From NCBI GenBank assembly GCA_036245525.1, contig BTPG01000006.1, positions 88,968,035 through 89,032,034 on the forward strand: DNA of 64,000 nt, written 5' to 3'. Under the pieces are notes generated by a model. That model was given only the letters and a program-made list of their open reading frames with translations, was not told the DNA's origin and ran no database searches. Each line of letters begins with the position of its first letter. Positions within the stretch are counted from its first letter, which is position 1. Origin of the DNA: Semisulcospira habei (Eukaryota > Mollusca > Gastropoda > Semisulcospiridae). Shown piece by piece: positions 1-64,000 of the stretch. Both the position numbers and the translations under genes were made by a program.

Positions 1-46
1 CCGTCGGCCGGCCAATATATACACTCGCGCAGTCCCCATGAGTCAA

Positions 47-363
47 GAATTCGAAATAGCTCAGGCGGTTAAGCGTCGGAGCAGGGGAGCGAAGGGAATC
101 GTCGGGTCGTGGGTTCGACTAATCCCCGTCCCGACCCCGGTAGCTGGACTCACAATCCAGGGGAAAAGACGGGCTTGTTCAATAGCATGTCCGTTGAAAG
201 GTCCTGGTAAATCAAAGTGGCTCAGTTAGAGTGCGCCTGAGTTGATCGGTGTTCAGGTCGTACTCCATAGGTAATATATTTCCCTGTCTCCCATAACCCG
301 CCCGTCAAGGAATTCTATTATCACTTCGGTGCCGTGGACGTTAAACCCGAACAAACCAACCAA
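47..363 (+). mobile_element. tRNA-derived SINE, copy 1, with 11-bp target duplication
   Basis: The head carries a Pol III A-box-like stretch (TAGCTCAGGCGGTTAAGCG) and a B-box-like stretch (GGGTTCGACTAATCC, interrupted by a small insertion relative to copy 2). The tail ends GACGTTAAACCCGAAC followed by (AACC)n. CCATGAGTCAA occurs at 36-46 and again at 364-374, so the copy is flanked by an 11-bp target-site duplication. The tRNA-like part does not make this a tRNA gene, because it is fused to a body of more than 200 bases shared with the second copy at 4553-4874. Confidence 0.88.
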
Positions 364-374
364 CCATGAGTCAA

Positions 375-1500
375 TTGAATGGTAGCCGTCAGCGTGAACG
401 CATAACTCTGCCTGCTTTGCGGCTGCCACCTGAAGGAACACCTCAAGTGCAAGTGCAATTTTTACAGGGACTAAGACTTCCAGCTTTCGCTGATTTCGTC
501 TGAGGGGGGGTGGGCCAGGGGAGGGGGGGGGGAGGGGGCCTGTCTTGCTGACTGTCTGTCGCCCCGTCGCGCAGTGGCTGATGGTGTTGCCAGGGCCGGG
601 TGGTTGGTGGTGGAGGAAGCGGGTGGTGAGGCCGGGGGACCGTTGCCGTTTAGTGCCAGGCTGGAGGGTGTTGACAGGCCAGCCACTCTAAAAGTTCTTG
701 TACGAGTGGTGGCGGGGGTGGTGGTGGCCGGCGAAACCGTGCCGGTGAAGGCAGGGTGCGGGGATTCGGGGTGGTGGAGGTGGTGGCCAGTGGATTCTGG
801 GTCTTGGTGCTTGGCGTTGGAATGGGCGGGCTGGGTGGCGATATGGTGGTGGTAGACGGAGGTGGGGTGGTGGTGTGGGAAGTAGTGCCGGGACCTCTGG
901 CATCCGACCCTTTAAATCTCGAACCTGTAGCTCAACAGGAAATGCTCATAACCGCCTTTGGAAGAATGCTTTGAACACATTTTCAGACCAAAATGTAAAC
1001 TTTTCGTTTTCAGTCTTTAGAAAACACAAACTTGTTAGCTACGTGCAAACACCGTTGATGTCTCCAATGCTGGACGGGTTAACGCTTTTTTTTTTTTCAT
1101 ACAGAATTCCAGCTTCAGTTATCTACGAGCTATTAACTTCTTCGCTGCTAGTTAACGCGGCTTGTGCTTCTGGAAATCTGCAGGGGCTCATAATCGAGGA
1201 TCTATGTCCTTCTCAGCAGTCAACGGGGCGGGTTAAAGCGATTTGTCACAAACATCGTGAATAGTGGTCATTGTTGTTTTGTTTTTGTTTTTGTTTTTGT
1301 TTTTATTTTTGTTTTGTTTTTTGAAAGGGGGGAGGGGTAGGGGGGGGGGGGGTCTCCATTGTCACACAGTTCTTGGAGGATCAACGAGTTTTAGAATAAT
1401 TGTCACGCACTTCAGAGAGTGCCCACCAGATCTGTGACAATTGTTACGCTGTCTCAAAGTCCATTTATAGCATGGCCTGTAGATTAACCTCTAACCAGAT
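375..1500. other. No gene; G/T-rich low complexity and T-rich simple repeat
   Basis: Bases 485-905 are strongly G/T-rich with recurring GGTGGTGG and give long spurious reading frames on both strands. Bases 1272-1352 hold a (GTTTTT)n-like run followed by a poly-G run. No exon, RNA gene or recognisable element was found in the remainder. Confidence 0.6.
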
Positions 1501-1565
1501 GCAAGAGATATAAACCCTCATGAGCTCCCGCATTCGCGGGGGCTCATGAGGATTTATGTCTCTTG
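1501..1565. mobile_element. PAL-B palindrome core
   Basis: Near-perfect hairpin: arms GCAAGAGATATAAACCCTCA and its imperfect complement ending TGTCTCTTG, around a GC-rich centre (CCCGCATTCGCGGG). Same core as the copies at 7516, 8689 and 14736. Clear outer terminal repeats were not identified here. Confidence 0.8.
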
Positions 1566-3114
1566 TTAGTCCTGTGTTCTTTACGCATATTTTTGGTCCC
1601 ATTTAATTGCCACATTCCTTTTTCGCTGGCAAGATAAGTAGCGACTGATCTCTATACTGGTTTGTTTGTCCATTTTGAAAATATTAATAAATTGTGTTGT
1701 AACTGTTTTTTCTTTAAGTGTTTCTTTCTCCCTTGGATTCTTCTCTCCATTTAATGTGTGTTCTTCGCGACAAGTTCGGTCCGCGTGCACAGTTGTGGGC
1801 TCAGACGCGAAAAAAAAATATCGTGATCATTGACAGCGAAGGGCTCGATATACCGTTACACTCGTCACAGCATCATCAGTCTCACAATCGATGAGCACAT
1901 CATGCGACATGTATGTAACGCACGCAGACTTGCCCACAGTCGTACGCACAGACTCTCACGCAACAGACGCATACACCGCCACTGACTCAGACGGGCGCAT
2001 TCATGCGGTAAAACACAACACACGGGCTCCCTTTCTAAAGTAACCTTTATACACTATAATTGAAAAGAACGACTTAAATGATTATCAACTATATACACTG
2101 TTCTATTATCACACCACACACGTATCACAATATCTTTGCCAGGTTAGGTCTTAGTCTGACATTGCCTCCAACCTGTTTGATGTTGTTGCCTGGTTACGTT
2201 GGTCCTTCTCACGTCTAGGCGTGAAAGTCCTTCGTTGTACGCTTATTGCCGTCCTGTCTCTCTGGGCACGGACGTCCTTGTTCTCGTACGGTACTCAGTT
2301 CTCGCTTGGACTTGGGTGTCTTGGTTCCCAGTCAGACTCACTCTCAGAAGAGCTGGAGGGATGACCTCACGTAGGTCCCACCTGCGACTCGACGTCTCGG
2401 CGTCCGTCTTTCCACTCTTGTTACAAGAACTCTGAATAGACAACAAAAGTCCCAACGTAACACTTGCTAAACACACAACATATTGGATCAATGAGAAACG
2501 TCACGTAACCTGGCTGATACAAATAACTCACACGTTCATTCACACACGCACACGTGCTTCATAAACTATTTTCGTATCACCCCCATATCTCTGTCACTAT
2601 CTTGAAACAGACTATAGCCTAACTGGCACTCTTGCTATACCTTACTCTATACCCTGGAAAAGACTATGCTTACCCAACCACGTACTATCTTCATAGCGGC
2701 TTAGACATACACACTTCATATTCCTTTAGTCATCTAACTCGGTAAACAACTGTATACAAAAACACCGGTTACTTCACCGAATTCTAAACATACTATAACT
2801 AAACCAAACCGGAACACCGCTATACAACCACATTAATCTTACCACGCATACTGTCTTTAACTAAACAACTATCAATACTACGTTTATAGAAACATACCTG
2901 AAATCTAGGCTTCAGAGTCTTGGAATGCGGGCTAGGTAACTCAAACACAACCGTTCCATACGACAAGACAGCCCGCACTACCGATCTAGACCTCTGACAG
3001 ACACAGCTTCTGCCTAGAAATCACTAAACAGAACTCACTAAAAATCCCGTGCTAACCATGTCTTACAGATTTCCCGTGCGTCTAGTGCCACACGGACTAT
3101 CGGCACAAACAAAC
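1566..3114. other. No gene recognised
   Basis: Ordinary-complexity sequence, richer in A and C on this strand between about 2030 and 3110. No splice-bounded coding segment, known element or hairpin was recognised. Confidence 0.5.
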
Positions 3115-3180
3115 CGTTAACAAAAACCGTACCGTACTAATCCTACTCGTTAACAAAAACCGTACCGTACTAATCCTACT
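3115..3180 (+). repeat. Tandem duplication, 33 bp x 2
   Basis: Two identical adjacent 33-base units beginning CGTTAACAAAAACCG (3115-3147 and 3148-3180). This looks like a recent local duplication. Confidence 0.9.
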
Positions 3181-3336
3181 GTGTGAGCACTATGCACAAG
3201 CATAGAGCTTCATCACAATGTACATCGCAGTATCTATTTTCTTTTCATTTGCTGGCCTCATCAGATACATCACCTGTTGGAACCTGAGCAGAGCGTGGGC
3301 TCAACTAGCTTTGTGATCGTTGTTTTCGCGTGTGTG

Positions 3337-3365
3337 TGGGGGGGGGGGGGGGAGGGGGGAGGGGA
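3337..3365 (+). repeat. Poly-G / G-rich tract
   Basis: Long G runs broken by single A bases. Such tracts can adopt G-quadruplex structure and are prone to assembly error. Confidence 0.8.
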
Positions 3366-3687
3366 GTGGGAGTCCTACTTCATTAATGAGTTCGAATTTC
3401 CAGTCTGTCGATACTTATCAGACCACAAGTCGAGAATGTTAACCTGCAAGAAGCGTAGGTTCGCATGACAAACTGCAGCTGCAAATTCTGCTGGAATGTA
3501 TGATCCTTTCGGCTCTTGGTATTTGTTGGTGTTGTTGTTGTTGATGTTGTTGTTGTTCGTAAAACTTATCTGACCATTATTACCATCATCATCATCAACA
3601 TAAACATCATATGGAAGCAGTCTGATCTGCAAAAGGTCTAGAGTCTCATAAATCCCAGCTTTCGTCGTTGCTCATGAGAATCTATGC

Positions 3688-3694
3688 GTCTCTC

Positions 3695-3792
<98 letters not shown>

Positions 3793-3801
3793 TCTCTCTC
3801 T
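3688..3801 (+). repeat. (CT)n microsatellite
   Basis: About 110 bases of CT with a few C insertions. The DNA just upstream (3654-3687) holds a degraded PAL-B arm (CTCATGAGAATCTATGCGTC). Confidence 0.95.
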
Positions 3802-6568
<2,767 letters not shown>

Positions 6569-6614
6569 CAAGCTAATCCCATTTACACATACCATAAGCC
6601 CAATATTATGTTCT

Positions 6615-6688
6615 GCAAGAGGCATAGATTCTCATGGGTTCCTGCAGGCGTCAGCCTGCAGGGGCTCATGGGTATCTATGCCTCTTGC
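6615..6688. mobile_element. PAL-B palindrome core
   Basis: Hairpin with arms GCAAGAGGCATAGATTCTCA and GGTATCTATGCCTCTTGC around the secondary palindrome CTGCAGGCGTCAGCCTGCAG. Confidence 0.85.
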
Positions 6689-7004
6689 TTGGTAAGATAT
6701 CAGTTCTGTACGTCTCTTCTTTTCAGCTAGAGGAGAGCTAAGGGATGACTGATGCAAATCTGACGGCCTACTTATTGTATCAGCTTTCGTCCTTGTGGGA
6801 TGAATTTCCTTGTAAGACAAATCTCGAAAGGGTCGTTGAGTTTCGATTATTATCGCCTGGGGGCACCTTGGTAAGGGAAGACTTGGGCAGTCATTTTTTA
6901 GTTCAGTTTATTTTGCGGTAAACAAATCACGAATATTCAGAAACAGGATGTAAATAGACGGAAGATGATTTGTAGAATCTGTTGTAAATAGTAAGAACCG
7001 AGTA

Positions 7005-7099
7005 AGCAAATGTCCTCGGGCCCACAACGGCCGCAGTGGCCATGCACACGGCTGTACGCGGGCCCACTTCGGCCGTCGTGGGCCCGAAGACCTTTTGCT
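7005..7099. mobile_element. Foldback element, AGCAAA...TTTTGCT
   Basis: Arms of about 29 bases: left CTCGGGCCCACAACGGCCG, right CGGCCGTCGTGGGCCCGAAG, with outer AGCAAATG and CCTTTTGCT. It resembles in layout the smaller GAGCAAAA hairpins at 16852 and 32511. Confidence 0.75.
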
Positions 7100-7482
7100 A
7101 CTGGGGAAAATCTGTCTTTCGCAACAACAATACCGTTCGAGACAGATTTCGGTAAAGAATTGAAGGATCACATGACCAAGTTACATCATACTTCCCACTA
7201 AACGATTGGCCAGAATGCTAGGCCGTGCTGTTTTTAACAACAAAAAACAAAAAAACAAAAAACACGTCATTTTATAGTTCACTTTGACTTCAGTGTCACC
7301 ATACATTGGTCAAGTTCCCCTATACATCATTTTGCGTTTTCTGGGCGTACAGTGGTCTGGGCTAGGGTCTGAAAGTTCGTGAGGAAATCTGCAGCAGATT
7401 CTCCGTGGTGTCTTTCCGCCTGTTATGCAATGAATACAAAATCGATATCCATGTTTCTTGTCTGACATTATTTATTAGTATA

Positions 7483-7686
7483 TAACCCCTTCACTGCCGT
7501 GAAAACTACCCAACTGCAAGAGATATAGATCGTCATGAGCCCCCGCAGTTGCGGGGGCTCATGAAGATCTATGCCTCTTGCTGACACCACTTTGTCTCCA
7601 TGTTCTTTGGACAGCTGGGGATCTCTGGCGGTGAATTAACAGAGATGTCAGAAACGCAGTCTGCGTCCACTGGCAGTGAAGGGATT
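7483..7686. mobile_element. PAL-B MITE, full element
   Basis: Outer ends TAACCCCTTCACTGCC and GGCAGTGAAGGGATTA are inverted copies. The palindromic core occupies 7516-7581, with arms GCAAGAGATATAGATCGTCA and its complement and centre CCCCCGCAGTTGCGGGGG. It is non-coding. The TTAA-like border and CCC start suggest piggyBac-type mobilisation; that is inference. Confidence 0.8.
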
Positions 7687-7916
7687 AAAGACTCGCCAAA
7701 ACAACGGGTTCTCAATGTTATCTTGCCTTGATGAAGCATTCCCTACCCATCTTTTCACAATTCATGTGAGTACAGGCAACGCAGACAGAGGAGTACAACT
7801 ACCCCCTGTGCGCAGCGTAGAGTCAGATAACTTAATATTTCCAAATAACCACTTCTCTTTTTTAAAAGAATGTTGTTTTTAATAAGTTGAAATAAATAGT
7901 ATAACAGATGTCGGAT

Positions 7917-8313
7917 AAGCTACGTTTCCAAAAGCACGAATCCGATACGAATGCGATCCGAACCTGATACGGCAATGCAATTTTCGATCGCAGTTTGTGG
8001 ATACTTCGCAAAGATCAGAATGGCGCGAGAAAGTGAGACTGATAACACAATTTACGTCATATGAGTGATGACAAAATTTATGTCATATATTCCGTCCGAA
8101 AATATCCGACATCCGGAAAAATCGCTCCCCTGAGCTCACAAAAAAAAAAATCGTGTCGTGTTCATTTCGTAGCCGCAGGCGATATTCTGTACTGCATCGG
8201 ACAAATGGAAACACACAAGCATGAAAATGACTTGCACCAACAGTTCTGTCTCGGACCTGCCTCGGATTCGCATCGTATTCGTATCGGATTCGTGCTTATG
8301 GAAACGTAGCTTA
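7917..8313. mobile_element. MITE, first of a tandem pair (CACGAATCCG ends)
   Basis: Inverted ends TACGTTTCCAAAAGCACGAA and TTCGTGCTTATGGAAACGTA. The second copy (8311-8552) follows immediately, sharing the TTAA at the palindromic joint GTAGCTTAAAGCTAC (8306-8320). No coding capacity. Confidence 0.75.
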
Positions 8314-8552
8314 AAGCTACGGTTCCATAAGCACGAATCCGGTACGAATACAATCCGAACCCGATGCGATGATGCAATTTCCCCGTTAAAAAATTGCGTC
8401 ATTTTTGTTTGAAGCCGGATGCGAATTCGTTATTGCATCGGACAAATGGAAACACACAAACATGAAAATGACTTGCACGATTTGTTCTGTTTCGGACCCG
8501 TTTCGGATTCGAATCGGTTTCGTATCGGATTCGTGTTTATGGGTAGCCTTTA
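8311..8552. mobile_element. MITE, second of a tandem pair
   Basis: Ends GGTTCCATAAGCACGAATCC and GGATTCGTGTTTATGGGTAG. Shorter than the first copy but it retains the internal GACAAATGGAAACACACAA block seen in both (8200 and 8439). Confidence 0.75.
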
Positions 8553-8580
8553 GCCGCCTTTTTGTTTCGTATTATATATG

Positions 8581-8801
8581 TAACACCTTCCCTGCCACTG
8601 TACGTACATGTTTGTTTCTGAAACCATGGGTTCATTTAACGACCAAAAGCCAACACTGTCCAAGAATCCTGGATACAAACTGATCCCAGCAAGAGGCATA
8701 GATCCTCATGAGCCCCCGCAGTTGCGGGGGCTCATGAGGATCTATGTCTCTTGCAGTTGGGTCGTGGTTCACTTTTTTTCTCTCGGCAGTCAAGGGTTTA
8801 A
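8581..8801. mobile_element. PAL-B MITE, full element
   Basis: Outer ends TAACACCTTCCCTGCC and GGCAGTCAAGGGTTTA. The core at 8689-8754 is an almost perfect 66-base palindrome centred on CCCCCGCAGTTGCGGGGG. Flank blocks (CAAAAGCCAACACTGTCCAAG, CTTTTTTTCTCTCGGCAG) recur at 41191-41409. Confidence 0.88.
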
Positions 8802-9060
8802 ACAACAACTTTTCTGTCTGTGTCTATTTTTCTAGCGCAACAAAGAGTTTCTGGACAGCTTGCTGCGCTCATAAGGATGAAGCTTCAGCGCCAGGGATAC
8901 AGATGAACACACAGAGAGACGAGGCTGAGTGAGTGCAAGCGGACTCCCCCCTGTATACACCGGACAGCCGGCGTCTCTCCACAAAACCGGCCATGTACAG
9001 AACAGTCCTCCTGTCAAGTCACACTCCCAAGTTTCATATTTTCGCAACTGTAACAGCGTA

Positions 9061-9637
9061 ACAGTGATTCATCCAGGAGAGAGAGGGCGGGGGGGGGGGG
9101 GGGGTTGATGGGCATTAATGGTACAATGTTTTATTTATTCACACAGTCAACTTCGCTTACAGCAAAGGTCGGACATAACAAAGTCGGATATAAGAACATT
9201 GTTTTTCTATAGGTCCTGAAAAGCAATTACTTCGCTTATAATTAACAAAATTAGGATATAACAACGAGGACATGTGGGTCCCTCTAGATTGCGATTTGTT
9301 ACAATTATCCGGAGTTTACTTTAATTATTTAAAACAATATGATGACCAAACAAAACAAAAACAAAAACAAAATCCAACGCCATATTGGAAGTATCTCGGC
9401 TTTACTAACCTTATTTAAAACAGGGTATAATTATGTTGTCAGGAAGGTGGCACGGACCTGGAGATGGTATCGCAGTGCGCGAGAGCTCGTTGGGCCAATG
9501 TTGGCCGACGTTGGCCAACATCGGCCCGATGACCTACGCATCGTGATCACATCAACTCCAAGTCTGTGGCGCCTTCCTTTCAACTTCCACTCATTCTGCT
9601 CCGTGTGTTGGACTAGCAGCCTACCATTTTCAAGTGT
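9061..9637. other. No gene; G tract and degraded repeat
   Basis: Poly-G at 9089-9104. Bases 9150-9270 contain reiterated CGGATATAA / CTTCGCTTATAA motifs, also found at 11500-11650. They resemble an old pogo/Tigger-like MITE, although the class is uncertain. A small palindrome (TTGGCCAACGTTGGCCAAC-like) lies at 9490-9525. Confidence 0.4.
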
Positions 9638-9730
9638 TTAACCCTGTGGCTGTCGGTAGTGCTTTTTTTGTCGCGATGATTCCTGCAGGAATTCTCGCGA
9701 CAAACAGCACTACCGACAGCCAAAAGGTAA
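9638..9730. mobile_element. PAL-C palindromic MITE
   Basis: TTAACCCTGTGGCTGTCGG at the left and CCGACAGCCAAAAGGTAA at the right. The centre is TCGCGATGATTCCTGCAGG with TTCTCGCGA. The arms are about 40 bases. Confidence 0.85.
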
Positions 9731-10548
9731 AGACTGGACTTAAGACAGATATTTCGTCAGAGCCCCGCTATGAATTAAACTTGAAACAGGGGCAATGCTG
9801 CTTTAAAGGAAGTGTTGATGTAAAATAGGATGCAGCGTCATCCAATATTACGTAATTTTAAATTCAGTTCTGAGCTCGCCGCCCTATGCTAATACCACGG
9901 AATCACAGACTACGGATCCAATATTATCTACAACCGTGTGTAATGTCGTTGGTTTCTAAACTGCTCGTGTTTGCAGAATCCCCTTACATGTTAATTGGTT
10001 ATACAAGAGATGCCAATGACAATTTTTTTCCATGAGCATGTCTTTGCTGTAATCCCAACAATATAAACTCCCAACAAACTAACATATTTTTTTTTTTTTA
10101 GCAAACTTCGTACATACATACGACTGCGTAGATCTGCTCTTAACCAGTATGTCTATTTTTGTGAAATGCTAGATTTTCAATGTATTACATGAATAAGGGA
10201 AAAATTATTACATCAGCTTCGATTGTCGTTTTCTACACTTCGTGAACAGAAATTATTCTGTTTAGAGGATTGTGTGCACTTCAACAATGTTAAAAAACAG
10301 TTTTCAGCAGACGATACTTATTACTGCGTGTGTGAAACTCTTTAACTGTGTGCTGTCATGGAAAGGTTTTAAATAGATAAATAGTCTCAAGGGCCGTTGA
10401 ATAATAAACGCATGCACGCTTGAAGTCAGCTCCAGGTTATATTACAGTGACCCGTCGGTCCGACTCCAAAAAAAAAAAAAATCCCTCTGCAATTTTTTTT
10501 CCGCGTCACACCCGGAGACGCACAGGTTGTGTCTGTTGATATATATGC
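9731..10548. other. No gene recognised
   Basis: AT-rich sequence with short A and T homopolymers. Nothing else recognised. Confidence 0.5.
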
Positions 10549-10764
10549 TTAACCCATTTAGCCCCAAGGCAACATTTTGAAGGCGTCAACGATTATGTAC
10601 CGGTCGCATGAGATGGATGGACCTTCAGGCGCCAAGCTAATCTGGCACTACCCTTGAATTATCATGTCCACCCATCTCCTCAGGCGCCAAGCTAATCTGG
10701 CATTACCCTTGAATTATCATGTCCATCCATCTCCTGCTGTAGGGCGTTGGGGCTAAATGGGTTA
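10549..10764. mobile_element. PAL-A MITE with direct instead of inverted arms
   Basis: Complete ends TTAACCCATTTAGCCCC and GGGGCTAAATGGGTTAA. The core is abnormal: a 55-base unit starting CAGGCGCCAAGCTAATCTGG stands at 10626 and again, head to tail, at 10681. The left arm of the usual palindrome has been lost and the right arm duplicated. Confidence 0.9.
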
Positions 10765-10849
10765 ACGTTTCTTTAAGCGGGTTACCCTTTGAACAACTGA
10801 CAAGAGCTTTAGAGGGTCCATCTGCCTACAAATTCTTGGGATATATCTG

Positions 10850-11078
10850 TAACCCCTTTGCTGTCAGTGATCACGAATTTCGCGTCTGAAACGACTGCAC
10901 ACTGACCGACATTCGGATGAAAAACCGTTAAAAGTAAATGGAAAAAAAAATCGGCATAAAGAACATAGGATGATTAACAAGACACATAAACCCTCATGAG
11001 CCCCCGCGACTGCGGGTGCTCATGAGGATTTATGCCTCTTGCATCTGGGTAGCGTTCGCCTTGCCCAGGCAGTTTATG
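10850..11078. mobile_element. PAL-B MITE
   Basis: Left end TAACCCCTTTGCTGTCAGTG. Core at 10978-11042 (arms around ACATAAACCCTCATGAG) with centre CCCCCGCGACTGCGGG. The right end is diverged or lost after about 11078. Confidence 0.7.
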
Positions 11079-11970
11079 GCGGCCGTGATTATAATAGGCG
11101 GCCTGTGATTCTACATTCTACATTCTGCGCATTGAGTTATATTATAAATATGAGAAATGCGCCATATAAATACCATGTAATAATAATAATGATTCGACAC
11201 TGTGAGCGGACCAATGGCCGTGCGCGACAGAAGCATAAGTTCGTTACAAAGTCTGGCATATGTTCTGATGCGTGGAATATTCAAGAAACTTACATTTTCC
11301 AGGGAGATTTTTTCAGGAAGAGCCCCCCCCCCCCCCCCCCCCCACCTTTTTTTTTAAAAATGTTATCGGGAAACAAGCCGCTGCGAAAATACCTTTAACC
11401 TATAACTGCTGTTTACAATATGCCTGATTTTTTACTAATTTCCTGCGGCCGTGAGACAGCCTGAGTCGTCTGCTCGGCGTTGGAACTACAATCAATTTCT
11501 CTCATAACAATGTCGGATATAATAAAAGTCGAATATTACAACGCTTTTTCAAAAGTACAGACGACGCTTTTCTATATAAATTACTTCGCCCATAACAAAC
11601 TTCTCGTATAACAACGAAAACTTTTGGGTCCCGAGGCGATGTATAACGAATTTGCTGACCGTGGCTTTCAGTGTCAAGTCAACTCTCCAAACGCGTGTTA
11701 CTCCCAAAATCAAAAGAAAAGCGAGATTTTTTTATTGTTACACAATGAAAACTTCACTCTTCTCAAAATGGATATAATGGCAGAGTTGAAGGAAGCGTAG
11801 TAAGATGCAGTATGCAAAGGGCAATCACACAACGCTAATCAAACAAGCAGTGACATCCCTTGGCCTCATAATGTTTTGTCGTGTGCTGGCGATGTGGTGC
11901 TTTAAGGAAAGGGTCAAAGGAGACTAGCTGTTTGTACAGCGTTCGGTGTCTGCATCTTTCAGTGACAAAT
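11079..11970. other. No gene; poly-C tract and CGGATATAA-type repeat
   Basis: Poly-C at 11322-11343. Bases 11500-11660 repeat the CATAACAA/CGGATATAA motif cluster seen near 9150-9270. No exon found. Confidence 0.5.
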
Positions 11971-12076
11971 TATATTCTGACGAGCAAAAGAAATGCGACA
12001 TTTTTGGGAATCATCGGAAACACTTTAGTGTTTCCGATGATTAAAAAATGCCGCATTTCTTTTGCTCGTCAGTATA
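11971..12076. mobile_element. PAL-E palindromic MITE (TA-flanked)
   Basis: Arms TGACGAGCAAAAGAAATGCG and CGCATTTCTTTTGCTCGTCA with inner arms ATCATCGGAAACAC and GTGTTTCCGATGAT. The ends sit in TATA, as expected for a mariner-type TA target; the class is inferred. Confidence 0.85.
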
Positions 12077-12084
12077 TTTGTCGT

Positions 12085-12590
12085 CGAGTGGACTGCAAAA
12101 TGATTCTTCTGTGAGTGACTCTTTTGATCGCATGAACACCCCCCAAAAATGCGACTTTTTTCTCGTTGTGTCTACAACCTGAAACATTCGGCTTTTCACC
12201 AAAAAAATGCGAAATTGTCTTATGAGATAGTTTTTACGTCAGAAATATGACTTCTTTTCATTTAAAAAAATGCGACTTTTTATATATAATGTAGATAATG
12301 CAAAACGTGTGACTAATTCCCTGTGTATAAAGTCAGAAGTGCGACATTTTGTATAATTCTGTGATTCTTCTAGAACGCCAGACATGACATTCTTCCACTG
12401 GAGAAAGCGACAAAATGCGAAAAAAAGCAAGTTCAAAAGCGAGTTCATGTCTAGAATACATAAAGACCACTTCAGTTCTTCATTATATACATGTGCAAAA
12501 CGTCAAAACTGCGATTTAAGTAACGCTGTGACGTGTCTGCAACATCACAAAGGCGACCTTTTTTCATGGTAGGCTATGTTTCCCGTGTCG
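12085..12590. repeat. Irregular array of AAAATGCGAC-type motifs
   Basis: The PAL-E arm word AAAATGCGA (or a close variant) recurs near 12148, 12206, 12268, 12340 and 12414, spaced about 60-75 bases apart. This suggests a decayed array of PAL-E-related units. No coding signal. Confidence 0.45.
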
Positions 12591-12740
12591 GATATATAAA
12601 TATTTTTTAAAGCATCAGTTTCCTTGGGTCAGATACAAGCATCTCATGTCCTCTCAGGCCTACGCTGTTTTAAAACTTTTATATCGATGAAAGAAATATC
12701 CAACATCACATTGGTTGAACGTTGGCTTTAATAGCCTTCG

Positions 12741-12954
12741 TTAACCCATTCAGCCCTGAAGCACTACAACAGGAGATGGGTCGACCATGATAATTCAAGG
12801 GTAGTGCCAGATTAGCTTGGCGCCTGTCGGCGCCAAGCTAATCTGACACTGTCCTTGAATTATCATGATCGATCCATCTCCTGCAACTGGCGCAAAATCG
12901 TTAGATGACGCCTCCAAAATTTGGGAAATACGGCCGTCGGGCTGAATGAGTTAA
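12741..12954. mobile_element. PAL-A MITE, full element
   Basis: Ends TTAACCCATTCAGCCC and GGGCTGAATGAGTTAA. Core arms AAGGGTAGTGCCAGATTAGC and its near-complement around GGCGCCTGTCGGCGCC. The right subterminal block includes CGCCTCCAAAATTTGGGAAA, found in most PAL-A copies. Confidence 0.9.
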
Positions 12955-13183
12955 ATATTACTTGTATTCACTTGTACGCGGGTGGGTTTTTTATGTTGAG
13001 TCCAAAGTATAATCAGCACTCACAAACGAGCAGCTCAGGCTGACAGCCAAGAAAAGACAACTAAAAAAATAAATTGACAGCTGCTGTGAATTCTTTAGTA
13101 ATTTAATTTAAAGTAAAAAGCCAAACTTGTTGGTCTTATTTTTTTTTTCGCAAAGACTCAGGATACATAACTGATTTTCAACC

Positions 13184-13274
13184 GGCCGTAGACTGTCGGT
13201 AGCGATTTTTGTAGCGATGATTCCGGCAGGAATCATGGCAACAAGAAACGCTACCGACAGCCGAAGTGTTAAAA
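13184..13274. mobile_element. PAL-C palindromic MITE
   Basis: Arms GACTGTCGGTAGCGATTTTT and CGCTACCGACAGCC around GATGATTCCGGCAGGAATCAT. The left terminus is diverged. Confidence 0.8.
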
Positions 13275-13319
13275 TGTACGACGTGTGCTGTTCTGCTGTT
13301 CCTCCCGTGCTGTTTGCAT

Positions 13320-13446
13320 GAGTACTTCCCAGATAGACCCACCCTGGGAGTACGTCACAAGTACGCTTCTATTCAAATAAGATGTTTAGCATCTCATTTG
13401 GATAAAAATGTACTTGTGGTGCATTTGTGGTATTTGGGAAGTACGT
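13320..13446. mobile_element. Foldback element, GTACTTCCCA...TGGGAAGTAC
   Basis: Nested inverted repeats: outer AGTACTTCCCAGAT with ATTTGGGAAGTAC, inner CACAAGTACG with ATGTACTTGTG, and innermost CAAATAAGATG with CATCTCATTTG. It explains a spurious 169-codon plus-strand frame here. Confidence 0.65.
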
Positions 13447-13906
13447 CACACGTACACTGCAGCCAACTTCGGCCCGACTACGTACTGGTTCATTTAATTA
13501 TACCTATTTTCATTTGGTTTTTGACGCATTCTTTTTTGCGAAGATTTTGTAAAGACAAGCGGTCACGATTCTCACGATTCTCCAGTTCCGTATTATTTAA
13601 AGACGGACGACAAGTATTCTGCGATGTTTTATGGTGTACGGTTCTACACACAAACAAAATAATGCACGTTTCAAGTGACTTCCTGAACCCTTACCTGCAA
13701 GTGTCGGAACCGAACACCGTACAACTTCAGCCGTCAATATATCACGTGTTTACATCTACGTCAGACACTTTTTGACGCAGGCTATTTGTCGTAAGGGTAC
13801 CCTGTCACGCCATGCCACAAAAATCCCTACGTGTGTAAAGCCCTTGTACATTCCGACATACTGCTTTTTATATCGCCCCGCATGCTGTGTTTTAACTGAT
13901 GCTGTG

Positions 13907-14139
13907 GAGGTTTCGTTAGCAACGAACGACTACCGACAACGAACGAGTTCGAAAACGCGGTCGATAACCTGCTCGTATCTCCAAGAAGCATAGATCCTCA
14001 TGAGCCCGGAGGGCTCATGAGGATCTATGCCTCTTGGAAATGTTTGCATTGTTGTCAATCCTTACGGTAAAACTGATTGTCAGCCGTTATTTCGCTCTCC
14101 TTCGTTATTGGGAGTCGTTTGTTTCAAACGAAACCTCAC
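13907..14139. mobile_element. PAL-B2 MITE
   Basis: Outer inverted ends GAGGTTTCGTTAGCAACGAA and GTTTCAAACGAAACCTC. The central palindrome at 13978-14041 has arms AGCATAGATCCTCATGAGCC and its complement around CCCGGAGGG. The central arm is the same word as in PAL-B, although the termini are unrelated. Confidence 0.88.
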
Positions 14140-14692
14140 CACTCACTGTCGCTGTGCACGCGTATTCATATACGGTATCAATGCCTGCTCAGATGACATA
14201 GCTTTTATTTCACTTTTTGTGTGACCTATCACGCACGAACATGATGCTATGGAACCGCTGAAGCACTGATCGACTAGTCTCCGTAAAATGATCATCTCTG
14301 ATAAAAGAAAATTTGCGCCGAAGAAATATTTTACTGTATTATGTACGTTTCTGAGGCCCACCCCAAGAAATAAATCAATGGCAAAGGTACGTCTTGACGC
14401 TCAGACGTGATATTTATGTATTACAGTAGACGATTTTAAACGTGTACACTGGAAATGATATGTATACGCCTATCTACTGACGCTGGAAAGGATTGAATTT
14501 GTGTTCACTGGTTAATGGACACATATTGTGAGCTCTAAACATAGAAAAGGCGTTCGCGATATTTACCACAGTTGAAGATTTTACTGTTGCTGTATGCTTG
14601 AAACTGATGTACGCAAGCCGTTCGCAAGTCAGTCTTGCATCGCTCATTTTAATGTCGATACTAACCTGCCAGAGGCTGGAAATTGTTTCGCC
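14140..14692. other. No gene recognised
   Basis: Unremarkable sequence between two MITEs. No exon or repeat identified. Confidence 0.5.
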
Positions 14693-14842
14693 TTAACCAT
14701 TGTAGACCCGCGTCAGTTCCAGGCAGGTGAAGCCAGCAAGTGGCATAGATCCTCATGAGCCCCCGCGACTGCGGGGGCTCATGAGGATCTATGCCTCTTG
14801 CCTTTGGGTGTCGTTCGCCGTGCATCGGCAGTCAAGGGGTTA
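14693..14842. mobile_element. PAL-B MITE
   Basis: Core at 14736-14801, near-perfect arms around CCCCCGCGACTGCGGGGG. The right end GGCAGTCAAGGGGTTA is clear. The left end TTAACCATTG is diverged. Confidence 0.82.
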
Positions 14843-14987
14843 CTGGTATTTTAACACAAGTTGAATAGTGTATTAATGGTTTGACGAGGCTTGAAACTTA
14901 CAAGTTTAATGATCGAACTCTGTGTATTTGTCATTATAAACAAATAAAGTCATCTGTTACGCTGGAGCGACTAAATTCGTTTTGAAG

Positions 14988-15223
14988 TGTTGTTGTTGCT
15001 GTAGTTGTTTTGTTGTTGTGTTGTTGTTGTTGTTGTTGTTGAAGGTGGTGGTAAAAAAAAAGAAAAGAGAAAGACGCTGATGATGACGACGCTGATAATA
15101 TATATGATGATGACAAGGATAACGATGATAACCATGACGAAGATAATACGGATGATGATTGCGATAACATTGATAGGATGATAGTGATGACGGTACGACG
15201 ATGTCGAAAATAATGATTATGAC
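14988..15223. repeat. (TTG)n and GATGAC-rich low complexity
   Basis: (GTT)n at about 14988-15043, then GAT/GAC-rich sequence leading into the minisatellite. Confidence 0.7.
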
Positions 15224-15691
15224 GACGTCAACAATAACGTTGACGAAGATCGTAGTCGTGATGACGTCAACAATAACGTTGACGAAGATCATAGTCGTGA
15301 CGACGTCCACAATAACGTTGACGAAGATCATAGTCGTGACGACGTCCACAATAACGTTGACGAAGATCATAGTCGTGACGACGTCAACAATAACGTTGAC
15401 GAAGATCATAGTCGTGACGACGTCCACAATAACGTTGACGAAGATCATAGTCGTGACGACGTCCACAATAACGTTGACGAAGATCATAGTCGTGATGACG
15501 TCCACAATAACGTTGACGAAGATCGTAGTCGTGACGACGTCCACAATAACGTTGACGAAGATCATAGTCGTGATGACGTCCACAATAACGTTGACGAAGA
15601 TCGTAGTCGTGACGACGTCCACAATAACGTTGACGAAGATCGTAGTCGTGATGACGTCCACAATAACGTTGACGAAGATCGTAGTCGTGAT
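15224..15691. repeat. 39-bp minisatellite, 12 units
   Basis: Twelve tandem 39-base units starting GACGTC(A/C)ACAATAACGTTG. Units differ mainly at four or five positions. Because 39 is a multiple of 3, frames stay open on both strands, so the long open frames are not evidence of coding. Confidence 0.95.
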
Positions 15692-15783
15692 GCCATATGA
15701 CGTGGACAATGTGTGGCGGCAAGAGAAAGAAATTTAACACTGCAAACAACTCAGCCGTGATACATTATGCATATAGCATAAAT

Positions 15784-15990
15784 GGACAGTGAAAGTTCAA
15801 GGGTGATGCTAGGATAGCTTGGCGCCTATAGGCGCCAAGCTATTCTGGCACCACCCTTGTACTGTCATGGTCGATCGAGGCACCGAGCAATTCTAGCACC
15901 ACCCTTGAACAATCATGATCAGTTGACCTGTAATTTGAAAGTAGTCTTTAGAAGACAGCTCTCAAATTTTGGGAAGTCGACCTCAACCCC
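15784..15990. mobile_element. PAL-A-like MITE, diverged, with an extra arm
   Basis: Core GTTCAAGGGTGATGCTAGG with GATAGCTTGGCGCC, then GGCGCCAAGCTATTCTGGC. A further right-arm copy (AGCAATTCTAGCACCACCC) follows at about 15886. Terminal TTAA ends are not clear. Confidence 0.7.
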
Positions 15991-16059
15991 TCCTCTGTCC
16001 GCAGACGCATAGAGTTGTAACGTGTTAATTCAACGCAGAAAAGCGTACTATGAACATGG

Positions 16060-16201
16060 ATACAAAGTGGTTTCAGCAAGAGGCATAGATCCTCATGAGC
16101 CCACCCACCCCCCTCCCCCGCAGGTGCGGCGGGGCTGATGAGGATCTATACCTCTTGAGGTTGGGTGGAGTTCATTTTTTTCTCGGCAGTGAAAGGGTTA
16201 A
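16060..16201. mobile_element. PAL-B MITE, enlarged loop
   Basis: Core arms GCAAGAGGCATAGATCCTCA (16076) and GAGGATCTATACCTCTTG (16140) around a C-rich loop. The right end GGCAGTGAAAGGGTTAA is intact. Confidence 0.8.
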
Positions 16202-16243
16202 AACATGCAGTAGGCGATAATAGCGTTTACCAACCAAGTTAAC

Positions 16244-16323
16244 TATACTGACGAGCAAAAGAAATGCGACATTTTTTAAATGATGATTCCAAAAATGTCG
16301 CATTTATTTTGCTCGTCAGTATA
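16244..16323. mobile_element. PAL-E palindromic MITE (80 bp)
   Basis: TATACTGACGAGCAAAAGAA and TTTTGCTCGTCAGTATA with arms of about 35 bases around AAATGATGATTCC. It is the most compact copy, with both TATA borders. Confidence 0.88.
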
Positions 16324-16653
16324 CTATGTTTGCCTAGTGTGGCGCAATGTGTTAGCGTCAGCTAATATAAGAACTGAATATGAACACAACGTCATAAAAA
16401 TTTAAAAAAATAAAAAATAAAAAAATAATAATAAAATAAAATAAAACCATAAAATAGCTGCACAATACTCAACGTGAATATTTGTGCAGCGATTTGCATC
16501 GCAATTCATTGATTCATTCGAAGTGGCATATAGTTTAAATAAGACTTCCAAATAATCAACAAACAACTCATCAGTAAGGTTTCGGCAGGTAACGCATTTT
16601 TTGTACCACGACAAAAGCTCTCGACGATCCTTTAAACTTAACATTCTTAAGAA

Positions 16654-16743
16654 TTAAGTCCCTTTGGCTGTCGGCAGCGCTTTTTGTCGAGGTGATTCCT
16701 GCAGGAATCACCTCGACAAAAAACGCTACCGACAGTCAAAGGG
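16654..16743. mobile_element. PAL-C palindromic MITE
   Basis: TTAAGTCCCTTTGGCTGTCGG at the left, CCGACAGTCAAAGGGC at the right. The centre TCGAGGTGATTCCTGCAGG continues as its exact complement. Arms of about 40 bases. Confidence 0.88.
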
Positions 16744-16851
16744 CAAAAACCTCTCCCACTTCAAGTTACCCATACAAATAAAATTATTTCTGATATGCTC
16801 GTTAAGGCACCACACATATTTCTCTCTGACAGTTCCTAGAATAAATAACTA

Positions 16852-17060
16852 GTGAGCAAAAGGTTCTTGGACTGACTACAGAAGGCCGGTTGCCCTTTTG
16901 CTCACCTATCACCTCAGAAGCACACAATACTGATCAGAAACAGACTTGTCGATTCTGCGATGCTCTTAATTCTAGGCACTGCAGCTATGTTTTTGGTATG
17001 ATATTGCTGTTCAAAAGTGGTCCTCGGGCCGACGTCCACCCGAGGGCATTTTGCTCACCA
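16852..17060. mobile_element. GTGAGCAAAA foldback hairpins
   Basis: GTGAGCAAAAGGTTC at 16852 pairs with GCCCTTTTGCTCAC at 16892-16905. A further copy of the right arm (GGGCATTTTGCTCAC) at about 17045-17059 follows AAAAGTGGTCCTCGGGCC. Related in layout to the hairpin at 32511. Confidence 0.55.
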
Positions 17061-17284
17061 AGAAACCACATCTACAATAATATACAAATCAGCCAGCTAC
17101 AACTAGCTGTTCTGTATTTCATATTATAAATACGTTCTGTTACTTCTAGTTTATATCCGCCGTGAGATGACCTTGCAACCTGTTCGGCGTTAAACCCTAA
17201 TAAATGTGTAAATCTGGTCCATTGAGAAACCCCAAACAAAGAAATAAACGCTTTTAGAAAGGATAAGTAAAAACATAATGCATT

Positions 17285-17390
17285 ATATTCTGCCGAGCAA
17301 AAGTAATGCGACAATTTTGGCATCATCGGAAATACTTTCGTGTTTCCGATGACTCCAAAATTCTCGCATTTCTTTTGCTCGTCAGTATAT
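17285..17390. mobile_element. PAL-E palindromic MITE
   Basis: TATATTCTGCCGAGCAAAAG and CTTTTGCTCGTCAGTATAT, inner arms CATCATCGGAAATAC and GTGTTTCCGATGA. Same structure as 11971-12076. Confidence 0.85.
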
Positions 17391-17812
17391 TTTCGAAACA
17401 CACACAGCAGAAATGGATTACAAGTATTTATATTTTTCAGGTTTCTTGTCTCACTGAGAAAAGCCGACAGGTTCGTGGAATTCTGTCTGCATGAAAATTA
17501 ATCTTGTCTTGTACTTTCTAAGCGTTTTTCTTTCTTTGTTGGAAATTTCTCTGCACTTTACACGCTGTGCAGTCACCCTTTTTAGGGCCGGATATGCAAG
17601 TCTACAGTTTCTGCTCTTTTGGTGGTGAGGATGGTCAGGGTTTTCTGCATGTCGCTCTCGTCCGCGGGTATGACGTCCTCAAGTGCCTTGGAATTAGTTT
17701 CCCTCACCTTGAGGAGGAGCAGGGAGCTGATGATTCGCCGTGATCCCATACGGAAGGGCTGGGTGGGTCGCGTACTAAAAAGAGTCATGAGGGGGAGAAA
17801 AAAAACAAACAT

Positions 17813-18001
17813 TTAACTCATTCAGCCCGACGCACGTATTTCCCAAATATTGGAGGCGTCATCTAACGACTGTGCACCTGTTGCAGGAGATGGATCGACC
17901 ATGATAATTCAAGGGTAGTGCCAGATTAGCTTGGCGCCGACAAGCGCCAAGCTAATCTGGCACTACCCTTGAATTGTAGTGCGTCAGGGTTGAATGGGTT
18001 A
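17813..18001. mobile_element. PAL-A MITE
   Basis: TTAACTCATTCAGCCCGACG and AGGGTTGAATGGGTTA ends. The orientation of the CAAATATTGGAGGCGTCATC block is reversed relative to most copies. Core arms around GGCGCCGACAAGCGCC. Confidence 0.88.
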
Positions 18002-18107
18002 TGCCATCGGCACTGGCAATGGATGCAGAATATGTTTTTGAAATCATCTTCAGTTCAACGCCATAGATCTCCACCCGTCCAAGGGACGTGGATACAAGAT
18101 GGTTTCA

Positions 18108-18172
18108 GCTTGAGGCGTAGATTCTCATAAGCTTCGTAAACTCGTGAGGATCTATACCTCCCGCTGTTGCGT
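18108..18172. mobile_element. PAL-B core, degraded
   Basis: GCTTGAGGCGTAGATTCTCA with CGTGAGGATCTATACCTCCCG. The centre has shrunk to AAGCTTCGTAAA. Confidence 0.6.
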
Positions 18173-18191
18173 GGTGTTTAGTTTTTATCAT

Positions 18192-18366
18192 TTAACTCAT
18201 TCAGTCCTGAAGCACTACACCATTTTATGGATCGACCGTGATAGTCCAAGGGTGGTGCCAGAACAGCTTGGCGCCTAGAGGCGCCAAGCTGTTCTGGCAC
18301 CACCCTTGAACTATCTGGTCGATCTGACTCCTGGACTGCAATATCCCTGATGGCTCAGCGTGTTAA
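18192..18366. mobile_element. PAL-A MITE
   Basis: Starts TTAACTCATTCAGTCC and ends GTGTTAA. Core arms GGTGGTGCCAGAACAGCTTG and CAAGCTGTTCTGGCACCACC pair perfectly around GCGCCTAGAGGCGC. Confidence 0.88.
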
Positions 18367-18443
18367 AATACGCGTTGACGTGGCTGGTAACATGATTAAT
18401 GAACACTAAACATTGAACAAAGACCTAAACTTTAATGCAACTC

Positions 18444-18499
18444 AAATTATCATGGTCGATCCGTCTCCTGCAGCAGTGCGTCGGGGACAGATGGGTTAA
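18444..18499. mobile_element. PAL-A right-end fragment
   Basis: AATTATCATGGTCGATCCGT through GACAGATGGGTTAA. The core and left half are absent. Confidence 0.7.
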
Positions 18500-18556
18500 G
18501 GAACGTTACAGGGGAAAATAAACTATGCCCTACGCACTATAATTACACACTTTCAT

Positions 18557-18732
18557 TTAACTCTTTCTACCCCATCACCGAAATCCCCAAATGTTGCCGT
18601 TGATTTCTGAAGACTGCATTGCAGTGCAGGACACAGATCGACCATGATAGTTCAAGCTATTCTGGCATCACCCTTGAACTATCATGGTCGATCTTCATCT
18701 TGCTGTGGTGTGTCTGGGGTAGAATGAGTTAA
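18557..18732. mobile_element. PAL-A MITE, core shortened
   Basis: Ends TTAACTCTTTCTACCCC and GGGGTAGAATGAGTTAA. The left core arm is cut to CATGATAGTTCAAG, whereas the right arm CTATTCTGGCATCACCCTTG is kept. Confidence 0.85.
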
Positions 18733-19020
18733 GTACGGCGAAAGGTCTCTTTCGTATTATGGATACGGAGATGTGACCTGCTGGGTAAGCAAACATAACG
18801 ATGGAGGAGGCAAAATGAGGTGATGACTGACATCGGAACGCACAACATTTTCCCCAAAGATCTCCGCAAAGAAATACTTTTCCTTACCCACTTTAATAAC
18901 AAATATCATTTAGTGCTAACTGAACTACTATGGAATATTTTTTTTTAAATGGACTCCAATTATTTGTCTTTTTACTGAACATTCGTACAAACTTGGTGAA
19001 AATACAAGAACCAGCCATTT

Positions 19021-19236
19021 TTAACTCATTCTACCCCAGACACACCACATCAAGATAAGGATCGACAAAGACAGTTCAAGGGTGATGCCAGAATAGCTTG
19101 GCGCCTATGGGCGCCAAGCTATTCTGGCATCACCCTTGAACTATCATGGTCGATCTGTGTCCTGCACTAGAGTGCAGTCTTCAGAGGACAACGGAAAAAA
19201 ATTGGGTATTTCGGTGTTGGGGTAGAATGAGTTTTA
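19021..19236. mobile_element. PAL-A MITE, full element
   Basis: Ends TTAACTCATTCTACCCC and GGGGTAGAATGAGTTTTAA. Core arms GGTGATGCCAGAATAGCTTG and the exact complement around GCGCCTATGGGCGC. Confidence 0.9.
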
Positions 19237-19610
19237 ACACCCTAACTAGAGCCCCGACAGATTTCAATATCGAGGTCAAGCATGCAAACTTCATGTATGC
19301 CTGCGCTGTTTCAGGTTTTGTTTTGTTTTCACGTGAAAAAGAATCCTTTTATGTTGGCTTAATATAATTATTTTGGGCACATTTAGGGATGTACAATCAG
19401 TCATTTCATGAAAAAATTCCAAATTGTTTCGACTGTATAGCAAAACTGACACACTGTTCGAGTTTCTTATAAGTAAATCGTAGTAGGTCAACTGGCACTG
19501 AATGATATGTATTCTAAGATTGTTATAGAAAAGTGGTCCATTGCGGAGATATTTGCGAGAAACGTCGTACGTTCCGATGTCAAACGACCTATACGTCCGT
19601 CGGTTGAGAT

Positions 19611-19735
19611 CTGCCCCGTGAAAGCAAATGGCAGTAAGTCCTTTTTTTCCGTAAAGCGAGATTTTCATTGCAACACAACGAAAATCTCACTTTTCACAAC
19701 CATTAGACTTACTGTGTTTTGCCTTCAAGGGGCAG
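19611..19735. mobile_element. MITE with CTGCCCC...GGGGCAG ends
   Basis: Inverted ends of about 30 bases (CTGCCCCGTGAAAGCAAATG and CTTCAAGGGGCAG) plus inner arms GCGAGATTTTCATTG and CGAAAATCTCAC. A half copy (CTGCCCCGTGAAAGCAAAAG) lies at 23308. Confidence 0.75.
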
Positions 19736-20079
19736 GGATATATCTGATTCATGTCTTGGACAGGAAGGCCGATGCTGTTTGGCGGTTGGCAAAAACGATC
19801 GACTCCTGTCATCTGGTAGGGTTAGATCACACACGCGGGATATTATTAATTTACATACTAAAATATGCAGCACGCCCCAATCTCCTGAAGTAGTAGATTA
19901 GCCTCTGGCCTTGTCGACAAACAAGTCTGTCTAGAATGAAGACGAAAATGTTCGTGTGTGACCCTGGACCTTACGCTTACGCACTGAAGTCCAGATCACG
20001 GACCAGCAAACAAATCATTTTTTTTAGGAACAAGCATATAAGCTTTTAACAAACAAACAAACAAATTTTAAAAAAAAAA

Positions 20080-20110
<31 letters not shown>

Positions 20111-20239
20111 ACAACAAAAAATAATCAATCAATCAATAGGGGCCTAACAAGACGCTTTGCAGGTTCCCAAGTACAGAGAACACGAAGAAAAAGTATATGG
20201 TCTGTGATTACATCATGTTACAGTTGACGCCGTAATGTC
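19736..20239. other. No gene; (AAAT)n at 20076-20110
   Basis: Contains an A-rich and AAAT simple repeat. No coding signal. Confidence 0.6.
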
Positions 20240-20740
20240 TTCTTCTTTCTTCTTCAGCGTTCTCGAGTTTCTGTCTCAGATGTCACGATTAATATCCACC
20301 TGAAGCATAATTCATGAGGGTTACGTGTGTGCTCGTTTCCCTGACGGGTTTCCACACTATACCAGATGGCATAGTCAGCGACACTCCGACTTCGTTGCGG
20401 GTCATTGGTTGGTTTTCTGTCGGGGTTTGCTCCCCTAGCCTTTGCCTCTCCCGAGGCACCCACAAGGCAGTGGGACTATAATTTTACCCATAGTTGGGAG
20501 TCCGGTTCACGGGCATTAAGGGCCTATCCACACACCGGTGGGCCTGCATGCCGCGTGTCTGGGGGCCAGACCTCCTCTGAGTCCCCTGTAGTTCAGCCTG
20601 AGTTCGTGAGGTACCGTGTGTCGCCGCGAGGAGGCACTACATGGGGCTTGTTGATGGAGAGGCTATGTACTGGCAGAGAGAGACTGATACATTCTGCCCT
20701 CCTTTTCTCAATACTGCTAGCCAGCGGTGGAAGCTGAGAG
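20240..20740. other. GC-richer block, possible LINE 5' region
   Basis: Markedly higher GC than its surroundings. The 16-base stretch GGTTTTCTGTCGGGGT (about 20410) also occurs near the 5' end of RTE copy B (about 51090). This may be a fragment of a LINE untranslated region. No convincing protein was found. Confidence 0.3.
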
Positions 20741-21196
20741 AAGTGACAAGCACTACCACTGCGCTACCACACTAGACGCATCACAACAACCATTTTTACA
20801 CACGCCGTAATGTCTAAAATCACATACCAACACACTGTGATGGCTCTTGGCTATCAGAATGAGGGTACTCACCCAAAAGACAAGCTGCGGAGCGATAATG
20901 GCGTCGACCGTAGATGCCATGTTACACGCGCCATAACCTATGTTCCTGCAGCCAATCACAAGCATTGAACATAGTCTGACAAGACAATTAATCTGCACAG
21001 CCATATAATGAAACTAGTGAAATAAGATCAGATCAAATACAATGAAGGAACGTGACATGAAATGAAATTAAACCAAATGATATCAAATCAAAACAAATCA
21101 AATTAATCCTTCACTGCAGACTGTTTACTAAACTCATTGTAAATTTCACATTCAAGACCCAAGCTATCAAAGAAAAAAGCATACAAATTGGTTTCA
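20741..21196. other. No gene; AAATCA-rich stretch
   Basis: Bases 21005-21110 are built of AAATGAA/AAATCAA words. Nothing else recognised. Confidence 0.5.
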
Positions 21197-21304
21197 GCAA
21201 GAGGCATAGAACATCATCAGCTAATGCATCTGCAGGGGCTCATGAAGATCTGTATACCTCTTGCGTTTGGGTGGTGTTCAATTTTTTCGACAGTGAAGAG
21301 GTCA
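21197..21304. mobile_element. PAL-B, damaged core with right end
   Basis: GCAAGAGGCATAGAACATCA and CATGAAGATCTGTATACCTC with TTGC. The right end CGACAGTGAAGAGGTCAA is diverged. Confidence 0.7.
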
Positions 21305-21385
21305 ATTTGTGGAAACCTATTGGTCATTCAAGATTATATGTCAAAAATCAAATAAAAGAACGTTTTACACATGCAGGTTGGCACA

Positions 21386-21447
21386 CTGGTTGTCTCCCTC
21401 GATTCGCTACCGCCGATCATCGGTAGCGAAATAAGGCAGACAACCAG
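21386..21447. repeat. Hairpin CTGGTTGTCT...AGACAACCAG
   Basis: Outer arms CTGGTTGTCT and AGACAACCAG. Inner arms CGCTACCGCCGAT and ATCGGTAGCG. Confidence 0.7.
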
Positions 21448-21566
21448 GGCGGCAGACTGACTGGAGTGAAATGGTGTGTGGTATATCAGTAAAAAGGAAC
21501 AAATTCCTATGTTATTTTTGGGGGTTTATAAATCCAAGGGCTTGAATTTCACCATTACGCAAAACA

Positions 21567-21612
21567 GTTATCGGGCCAAACTCAGTGAGTCGGCCGCAGT
21601 GAGCCCGATAAC
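21567..21612. repeat. Hairpin GTTATCGGGCC...GCCCGATAAC
   Basis: Ten-base perfect outer arms around CTCAGTGAGTCGGCCGC. Possibly a miniature foldback. Confidence 0.6.
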
Positions 21613-21652
21613 ATTTTATGTACTGAGTCGAGCCTGTTCTGACTCAGTAACA

Positions 21653-21989
21653 GTGAGGTTTCGTTTTCAACGAACGACTCGCAACAACGAACGACTCGCA
21701 ACAACGAACGACTCGCAACAACGAACGACTCGCAACAACGAACGACTCGCAACAACGAACGACTCGCAACAACGAACTAGAGCGAACTGAAATCACAGCG
21801 GATAACCCAGCTTGTTCCATAAGCATCTCTTGACAACGCTCCAAACATCTCCAAGAGACATAGATCCGCATGAACCCGGAGGGTTCATGCGGATCTATGC
21901 CTTTGGAGATGTTACTAGTGTTGTCTGTGCGCCGTGATTTCACTCTCGTTCGTGGTTGCGGGTCGTTCGTTTCAAACGTAACCTCCCTA
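21653..21989. mobile_element. PAL-B2 MITE with internal 17-bp tandem repeat
   Basis: Ends GTGAGGTTTCGTTTTCAACG and CGTTTCAAACGTAACCTCC. The central palindrome at 21846-21912 carries arms GATCCGCATGAACCC and GGGTTCATGCGGATC. Near the left end the terminal motif has expanded into about six 17-base units (AACGAACGACTCGCAAC, 21669-21776). Confidence 0.88.
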
Positions 21990-22281
21990 ATCTCTGGGAC
22001 TCAGGGACAAGGTTTACACCTACCGAACAACTGTAGGGAAATTCTCCGCCGAGAAAACCAGCACGGCGGCCCAGCCACCGATCATGGCCAGCTTAGAAAA
22101 GATCACTAGAGTGTTTACCACTTGGCCAGATACATCTGTAATAAATTAAAAACAAATGGATATATTTTAATGCATAATATAAAGAGCAAAATAAAAAAAT
22201 ATAACAGTGGCGTGGGAACAATTTACTTCTAGTGTTCCATACAAATGAAACATTGAAGTTGTAGATGAAAACGTAACAATA

Positions 22282-22361
22282 TTAACTTATTCGATACGTG
22301 CCGCCTCCGGATACGCGGCTTATGCCGCGTATCCGGAGACGGCACGTCTCGAATGAGTTAA
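22282..22361. mobile_element. PAL-D palindromic MITE
   Basis: TTAACTTATTCGATACGTGC and GCACGTCTCGAATGAGTTAA. The arms contain CCTCCGGATACGCGGC and GCCGCGTATCCGGAG. Confidence 0.9.
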
Positions 22362-22756
22362 AGATAACATTATTAGTGTTTCATCTAGTGCTTTAACTTT
22401 TTTCGCAGAAATTTAGAAAATATATAGAAATTAAATACCTCCAAAACAAAACAAAACAAAACAAAAAAGATCGCAAAATGTTTAATTTTGTGCAATAAGT
22501 AACTACAATATGTATTTACCCGTGCTCCAGGCAATAACGGGTTAATAGTTCGCAACATCTCCTTAATAAATGCTCTTAGTATGTTTTACAATAATGCTAG
22601 ACAAAGAACTAACTTAACTGATGAAGTCTGAATATGGTAAAATGAAAGATTTTTCTGCTCTTCTTTTCTTTTGTACGTTTGAAAGAGTCACAGAATCCCG
22701 GCTGGGGCAGTACTGGAAACCTCTGTCCACATGCAAGATGGAAAGATCTTAGTTAA

Positions 22757-23291
22757 AGGCCCAGCCACACATGCCGATTGTGCCCCGATTTTGTAGCAGA
22801 TTCCTATCCGATTGCGAGCGGATGACGTCAGAATGCCTCTTTGTATCCGATCCGATCCCAATCGGCTGGGAATCTTGTGTTTAGAGCCTGCTCTGTTTTT
22901 GCAACACGAATCGGCCCCGATTGTAAGCTTCAACCAATCAGAGCGCGTCTCGCGAAGCACGTCGTTTCAGTGTGAAAACGAATGGCGGAAGATCGGTACC
23001 ACCTTCGTTGCCGACTGTTTCGCCCGCCTCTTCCCGAATATGGTGCAAAACTGCTGCTAATGCAAGCACATCATCATCACTGTCAAAAATAGCAGCCATT
23101 TTGCAGAACAGGAAGCTGTTTACGACCTTGATCTTCGGTTCAAACCGGTCGGCTAAGTCAGTCGGGAACGTCAGTGTGGCAGTGCACACGTTTCAATTTG
23201 TAGTCCGGCCATGCCCGATCACATTCCGATTGAAACGGTTCTGGAAACTGCTCGAGAATCGGCCTCAAAATGGACATGTGTAGCGGGGCCT
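22757..23291. mobile_element. PIF/Harbinger-like non-autonomous element
   Basis: Terminal inverted repeats AGGCCCAGCCACACATG and CATGTGTAGCGGGGCCT, with TAA at 22754-22756 and at 23292-23294 as a 3-bp target duplication. The 3-bp TWA target and GGCC-type ends fit PIF/Harbinger; the class is inferred. The minus-strand frame at 22938-23189 includes an acidic stretch (FDSDDDVLALAAVLHHI) that may be a transposase-partner remnant. No intact transposase. Confidence 0.75.
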
Positions 23292-23411
23292 TAAGGCAAG
23301 ACCTGCCCCGTGAAAGCAAAAGGCAGTACCACATTAGGAGTCCATTGTGTTGGCAAGTATTAGCAATCAAAGGCCTCGCGGATGGTGCAGATTGCTGTAA
23401 CTAAGAGCGCG

Positions 23412-23492
23412 TTAACTCATTCGAGGCGTTTCGCATCCGGATACGCGGCTGAACGCCGCGTATCCGGATGCGGCACGTCTCGAATAAGTTAA
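23412..23492. mobile_element. PAL-D palindromic MITE
   Basis: TTAACTCATTCGAGGCG and CACGTCTCGAATAAGTTAA. Arms GCATCCGGATACGCGGC and GCCGCGTATCCGGATGC pair perfectly. Confidence 0.9.
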
Positions 23493-24616
23493 CGCATGGC
23501 CAGTAGTATCACGATTAAAACTGAACAGCTCGGTTACCACTGATGAAAGTTTACGTCCGTCATTTCAGTCGCTGAACTTGAGATGGCATCTCTGTCGGCG
23601 CCCTCGGTAAGGGCTAAATACGCTACACGGCAGACACCACAACATTAACCTTGCCTTAACTAATACAAGAGGAAATTAATGTACCTCAGTAAAGATCTGG
23701 TGATGATGACGGCAGTGGACGACAATCCAGCCAACATGTACAACGTAAAGGCGGTCCGCCGACGTCCGACTCTTCAGGAAATAAAACGCAAAACAGAGTA
23801 AAGCAAATAACATTAGCAACTGCAGCAGTCAGAAGATTAACCATCACCATCATCATCATCATCTATTATTATTATTATCATTACTATTATTGTTGTAATA
23901 GAATAGTAGTAGTAGTAGTAGCCTAGTAGTATTAATGAGAATTTAAGCTCAATATGCACATAGTCCATCCTTATCAAGCACCAGCGACGTCAGTCATCTT
24001 TTTTTCATTTTTAGCGATCACTTTCGTTGTGCCCGTTGTTATAAATGGCTGGTGTATGGGAAAGGGCGTGGGGGGGGGGGGGGGGGGGGGAGGGGGGGGG
24101 GGGGGGGGCGGATGGAGGAAACGTGGGATTCAATGAAAGGGAAGAAACACCTTTACAACTCTGAAAGAAATTCTCTCCCTTTCCAAGTACTCTGGCCATG
24201 AACCAGTCAATCCACAGTGATCATTCTATGGCTGCGTCACTTGGTCGCGCTGACTTACTTATTATTGAGGGGTAGGCCGAGATTAACTGTACAGGCGCGT
24301 CCACTATAGAGAGTAGAAACATGTTGAAGTAGAGATTTCCTGATAGATTCTCAGCTCCAAATGCCAGGAAATAAAACACAGTACCACTTGAAAGCCTGCA
24401 ATAAACGGAAAGAAGTGGACCGCAATTACAGCAGGGCGATCAATCTTAGTGAGAGATCACCTGTCATAAAAGACCATCATTTAGGTCGATAGACACACTT
24501 TTCGCCATTCTAGACTTCTCTTGAGAGAGCAATCGTCTTTTAAGGCCACTTTATTTCTTGCGAAAGTGGAAAAAGCGATTGTTCAAAACAGGTACCTTCA
24601 AAACTGATACTCGTTC
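23493..24616. other. No gene; simple repeats
   Basis: (CAT)n at 23845-23863, (TAT/TAG)n at 23864-23925, and a long poly-G tract at 24068-24108. A CCATCATTTAGG motif at 24474 belongs to a short hairpin family seen better at 53509. Confidence 0.5.
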
Positions 24617-24814
24617 TTAACCCATTTAGCTCCGAGTCCCTACAGCAGGAGATTGATTGACCATGAAAATTCAAGGATAGTGCCAGATTAGCTTGGCGCC
24701 TTCAGGCGCCAAACTAATCTGGCACTACCCTTGAATTATCCTGCAACTTGTACATAGTCGTTAGGCGACACCTCCCAAATTTGAGAAATGGTACATTGGG
24801 GCTAAAAGGTATAA
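24617..24814. mobile_element. PAL-A MITE
   Basis: Starts TTAACCCATTTAGCTCC. The core surrounds GGCGCCTTCAGGCGCC. The right end GGGGCTAAAAGGTATAA is slightly diverged. A poly-A run follows at 24838-24859. Confidence 0.85.
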
Positions 24815-25010
24815 CTATTCAGGCCTGATGCACTACAAAAAAAAAAAAAAAAAAAAAACAAAGCCACACACACCGAAAAAACAGCATTTCAGTGTTCGCC
24901 TGATGGCTAATGACTGCTTGAGTTGCTCTTTTATTTCAAGTTAACAACATCAAAACTACTTATACTACAACATCAACAACAACAAAATTGTGTTGGGCAG
25001 ACAATCGTCA

Positions 25011-25286
25011 GTTTCGTTTTGGGCATGGCGCGACGAACGACTTCAAACAACGAATAAGACAGCTTCCACGGCGGATAATCTACTAGTCATTAGTATAGTC
25101 AGCACTCCAACTTGTATACCATAAGTATATTCAGTGCTCCAAACGTCTCCAAGAGGCATAGATCCTCATGAGCCCGGAGGATCTATGCCTCTTGGAGACG
25201 TCTGGAGTGTTGTCCGTAGTATGCATCTGTAACACACTGGTTATCAGTTCGTTGTTGGAAGTCGTTCGGCGTAAACGTAACCTCAC
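25011..25286. mobile_element. PAL-B2 MITE, asymmetric core
   Basis: Left GTTTCGTTTTGGGC plus GACGAACGACTTC, right GTCGTTCGGCGTAAACGTAA with CCTCAC. Core at 25144-25200: the left arm AGAGGCATAGATCCTCATGA is full, but the right arm has lost the GGGCTCATGA segment. Confidence 0.82.
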
Positions 25287-25497
25287 TACTACTCATGTAT
25301 AATAATTATGGACGCTTTGAACCAAGGCTGCTATTGACGAGTTCGGCGGAAAAGACGCGTACCGTGCTAAACACGTCTCTCCGCCACGTGGTATCGTCAG
25401 TAGCAGACACGATGTTAACAAGAATAGGATATGCGATGTGCTTGCCTGTGACTTCTTCTTCTTCTCGAACGCCGTCACACTTGGAACGGTTTGGCTC

Positions 25498-25731
25498 TCA
25501 AAATGAAATCTGTGGTCTTCTGTAGCGTCTCCACAGGCCCGTACATTTTCTCAGTAGAGTGGCGGGCTTCGGCCATATCTCCTCCCTCAGCGGCTGGTGG
25601 TTCCCACAGTCCTGGAGGATGTGCTCTGCGGTCTGCTCTGCTTCTCCTGGCACGAGGTGGAAGCGTCTGTGCAGGTGGAAATTGAGTCGGTTGCGGTGCC
25701 TGTGACTCAGAGCCGTAAGGTCTAAAGTCAC
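25498..25731 (-). pseudogene. LINE C-terminal fragment
   Basis: The frame RHRNRLNFHLHRRFHLVPGE followed by EQTAEHILQDC resembles the C-terminal region downstream of reverse transcriptase/RNase H in some LINEs, where a short cysteine-rich motif precedes EHIL..C. It is short and isolated, so this is a fragment only. The clade cannot be assigned. Confidence 0.5.
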
Positions 25732-25929
25732 AGGCCGTCAGCACAAAAGCGAGAAACAGATGTAAAAAGTAGGACACAGAAGCTGCACGTGTCAAAAATT
25801 CGATGAAAACGGTATCAGTCGCAAGTTTGTCTGGGCCGGCTGTTAATAAATAAATAAATAAATCAGCGCATTAAATATGCGCTTATACGCTCTATGGTGC
25901 GGATAGGCCTTGCCTGCGCGGGCTTATTA

Positions 25930-25990
25930 TTAACCCATTTGAGCCCCGACGCACTACAGCAGGATCGACCATGATAATTCAAGGGTAGAG
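25930..25990. mobile_element. PAL-A left-end fragment
   Basis: TTAACCCATTTGAGCCCCG to AATTCAAGGGTAGAG, then broken by a (TA)n stretch. Confidence 0.7.
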
Positions 25991-26658
25991 CCTATATATA
26001 TATATAGTATATAGGGAGAGGCTAACTGGCGCTTATCAGCGTGGAGACCGCCCGCCATATTGTGTATGCCACTAACCGCTACCGCCCCACTGTGTTTATG
26101 CCTGTATATACTGCTGTCTTTTAACACTTGGCGGAGATAACGATAATAGTGGAATGCTGGGCGTGTGAACTGCACGGACTCAGTTGTACTTCTTGCGCAT
26201 TTCCAACATACACATCTGATAACCAAGTGGTCTAAAAGCGTGCGTTTGGAGCGCATTTTTTTTCCTTAAGGCACAACCACACGCATTAATGTTATCTTAC
26301 GTTACGCAAGTTTAGACAGGACTATGACTGTGCCATGCATGCGGAAGATAAAGAAGTGTATGAATGAGCTATCGTGGTGCCTTCAGTATTTCTAAGGAAT
26401 TGCTAAAGTATTGGCTATCTATCTATCCTTGGTCGATCCATTTGGCTCAGCCGCCGAATGAATGCCAGTCGCTTATGGGAATCATCCCCCCCCCCCTCCC
26501 CCTGTTTTTACACCTCTGTGTCCCTAGGTGACTGATCTATTTCCCTTGCCCTATGTCATGTATACTGTGTGCATATGGCTGAGTATGGATGAAATCGAAA
26601 ACATAAATTCTTAGGACTTCTTTCTTCCTACACTCGCACACCGACTGCACAGTTCCGA

Positions 26659-26835
<177 letters not shown>

Positions 26836-28287
26836 CAGACAGACAGAAGGCGGAAACAGGACACTGACAGTAGTGACAGACAGACAAGAGGCAAAAACAG
26901 ACTGACGTCATTGGCCGCCTCGTAGACGTGATCTTCTCAATCGGAATCCTAAACTTTGAAATGACTGATGTACTTCAACTGACTGTTTTCAAGTAGTAAT
27001 AACTGCTTTTCTGTTACTGTCGTTTCAACACGAGTATTTCCAACATACTATGGGATTCTACAAGTTTGTGTCGCGGGCCAGTGCTGGTCGTTCTGCGTGC
27101 AAGCGTATTCCGTGTACAATACTGAATCATAGTTGCTTGTGAAGCATTTGTTCGCTTGGCCTATTAGTAGTTAGGGCCCTTATAGTGAATATTGGAGGTT
27201 ACGCTGCACATCTTGTAGCAAGCAAAATCTCTTTGTATATTGTACTTTGGACATCAGTCATTCATATGAGCGAGGGAAACACGTTGTCACTCAACCGGAA
27301 GTGGGCGTGGCTGGGTCCTAAAGTAGGTCACTGTAATATTTCAATAAATTTGCCAGTGCGGCACGGAAATTACCATTTTTCAGTGGAGACAAAATCAGAT
27401 TATAAAAACTGTTGAATTGTATGCATTCCCACATATTTTATTTTTCTAATGATGTAATTAGTCTTCAACAGAAAGTGTTAGTAAGCACACTGTAACTAAT
27501 TAGGTCACCCTGACCTAAGTTCACATAAATTTGCTTCTGCATGAGTTAATACGCACAACATGTCTTGAAATATGCCATTTTATTGTGCACATACTGTGCT
27601 TTTGTTATTGTAACGAACTTTTGCTTCATGAAACCCAAGTAGAGGCAGAAGCGGATGCGGATGGGGGTTCTGTTCTCTTTGCAACAAAGTTGAATTAAAG
27701 TGAAAAATCTATGAGTTTGTGTGTGCGTACAGATGTTACGATCAAGAAAGGCACTTAATGGCACTTGATTTCACTAAAATTACAAATGATTACAAAATAC
27801 ATGTAAAGATAATGGAAAGTAAAGCACAAGCGGATCCAGAATGGGATCAAATATCAGTCACATTAAGTAGCAGTAGAACACAGTTGCCTGGCAAAATCTG
27901 GTCATATATTTTCACTTTATCCTATTTATGACAATACTCCTAGAATATTTGAAGCACTGCTAATGATAAAACATTATCTCTACACTCGAATTAAATCAGT
28001 TAAGCATATCTATTAGAATATGCTTTTTTTTAAGTAGAGAAAGGAGACACAGATCATGGGTCTCATGTTGCAACTATGTGCATAGTAGTTCACAACAGCT
28101 TCATTTTTTGAAAACTACACACATACGGTTGTCTGGACAGTCTTTTCAAGGGATGCATGCATGCTACAAACAAAACAAAACAAACAAAAAAATGACGGGT
28201 CCAGGTTTAGGTGGGTGAGCACCGAAAGATTTTCGTTTGAACAGGTAGCCTAGTCACAGCCAAGTGTACAGTGCTGTGTTGTGACGT
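26836..28287. other. No gene recognised
   Basis: AT-rich ordinary sequence. No splice-bounded coding segment or known element recognised. Confidence 0.45.
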
Positions 28288-30330
28288 GTTTCAGCAGTCT
28301 CCTCCACAACTGCACAGAGCAGTACACGTTAGGCTGGCTTTTCTACATTTGCATCTTCTCGAACGACATCCTTGTTTGCAGGAACATCTGATCAGTTCAT
28401 AGCACGACTGTTCTGCTTGTGGCAGCGTTGTCTTTAGAGGCACCCATGGTTCCGTCGCGCTGTTTTGTGTTACAGTTCCAGGTTGCTTGAGTGAAGTGTT
28501 TTTCTTGGGCATCCTTCTTCCACCCCCATTTCGCTGGTGCTTTCTCCAACAATGCCCCCACACATGCCTCCCTTGGTAAGTTGCCCGGAAAACGTGTAAC
28601 CTAAGTGCATCCGCCGTTGGTGGTATAGCCTCCAGAGATTTGCACTGTCTGGCAAAAAGCGCCTGCCTTACTCAGTTACTGCATTGACTTTTACAAGCTA
28701 GCTTGTTTTGTCGTACATGAGTACAACAAAGCGTTCTATTGTCTCCATCCAAGTCTCTGATACAGCTTGAGGACCATCTGCTAAAGCAAGGTAAACATCT
28801 GTGACTTGTGGATTTGTTCTCCACACTTCCCAGGCACTCTTCTTACCCTTTCCGGCAAAGCAAGACACGGTATCACAACCAGTGAATGCATGAAAAAATG
28901 CAAGAGCTTTCGCATTCTTTGGCCCAAGCCGCTGGACAATGTCACTGACGCAGATGTGTCTAAACTGCTTTCCGGCACCAAATGCTACCTAGAGTTCTGT
29001 TGCAGATAAAGCCACATTGGCCACATCCAAAACGACGACATCGGTGTCTGTAGTTCCTATCATGACCCTCGTGAAACCTTTCGCACACAGTCGTTTGCAT
29101 GCAACAGAATCCTTGTGTCTGCTTCTTCGTGTGTACACGGTTGTAGAGACGACGTTTGAAAACCTGGCGGGGCAAGGACATGACTTGAGTGGGTGCTGAT
29201 GACTATCTTCCTTGTGATATCGAGCTTTGCAAGATTTTGACCGAGGACGGCAAACAGCTCTTCTTTGTTGTCATTGACCCTACGAAAACTGTGCCAGTTC
29301 CCTGGAATGAGAGCCGTAGGTGTAACTCTTCTTCTCAGACCAGATTCCCTTTTTTCCCTTGTGGACGCTTCGAGGCTGTCTTTGAGATAAACTTCACATA
29401 CGACATCAATTCTGGTAACTGTTTCCAGTTGAGCTGGTGAAGAATGTAGGGGATAAAGACCGTGTCTGCATACTCCTGAAATGTCTTAGCCAGTTTGGGT
29501 GGCAACATCTGAACAAGAGCAGCACCATCATAGATCTTTGCGTCAACTCGTGGGGTACCCTCTGCAAATGTGTTAGAGGGTATGCTGGCCGGCTTCATCA
29601 CAGTGTCTCCGTCTATCTCTGCAACGGTCTCTGCGTCTCCATGTCTCTGCGCGTATGTCGCGTAGATCAAATCATCAGTTATAGGAAGCGATTCGTCATC
29701 CCCTAGTTCATCAACCACTGTATTCTGGAAATCTCCCAACTCAAAACTGCCATCTTCTACGCTTTCTACGGCGTCAGCAGGCTCAGAATGCTCTTGTGCG
29801 GCTACGTCTGTCGGGTTTAAGCATGTAGAAGGTCTGCCCTTTTGCCTGTTCTCAGCTCTCCAAGTTTTGATAGTGACGTCGGCCAGGGCTGGTTTTCATG
29901 TCTGAAAAAGTTCTCCGGCGCGGTCTCCATCCCTTGTTGGGCATTCTATGTATAGGCGAGCTAACAAAGAGCAGTCGTAACGTAGTGCTGTAATGCTGGT
30001 TTTTGAAAACCCTGCCTTTTGAGCTTGGTTTTGAAAAGCATGGCAGATTGTTCTTCTCGATTGGCCGACTAAGGGATTTGGTACGTTCTACCAGCCTCTC
30101 CCGCACGAAGGCATTGTACTGAGACTGCCCGATGTAGAAGATGTTTTTGACCGTGTCAACAGCCTCTTCTGGCATGACGTTCTTGGTATCTAGTGCAATG
30201 AGGTACCCACTGTCTTCCACAAAGAAATGGGTCTCCCACTTTTCGGAAGACAGAAACCACAACCTTCACCTCTCTGACAAAAACCTGTTGCACGCTCGGG
30301 AGTCCCTCGTGATGGACATCCCGGCTCATA
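28288..30330 (-). pseudogene. Degenerate gene: GCDTVS nuclease-like motif plus CXC domain
   Basis: Read on the minus strand, several frames join into one long protein of a type I recall as multicopy in invertebrate genomes. From the N-terminal side: GQSQYNAFVRERLVE (about 30105-30150), NQPWPTSLSKLGELRTG (about 29860-29910), AKIYDGAALVQMLPP (about 29500-29550), TDTDVVVLDVANVA (about 29010-29055) and FHAFTGCDTVSCFAGKGKK (about 28845-28905). The last resembles the helix-hairpin-helix core of FEN1/XPG-PIN nucleases. The C-terminal end has LFARQCKSLEAIPPTADAL and then CSCKQGCRSRRCKCRKASLT with CTALCSCGGDC, a tesmin/TSO1-like CXC domain ending at the stop 28288-28290. Lesions include a frameshift near 29825, TAG at 28989-28991 where the frame suggests TGG, and a stop at 28698-28700 followed by a frameshift. 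Function is unknown; a mobile-element or domesticated origin is inference. Confidence 0.75.
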
Positions 30331-31852
30331 AGTATTAGCTGACAGTTGAAAGGCTACAATGTGACGTCTACTTGAAAATGCCAGAAATCAAGTAACTACG
30401 CATTGTGAGAACTGACATCCCGTTAATGTTTCAACCGCCTAGGTAGTCCAGCAGCTTTGGCCAGGGCGCCTCCTAAAGACAAGAATGTATTCTTAGTTTC
30501 TTTGCAAAGTTAAAATCAGGTCAGGAGTGGCTGCCTGTAACTACTGTCTAGGGCGGCTAGAAGGTAACTGCACACCTTCACGCTGTCCTGAATTCACTGA
30601 TCCGTTTTGAATAAAATGTACACTACAACATGCACAGGCTGAACACTAGCGCGGTTGTTTTGTCATTACTAAGGACGACATCCCTTGTCACTGAGTGAGT
30701 TTGTGTCGTGGCGAAATCTTTATCATCGAAAATACGTGAATAAGTTTGTTATCTAGCTTGACAGCAGTACATTGCTGTTTGAGAGGGAATTACACCCAAG
30801 TAAATTTTATACAGTTTGAAAAAAAAGTTTCAGTTGTGTTACTGACATTGCTGGAAAAGTGCACTTACTTAGACACGGATTTACACAGATGTTGAATCGA
30901 CATCCAGTGGAATAGCCTGCACGGTACTCAGTGATTTGTCCGGCCATTAACTTTATATTTGTTAGGCAAGGTCATTAATTAAGTCACTTTTCTCAATTCA
31001 ATTGTGGAAAATAGAAGTAGTTAAACATTAATAGGACGGATACTGAAAACCAGCAGTCACACAGCTTGGACGCCACGAGAAACTATAAAGTAACTTCTAT
31101 CTATTCTCGAGATGCCAGACTTGCTTGCCACCGCCCAAAATAGAACTCAGTGGAGAGCACTGTCTGTTGCTGCTGCCTTTCAGTCCCCCCAACGCCCAGT
31201 TCGGGCAAGGGACTGATGATGATGATGATGATCTATTCTAACACCGTTGGTTTACCATACATTACCACCGCTAATCACAAACACCGCGACGCAGCAAAAT
31301 GGCACGGCGACCGTTGTACGCAGGGCCTCGTGAGGCTGTATGCTTTACGCTGACCTAATATGCAGCCGTTTCTCGCAGACTGACGAGAGCATTTTGGCGG
31401 CCTATTCGAGTTTCTGACATGTCTCAGCGCACAAGTAAACCTGTGTAGGCGAGTAGCCGGGACTACAAAGCGAACTGAATACCTCATCAGGTAGTGCATT
31501 TAAGACATACCGATGCCCCGTTACTATGTTTTGGTTGATTTGTGGACTGCCTGAAATAAGTTAAAATACCTCAGTCTTAAAATGTCTGCTTTATGTGCAC
31601 TAAAACCCGTCCGATTATAACTGAGGCGCCACGGTTACCGTATGACCCGCGCCGGCTTGCCCTCGCGCGGCATCTGGTTTCATTACAATACTTGGCTGAC
31701 AGGTGACGGTCACGGCGTTTTCGCTGTGCAGGGTAGGAAAACGAGTCGTGCTCAAAATACCGCTGCGATGTCATTGGTTTAATTAATTATTTACCTTAAT
31801 TAAGGGTCTGTACACGTGTTTTATGCAGCACCGTGTCCGCTGGCGTCAGTTG
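30331..31852. other. No gene recognised
   Basis: Contains a (GAT)n run at 31216-31232 next to CCCCAACGCCCAGTTCGGGC. No exon or known element identified. Confidence 0.45.
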
Positions 31853-32153
31853 TGAGGTTTCGTTTTTGAGCGGAACGACTGACTATAGGTATACCTACAC
31901 TGAACAAACGGGAGGAACTGAAATCGCGGTTGATAACCAGCTAGTACCATGAGGCACAAACTACAACCTCCAAACATCTCCAAGAGGCTTAGATCCGAAT
32001 GGGCCCTCCGGGCACATGAGGATGAGTCTCTTGGAGATGTCTGGAGTGAAGTGTTGTCTATGCCTTATGGTACAAGCTGTTTCAACTTGTCTCTCCGGTT
32101 CGTTGTTGGTAGTCGTTCCGTTAGTGTTGCAAACTGAACGAAACTTCACTAAT
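31853..32153. mobile_element. PAL-B2 MITE, degraded core
   Basis: Ends GTGAGGTTTCGTTTTTGAG and GAACGAAACTTCAC. Core 31977-32041 with outer CATCTCCAAGAG and CTCTTGGAGATG conserved but unequal inner arms. Confidence 0.82.
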
Positions 32154-32274
32154 GCCGTGGTCAGTGTAACGTGTAGAGTATCGATGATTCGCCTTTTGGA
32201 CACGCACAGGAACGCACTAACAGATGGCACAAATGCATACGACAGACCGGCACACACCGTCACTCTCTCACTCA

Positions 32275-32314
<40 letters not shown>

Positions 32315-32400
32315 GGCACACACACGTACACTGTGACACACACGCACGCACGCGCGCACACACACACAGACACACAAACACACATTTACGCACGTCAGTA
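32275..32400. repeat. (CA)n microsatellite
   Basis: Long CA run with CG interruptions. Confidence 0.95.
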
Positions 32401-32510
32401 TACACTCGCACGCGACTGAACCGGCCGCACTAAAAGCACTGACATGTATTTCTTGCGCACTAGCACTGGACCGTGCGCCGGGACACACCCAGTACGCCGC
32501 GCTTCTTCCC

Positions 32511-32554
32511 AGTGCGCAAAGGCCATCGGGCCGACCGATGGCCTTTTGCGCACT
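32511..32554. repeat. Perfect hairpin AGTGCGCAAAGGCCATCGG
   Basis: 44 bases: arms AGTGCGCAAAGGCCATCGG and CCGATGGCCTTTTGCGCACT around a tiny centre. Layout as in the GAGCAAAA hairpins at 7005 and 16852. Confidence 0.85.
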
Positions 32555-32732
32555 AGATTTTCAGTTATTTGTCAGTGGAGCCTCGAACGGAGTAGTTAGC
32601 TGTACAAGTCATGCTCTCTCAGTTCATTACACATAAATAAATAAATAACAAGAGCAGGAAAGACCGCACGCCGACGTGCGTGACGTGACCACTGCCAAGT
32701 ATACGTAGGGCGTGTCCTGAACAGGTCGTCGA

Positions 32733-32947
32733 TAACTCATTCTACCCCTGACACACCACAGCAAGACGGATCGACCATGATAGTTCAAGGGTGATGCCAG
32801 CCTAGAATAATTTGGCGTCTATGGGCGCCATGCTATTCTAGCATCATAGTCTTTGAACTATCATGGTCGATATGTGTCCTGCACTGCAATGCAGTTTTAT
32901 GAGAACAGTGGCAACATTTGGGGATTTCGGCCATAGGGTACATGAGA
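32733..32947. mobile_element. PAL-A MITE, diverged
   Basis: AACTCATTCTACCCCTGACA at the left. The core contains a small duplication (CCAGCCTAGAATAATTTGG). The right end is diverged. Confidence 0.8.
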
Positions 32948-33041
32948 TATAGTGTGTGCGTGTGTGTGTGTGTGTGTGTGTCCATGCGTGAGTGCGTGTT
33001 TACCGATGCACATGAAATCTAAACAATGCCAACATTTTCTT

Positions 33042-33122
33042 TATATACTGATCAACAAAAGAAACGCGAATTTTTTTTTTTTTTTTTTTTTTTTTACCAT
33101 AACGCGTTTCTTTGTAAATATG
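33042..33122. mobile_element. PAL-E-related hairpin with poly-T loop
   Basis: TATACTGATCAACAAAAGAA with AACGCG pairs with CGCGTTTCTTTG around a poly-T tract of about 25 bases. A (TG)n repeat lies just upstream at 32951-32981. Confidence 0.6.
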
Positions 33123-34036
33123 CTTTAATCTGGGTTATTTTTACCTTAGAAAATGTTATGAAGAGTGTGTTATGTCGTGTGCAAATAGAATGTTTAGTCT
33201 TAAAAATCGTACATCGATGACTTATGACGTCATTAGTGACACTACCATAACATGATATTGAAAGTGAAATCAGTAAAGAGCATCTGCAGAGGACACAGCT
33301 GAAAGCCAACCAATTTGCAGTGTCACTAGGGTCCGTGTGCATGAAAATCCGGCCAGTTTGGTCTTGACCTACTTTTCGTTTGTCAAAGGCACCTAAATAA
33401 TCAGCATGACCTACAAACATGAAAAACAAAAAGTTCTCTTTTTTTTTAGGTTAGCGGCCATATTTACCTGATAAATGGATATGGGTGGGTTAGGGGGCTC
33501 TGGATAGAGGTAGCACCTTGCTGTTCGGCAGCTGCGTCCTACATAGGACGGACGGCATCACTGGTGTGTTCTTTATCTCTGTGTCAGTCACTGGAGCATA
33601 AAAAATGGTTTGAAAGTAATTCACATTAAATGGAATAAGATTTATTAAGAAAATGATGTGCACCGAAAGTTGTGGTTCTCTAATTAATTTTTCGAGTCAA
33701 ATTTTGTTTGAGGCAGTTAATAACATTATAAGCAATCCACACAACTTGTGTGTTAAAACATAGGAAACTTGCTTCACAGAGTGTTAAGTTTTGCTTATTT
33801 TCACCACTAATGAAATCCTGTGTCCTCCAAGGTAGCCATGGGCGATAACTCATCCAATTTTTCTGTGAAGGCAGCTCAGACACTGAGTCGGCTAAACATC
33901 GGAAGTAAGCAACAAATAAAATTTTCTTGTTTTGCTGTCAGGGTAGACTTAAGACACTTTTCGCGTTTTTAATGGAAGTCAGTATAGAAACCTCGTGACC
34001 GATACTTAGTGACAATTCGGTCCAACGGAAAGAACT
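33123..34036. other. No gene recognised
   Basis: AT-rich. Nothing identified. Confidence 0.45.
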
Positions 34037-34231
34037 TAACTCATTCAGCCCCGACACACCACAGCAAGACACGGATCGAGCATGACAGTTCAAGGGTGGT
34101 GCCAGAATACCTTGGCGTATTCTGACACCTCCCATGAACTACCACACTCCAACCGTCTCTAGAATTGTAATACGGTCCTCTGGACAACTTCAAAATTTGG
34201 GGATTTCGGTCCTGGGGTAGAATGTGTTAAT
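34037..34231. mobile_element. PAL-A MITE, shortened core
   Basis: TTAACTCATTCAGCCCCGAC and GGGGTAGAATGTGTTAA. The core left arm GTGCCAGAATACCTTGGCG runs directly into TATTCTGACACC. Confidence 0.85.
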
Positions 34232-34235
34232 TACA

Positions 34236-34345
34236 CGTTAGGCTTGGTGAGTTGGTTGTGCATTGCTTTACGTCCAGACAGCTACAAGGCTTTTGTGAAA
34301 AAAAAAACCCAAAAAAAACAGAATATTGAATGTATGTACGTCTAA
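34236..34345 (-). mobile_element. SINE-like fragment
   Basis: Resembles part of the element at 47156-47539 (shared CATTGCTTTACGTCC/GACAGC, ACAAGGCTTT and AATATTGAATGTATGT-like blocks). Confidence 0.5.
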
Positions 34346-34348
34346 TAG

Positions 34349-34566
34349 CAAGGTTTTGTTTGCAACAAACGTTCCAAGCAACGAATGACTGCGAAGTCAT
34401 GGGGGATAGCCAGCATCTACAAGCATAGCACGAGGATCTATGCCTCTTGGACATGTTTGGAGTATTGTCTATGCTTGTGGTACACGTTGGTTACCCGCCG
34501 TGATTTGGCTCTCGTCTCTCGTTCGTTGTTGGGAGCCGTTCGTTGCAAACGAAACTTCACTAACAT
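34349..34566. mobile_element. PAL-B2 MITE lacking one core arm
   Basis: Ends GGTTTTGTTTGCAACAAACG and GTTGCAAACGAAACTTCAC. Only the right core arm (GAGGATCTATGCCTCTTGG) remains near 34433. Confidence 0.8.
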
Positions 34567-35583
34567 GCCAAATAAACTAAGACATGATAGCTACTACGCT
34601 GCACCTTCATTTTATCAGGTATGATAACAAATCAACTTTCACTCATAACAGGCGTCAAAATCAACGAGTATGATAACACGTTAACTTTTAATTCAAATTC
34701 AACGGGCAACATAAAACATCAACATTCATTCAAAATCAAATAAACATGAGGCAAAACGTTGATTTACATACATCACATAACTTTATTAAACATCTCAAAT
34801 AAAATGTTCTCACATTCTCAACTAAAGCAGGCAAAGCAAACTCACTTAAAGGCAACATGAACATCAACATGAAATAATTAAATACTGAACTCTGCCTTAT
34901 TTACACAAGCAATTAACCCTTTGTCTACAGTACGATGAACCAATATTTTCTTTGGCAGGATTGGTACCACGTTACACATTTGTATTGCTGTCTGTAACCT
35001 ACTTCCCTACTGATTTGCAATTTGAAAAAGTAAGTGACAAAACCACAGTTGTGACTGAACATTCATACTTGTTTCTTCTGTGTTAATCTTTTTCCGTGAC
35101 CAAACTGTGATTACAGAAAACAGGTACAATGTATATTACAAAGGGTACCCTGTATGTTATGAACGCTTCTCCAATGTGGCTGATGCATTTTATTTGCAAG
35201 ATGATACCCACCCACACTAAAAAAAAAAAATGTTATGATGCAATTTTAACTTTATGTGAAATAGGGAATAAATAATCTCATGTTGTCAAGATAGCATGAG
35301 GTTATTCATATCCAATTTCACAGAAAACGAAAATCACATCATACCGCCTTATCTTTTCTTTTTCTTTCGAGATGGACAAACAAAAGAATGAACAAACAAA
35401 ATCAGAGGCGGTGTGAAGGTAGCTTTTATGTTGTGTTCTTGTTTACATGCCAAAGATTTCACACAACAAAACTGAAGGAAAAGTCTGTGAAAAACAACTG
35501 CATCATAAGCATGCAAACTTATGACTGCCAATTTTGACAAACCGTTTACACTAGCAATACCAAAAAGAAAAGTAAAGTTTACT
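34567..35583. other. No gene; AT-rich
   Basis: Very AT-rich with ACTTTATTAAACATC at about 34786, a possible minus-strand polyadenylation signal. No coding exon was connected to it. Confidence 0.4.
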
Positions 35584-35674
35584 GAACCCTTTGTATGTCA
35601 GTAGCACATTTTGTCAAGGTGATTTTCTGCAAGAATCATCTTAATAATACACACTACTGACAGCTGAAGGGTTA
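35584..35674. mobile_element. PAL-C palindromic MITE, diverged
   Basis: GAACCCTTTGTATGTCAGTA and CTGACAGCTGAAGGGTTAA around TGATTTTCTGCAAGAATCA. Confidence 0.75.
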
Positions 35675-35759
35675 ATCAATCTAAACTTTCTGCTTAACCC
35701 CCTACTGCAAGCAGCCTCTAGTACTGTAAACAGTACTGGTGACCACATGGATAAAGAGG

Positions 35760-35839
35760 TTAACTCATTCGAGACGTGCCGCCTCCGGATATGCGGCATA
35801 AGCCGCATATCCAGAGGCGGCACGTCTTGAATGAGTTAA
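35760..35839. mobile_element. PAL-D palindromic MITE
   Basis: TTAACTCATTCGAGACGTGC and GCACGTCTTGAATGAGTTAA, 80 bases. Arms CTCCGGATATGCGGC and GCCGCATATCCAGAG. Confidence 0.92.
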
Positions 35840-35984
35840 ATGAGTCTTATCTGATTTTCAAATTTGGAATCAAGTTGGATGAAAAATTGCTCAAAGAACA
35901 TTGCACAAGTCATGCACTGTCCTTGGAGGATTTCACAGAGGCTGCGCAAATTTCCCACATCTACAAAATTTACCGATCACTGTA

Positions 35985-37383
35985 GTCCAAAACAAAAAGG
36001 GGCCAAAAGTACGTAGCCGCCACCGTTTTTTTTAAAGTTTAGATGCGGGTAAGATGATGTTGTTTGTGACTGTCAAGTTCGTAGTTCATAAGGACGGAGC
36101 TAAATTAAGAAGAAAAAAATGTGGCAAGTTGGGACTTTATTGTAGGCCTATAATATATTTGAAATCGAAGATGGTCTTGGAACCCAAATGAAAAACTGCT
36201 TTACTTGTGCATGCAGCCGCAAGTAGTCAACAGCGTTTGTGCCTGCATACAAAATGAGATTAAAGTAAAGATGGCACAGTGACTTCAATTTGGCTAGCTA
36301 CCCTGGGATCTAATAAGTCTTGCATACTCAATGGCGACCTATGGAGGCTGTTTTTGGTTGGAGAACTTTGCATGACCGCGTATTTCACAAACTGAACGCT
36401 AGAACGTGACAAAATTTACGATAAAGCTGCACCGAACGAATCTGGGTCATCAGCTTCATGACACAGTTGTACGTGTTGGTCAAATCAAAATGGCTAGAAT
36501 GGTGAAAATGATGACCCCTATGGAGAAAATACTGATCACAGAAGTAAACGATGAAGGATGTGCATATACGTAGATAACCAACGTGTTGAGGAGAAAACAG
36601 GCTTTGACATTTGGTGTGCTGAAAGCGATCAGGCAGAGACAAGAGATCTAAACAAGTGGTCAAAATTACACTTTACTTCCTGCAGAATAGCAGCATTGTT
36701 TACATACTGTTATTCGTAGTGTGAAGAATAAGTCAATAACACAGGGCAGGGGTGTCTGTGTGTGTGTGTGTGTGTCCTTTTCTTGGTGGAATCAATAATT
36801 GTGTAAGATTTTAGACAGAAAAATGAACAGTTAGCACTATACAGACATCCTGGACCAAAATCAGTTTGCGATGTTGGCGAAAAAATTTGAGAATGACGAA
36901 ATTATTTCTGTCAAGATGGCAATATGTGATACCATCAGTCATACCACAGCAGCACCTTTAAAACTGACAAAAGAATTAAACGTTTGTCACGGCCTTCATA
37001 ATTATACGCAGCATTAACTAAAAATTCACCTGCAGAAAAAAATTTCATAAGTTGAATTTGGATGGAGACTTCAGGGGCAGATCAGTTCATTCCTGAGGGG
37101 GGCTTTCCAACTTTTTGTTTGGGACCTATTTCCATCAGGACCTTCCGTCACTGACCGAAAAATTGAAAAGCGATAAGGGGAGGGGGCAGTAATGTCCGGA
37201 GATTTTTCAGGTACTAAAAATTTAAGGGAGAAATGTGTGTGTCTATGTATGTATGTGTGTGTGTGTGTGTGGGGGGGGGGGGGGAGAGGGTGGGGAGGGG
37301 GTTCAAACTCCAAAAATAGGACTGTTCTAGCCTCAGGCATGGGATGATTATTAGTCGGGCCACCTCTTAAAACCAGTTGTAGT
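35985..37383. other. No gene recognised
   Basis: Contains a short (TG)n at 36756-36773 and a TG/G-rich run at 37227-37300. No exon found. Confidence 0.45.
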
Positions 37384-38008
37384 AAAAAGCACCAAGGTAG
37401 GTCACATCTGAAAATCCATCATACAGTCAAGTACTTTGTTCAGATTTTCATACACAGATCTACACAAAACACACTGAAATCCTACTTCTAAGATTCTCAG
37501 GACGTATTGTTTTTAATTCCCATCAGCCGTTTTCTTAGGCATCGTAAAAATAAAAACGCTTTCCACCCCTAAGGCGAGTCATAGGTCTATCGCGTGTTCA
37601 ATGGTGCCACTTTGGATCTCACCCCATTGTGCATGCAACATGGTGCATTGCCCGTAAGAGTGACATGAATGAACCATTTGAAAAGTTAACACTGAATGCA
37701 GCCGTTTTAAAATTTGGGGGCAATAAATGAAAAAAATTCCTGCTACTCTCACGAGCGATGCACCCTGGTGTGTGCACAATGGGGTAAGATGGAAAAGTGG
37801 GACTAATAAACACAAGATAGACTGTTTCACTCGATTTAGGGTGGGAAACATTTTTTTACGATAGCAAAGAAAACTACTGATATGAATTGAAAACAATACA
37901 TCCCAAGAATCTACGAGCATGTTTTGCATAGTTTTGTGTAGGAGAATCTAATTAATGCAATGCGATTGGACCCTGGATTCTCAGATGTGACCTACCTCGG
38001 TGCTGCTT
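37384..38008. mobile_element. Giant foldback element, about 310-bp arms
   Basis: Almost the whole 625 bases form one imperfect palindrome. Outer ends are AAGCACCAAGGTAGGTCACA and TGTGACCTACCTCGGTGCT. Paired internal blocks include GCATCGTAAAAATAAAAACG with TTTTTTTACGATAGC, and ACCCCATTGTGCATGCAAC with GTGTGCACAATGGGGT. The flanking target duplication is not clear. Non-coding. Confidence 0.8.
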
Positions 38009-38238
38009 ACTATCATCAGTGTTAAGAAGTGACCAACTATGCAACAATCATCACATGCCTCTGATTCTAGTATTTTAAAGTATTTTTGGGTGATGGGTGA
38101 ACCCCTGAAAACCCAACCCAGATACGCCCCTGGTTCTAGACACTGCTGTCTTTGGACTGCTGATGGTCATTGCATTTTTCTTCCCTTAAGACTCTGTGCT
38201 TCAGTTCCATGTTTTTCTGCTCAACAAGAGTTACTAAA

Positions 38239-38451
38239 TTAACCCATTTAGCCCCAATACCCTACAGCAGTAGATGGATCGACCATAATAATTCAAGGGT
38301 AGTGCCAGATTGGCTTGGCACCTGAAGGCACCAAGCTATTCTGGCACCACCCTTGAACTAACATGCTTGATCTGTCTCTAGAATTGTAATACAGTCCTTC
38401 AGAGGGCAACTTGAAAATTTGAGGATTTCGGTCCTGGGGTAGAATGTGTTA
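38239..38451. mobile_element. PAL-A MITE, chimeric
   Basis: The left half is of the TTAACCCATTTAGCCCC type with GATTGGCTTGGCACC. The right half is of the CTATTCTGGCACCACCC type and ends CTGGGGTAGAATGTGTTA, so the two arms come from different subfamilies. Confidence 0.85.
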
Positions 38452-38774
38452 CGTGTGAACAGTAATTTCTTCGACTTCAGGTAAGTGAAAGTTACTTTTT
38501 CCAAATTATTTTCACTTGCAGGTGTTCCATGAAAGATCTAGTGGTCTGCCATGTTTATGTAAGACTTCTTAGACCCCGATGTTGTTTTCAAATGAGTATA
38601 ATTAACACCAGAACTGGGAAAATGTAACACTGAAAAAAATGACAGTTGTTCTTCACAAGAATTTTGCAATTTTTCTTCAGGTCACATTATAGACATAAAT
38701 GCTTCTGCGACACATTTAGTCCCGTGACAATAAATGTAACATCTACAGCGAAATATGATCTACAGTGTACCACA

Positions 38775-39030
38775 TTTCTATGCCGATTTGTGGTATCAGG
38801 CTGAGCGCAGTAAGGTAAAAAATCACAGACCAACACACATTTTTACCTAGTAGTATAACGTTTTCACTGTCACGAAAAGGTGTGGTCATCGCAGTGCTCT
38901 GCCAATCAAGGTAGATTCACAGTTTGATCTTCATAGTACATTTGAGTACTGGTCTGTGATTTTGGATATTAGGGCTCAGAGTCATAAGGTCCAAAATCAC
39001 AGTCCAGCATGCATTTGTGGCCATCCATGA
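38775..39030. repeat. AAAATCACAGACCA repeat family, inverted and direct copies
   Basis: AAAAAATCACAGACCAA (about 38816) is inverted as GGTCTGTGATTTTGG (about 38951). A direct copy (AAGGTCCAAAATCACAG) follows at about 38986. Related words lie at 20818, 55828 and 58689. It sits just downstream of the MIC13-like stop codon. Confidence 0.55.
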
Positions 39031-39051
39031 GTTTTCAGCATGGAAAGTAGG

Positions 39052-42000
39052 TTATTTGTCAGTGATTAGCTTTTTTGTCGTCTGAACTACTGCCTTTGTG
39101 TATTTGGGTGTTTCAGCAAGTCCCCCGAAAACGGACGTCACACCTGCAAAAAAAACATGATTGTGCTAAATGAATAAATAAATAATAAATGAATAATAAA
39201 AAAATAAAAAATAAACAAATGCAATTGTAATCAAACATTAAAAACTATGCAACAGTGCACAAACATGACAAACAAGAATGACAAAGCCCTTATGGCTCAC
39301 TTGTAAAACTGCTCCCCTGAGTCTGTTACTATAAGAATGCAATGCCTATGGCAAATGTCAACGTGTAGTGTCGCAGGCGACACTCCTTTCAACAGGTATT
39401 TTCCATGTGTATTATAAGACAGGGTGTCGAGAGCTCATAGGCAGACCTATTGACAAAAGAAATGCATGACCCAGATACACATTTATCTTTTATGTAATAA
39501 AAATTATTGTTTTATCCCTAAGTCACACGATCAATCTCTTTAGTGCAAACTGTACCACATGACCAAGCTACAAAAACCCTTGTAGCGACTATAGCAGACT
39601 TTTTGTAGCCCTCTTTCCGACGCGTCTTGGATGCTAGTTTTGTTCTATAAAAGATCATCAGACATTCTAAAGTACAAAGTTACATAGTGTTGTTCGAAAC
39701 AACAGGCACGCTACTGGAGACGGCAACGTCATGAAAGATATTAAATTATGTCATAAGTCTATTATGTATAAATATATATTCCTTCTGGAGCGATTCAGGT
39801 CGGAAGATTTCTTCTCGATTTCTTTTACAAAAATAGTGGAGGAATGAAAACAAATGTTATTGGTAGCAGGGGGTTGCTGCACGGATCCTTGTAGGCCTTC
39901 AGGAGGTCAAAGGAACATTGTACCCCGAAGGCCTAAGGTTTCTTTGACCTCCCTCAGGCCTACAAGGGTCCGTGTAGCAAACCCTTGTGACCAATAACTT
40001 ATAATGTTCATCTTACGACATACTGGCATGCTGATGTCATGTACTGTTCTAGGCATGACATTTTAAAGGCAGTACATTGTAGGATTTTGCCTGGTGTGCG
40101 TGTGTAAGGGGAGGGAGGGGGAGGAGAGCAAATGGTTGTATCAGATGACAAAAGGGAAGGGCACGATTAAACAATTTTCTTTTTTTCTGCACAAGCACAA
40201 CGTAATAAAGCAAACAAAAATCCATCTCAAAGCCAGTCTTATAATCATCAGACAGAAGAATCGTTGCCTTCTAGGTACATTTGACATGGTTGTTTCTCTG
40301 CACCTTCGATCTTTTTCATAATAATAAATAATAAAAGCTACAACACAAAAATTGAAATTTTTCACACATTTGCCAACCACTTGTGACCACTGACCTTTCT
40401 GAGGGGTCATACAAATTACCAAGTTTGGGTTTCATGTTGAAAAACATATTTGAGAAAAAGACAGTTTTTGTCAAAATAGGGCCTTTTTCTTTTTACCTAC
40501 GTACCCCCCACCTCACTGATCCTTGAACTTTGAAAGGGTCAACTAAATTAATAAACATAGAAAAGACTTATCATCAGCTACCTTTGTGCCAAATTGGATT
40601 GAAAAGTTTGCAAAAACTTTCCAAAAAGCTACAGTACAATTCTATCAAAATTAGAATTTTTCACACATTTGCTGACCACCTGTGACCCTTGACCTTCACT
40701 TGTGACCTTGAGAGAGTTGACCAAGACTGGTATGTTTAGAAAGGTTTTCCATACAGTATCTTTGGATAAGTTGTGTGTTGTGTGTTGGATAAGATCTGTG
40801 TTGTGAATAGTCTTTAAAAAATGTCAATTGGTGTTAAAGTTTTCCATAGACAAAAGCCTGACACCAGATGGCCCAGTACATAGACTCGCTTTTGCTATTG
40901 CACGCGAGTCAAAAATTGAAGGTAAAGAACAAATTTTGGGTTTTGTTGTTGTTTTAAGTTTGCAATAAGCAATCGAATTACAGCAATGACTGCAGATTAA
41001 GCAAAAGGGTTAATGATTTACCTTTGTTCCATGCAGAGAGGACACTGTCATTCACTTGTTTCGAAGAAGGAATCTGGACAACAGCAAAGAATGTGACCTA
41101 TAAGCAATTACAGTTCAGCTGCAGTGTAATACAGTACCCAGAAGCCATAAAATCACTCTGCCTTTTTTGAGTCTGCATTATTATGATGACTAACCCCTTC
41201 CCTGCTACTCTACAGACATTTTAGTTTCTCAAATGTTTGTTCACTCAATGTCCAAAAGCCACAATCATCCAAGAAACATGGATACAAATTGGTCTCACTC
41301 AGCAAGAGGCATAGATCCTCATGAGCCCTTGCAGTCATGCAGGCTCATGAAGATTTATGTCTCTTGCAGTTGGATCGTGTTCGCGTTTTCTTGGCAGTGA
41401 ATATTTCAAAACTGTTTCTTTTTTTTGTACATGTAGGGCTGCCCTTAGTTTTACCTTGGCTGCATATTCTGAAGCAGTGGGCGCAATGGTGGCCCGCACA
41501 TTTTCCAAGACCTTTGACCCCTGTGAAGTATCAGTGCTCCAAACCCCATATTCCACAGTGGCATACACTGACCCCGCTCCAATAGCAACTTTGGTCAAGT
41601 TTCTATGTAACAGAAACATCACACAATACATTTTCATTCACAGACTTTCGCCGAGCAAATAATGTAAAACATGACAATCACACTTTTCTTGCTGTATTTT
41701 AAATTGAAACACCAGTTCAGGTAGTTTTACACTATGACATGGAAAGAATGACAACAGTGAAACTACAGAGAGGCTTGCTACCAGGGGCCACACAGGAGCC
41801 ACATGGGTGAAAAAAACAACATGGCTTTTCCTATAGTCTAGACATGCTCTTTCTGTTTTTGTTAATAATGTATTAAAGTACATATACCAAGGGAAATTAC
41901 TCACAGTACTGAACAAACAGATCCCCTTCCCCGTCCTTAACCCTTATCACACGGAATACACCAGTATGTGAAATAAGTTTGACTAAAATAGTTCAAGGGT

Positions 42001-45000
42001 AGTGCCAGAATAGCTTGGTGCCCCTAGGCGCCAAGCTATTCTGGCACCACCCTTGAACTAAAGTCATTGGTCTATATCCTTATCTGTAAGTACTATTCTT
42101 GCATCATATGGCAGTGTTCAAATTTGAAGCTTTTAGCCTCAGTATGATCTGGGTTATCCCCTTCACTGCTGAAACAATGAACACCACACTCCTGCAAGAT
42201 ACATATCCTACCTATTCCAAAACAACACAAAAGTGATCGGACATAGGCAGCTTAGAGGCAATTGTAAAAGTACATTTGACCTACTGACACCTATATTAAC
42301 CCTTACCATTCGGAATACACCAGTGTGTGAAATAAATTTGACTAAAATAGTTCAAGGGTAGTGCCAGAATAGCTCGGTGCCAAGCTATTCTAACACTACC
42401 CTTGAACTAAAGCCGTTGGTCGAAATCCTTTTCTGTAAGAGTGTAAGTACTATAATGTAGCTTGCATATATAGCAGTATACAAATTTGAAGATTTAGCCT
42501 CAGTATATGGGTTAAACGGACATTTTAGCCCTGCGGTGGGACTATGTCAGATGCCTAGCTGCATCCCTGCCTACATGTATTTCGTTTGAGTGGCGTATAA
42601 AAACTATAAAACCAATTAAAAGCGTTTGATTTTTAAACAAACATTTCTTTTTGTCGTACACATACAGGTTCATACTATAGATCTACACATCCACAGGACT
42701 TTAACTAGTGTTAGCAACTGCACATAAATTCTTAATCAAGATAAATTCAAATGAACTGAGGTAACAAACACAAACTAACATTGTATTCAACAGAACACAT
42801 CAGAAGACATCAACAAGAACCAAAACAGAGAGCAACCTCAATTAACAATAAACTGTAGCAAAAGTACATATAAAATTAAAAGAACATAATATAGGCTGCT
42901 GCCATGCATCTATAGAATCAAATTCAACAAACTGCATAAACAAAGTTATAAAAATAATGCGCAACAACTAAATTTTTTCCAAATTATAAAGTGAAATTCT
43001 ACTTCTAGTTACAAGTTACACTTATACTTATATTTTTTCCTCGTTTGAGAAAAAATTTCTGGAGTGAAATGATAATTCTAGAAAGTATAATAATAAAAAA
43101 AATCATTATACTTTATAGTATTTATACATCCCTGATGGCAGGCATGTGTTGTTCTATTGTGAGCGATCAATGTGCTTGAGAGTTTAAAGCGAGGGGTTGC
43201 AAAGGTCTCACTGAAAGCGAGCGAATTTGGTGCTTGTAAATGTAAGCCAGCAAATGTTTAGCTAGCGAGCACTTTCAAAATGGTGTCTGTTTGGCAAGGA
43301 GTTCAATTTCTGCAAACGTACTTTCTTATTTTTCTCTTGTTTACAAGATCATTGGAGTAGGAGGGAAAGAAATGAAATAGACCATTCATATTCTCTGTTT
43401 AATCCAGCAACATTTTGCACTAAATGAAGTTGCTTCCCCCTCATGCATGCTCTAAAAAGAATAAAACAATGTACAAACGAAAGCGGAAGGAGAAAGGTGA
43501 ATCTCATCACTAATGAATTAACACTTACTTACGCCTGTCACCCCTACCCGGGTATAGGCCGTCGACGAGAGACCTCCAGCAACTCCTGTCCTGTGCTTCT
43601 TCTTCGATTCTACTCCAGGTGGTTCCCAGTCTCTTGATGTCTGCTTGGAGGTCTCGACGCCAGGAGTTTCTCGGCCTACCTCTTTTCCTCTTTCCCTGGG
43701 GGTTCCATGACAATGCCTGCCTAGTGATGCTGGAAGCTGGCTTTCTCAGACTGTGACCGATCCATCCCCATCTTCTTCGCCCAATTTCATTCTCTGCTGT
43801 TATCTGATCTGTTCTCTCCCAGAGTCTGACGTTGCTGATCTTCTCTGGCCAGTGGATTTTCAAAATTCTTCTAAGGCAACTGTTCATGAAGGTCTGTACT
43901 CTGTTGACTGTAGTTTTTGGGGAGAACTGCTTTTACATTGGAGTTGAAAATCCGGACTTTGGTGTTTTGTGACAGCTCTCTGGAACTCCACACTTTTTTC
44001 AACTGGAGAAAGGCTGCTCTGGCTTTACCGATTCGTGCTCTGACATCTGCATCAGTGCCGCCTTTTTTGTCTATGATGCTCCCGAGATAGGTGAAGGACT
44101 CCACCTCCTCCAACGGGGTGCCAGCAAGCAAGACTGGTTCTTCCCTGGTTGCGTTCAGCCTCATTGTCTTTGTTTTCTGTTTGTTAATGGTGAGGCCCAC
44201 TTGGGACGAGATGTCAGCAAGCCTCATGGTCTTGTCCTGCATTTGTTGATGAGTGTGGGACAGTAATGCCAAGTCGTCTGCAAAATCGAGGTCGTCAAGC
44301 TGTGTCCACAGTGTCCACTGTATTCCACTTCGTCTGTGCTCTGTGGTCATCTTCATGACCCAGTCTATGGCCAGTAGGAAGAGGAACGGAGACATCAGAC
44401 ACCCCTGCCTGACACCAGTTCTGACCTGGAGCTCCCTGGTGAACTGCCCTTCGTGGATCATGCGACATGTCATGCCATTGTAGCTGCTCTTGATCAGGCG
44501 GACGAGCTTTGTGGGTACACCGTAGTGTCGTAGGAGTTTCCACAGAGTCTCTCGGTCCACACTGTCAAATGCTTTCTCATAATCCACAAAGTTGACGTAC
44601 AGCGGGGAGCTCCACTCCAGAGACTGTTCCACGATGATGCGGAGAGTGGCGATCTGGTCTGTACATGATCGGTTCTTCCTGAATCCTGCTTGCTGGTCTC
44701 TCAGCTGGGGGTCAACGGAGCTCTTCATTCTCTCCAGGATGATCCTGTTGAAGACATTTCCTGGTACTGACAGCAAGGTGATTCCTCTGTAGTTGGAACA
44801 CTTGCTGAGGTCGCCTTTCTTGGGAAGCTTGATTAGATACCCCTCCTTCCAGTCAGCCGGCATCACCTCCTCTTCCCAGATCTTTCCAAACAGTGGGTAC
44901 AGCATCTCCACTGTTGTCTCTAGGTCTGCTTTCAGAGACTCCGCTGGGATGCCATCTGGGCCTGCTGCTTTGCCGTTCTTCAAAAATGCCACTGCTCTTC

Positions 45001-46701
45001 TGATCTCTTCCCGGCTTGGTCTGTCACAGCTGATGGGTAGGTCGGTCTCTGCCGGCTGGATGTCTGGGGGGTCGGGTGGGCTAGGTCTGTTCAGTAACTC
45101 TTCAAAATACTCGGCCCATCTGTCGAGTTGGTCTGCTCTGTCTGCAATAGGCTTGCCTTCTTTGTCTTTTACTGGTCTTTCTGTATGGCCATACTTGCCT
45201 GACAATCTTCTGGTAATGTCGTAGAGCTGTTTCATGTTGCCGCTGCCTGCTGCCTTTTCTGCCTCTGCTGCCAGGCTGTCTGTGTAGGCCCTCTTGTCTG
45301 CCCTGATACTCCTCTTCACCTCGCGGTTGGCTTCCCAGTATTCCCCCTGTGCCCTTACTTTGGCTGCTCTCGTGCGACTGTTGTTGACACTGCTTTCTTC
45401 TGCTTCCTCACTTCTATCTTCTTCAAGGTCTGTGCCGACAGCCAGTCCTTGTGATGGTGTTTCCTGAACCCTACAGTGTCTTTGCAGGTTGAGTTCAGAG
45501 CCTCTCTAACTGCCTTCCACTGCTGCTCTGTGGTGACTGCCTCCTCTTCATTTACTAGCTCCTGTAGCGCTTGAAACCGGTTGGACAGCACCAGTTTGAA
45601 CTCTTCTCTAACTCCAGTTTCTCTCAGGAGGCCTACATTATAGCGCTGTCTTCTTGTTGTCTCTGTGCGGCTTTTCTTTAGCTTGAGCTTCATTCTTAAG
45701 GTAAGCAGATGGTGGTCTGAGGCGACATCTGCTCCCCTCCTCACTCGAACATCTTGAAGGGATCTTCTAAATTAATGAATTACCAGCTGCTTAAAAAAAT
45801 AAATGCCGAGATATTTTTTAACAGCAGTTTAGAATGTGCTAAACTTCCTGTTTTATTTCGAGCGATCAATGTGCTCAAGAGCTTAAAGAAAGCGAGGGGT
45901 TGTAAAGGTCTCACTGAAAAAGCGCTTGATGTAATAAATTATCGGCCAATTTATTTTTAAATAGAGATCATCATATATCTCGTAACTCATACGCAGTCAC
46001 CATTTTGGAAAGTAGTAGGTTTGTAAGTATACAGCACGCGAGCGATGGTGCTTTTGTCCATTGTTTTCACTTGCAAGCACTTTGTCCAATACAACTCATG
46101 GCAGGTTCACTTGAATAAACGGCACAATTAACACTTCAACGGATGTGTATTAACAGTAACAATTATTATACCTCATCCATGGACGCATGTTGATATAGTC
46201 CACTAGCAATTGCTTGTTTAACTAGAGACCTAAACAGCACTCGTGATAAGGCTGCTGTTAAGTTTAGAGTTATGTGATTTTTACTTTTTTCAATATGTTG
46301 TCTCACAATTATTACTGGTTTCATTTAACATTTTGGTCCCGTCGGGACCAAAATCCGGTCACTGTTACCAGACTAACGTCCGGTGCAGCCAATACCCCTG
46401 GTAGAGAGAGAAAAAACAGACATCGATGATTTTAATACAATTTCATGGTATTTGTTTTAGGAGAAAGTTAAAATAATGCAACATACAACACGGCCGTTTG
46501 TGACAACAGACACGTGAAGGTCATTCCAATAGCGTAAAATCTCAGCAAACAAGTCCTTCTGCAAACACTAAAATGGACAAATGATGTTTGAATGCAAGAA
46601 AGAATCACAAGATAAAATGAAAATGACTTTAGATAAGATTTCAGAGGCAGAAAAGGTCTGCGTTTCGGTTTCATCACTCACTTCGCGATGCTGACCGCCA
46701 T
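39052..46701 (-). CDS. MIC13: MICOS complex subunit MIC13/QIL1-like, four exons
   Basis: Four minus-strand exons join in one frame to give 103 residues. Exon 1 is 46682-46701 (MAVSIA plus two bases, donor GTGAGT). Exon 2 is 41455-41602 (acceptor after TTCTGTTACATAG, donor GTAAAA). Exon 3 is 41022-41073 (acceptor TTGTCCAG, donor GTAAAT). Exon 4 is 39052-39143 (acceptor TTTTTTTTGCAG, stop TAA). Exon phases 2, 0 and 1 match at every joint. A short hydrophobic segment near residues 9-25 (LTKVAIGAGSVYATVEYGVW) and the C-terminal VLSAWNKGVTSVFGGLAE align by eye with the GGAVY and RDSWNAG regions of animal MIC13. That protein is a small inner-membrane subunit needed for crista junctions, as known for the family. 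Intron 1 (5,079 bp) holds RTE copy A and two PAL-A2 elements, and intron 2 holds a PAL-B element. Exon 1 is the least certain part, being only 20 coding bases. Confidence 0.82.
39856..39998. mobile_element. Foldback element in MIC13 intron 3
   Basis: Arms of about 60 bases: GTTATTGGTAGCAGGGGGTT and GCAAACCCTTGTGACCAATA at the outside, CCTTCAGGAGGTCAAAGGAA and TTTCTTTGACCTCCCTCAGG inside. Confidence 0.82.
40300..40920. repeat. Diverged duplicated block in MIC13 intron 3
   Basis: TTTTTCACACATTTGCCAACC (about 40358) with the following TGTGACC/TGACCTT words recurs at about 40658. It ends in CTATTGCACGCGAGTCAAAA. Probably an old dispersed repeat; class unknown. Confidence 0.45.
41191..41409. mobile_element. 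PAL-B MITE in MIC13 intron 2
   Basis: Left TAACCCCTTCCCTGC, right GGCAGTGAATATTTC. Core 41302-41367 with arms GCAAGAGGCATAGATCCTCA and GAAGATTTATGTCTCTTGC. It makes up over half of this 381-base intron. Confidence 0.85.
41937..42156. mobile_element. PAL-A2 MITE in MIC13 intron 1
   Basis: TTAACCCTTATCACACGG at the left, ATGATCTGGGTTA at the right. The core is TTCAAGGGTAGTGCCAGAAT with complement around GGTGCCCCTAGGCGCC. The termini differ from PAL-A. Confidence 0.88.
42296..42515. mobile_element. PAL-A2 MITE in MIC13 intron 1
   Basis: TTAACCCTTACCATTCGG and GTATATGGGTTAA. The core is shortened to CGGTGCCAAGC between the arms. It lies in the same orientation as, and about 140 bases from, the previous copy. 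Confidence 0.88.
42516..43520. other. Intron sequence with a repeat matched at 45850
   Basis: AT-rich to 43140. Bases 43157-43290 (GAGCGATCAATGTGCTTGAG, GCGAGGGGTTGCAAAGGTCT) are closely matched at 45857-46080 on the far side of RTE copy A. Confidence 0.5.
43521..45772 (-). mobile_element. RTE-like LINE copy A, 5'-truncated, with 10-bp target duplication
   Basis: The largest frame (minus, 43871-45319, 482 residues) holds reverse transcriptase: SKCSNYRGITLLSVP, NFVDYEKAFDSVD (motif A), RTGVRQGCLMSPFLF (motif B) and LDFADDLALLSH (motif C). The C-terminal piece ([30 protein letters not shown]) lies in another frame at 43525-43887, because about 40 bases are missing near 43918 compared with copy B. 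The 3' end carries a TTAC/GTAA repeat tail. TAATGAATTA at 43511-43520 recurs at 45773-45782, so this is a target duplication around a 5'-truncated insert. The endonuclease domain is absent. The RTE assignment rests on gene layout and is inferred. Confidence 0.88.
45783..46681. other. Intron sequence; repeat and small hairpin
   Basis: Contains the partner of the 43157-43290 repeat. At 46330-46354 the perfect hairpin ATTTTGGTCCC/GGGACCAAAAT stands; GTTTGGTCCTTGAAAGGACC at 51388 is similar. Confidence 0.5.
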
Positions 46702-46963
46702 CTTCGCCGAAAATCTGTGACAGTGACGAGAGTAACTTCCCTTGTACATATATATAACCTAGGTGGCTCAGTGAAAGCTTCACAACTCCAAACCAAATGA
46801 CTTTTGATTTTGCGTAGAATCATACGACAGCTAGCCCAGTATCGTCAGTCACTATGCAGACAGTGTATAGAGGCACATAGCATGAGCTGGATTCAATACA
46901 TTTTATGCAAACAGCATGTGAAATTCGAGTCATGACATTTATACTACTTATCTTTAACCCTTT

Positions 46964-47155
46964 TAGCCCCGGGACCCTGCAGCAGGAGCTGGATTGATCA
47001 TAATTCAAGGGTAGTGCCAGATGAGCTTGACGCCTGAAGGCGCCAAGCTCATCTGGCCCTACCCTTCAATTATCATGATCAATCCAGCTCCTACAACTGT
47101 TAGTCATTAGACACCACCCCCAAAATTTGAGAAATGGGATCTTGGGGCTAAAAGG
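46964..47155. mobile_element. PAL-A MITE, interrupted at its right end
   Basis: TTAACCCTTTTAGCCCCGGG at the left. Core arms GCCAGATGAGCTTGACGCC and GGCGCCAAGCTCATCTGGC. The right end GGGGCTAAAAGG is duplicated by the insertion at 47156-47539. Confidence 0.88.
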
Positions 47156-47539
47156 TTGATTGATTGTACATTGCTTAACGTCCCGACAGCAACAAGGCTT
47201 TCTCAGGACGTGCCTGCACCGCTCGTGAAAAAAAAAACCCAGAACATTGAATGTATGTCGCCAGCCGGTCCAATACGTTAAATAAACCTACGACACGGGG
47301 CCTAAATAAAGCCAAGACCACCTAGCAACATACATCCAACATCAAGAGCTACAGGCAGCGCAGACAGTAGGGAGAGTTTAAAAAAGGAAAATACAGGTGA
47401 ATGGACCAAGGGTAGACAGAAACACATGCCCCAGAATAGAAGGGAAAACCCATCCTGTGGCCGGGATGACCAGGGTGACCCTGGGAACTAAACAGTAGTC
47501 AACCCCACCCAAGTCCCCCAGGGCAGACCCGGGTGGGGT
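47156..47539 (-). mobile_element. SINE-like element with 14-bp target duplication
   Basis: TTGGGGCTAAAAGG at 47142-47155 recurs at 47540-47553. Read on the minus strand the insert ends GGGACGTTAAGCAATGTAC followed by an ATCA repeat, which resembles the GACGTTAA tail domain of the tRNA-derived SINE. A clear tRNA-like head was not recognised. A partial copy lies at 34236-34345. Confidence 0.75.
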
Positions 47540-47553
47540 TTGGGGCTAAAAGG

Positions 47554-47901
47554 ACATAATTAACCATTAAGTAGGTGCAAAATGTTACGCCTACAGTATT
47601 ACATGTAATTGAAAAAAACGATTGTTGGGTGGTGCTGCAGGGTGGTTACACATTTTCCCTGAGAAAGGCAATCCAAATTTCTCCTTGTAAAAAAATTCCA
47701 TAAAGTAAAAAGAGATGAGCAATTCTGCATGTTCCCGGTTTACCATACACTGCTCGGCAACAATATTTCATCACATTACATCATGTCGTCAGAGCCATGC
47801 ACAGTACTGTGAATGTCTAGATGCACTATGTCAAAATCACCCCCTTCAACTTCAGTGGTTCACAGACAGAAACTGATGTGTTTTTGTAACATTTAGTTTT
47901 G
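47554..47901. other. No gene recognised
   Basis: Ordinary sequence. Nothing identified. Confidence 0.45.
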
Positions 47902-47978
47902 AATTAATCCCTTGAATTGAACATGAAGTCACCGATACTATCCAGTCCATTTATCTCCTGCAACTGCAGTCATTAGAC
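47902..47978. mobile_element. PAL-A fragment, left part of an element split by RTE copy B
   Basis: CCCTTGAATTGAACATG through TTATCTCCTGCAACTGCAGT and CATTAGAC. The remainder (ACAGCACCTCCAAAATTTGG and onward) resumes at 51232-51290 after the LINE. Confidence 0.75.
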
Positions 47979-50900
47979 TTACTTACTTACGCCTGTCACG
48001 ACCCTACCCGGGTATAGGCCGTCGACGAGAGACCTCCAGCGACTCCTGTCCTGTGCTTCTCCTTCGATTTTACTCCAGGTCATGGTTCCCATTCTCTTGA
48101 TGTCTGCTTGGAGGTCTCGACGTCAGGAGTTTCTCGGCCTACCTCTTTTCCTCTTTCCCTGGGGATTCCATGACAATGCCTGCCTATAGTGATACTGGAA
48201 GCTGGCTTTCTCAGACTGTGACCGATCCATCCCCATCTTCTTCGCCCAATTTCATTCTCTGCTGTTATCTGCTCTGTTCTCTCCCAGAGTCTGATGTTGC
48301 TGATCTTCTCTGGCCAGTGGATTTTCAAAATTCTTCTAAGGCAACTGTTTATGAAGATCTGTACTCTGTTGACAGTGGTTTTTGTCAATCTCCAAGTCTC
48401 TGCTCCATATAGGAAAACTGCTTTTACGTTGGAGTTGAAAATCCGGACTTTGGTGTTTTGTGACAGCTCTCTGGAACTCCACACTTTTTTCAACTGGAGA
48501 AAGGCTGATCTGGCTTTACCGATTCGTGCTCTGACATCTGCATCAGTGCCGCCTTCAGTTTTTGTCTATGATGCTCCCGAGATAGGTGAAGGACTCCACC
48601 TCCCCTGGTTGCGTTCAGCCTCATTGTCTTTGTTTTCTGTTTGTGGATGGTGAGGCCCACTTGGGACGAGATGTCAGCAAGCCTCGTGGTCTTGTCCTGC
48701 ATTTGTTGATGAGTGTGGGACAGTAATGCCAAGTCATCTGCAAAATCGAGGTCGTCAAGCTGTGTCCACAGTGTCCACTGTATTCCGCTCCTTCTCTGCT
48801 CTGTGGTCCACTTCATGACCCAGTCTATGGCCAGTAGGAAGAGGAACGGAGACAGCAGACACCCCTGCCTGACACCGGTTCTGACCTGGAGCTCCCTGGT
48901 GAACTGCCCTTCGTGGATCATGCGACATGTCATGCCATCGTACTAGCTGATCTTGATCAGGCGGACGAGCTTTGTGGGTACACCGTAGTGTCTTACGAGT
49001 TTCCACAGAGTCTCTCGGTCCACGCTGTCAAATGCTTTCTCGTAATCCACAAAGTTGACGTACAGCGGGGAGCTCCACTCCAGAGACTGTTCCACGATGA
49101 TGCGGAGAGTGGCGATCTGGTCTGTACATGATCGGTTTTTCCTGAATCCTGCTTGCTGGTCTCTCAGCTGGGGATCAACAGAGCTCTTCATTCTCTCCAG
49201 GATGATCCTGTTGAAGACCTTTCCTGGTACTGACAGCAAGGTGATTTCTCTATAGTTGGAACACTTGCTGAGGTCACCTTTCTTGGGAAGCTTGATTAGG
49301 TACCCCTCCTTCCAGTCAGCCGGCATCACCTCCTCTTCCCAGATCTTTCCAAGCAGTGGGTACAGCATCTCTACTGTTGTCTCTAGGTCTGCTTTCAGAG
49401 ACTCCGCTGGGATGCCATCTGGCCTTGCTGCTTTGCCGTTCTTCAAAAATGCCACTGCTCTTCTGATCTCTTCCCGGCTGGGTCTGTCACAGCTGATGGG
49501 TAGGTCGGTCTCTGCTGGCTGGATGTCTGGGGGGTCGGGTGGGCTGGGTCTGTTTAGTAACTCTTCAAAATACTCGGCCCATCTGTCGAGTTGGTCTGCT
49601 CTGTCTGCAATAGGCTTCCCTTCCTTGTCTTTTACTGGTCTTTCTGTATGGCCATACTTGCCCGACAATCTTCTGGTAATGTCGTAGAGCTGTTTCATGT
49701 TGCCGCTGCCTGCTGCCTTTTCTGCCAGGCTGTCTGTGTAGGCCCTCTTGTCTGCCCTGATACTCCACTTCACCTCGCGGTTGGCTTCCGAGTATTCCTC
49801 CTGTGCCCTTGCTTTGGCTGCTCTCGTGCGACTGTTGTTGACAACTGCTTTTGTTCTGCTTCCTCACTTCTATCTTCTTCAAGGTCTGTGCCGACAGCCA
49901 GTCCTTGTGATGGTGTTTCCTGAACCCTACAGTGTCAGTCTTTGCAGGTTGAGTTCAGCGCCTCTCTAACTGCCTTCCACTACTGCTCTGTGGTGACCGC
50001 CTCCTCTTCATTTATTAGCTCCTGTAGCGCTTGAAACCGGTTGGACAGCACCAGTTTGAACTCTTCTGCTCCAGTCTCTCTCAGGAGGCCTACATTATAG
50101 CGCTGTCTTCTTGTTGTCTCTGTGCGGCTTTTCTTTACCTTGAGCTTTATTCTTAAGGTGAGCAGATGGTGGTCTGAGGCGACATCTGCTCCCCTCCTCA
50201 CTCGAACATCTTGAAGGGATCTTCTAAATTTCTTGCTGATGCAGATATGGTCTATTTGGTTCTCTGTAGTAGTGGTCAGGTGAGACCCACGTTGCTTTGT
50301 GTATTCTTCTGTGTGGGAAGATGCTGCCTCCAATGACAAGTCTGTTTAGAGCACAAAAGTCTACAAACCTAGCTCTCCCCGTTCTCACTCATCTCCCCTA
50401 GTCCCTGTCTCCCCAGTCACCTCTTCGTATCCGGTGTTGTCCTCCCCTATTTTGGCATTAAAATCGCCCATGACGATGGTGATGTCTCGCTCCGCACATT
50501 TGTCCACGGCACTCTGGAGTCGGCCTTAGAACTCTTGTTTCAGTCTCTTCCTCGTCACTGTCATTAGCCAGCGTGGGCGCATAACACTGGAGTCATGACG
50601 TTCAGCTTGAGCTTTTTCTTGGTTCTAAAGGCTGCTGTGATAATTCTTGGCCCAAGAGGTTCCCAGCCCATCAGCGCTCTCTGTGCCACTGGTGACAGCA
50701 TGAATGCTACTCCTTCTGTATGGGGGGCATTCTCCTCTTCATGACCTGAATACAGAATCATCTCCCCACTTAACAGCCTTTTCTGGCCAGACTGCGTCCA
50801 TCTGGCTTCACTGATACCTAGCAGGGAAAGGTTGTACTTTTGCATTTCCGCTGCTATCTGGGCGGCCTTGCCGCTCTGGTACATGGTTGTGTCCCTGGAT

Positions 50901-51231
50901 AGAGAGAGGCGGCTCGGTCCTGTGGCTTCCGACTTTCACCACAGGACGTCATAAATCTTCTGGTAGAAGAACCTTCCTCCTCCAAAAAAGGAATTACTGT
51001 TTGTCTTTTCGTCGGCGTTTTTGTAGCTATTTTCTTTTTTGTAGGGTGGGGAAGCTGCCCCCACGCCCAACCCCCTTACTAGGAGGACCAGGGGTTTTCT
51101 GTCGGGGTCACCTTCCCTTAGACCATGTTGGTTCACGCAACCTTATTTCATTCGGTGCACCCCTCTCGCGAGGGACCCCCTATCCACCACCCAGGGGACG
51201 CGCCTCAACGCCATATGGTCCCAGCATGAGG
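47979..51231 (-). mobile_element. RTE-like LINE copy B, near full length, with 13-bp target duplication
   Basis: About 3.25 kb, close to the usual length of RTE elements. Minus-strand frames in order: endonuclease-like piece (ISEARWTQSGQKRLLSGE, 50564-50884), linker (IDHICISKKFRRSLQDVRVR, 49980-50339), reverse transcriptase N-part (48943-49773, with NFVDYEKAFDSVD), palm with LDFADDLALLSH (48490-48933), and C-terminus ([14 protein letters not shown], 48080-48493). Frameshifts separate these pieces, so it is inactive. GCAGTCATTAGAC at 47966-47978 recurs at 51232-51244. The 5' portion (50900-51231) is untranslated and GC-rich. Confidence 0.9.
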
Positions 51232-51290
51232 GCAGTCATTAGACAGCACCTCCAAAATTTGGGAAATGTGGCCATGGGGTTAAATAGGTT
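51232..51290. mobile_element. PAL-A fragment, right part of an element split by RTE copy B
   Basis: CACCTCCAAAATTTGGGAAA then GGGGTTAAATAGG. It continues the fragment at 47902-47978. Confidence 0.75.
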
Positions 51291-51344
51291 TGGGGTGGGG
51301 TGTGTAGAGAGGAAATTCCGACATTTGCAGGCGAGATGAATTAT

Positions 51345-51412
51345 TGCACATATATATAATATATATTATATAACGTTTGGTCCTTGAAAGGACCAAAAGT
51401 TATATATATGCA
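51345..51412. repeat. AT-rich hairpin with GGTCC centre
   Basis: ATATATAATATATATT pairs with flanking TATATATA around GTTTGGTCC and GGACCAAAAG. Confidence 0.65.
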
Positions 51413-51446
51413 ATCACACGCAGTTCATTGCTAAACTGGGTATAGT

Positions 51447-51666
51447 TTAACCTTTTCATCCTGATATACTAATGCTTGAAGTAAATTCGACTATTTTAGT
51501 TCAAGAGTGGTGCCAGAATAACTTGGCGCCCAAGGTGCCAAGCAATTCTGGCACCACTCTTGAACTAAAATAGTTGATCTATCTCATCTGTAATACATGT
51601 ACAGCCTTCAAAGGACAATAAGCAAATTAAAAAAATCAGCCTCAGGGACCAGGTGTAATGGGTTAA
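51447..51666. mobile_element. PAL-A2-like MITE, diverged
   Basis: TTAACCTTTTCATCCTG and GGTGTAATGGGTTAA. Core TTCAAGAGTGGTGCCAGAAT and complement around GGCGCCCAAGGTGCC. Confidence 0.82.
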
Positions 51667-53062
51667 CCTGCTTGTTCACTATAACAACTTTTTAGAGGAT
51701 GGGGGGCTGCATGCCCAGAAGGGGTTAATCAACCAGATTATCATCAACCATACAACATGCACACGCAGTATACAATTTGTAAAAGCAATTTTCTTTAAAA
51801 CTTTATTTTCAAAAAATGAATGTTGAAGGAAAAACACATGAAACCAAATAATTTGCACACAGAGAAATATCAGCAAGACAACAATAAAAATGTGTACATA
51901 AATATCGCATCATCAGTAATATGTGTGCCAGCTTGTTACACATACAGCATCCATTCAAAATATCCACACTCACAAATGGGGTGAAGGTGTGTGTGTGTGT
52001 GTGCGTGTGCGTGGGTGGGGAGGTGGGGGTGGGGGGAGGAGGGTTGTTTAAAATCAATAAATGACCGTTTTTAAGACCTTTCTATTTATAGACGGGACTT
52101 TTTAGGACGGGTCACGATGGGACAAATTTAATAGCATGTCCATGTCAAAGGTGGGCAGGCCTAAACCTCTCACAATTGAAGTAACAAGATAAAAATTACG
52201 TCATGTCTAGATACGCTAACCTCGTTGCTGAACGTACATTTGGCGCGAAGCGCCTGATGTGCGTATGTATGTGCGTATGTATGTAAACAAGAGAATCTCC
52301 GATATTTCTGTACACACAAGCTTAAACTTGGTGAAATACTTTCTTAAGCGGGTGACTCCGAGCATATTGTAATTGAATGTCTCATTTAAGACATAAACAA
52401 CCGTTTATAGTAAGTCGGTTGACCCAGATTAGAGTTCGTAATCTTTGTTATATTCACTTGAAATTTTGTATATAGCTAGTTTCGATAAAGACATTGGATG
52501 AGTGGCGGTGACGTAAAAGAGGCAACCCCGTCACTGTGCATACATTGACATAATACTCTAAATATGACATAATTCTCTATAGCGTGCACCGAAGTCTCTC
52601 TCTCTCTCACAGACATGCGCGCATTTCCAACAGGCATAGATCTTTATGCACCTGGAGAGCGCATGAGGATCTATGTCTTTTGGAGATGTTTGGAGCGCGC
52701 ACATGCACGCACTAACACACACACACATCGTCGTGCTTTTAGAAGAGCATGCAGGTGACCGATATAGCTAGTTTGAAGAAAGACTTTGGATGAGTTCATT
52801 AGCCAGCTTAGTACCCTTTCAACTTCAACAAAAAATAATTCTTTTCAGCAAAAATTAAAACAGTAAAAAACCTTGACATCTGGAGAAAGTCAGACAGTGC
52901 CGGTGACGTAAAAAAAAACCAATTCCGTCACCTTACCTAATCACATACCACAGATATGTTCCATTATTAGCCTTGGACAAAAAGGAATCACAAGACAATT
53001 CACTCATGGTAAGTTAAGAACTGGAGGCTGGCAATTTACACATGAAAAGGCAAGTACTGGAG
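51667..53062. other. No gene; simple repeats and a PAL-B2 remnant
   Basis: An AT-rich part with ACTTTATTTTC at about 51798 (possible minus-strand poly-A signal), (TG)n and G-rich at 51989-52045, and TATG repeats at 52262-52285. A PAL-B2 core remnant is at 52627-52695 (GGCATAGATCTTTATGCAC with GAGGATCTATGTCTTTTGG). Confidence 0.5.
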
Positions 53063-53287
53063 GCTAACCCTTATTATTCGGAATATACCAGTGTATGTAA
53101 TAAGTTTGACTAAAATAGTTCAAGGGTAGTGCCAGAATAGCTTGGCGCCTCTAGGCGCCAAGCTATTCTGGCACCACCCTTGAACTAAAGCCATTGGTCT
53201 ATATCCTTAGCTGTAAGTACTATAAAGTAGCTTGCATATGGCAGTGTACAAATTTGAAGCTTTTAGCCTCAGTATGACATGGGTTAA
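53063..53287. mobile_element. PAL-A2 MITE
   Basis: CTAACCCTTATTATTCGG and TGACATGGGTTAA. Core perfect around GGCGCCTCTAGGCGCC. Confidence 0.9.
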
Positions 53288-53504
53288 CACCACATGTAAA
53301 TAAACAAATACATGTAACCTTCTAATCCGTTCCTATAAATTGACACAGCCTTATGCTCACAACACAGAATAATTCGGATAAATTCTGATCATAACCTTTT
53401 TAAGGTGTAAAAAAAGAAAAACGCTTTGAGGAAAATGATAACTGAAGCTTTTTATAATACATATTTGATTTTTTTTTCAAGTGTCCCTTGTCTTTAATTT
53501 TAAA

Positions 53505-53550
53505 GACCATCATTTAGGTGGATACAGCCAGCTAAATGATGACCTCCAAC
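53505..53550. repeat. Small hairpin GACCATCATTTAG...CTAAATGATGACC
   Basis: Arms of about 14 bases around GTGGATACAGCCAG. Related hairpins lie at 56608-56647 and, in fragments, at 24474 and 55185. Confidence 0.7.
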
Positions 53551-53768
53551 CCATATCATACCGAGGCTAAAAGCTTCAAATTTGTACACTGCCATGTGCA
53601 AGCTACATCATAGTACTTACAGATAAGGATATAGACCAATGGCTTTAGTTCAAGGGTGGTGCCAGAATAGCTTGGCGCCTAGAGGCACCTAGCTATTCTG
53701 GCACTACCCTTGAACTATTTTAGTCAAACTTATTTCACACACTAGTGTATTCCGAATGATAAGGGTAA
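53546..53768. mobile_element. PAL-A2 MITE, reverse orientation
   Basis: Reverse of the 53063 copy (AACCCATATCATACCGAGGC at the left, TTCCGAATGATAAGGGTAA at the right). Core around GGCGCCTAGAGGCACC. Confidence 0.9.
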
Positions 53769-53826
53769 TGATAGGCGATCTCAAATAAGGGTGAATGCTC
53801 AGAACAAGGTTCTGCTAAATTATGAC

Positions 53827-53885
53827 TTTGATCCCCTTGTGCATGCAGCCACCCACACCATGTGCATACACAAGGGTGTTAACCC
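53827..53885. mobile_element. Hairpin CCCCTTGTGCATGCAGCC
   Basis: Arms CCCCTTGTGCATGCA and TGCATACACAAGGG, ending GTGTTAACCC. The left arm recurs at 58820-58838, where RTE copy C starts. Confidence 0.65.
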
Positions 53886-54012
53886 ATTAAGCCATGACAC
53901 ACCGGACAAGATGTAGATCGACAGTCATAGTTCAAGGGGAGTGTCAAAATAGCTTGGCACCTTTAACTGTTCTGACACTACCCTTAAACTATTAGCGTTG
54001 ATCTGTCTCCAG
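53880..54012. mobile_element. PAL-A MITE, degraded
   Basis: TTAACCCATTAAGCCATGAC. Core GTTCAAGGGGAGTGTCAAAA and TTCTGACACTACCCTTAAAC. The right end is lost. Confidence 0.75.
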
Positions 54013-54618
54013 AACTGTGACGTAGGCCTCAAAGGATGTCTAAGAGGAGATATGAGATACAGAAATTTGATAATTTTGTCTTCAGTGATTAATAATTAAG
54101 GCAGTAGCATGATACATCACCTTGTTTCTTACTTCCCATCACCGGGTATTTATGCACAGTTTGACCCAACCCGTACACATCTTCTGCCCAACATTTTAGA
54201 ATCGTCTGCCAAGTCACACTCGCTGGAGACAGAGTGATCAAAATGCTCAAGGGTGAAGCATGATTAGCTTGGTATCTCTTCCTCTCATTACACAATGGAC
54301 ATTTAGAAATCAGAAGTAGGTGAAAATTATGTTTCGAAGAAAACTGTGGATTAAAAACCCAGACAAACATGAGATGCTGCATGTTTGTCTGGGCTTTTAA
54401 TCCACTGCTTGCAGCAAAGGACGCGCATTTTTGTTTTATCTACTGCTGACTTTCAAAAAACCTCTATCGCATGTTAAATCTAAGGAGAAGATGGACTGGC
54501 CAACACAGCTCAAGGGTACTGCTTGATTAGCTAGGTGTCTGATGAGATAACAGATAGGTTGTAATGACTGCATATGAAGGGCAATGCATGATTAGCTTGG
54601 CACTTAACAGGTGCCAAG
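54013..54618. other. No gene; degraded PAL-A-like pieces
   Basis: Motifs GCTCAAGGGTACTGCTTGAT and GATTAGCTTGGCACTTAACA suggest eroded PAL-A arms. Bases 54355-54400 form a short inverted repeat (CCCAGACAAACATGAGATGC with GCATGTTTGTCTGGGC). Confidence 0.45.
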
Positions 54619-54684
54619 TTAACCCTTTGGCTGTTGGCAGCATATTTTTTGTCATAATGAAATTGCTACCGACAGCCAAAGGGC
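54619..54684. mobile_element. PAL-C palindromic MITE, shortened
   Basis: TTAACCCTTTGGCTGTTGGC and GCTACCGACAGCCAAAGGG with a minimal centre. Confidence 0.85.
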
Positions 54685-54936
54685 TGATTATACACGCCTG
54701 GCTTGTGGTAAGGCAAGTGAAACAGTTAAGGCGTGCGTCGCGGCATTGCACTCTCTCGGCACACTGGACAGGTGGCTTGCATCTGAAGAGAACAGAAGAA
54801 AAAAAATCAAGTGCTTGCACGAACTAAAAAAAAAAGAAAAAAAAAAAGATTTTTGCTACAACAGAACCAATAGTTCAAGGGTAGCCCGACTAGTTTGGCG
54901 CCAAACATTTCCCACCATGATGTCTCAAGGGTAAAT

Positions 54937-55133
54937 GTGTTAATACATTGACCCTAGGCTCAAAATCCAATCATTGAAAGTTGTTACAGACTACAGGAGA
55001 TAGGTCAACCATGATAGTTCAAAGGTGTTGCCAGGATGAGGATAGCGTGGCACCAAGCTATTCTGGCACCACCCTTGAACTTCCATGGTCAATCCATATC
55101 TTCCTGTAGTGTGTCAGGGGCTAAATGGGTTAA
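54937..55133. mobile_element. PAL-A MITE, degraded left half
   Basis: Right end GGGGCTAAATGGGTTAA intact. Core GTTCAAAGGTGTTGCCAGGA and CTATTCTGGCACCACCC. Confidence 0.8.
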
Positions 55134-55307
55134 AATACAGCAGGACCTGTTTTAAGTGACCACCCTCATGAGAAATCACCATCATTTGAGCATCATTTAG
55201 GTGACTGGCCACCTAGATAATAGTCTTTAAATACCTGTAGACCTTTTCACCTTTCAAAGCACGTGTCTTATTGTTCGAGACAGATTCTGCTGTGCTGTAA
55301 ATCATGT

Positions 55308-55519
55308 TTAACCCATTTAGCCCTTAGTCCCTACATGAGGAGATGGATTGACCATGATAATTCAAGGGTAGTGCCAGATTAGCTTGGCGCCTGAAGGCGC
55401 CAAGCTAATCTTTCACTACCCTTGAATTATCATGGTCAATCCATCCCCTGCAAATGGTACATAGTCGTTAGGCAACATTTCCAAAATTTGAGAAATGGGA
55501 CCTTGGGGCTAAAATGGTT
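55308..55519. mobile_element. PAL-A MITE, full element
   Basis: TTAACCCATTTAGCCC and GGGGCTAAAATGGTTCAA. Core around GGCGCCTGAAGGCGCC with arms of more than 50 bases, including the outer GGATTGACCATGATAATTC. Confidence 0.9.
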
Positions 55520-55950
55520 CAAGAAAAAAAACACCAAATCACATGTACTGGTAGTGGTACACAAAACTCATGTACAGTACATTCACAAAAGCAATTGTGC
55601 AACCCTAGTTTAAAAAAACCAACAACAAACAAAAAAAAAAACCACTACTATTATTGCGATGCATACAGATACAAAAAACAACAACAAAAAAACCAAACAA
55701 ACACAGCTAAATGTCATGTATGTTCTGTAATAAGTTTCTAATAAAACTGTGCTTTAGTTTCACAACTATCCTCAATTAATAAGTGTGTGCTGGTCTGCAG
55801 TTTTGGCCCTTATATTCCAAAGCCATAAGGTCCAAAACCACACACCACCAGGAAACTGGTCAAAATAGTTACATCTGACATTTTCTTTTCATTCAGCCCA
55901 ACATAAAAATCCTCTTGATGGAAATTATCCTTTCTAAACTGTATACCAAC

Positions 55951-58318
55951 CTCAAACCATGTGTCAATGCATTTGACATGGAATGTGTGGAAACATGGCA
56001 GAACTCTCTCAGTATCTCCCTTTTCATACTGACACATACAGATTTGGCACTCCTTCCCTGCTGCAACGTCGGCTGCAGAATACGTCCGAGTTGGAAGTTG
56101 GAAAACCAGATCACGAGGCATTGCCTAGATAAACAATGAACACTAAGCAATGAAAAATTGACTGTTCGCCTGAACAGATGAGTGGGCTAACACACTTTAC
56201 AGTAAAAACAACAGGTTTTACAAATATTTGCGTGCAGGTCTGTAACCGTCAACCATAATGGTTTAAGTAACACACTCCAAACTCACTGATCATTACACAT
56301 TATAGCATTTACCAGTAATGTAAGATGCTGTGGTCAAAAGAGAATGTGAAAGAATAAATAATAAAAAGTTATCATCAACTCTTAAACTCCCAGAACTAAA
56401 TGACTTCCATTCTATAGAATGGAAATTATTTAGTTCTGGGAGTTTAAGAGTTAATACCAGTAGTTCAACAGAAGTAACATTATACTTTATTCAGGAGAAA
56501 CAATTTGGCTGTAAAAAATCTGGTCCACAAACAACCAGTCTATACAAATGTAAAAAATCTATGGGTGAAAAAATGGCCATTGTGAAAATGCCAATGATCA
56601 CCCATCACACCATCATTTAGATGGCTATACCCATTTAAATGATGATCCTTAACCCTTTTAGCCCCAAGGTCCCATTTCTTAAATTTTGGAGATGTTGCCT
56701 AATGACCGAGTACCAGGAGATGGATTGACCATGATAATTCAAGGGTAGGGCCAGATTAGCTTGGCGCCTGAAGCTAATCTGGCACTACCCTTGAATTATC
56801 ATGGTCAAACCATCTCCTGCTGTAGGGATCCAGGGCTAAAAGGGTTAATGTCAGGCAACATGTTTTGCCCTTCCCTTACTATTAAAAGTAGACATTAAGT
56901 CTTTTAAGACCACTTGGTTTAAAAAAGAAATTCTACCAGAGTCTATGGCTACTAAAGTGCTAGTTGGACGAGGCAAATGATTTTTCTTGTCCTTTAGTAT
57001 CTTTTTCCTTTGTGCTTGGGCACAAAAATTTTATTTTTACCAGTAATGTAAGAAACGATGAAGTTTTTCAAAATCCAGAAATTGTGTGTTTTGATCTGCC
57101 AACTTTCACGGTGAAAATCCATTAATGGCTGGGCACTGCTCCAAGATGTACAGATTATGATTAGTGTCTCTAGATTCTATGTTTATTTCCCCTGCAGGTG
57201 CTAATGAGAATCAATGGCTTTTGCAGAGAGAATAAGCTGGTAGAGTGACTGCATTAACTCATTCAAGGTGCCCTGCATCAAGAGTTGCAGCAGTGTTGTA
57301 TAGTATTGCCGACTCATTTAATGTGCCCCGCATCAATAGCTGTGGAAGTGTCAGATAGCATTGCCATCAGCAACACTTCCACAGACAATGATGCAGGGTG
57401 CCTTGAATGAGTTATTACAAACAATTTTACCTTAGTTTTGACGTCACCAATAGCCTCCTGCAGACGAAGATTTTCTTCATAGTCGTCAACAGAGTCACAC
57501 GATACACTGGAGTCTAATGCATACAACCCGTCCACTGAGCCATCTATGCAGCAACAATTTAAAAAGTCAATGATACAAGCTATCTGTGTAAACAACCAAC
57601 CAAAGAAAGAACAGAAAGAAACTTAAAAAGGCCACTTCACTAACTGAATTAAATCCAAAATATTTGTTTCGTTATCATAAAACGTTTTACAGTACAGTTC
57701 ACACACATGCTAACCCTTTGCGTACCGGTAGCAGTTTTTGTCATGATGATTCCTTCATCCCGACAAAAACCACTACCAACACGCAAAGGGTTAACAATTT
57801 ACAATTTGCACAGCAACACCTCGCTCTCTTTTTCCTTATCTCTTCCCTTTTTTGTTTATCAAGCTAAACATACAAGTTTGCACATATCTAGCCAATCATA
57901 CCTAAAAACTGCTCCACACCAAACCTGTCGTAAAAATCTGGAAATCTTCTTTGGCCCTGAAAAAGGAAATAACAAAAGAAGGTCAACACAGTAATACCAA
58001 GAAGAGTGCACTAATTATCCCACCCCAGTTTGAGTAGGATATAAAATTATGATTTGGATTAGTCTGACTGAGAGACAGTCCTGTGCAAGCAGGCAAGTTC
58101 TGACTATGTACTTCCAACATGCCCCTCCTTAGAATAGCGGAAGTGGGGGATGGAGTTGTGTGAAGTAAGTCATATAATTAAAACATTACTTCAGTGCTGT
58201 AATACTCAATTTGCAAAATGAAAAACGCCGAAATTTTGCTCGGTACTAACCTGAGCCCTAAATCCTCTGGGTGGGGAGCGTCTCTGTCTACCCCATGGTC
58301 GTGCTGGCCTACTTGGTC
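55951..58318 (-). CDS. RING-H2 E3 ubiquitin ligase, four internal exons (partial gene)
   Basis: Minus-strand exons: 58251-58318, 57902-57956, 57431-57543 and 55951-56124. Each has a pyrimidine-rich AG acceptor (for example CCTTTTTTCAG, TTCCTTTTTCAG) and a GT donor (GTTAGT, GTATGA, GTAAAA, GTTGGT). The lengths and phases join in one open frame of 136 codons. In order the product shows an arginine/proline-rich stretch (PSRPARPWGRQRRSPPRG), an acidic stretch (CDSVDDYEENLRLQEAIGD), the linker DLVFQLPTRTYSAADVAAG, and the first six zinc ligands of a RING-H2 finger: CQIC, then PCFHTFHVKCIDTWF. The last CxxC pair should be in the next exon, which was not found in the window. RING-H2 proteins recruit E2 enzymes; which substrate this one acts on cannot be said. 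The first exon and stop are also missing. The introns hold PAL-A, PAL-C and PAL-D-like elements. Confidence 0.8.
56376..56454. mobile_element. Perfect palindrome in RING-gene intron
   Basis: Arms AACTCTTAAACTCCCAGAAC and the exact complement, with ATGACTTCCATTCTATAGAA at the centre. The right border is TTAA. About 37-base arms with one mismatch. Confidence 0.85.
56649..56848. mobile_element. PAL-A MITE in RING-gene intron
   Basis: TTAACCCTTTTAGCCCC and GGGCTAAAAGGGTTAA. The centre is shortened to GGCGCCTGAAGC. Confidence 0.9.
57254..57415. mobile_element. PAL-D-like MITE next to a splice donor
   Basis: TTAACTCATTCAAGGTGCCC and GGGTGCCTTGAATGAGTTA. The left end sequence is partly repeated at 57312 (CTCATTTAATGTGCCCCGC). 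It ends 14 bases from the GT donor at 57429-57430. Confidence 0.8.
57710..57794. mobile_element. PAL-C palindromic MITE in RING-gene intron
   Basis: CTAACCCTTTGCGTACCGG and AACACGCAAAGGGTTAA. Arms AGCAGTTTTTGTC and GACAAAAACC. Confidence 0.85.
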
Positions 58319-58379
58319 CTGAAAAAAGGCACATAACTGTATCATAAGTACCAATATTGACACAATAACAACACGTTTT

Positions 58380-58505
58380 AATCCACTATGCCTTTACGGA
58401 CTACAGCAAGACACAGATCGACCATAACAGTTCAAGAGTGGTGCCAGAATAGCTGCTGGGTGCCAAGTTATTCTAGCACCACACTTAAACTATCATGGTC
58501 AATGT
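58380..58505. mobile_element. PAL-A MITE, degraded
   Basis: AGACACAGATCGACCATAAC, core GTTCAAGAGTGGTGCCAGAA and TTCTAGCACCACACTTAAAC. The ends are not clear. Confidence 0.7.
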
Positions 58506-58838
58506 GTCCCTTGAACAGTCAGTGAAAAGTCAACAACTAAGAAATGTGGCTGTGGAATCTGGTTCAATGAATGCACTTCCAGTACCTCAGTCTAAGAACA
58601 AAAACTACAAAAGGATACTTGAAGTGAATCAGCTCCTTCCTTTGCAAAAGACAAAGAATCACATGAGCATCTCAGGTCCGGAGTAGTAAGTCCCAAAAAT
58701 CACAGACCAGCATACAATGTCATTCTCAAATACAATTCCAACAAATGTGGAAAAAAAAATGACCACCACTTATTTTATCTGACATTTTTATCAACCAAAA
58801 ATAAAGAAAATGAGCATTAACCCCTTTGTACATGCAGC

Positions 58839-60710
58839 CTTACTTACTTACTTACCCCTGTCACCCCTACCCGGGTATAGGCCATCGACGAGAGACCTCC
58901 AGCGACTCCTGTCCTGTGCTTCTCCTTTTATTTTACTCCAGGTGGTTCCCAGTCTCTTGATGTCTGCTTGGAGGTCTCGACGCCAGGAGTTTTTCGGCCT
59001 ACCTCTTTTCCTCTTTCCCTGGGGGTTCCATGACAATGCCTGCCTAGTGATACTGGAAGCTGGCTTTCTCAGACTGCGACCAATCCATCCCCATCTTCTT
59101 TGCCCAATTTAATTCTCTGCTGTTATCTGCTCTGTTCTCTCCCAGAGTCTGACGTTGCTGATCTTCTCTGGCCAGTGGATTTTCAAAATTCTTCTAAGGC
59201 AACTATTTATGAAGATCTGTACTCTGTTGACTGTGGTTTTTGTCAATCTCTAAGTCTCTGCTCCATATAGGAGAACTGCTTTTACGTTGGAGTTGAAAAT
59301 CCGGACTTTGGTGTGTTGTGACAGCTCTCTGGAACTCCACACTTTTTTCAACTGGAGAAAGGCTGCTCTGGCTTTACCGATTCGTGCTCTGACATCTGCA
59401 TCAGTGCCGCCTTTTTTGTCTATGATGCTCACGAGATATGTGAAGGACTCCACCTCCTCCAACAAGCAAGACTGGTTCTTCCCTGGTTGTGTTCAGCCTC
59501 ATTGTCTTTGTTTTCTGTTTGTGAATGGTGAGGCCCACTTGGGACGAGATGTCAGCAAGCCTCGTGGTCTTGTCCTGCATTTGTTGATGAGTGTGGGACA
59601 GTAATGCCAAGTCGTCTGCAAAATCGAGGTCGTCAAGCTGTGTCCACAGTGTCCACTGTATTCCACTTCGTCTGTGCTCTGTGGTCATCTTCATGACCCA
59701 GTCTATGGCCAGTAGGAAGAGGAACGGAGACAGCAAACACCCCTGCCTGACACCGGTTCTGACCTGGAGCTCCCTGGTGAACTGCCCTTCGTGGATCACA
59801 CGACATGTCATGCCATCGTAGCTGCTCTTGATCAGGCGGACGAGCTTTGTGGGTACACCGTAGTGTCGTAGGAGTTTCCACAGAGTCTCTCTTTCCACGC
59901 TGTCAAATGCTTTCTCGTAATCCACAAAGTTGACGTACAGCGGGGAGCTCCACTCCAGAGACTGTTCCACGATGATGCGGAGAGTGGCGATCTGGTCTGT
60001 ACATGATCGGTTTTTCCTGAATCCTGCTTGCTGGTCTCCGCTTCACCTCGCGGTTGGCTTCCGAGTATTCCTCCTATGCCCTTGCTTTGGCTGTTCTCGT
60101 GCGACTGTTGTTGACAACTGCTTTCTTCTGCTTCCTCACTTCTATCTTCTTCAAGGTCTGTGCCGACAGCCAGTCCTTGTGATGGTGTTTCCTGAACCCT
60201 ACAGTGTCTTTGCAGGTTGAGTTCAGCGCCTCTCTAACTGCCTTCCACTGCTGCTCTGTGGTGACCGCCTCCTCTTCATTTACTAGCTCCTGTAGTGCTT
60301 GAAACCGGTTGGATAGCACCAGTTTGAACTCTTCTCTCACTCCAGTCTTTTCTCAGGAGGCCTACATTATATCGCTGTCTTCTTGTTGTCTCTGTACGGC
60401 TTTTCTTTAACTTGAGCTTTATTCTTAAGGTAAGCAGATGGTGGTCTGAGGCGACATCTGCTCCCCTCCTCACTCGAACATCTTGAAGGGATCTTCTAAA
60501 TTTCTTGCTGATGCAGATATGGTCTATTTGGTTCTCTGTAGTATGGTCAGGTGAGACCTAAGTTGCTTTGTGTATGCTGCCTCCAATGACAAGTCTGTTT
60601 AGAGCACAAAAGTCTACAAACCTCTCCCCGTTCTCCTCATCTCCCCTAGTCCCTGTCTCCCCATCACCTCTTCATATCCAGTGTTGTCCTCCCCTATTTT
60701 GGCATTAAAA
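58839..60710 (-). mobile_element. RTE-like LINE copy C, internally deleted and cut off
   Basis: Same family as copies A and B, with the TTAC-repeat tail at 58839-58856. Minus-strand palm frame 59401-59970 holds NFVDYEKAFDSVE and LDFADDLALLSH. About 700 bases of the N-terminal reverse-transcriptase region are missing at about 60037 (CTTGCTGGTCTC joined to CGCTTCACCTCG). The 5' side stops at GGCATTAAAA (60710), where copy B continues into the endonuclease. The DIRS-like element starts there. No target duplication is visible. Confidence 0.88.
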
Positions 60711-61239
60711 ATTCATTTTTCTCTAAAAGGTATTTTTTCGAAAAATACTTACCGATGACATGACTACATGGGGAATATCTACTTCTAGGCTCAATTTTTA
60801 GCCTACTTGCCCGTTGTGTGCCCACACAACCCGAGAGGCACTCGGGGAACCCCCCAGAGGGGCCGAGAGTTATCTCCCCATACCTGCCTTACCAGATCCG
60901 GTCACGAGACCATTCAGTCTGATACTTCGCTCGAAAGCGGCAAGCGGGGCAGGAGGGAGGGACATCCGAGTCATGTCATCGGTAAGTATTTTTCGAAAAA
61001 ATACCTTTTAGAAAAAAATGAATTTATTTCCTCAAAAACATTACCGATGACATGACTACATGGGAGAATTGCGATGAGGAGGCGGGTGCCGCCCAAAACT
61101 CCCCCAGCAGAACAGCGCCGTTCTCCCCGTCGCACACTCCCGACAATTTTAGCGAAGTGCATCTACGGTGCCAGTGGCACCGGGAGGGAGTGTTGCGCGG
61201 CGGCGATGTCCCCCCACCAGTGCGAGATTCTCTCGCTGG

Positions 61240-62200
61240 CTAGCCAGGTCCCGGAGGTAGAAAGGGGCAAAGACCGATTCGGTTTTCTAGCCCACGGCTG
61301 CCACGATGTCTTTGACAGCGCGGTTTCGATCAAACGCGACGTTCGTGGCCATAGCTCGTACCTCGTGTGCGTGAATGTGCAGCCTCTTCGCTCCCTCAGG
61401 GGAGATCTCCTGATAAGCGGAGCGTATGACCCAGCGGAGCCAGGAAGAGATCGTCTGGGCTATAATGTCACGCCGGTTGGGTCTTAGGGGTAGGAAGAGG
61501 CACGACCGTCCCCTGCGGACGGGCTTAGATCGCCGCAGATAGATTTTTTAGGGGCGCGCACGGGATCCTGTAGCCTGGTCTCCTGGGACCGGGGTCGGTC
61601 TCTCAGCGGCCTAATGGTGATCACCTAAGGCGGAGTTAAAGGAGACCTGTTCTTCGCCAGAAAGGCCGGGTCCGTGCGCAGCTGGACGGAGCCATCTGTT
61701 CGGAATTGCAGACCGGCAGGGCGAGCCGAAAGCGCATGTAGCTCGCTCACAGGCGAAGCGGTAGGAAGTGCCAGCAGGAAACAAGTCTTGCGTGCCCAGT
61801 CCGCGAGCTGGGCCAAAGGTAATGGTTCGAAGCGGGTGGAGTTCAACCACGTGAGCACCCAGGGTAGGACCCAGCGAGGAATGAGCGAGCGGAGTGTCGG
61901 GCGCTGGATGCCGCAGTGTCCCATAAGGTCGGCTAGGTCCTTGCAGGCGCCCGGATCGGGTCGTCCCAGGTGACGATAGGTGTCCGCAATCATGGACAGG
62001 TAACCGCGTACCGTGATGAGGGCTAGGCCTTGGTCTCGGAAGAGCCAGAGCAAGAAGTCCGCCAGCGGAGGATGCGTCAGATCCGTGGGCGTAAGGCCAT
62101 GATCGGTGCACCAGGAACAGAGGACTCGCCACTTCCCTCGTAGACTCGAAGGGTCGACAGTCTCCGGGCCGCAGCGATCGCCTCCATTGCTGCACCTGAG
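61240..62200 (-). pseudogene. Tyrosine recombinase of the DIRS-like element
   Basis: The N-terminal core-binding part reads DQGLALITVRGYLSMIADT and FLLALPTASPVSELHAL (61625-62053), where the position of the first catalytic Arg appears to be Pro. The catalytic end lies in a second frame: AHEVRAMATN (about 61352-61380, the HxxR motif) and APFYLRDLASQ (about 61240-61272, the nucleophile Tyr). A stop codon TAG stands between them where TGG is expected (VAAVG-stop-KTESVF). At least one frameshift separates the halves. In the family this enzyme inserts a circular intermediate without target duplication. Confidence 0.8.
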
Positions 62201-62432
62201 TAGACTCTAGCTCCGAGAGCTTGCCGCACAACCTCCAGGCGTGAAGGAGGAGACACTCCGGGCAGGGGTGGAACAGCGGCTGGCGCGGTTGCTTGAGCAT
62301 GGTCCGCGGGGAGGGCAGCAGCAGGGGCGGGTCTGTGGCGAGGCTGAGCAGGTCGGTGGTCCAGGAGCGGTTCCAGACGAACGGCGCGACCAACAGGAGG
62401 AACGCCGAACAGCCCCGAAGTTAGAGGAGGCC

Positions 62433-63008
62433 TTAGGGAACGAGGACGGTAGTGGGACCGGTATAGGCCACAAGTCCGTCCCAGAGAATGGAGAGCGCAT
62501 CGACAGCCCAGGCAAGCTGGTCGGGAATCGGGGAGACGAAGAGGGGAAGCTGGTGGTTCCACCTCGTGGCGAACAAGTCGACCTGGGGAGTCTCCCAGCG
62601 GGCGCAGATCATCCGAAAGATGTCCTGTCGTCGGGTCCATTCCGTGTGTAGAAGTTGGTCGCGGCGAGACCGAGAGTCGGCCAAGACATTCAGGCATCCG
62701 GGAACGTGCCGGGCTTGAAGGATAATGCTCCGGTCCTCGCACCAACGCATCTTCCTGTAGAGGAGCATACACAGGTCAGGGGAGCGTGTGCCACCTTGCT
62801 TCTGGATGTAAGCGACCACCGTCGTGTCGTCCGAAAGCACGAGAAGCTCCTGGTGTCTGAGGAGGTACTCCCCGGCCTGAAGGGCTCGCCAGACGGCCTG
62901 CATCTCCAGCCAATTGATGTGGGTGTGCGCCAAGTGTGAGGGCCAGGGGCCCGCCGTCGCGAGACACCGCGGTAGGAGGTGGGCCCCCCCACCCCGAAAA
63001 GCTGGCAT
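62433..63008 (-). pseudogene. RNase H-like domain of the DIRS-like element
   Basis: One long frame contains HINWLEMQAVWRAL, LVLSDDTTVVAYIQKQGG and NVLADSRSR, which fit the E, D and D positions of the retroelement RNase H, then VDLFATRWNHQLPLF. The upstream DASFSGWGG motif (first Asp) is in the adjacent frame, so a one-base change in the G/C run at about 62987-62995 shifted the frame. Confidence 0.8.
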
Positions 63009-63640
63009 CGACGCAAGGAGAGACCTGTGGAGGGGGAGAGGCTAAGGGAACTCCCGACGCTAGCCACGTATGGTCGGTCCACCGACGAAGGTGCAGATGG
63101 AGCATCTGGGACACTGGGACCGCGGTCGTCAAGTCTCCGGAAGACGTGAGCCATTGGAGAAGAAGAAGCAGTTGAATTGGTCGGGAGTAGAGACGCCCTA
63201 GTGGGATAAGATCCGCTGCGGCGTTCATCAAACCCAGCAACTGAAGCCAGACTCTTGCGGGGGCTGCATCCTCCCGAGCTAACTGGTCGGCTAGATCCGC
63301 CATCTTCTTGATCCGGGGCGCCGGAAGGCGTACCGTGTTGAGGTTGGTAGCGCCTTCCATACCCAGATGCACAACCCGGCGGGAGGGAGAGAGATCCGAC
63401 TTGCCGTCGTCTACTAGGAAGCCCAGGTGTGCCAGGAGGTGCAAGAGAGCATCTCTGTCCGTGGCTAGCGCGGTCTTCGATTGGTTGCACAACGGAGGCC
63501 GTCCAGGTAGTTCGACGTGGACTGGAGGAGGACTGTCGGGCTAAGGCGACGAAGGCGTCCATCCGCCAAGTGAAGACCCAGGGGCGGAGGTTGAGTCCGA
63601 ACGGCAATCCTACCGAAGGCGCTCGAGCGGTGCGCACTAG
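62776..63640 (-). pseudogene. Reverse transcriptase domain of the DIRS-like element
   Basis: LPFGLNLRPWVFTWRMDAF is followed by the thumb region LGFLVDDGKSDLSPSRR. The catalytic YxDD box appears as YLDG in the frame at 63465-63695, then a frameshift leads into CNQSKTALATDRDALLHLL. The active site is thus altered and the frame broken. Confidence 0.78.
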
Positions 63641-63651
63641 TGTCCTGAACA

Positions 63652-64000
63652 GAAAGTGGAACGGAAGGAGTCGGGGGCGCGACCGAGTCGCGCAAGCTAG
63701 GGCTGACGTCTCTCCTGGCCAGACTCAGTGAGTAGGGCGCTACGCCGGCGTACAGATCCTCCGGAAGGATCAGCGGGCTTAACGGGGAGAGACGGGAGAG
63801 GAAGGCCAGTCACGTGGGACGGCACATGGTGGACTGCTGCAGGCCGGGCTCAGTGAGGCGGGCGCTGTGCCGGCAAACAGACCCTCCGGAAGGGTCAGCG
63901 GGCGTGGCAGCAGTGGCAGTCCTCTGATCAGCCATCAAGTGACCTGAAAGTGGAACGGAGGGAGTCGGGGCGCGACCGTGTCGCGCAAGCTAAGGCTGAA
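63652..64000 (-). repeat. 294-bp tandem repeat at the 5' side of the DIRS-like coding region
   Basis: GAAAGTGGAACGGAAGGAGT at 63652 recurs as GAAAGTGGAACGGAGGGAGT at 63946. Within the unit a sub-repeat (CTCAGTGAG...CTCCGGAAGG) stands at 63724 and 63849. The array continues past the window. Confidence 0.8.

Follow-up and report, generated by a model that had tools for sequence, protein, structure and literature searches.

A near-perfect hairpin inside several unrelated repeat elements, and standing alone, in the genome of Semisulcospira habei, with template switching as a candidate mechanism

The ends of MITEs are usually thought to be their conserved part. The 64,000 nucleotides of contig BTPG01000006.1 of Semisulcospira habei analysed here (the window) raise the question of how a hairpin core can instead be preserved, with arms that change in pairs, in tens of thousands of copies whose carriers have unmatched ends. 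Both cores named in a preliminary description of this DNA, PAL-A and PAL-B, are present as reported. A hairpin scan of the window revealed 41 palindromes, counting all families, versus 0, 0, and 0 in three first-order random sequences, which rules out a chance origin, and folding as RNA gave values of -33.6 to -92.6 kcal/mol (z -10.0 to -17.6) for all eight core hairpins folded. In the 1.98-Gb assembly, we counted 69,188 exact copies of a PAL-B 20-mer, while the exact inner PAL-B palindrome occurred 46,095 and 8,143 times in its two loop types. Copies of this short near-perfect hairpin, numbering tens of thousands, lie both within several unrelated repeat elements and on their own. Searches with core words in other collections resulted in 0 and 2 viral contigs, the latter being judged chance matches since the second arm was absent nearby (251 bases inspected in each). 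A 25-letter PAL-A pattern revealed no matches in a collection of other genome contigs, and six core 16-mers were not found in a literature text search, figures being outside its reach.

PAL-B is carried in the window by T1 elements with TTAA-type ends (plus strand unless stated), namely at 7482–7688 (minus strand, core 7516–7581), 8581–8804 (core 8689–8754, folded as RNA), 14733–14842 (left end unclear, core 14736–14801), 16023–16205 (insertion at the core tip, exact T1 end on the right), and 41191–41409, and by a variant T1 element at 10848–11080 (core 10978–11041). By our own reading, the core at 1502–1565 (plus strand) belongs to another variant T1 element (ATAAACC arms), although the T1 flank model does not detect its long flank. 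The T1 copies described before (7482, 8581, 14.7k, and 41.19k) were thus recovered, together with five more by our own reading. The T2 elements, displaying GAGGTTTCGTT ends, were recovered as well, all on the plus strand, at 13907–14137 (core 13980–14038), 21655–21985 (both core arms changed, GCATGAACCC/GGGTTCATGC, and a 17-bp tandem repeat on the left side), 25010–25287 (central deletion in the core), 31854–32148, and 34349–34562 (left core arm mostly deleted). As had been claimed, the flanks of T1 and T2 are unrelated within the sensitivity of the method: none of 16 comparisons exceeded shuffles. The 34349 copy was left out since no split of its core was possible, and part of the right flank of 31854 fell into the core. 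Controls (one left-out T1 copy and four T2 left-right comparisons) reached 22–62 bits. T1 and T2 share nothing detectable except the PAL-B core. The T2 end (TAGTG/CAGTG) resembles a hAT end, but no target duplication was detected in the five window copies (longest shared flank word at most 4), where 8 bp would be expected of a hAT element. A further PAL-B core, with a T2-like stem base, lies within a T6 repeat at 52570–52730 (plus strand) between (TC)n and (CA)n sides. Outside the window, PAL-B was found in T6, a long microsatellite-rich repeat, in a fourth carrier, T9, and as bare hairpins.

Core subtypes follow the carriers, with CCCCCGC in T1, CCCGG with CATCTCC in T2, and CCCCTGC with GATTCTC in T9. 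Since each carrier mostly has its own subtype, frequent exchange is ruled out. This pattern bears on the idea that each carrier received PAL-B in a single nested insertion and inherited it thereafter: loop and stem base are of a separate subtype in each of T1, T2, and T9, so that core and carrier mostly agree, and nesting of this kind has been shown by CMITE-IN (PMC2872659) and MER6 (PMC6887750). In MER6, where the V domain of SINEs lies inside a mariner MITE, a conserved central module likewise occurs in otherwise unrelated mobile elements, but that module is a SINE domain, attributed there to a SINE insertion, and the available text mentions no palindrome (PMC6887750). A single capture per carrier, which we hold to be plausible though short of an even chance, leaves the paired change of the arms, the recombinant at 38239, and the inversion of loops, all described below, unexplained.

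PAL-A was found in both T3-type and T4-type elements, in agreement with the preliminary description. On the plus strand unless stated, T3a ends were identified at 24617–24816, 46953–47170 (both arms changed, ATGAGC/GCTCAT), 55307–55523 (112-bp hairpin), and 56647–56849 (minus strand), T3b ends at 12741–12956 and 17811–18010 (minus strand), T5 ends (TTAACTCATTCTACCCC) at 19020–19237, and T4 ends at 41937–42156, 42296–42513, 53064–53290, and, inverted on the minus strand, 53546–53770. The core of a further T3 element (10549–10766, minus strand) consists of two tandem arms in one direction. A bridging element, T7 (51446–51667, plus strand), has a right flank homologous to those of T4 and T5/T3 and a left flank homologous to that of T4. 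The right flanks of T3, T5, T7, and T4 form one chain of homologues: the T7 right-flank model matched T4 in 4/4 cases at 0/1000 shuffles and T5 in 3/4 (7/8 together), and the T5 right-flank model matched the two T3 flanks supplied with 24.6 and 37.1 bits. On the left, the T7 model matched T4 again (4/4 at 0/1000 shuffles), whereas comparisons with T5 or T3 were mostly within shuffles (0/10 at 0/1000), and the T3+T5 left flank was only suggestive against T4 (1, 24, 10, and 22 of 500 shuffles). The preliminary description had held the PAL-A ends to be unrelated and had named descent of both end types from one ancestral end as the result that would count against it; such descent was found for the right flanks, and on the left a link was seen only between T7 and T4. 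Its view of the cores as modules in different carriers is supported for PAL-B, extended to T1, T2, T6, T9, and bare copies, but module capture was set aside for the PAL-A right ends because of the T7 bridge.

Several PAL-A copies (e.g., 10549, 12741, and 56649) begin with TTAACCC or TTAACTC and end with GGGTTAA or GAGTTAA, and T1 copies have TTAA-type ends also, more decayed and rarely both intact. PAL-A and T1 thus display the TTAA target duplication and CCC/GGG ends that define piggyBac-type TTAA MITEs. By description and by the end of family VI, the closest precedent for the hairpin cores is formed by the CMITEs of the coral Acropora (PMC2872659). These, too, are short TTAA elements whose families differ in their ends, while the internal region varies less from family to family than the ends do, and tandem arrays occur; the left end of family VI, CCCTTTCACTGCCA, matches the T1 end. 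CMITEs are 96–108 bp long, versus about 200–230 bp for intact copies here, and the available CMITE text describes no palindrome and reports the conserved region only from TTAA elements, unlike PAL-B (PMC2872659).

The claim that the middle is more conserved than the ends was borne out in pooled data, with singletons at 33/960 in cores versus 161/2172 in flanks (p 1.2e-5) among elements found through their own cores; this final count uses gap and local-identity filters and replaces a looser one (pooled p 2.5e-17). Taken alone, only T1 (p 0.003) and T2 (p 0.012) were significant, with T4 at 0.13, T3a at 0.29, and T5 at 0.40. Mean pairwise identity in PAL-A was 0.88 and 0.84 for the arms and 0.73 and 0.75 for the flanks under a lenient aligner. 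Such elements might be ordinary TTAA MITEs whose middle is needed for transposition, one constrained core with ends adapting to several piggyBac-type transposases. The PAL-A right flanks, as one diverging chain with the core as the conserved part, are consistent with this, as is a window T1 copy with an exact CMITE family VI end (16185, minus strand), and the internal region of CMITEs, their conserved part too, was suggested to be needed for transposition (PMC2872659). We nevertheless consider this explanation unlikely, as it leaves unexplained both why T2, T6, T9, and bare copies have one PAL-B core in common and why arms change in pairs with transversions.

These paired changes were seen in both cores. 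In 12 loci (6 bare, 5 T9, 1 T1) chosen solely by their inner stem, 95.2% of arm cells were paired and 22 were changed on both sides versus 5.1 in shuffles (0/500), with 3 single-side standard changes in the same set. In the window together with a 250-kb sample, leaving out subfamily positions and counting copies rather than events, PAL-A revealed 15 double-changed cells versus 2.84 expected (0/5000), 3 of them one register artefact and 5 one change common to T5 copies, and PAL-B revealed 10 versus 2.14 (1/5000); for PAL-B in the window alone, 520 of 10,000 reassignments reached the observed value. The changes in pairs include transversions.

The same data bear on the suggestion that the core is constant through selection as a hairpin RNA, microRNA- or hpRNA-like. 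Size and stability resemble a precursor hairpin, decayed second cores near some bare ones (L058, L062, and L015 by profile, L070 by eye) may be counted in its favour, and mir-548, derived from Made1 MITEs, provides a precedent (PMC1784062). An Rfam scan of the window resulted in 0 families at gathering score; at a permissive threshold, two core stretches gave 32 and 18 matches, mostly to unrelated microRNA models, the best microRNA-type covariance matches having 44.0 and 44.5 bits; none reached its gathering score, and we read them as generic hairpin scores. Mismatched arm positions did not favour G-T over A-C (24 versus 30 in the window, 2 versus 3 in an 11-locus set), i.e., there was no G-U excess, double changes dominate the differences between arms, and copies number in the tens of thousands. 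Selection as a hairpin RNA, also raised in the preliminary description, thus found no specific support, and we regard it as quite improbable.

Exchange between elements was indicated by the PAL-A element at 38239–38452 (plus strand), whose left half groups with T3a and whose right half groups with the 34035 element (T5). Trees of left and right halves both held T4, T3a, and T3b together, with T5 held together in the left only, and placed 38239 in different positions. In a test made after the pattern was seen, forcing the left half with T5 gave p 0.03 only, and forcing the right half with T3a gave p 6e-5. Its hairpin is mismatched at those arm positions by which the types are told apart, the switch lying inside the hairpin, so that 38239 looks like a recombinant between subfamilies. 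One fusion, of T3/PAL-A to PAL-B/T1 (L047), was detected as well, which may instead have arisen by deletion between adjacent elements. No recombinant or fusion beyond these two was found. Furthermore, T1 loops occur in both directions relative to their flanks, with AACT 8 and AGTT 1, AGTC 5 and GACT 2 of 22 (25 listed, 3 bare rows dropped), few copies being inverted.

Template switching has been reported to equalise arms and to invert spacers (PMC8604942; PMC8794818). With a probability of roughly one half, we propose, from one genome's assembly, that the hairpins in several carrier families are kept perfect, and are likely passed between carriers, by template-switch copying at replication or repair. 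Replication or repair meeting a hairpin would switch template and rewrite one arm from the other, and the same slip between loci, among tens of thousands of copies, would swap the sides around a core, so that one core would come to have several kinds of ends. The TTAA-ended carriers would be moved by piggyBac-type transposases and T2 by another. Arm copying preserves pairing but on its own does not make sequences change more slowly; the constancy of PAL-B arms across carriers therefore needs copying between loci or constraint. In the reported cases, arms change together and the spacer turns round as here, but the available accounts deal with RNA genes and with short inverted repeats located in coding genes of yeast rather than with cores shared by transposon families (PMC8604942; PMC8794818). 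Template switching would give the coral puzzle of 2010, a conserved middle with variable ends, here extended to a mollusc, a candidate mechanism, and the hairpins offer a natural experiment in which the rate of arm-to-arm copying, exchange between loci, and dispersal without ends are measurable by copy counts in one genome and a sister species.

Bare PAL-B hairpins were identified at 14 loci, among which 0/91 flank pairs matched, nor did any match T9 or T1 flanks, compared with 9/15 pairs among T9 copies and 29/78 among T1 copies (E 1e-3, short flanks, and hence limited sensitivity). The window copy at 6615–6688 (plus strand, CTGC loop type) has TCT on its left, and no T1, T2, T6, or T9 flanks were seen. 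Among the matches listed, the flanks of L006, L015, and this copy revealed none closer to the core than about 300 bp, or than about 115 bp for the left flank of the latter, where a simple repeat begins. Abutting repeats averaged 1.86 at the 14 loci versus 2.21 for mismatched loci, i.e., there was no target duplication. TCT stood on one side of the hairpin in 8/14 loci, with about 0.5 expected, and may be residual carrier sequence. Bare hairpins might be old T1, T9, or T2 copies with decayed flanks, nothing moving without ends. TCT also occurs beside the hairpin in T9 and T2 copies, and most bare copies were found via exact core words, so that intact cores are favoured among them. Set against this are the unmatched flanks and the outer arms, which were not selected for and are still paired in 177/187 cells (6 bare, 4 T9, and 1 T1 locus); we find decay rather doubtful.

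It is possible that the core alone spreads in the bare copies. In its strongest form, which seems improbable to us, the PAL-B hairpin, some 66 bp long and with TCT as its foot, would itself be the dispersing unit, inserting without target duplication like bacterial REPs, restoring its symmetry whenever it is copied, and having become the central part of TTAA MITEs, T2 foldbacks, T6, and T9. REP hairpins, associated with RAYT or IS200/IS605-type transposases, are also dispersed bare palindromes and occur in pairs as here; IS200/IS605 insertion leaves no larger target duplication, and none was detected at the bare hairpins. Many of the REPs listed have a fixed foot, GTAG, next to one side of the hairpin, to which the TCT here may correspond. 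REPs differ in being bacterial and in their shorter stems, as far as the available text goes (PMC2817692). The decayed second core observed at L058, L062, and L015 by profile, and at L070 by eye only, lies about 160 bp or less from the bare core.

The PAL-A and PAL-B palindromic hairpin cores were found where the preliminary description had placed them. A hairpin scan of the 64-kb window revealed 41 palindromes, all families together, and none in three random sequences, and in a self-comparison of the window 26 segments grouped with PAL-A and 18 with PAL-B. Arm profiles run on a 250-kb sample, for which 20 of 25 stretches come from one contig, yielded 23 palindromes and 8 solo arms for PAL-A as well as 19 palindromes and 19 solo arms for PAL-B. 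The searched assembly comprises 1.98 Gb in 507 contigs, with the window in contig 6. Genome-wide, the exact PAL-B 20-mer occurred 34,669 + 34,519 times (reversed control 0), and the inner palindromes of PAL-B with loop types CCCCCGC and CCCCTGC occurred 46,095 and 8,143 times, respectively.

That PAL-B is carried by elements with unrelated ends was borne out at the sensitivity used: for the carrier types T1 (TTAA-type ends) and T2, 0 of 16 flank profile comparisons, made with the 34349 copy left aside, scored above shuffles, the five controls reaching 22–62 bits. When the T1 left model was applied to four further copies, 10848 exceeded shuffles (0/300) and 14640 did so weakly (6/300), while those at 1480 and 6500 were not distinguished from shuffles. 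Since the 1480 copy aligns with 10848, it is read as a putative T1 variant; the 6500 copy is read as bare PAL-B, i.e., a core without recognised carrier flanks. By eye, the 19 PAL-B palindromes of the sample were assigned to T1 (13), T2 (2), T6 (3), and bare (1), and 16 window copies, not counting solo pieces at 3672 and 42150, to T1 (9), T2 (5), T6 (1), and bare (1). T6 is a repeat at least about 1.2 kb long, with (TC)n on one side of the PAL-B core and (CA)n on the other; in the window copy, the core stretch lies between direct repeats of roughly 35 bp (52468–52510 and 52765–52800), which seemingly belong to the T6 repeat itself. The 27 loci heading the exact-word list, a set without three clustered places at 2.514 Mb, comprised 21 T1, 1 T2, 4 bare or uncertain loci, and 1 fusion, again by eye. 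The 14 CCCCTGC palindromes at the head of their list included L007 and L058, which were already among the loci read and are both bare; the other 12 were assigned by eye to T1 (1), to a type with a common further flank, T9 (5), or to no flank type at all (6). By the same means, 16 more loci with the CCCCTGC 31-mer gave 12 T1 and 4 bare. Locus L023 harbored a tandem array (5564–5849) of 52-bp units, each consisting of one PAL-B arm and adjoining T1-like sequence.

While these carrier assignments were made by eye, the flanks of the bare hairpins were compared computationally. With cores masked, 0 of 91 pairs among 14 bare loci (excluding the uncertain L042 and L055) matched each other, and none matched T9 or T1 flanks; the same test within carriers gave matches in 9 of 15 pairs for T9 and 29 of 78 for T1. 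The bare cores measured 54–75 bp, with 66 bp in 9 of 14, and no target duplication was detected at the 14 loci (mean abutting repeat 1.86, compared to 2.21 for mismatched loci). TCT stood immediately at one foot in 8 of the 14 hairpins (about 0.5 expected), and a profile placed a second, decayed core no more than about 160 bp away in L058, L062, and L015, one also being recognised by eye in L070. The bare hairpins may be a unit dispersing alone, or they may be old carriers that have lost their flanks, neither of which is strongly favored.

For PAL-A, end-to-end alignment of 22 elements revealed the subfamilies T3a, T3b, T5, and T4 and an intermediate at 51446, the bridging type T7. Using profiles made from flanks only, the 51446 element matched the T3+T5 right-flank profile at 14.4 bits and the T4 profiles at 16.3 bits (right) and 20.2 bits (left), with 0/500 shuffles each. 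The random sample supplied further T7-type copies (two left and three right flanks), and the T7 model matched all four T4 right flanks (23.7–34.8 bits) and all four T4 left flanks (18.2–25.1 bits) at 0/1000 shuffles, and at the same level three of four T5 but none of six T3 right flanks; the T5 right-flank model matched both T3 flanks tested. T4 and T3 compared directly showed a weak or absent match, which is why they seem unrelated by eye. None of ten T5 and T3 left flanks matched the T7 model at 0/1000, the best values being 2/1000 and 3/1000. With the T3+T5 left model, T4 flanks came out at 1, 24, 10, and 22 of 500 shuffles, and the 51446 element at 2/500. The proposal that PAL-A ends, too, are unrelated thus fails for the right flanks, which, judged by these profiles, form one chain (T3-T5-T7-T4), T7 linking T4 with T5 and T5 linking T3; on the left, T7 matches T4 only, and these ends may either have diverged faster or have been swapped at the core. 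Two T4 copies also form an inverted pair (53067–53766), 262 bp apart and 94% complementary over 219 bp.

T4, T3a, and T3b each grouped together in both left-half and right-half trees, and T5 in the left-half tree only. For element 38239, the left half grouped with T3a, a forced placement with T5 costing 14.05 log units (p 0.03), and the right half grouped with the T5-type element 34035, a forced placement with T3a costing 46.2 (p 6e-5); the groups in this test were named after the pattern was seen. The hairpin of 38239 is mismatched where T3a- and T5-type arms differ, which places the switch near the tip. Being independent of left flanks, this exchange reading is unaffected by the narrowing of the PAL-A chain to right flanks. 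At locus L047, the left end of a T3 element with part of a PAL-A arm is fused to a PAL-B core whose right side is T1-like, a junction that could also have arisen by deletion between neighboring elements.

The suggestion that the middle is the constant part held for pooled data (fewer singleton changes in cores, 33/960, than in flanks, 161/2172) and, by group, reached significance only in T1 and T2; the elements were located via their cores, which biases the set towards intact cores.

At the 12 CCCCTGC loci, chosen on the inner 13 bp only so that the outer arms were free to vary, changes on both sides affected 9 pairs and 22 cells (2.9 and 5.1 in shuffles, 0/500), and one-side changes to a standard pair only 3 cells. 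Once the register-shifted L083 and the end pair were set aside, pairing held in 177 of 187 outer cells, the remainder being 2 G-T, 3 A-C, and 5 other. In window and sample together, leaving out subfamily positions, PAL-A had 15 cells with an identical change in the two arms (a mean of 2.84 on right-arm reassignment, 0/5000) and PAL-B had 10 (a mean of 2.14, 1/5000); these cells are copies rather than events, and of the 15, a single inserted base in L034 accounts for 3 and one change common to T5 copies for 5. In the window alone, paired change was clear for PAL-A (2/10,000) and marginal for PAL-B (520/10,000). Since there is no G-T excess and transversion pairs are present, a DNA process in which one arm serves as template for the other fits better than stepwise RNA compensation. 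Template switching is described, in portions of two papers, as yielding equal arms and inverted spacers, just the products seen here (PMC8604942; PMC8794818): T1-like loops occurred both ways (AACT 8, AGTT 1; AGTC 5, GACT 2; n = 22 after removal of 3 bare rows).

The nearest literature case for conserved cores and palindromic MITEs was that of the coral CMITEs, TTAA elements whose internal region is, according to extracts of the report, conserved between families more than the ends (PMC2872659). The T1 end equals the left end of CMITE family VI as printed there, exactly so in one window copy; those extracts mention no palindrome. For MER6, a conserved module within otherwise unrelated elements is described in part of a further paper (PMC6887750). 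The core 16-mers had no match in the literature text searched, figures aside. Within that literature, a palindromic core that changes in both arms together and is common to elements with unmatched ends and to bare copies seems to be new.

TTAACCCTTTCACTGCC-type ends would be those that go with piggyBac transposases. The window harbored further palindromic and foldback sequences. A palindromic TTAA-type family with a core around GATGATTCCTGCAGGAATCATC was present at 9638, 13191, 16653, 35587, 54619, and 57711, its ends somewhat different by eye, and the 54619 copy adjoins a PAL-A core piece. Near-palindromes of about 80 bp, running from TTAA to TTAA with TTAACTCATTCGAGACGTGCC-type ends, lay at 22282–22362, 23409–23495, and 35759–35840, and a foldback family starting near TATACTGACGAGCAAAAGAAATGCGACA at 11969–12079, 16241–16323, and 17282–17392. 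Overlapping open frames at 61611–63724 resemble the part of a DIRS-like element that encodes RNase H and a recombinase; three frames scanned there, the RNase H-like one not among them, had no Pfam match. On the minus strand, 55813–56124 is a possible exon that we take to resemble a RING finger. The window is eukaryotic: reverse transcriptases and simple repeats were present, and no tRNA was found in the 64 kb. A snail is the likely host. Reverse transcriptase stretches (Pfam RVT_1) were detected at 43871–45319 and 48080–49773, the latter split across several frames and both with DUF6451, and at 59401–59970. Among the best 120 of 2434 matches to the first of these, the nearest named relative belongs to Batillaria attramentaria, a marine snail (75% identity); next among the named matches came Schistosoma flukes (69%) and Babylonia areolata, another snail (67%).
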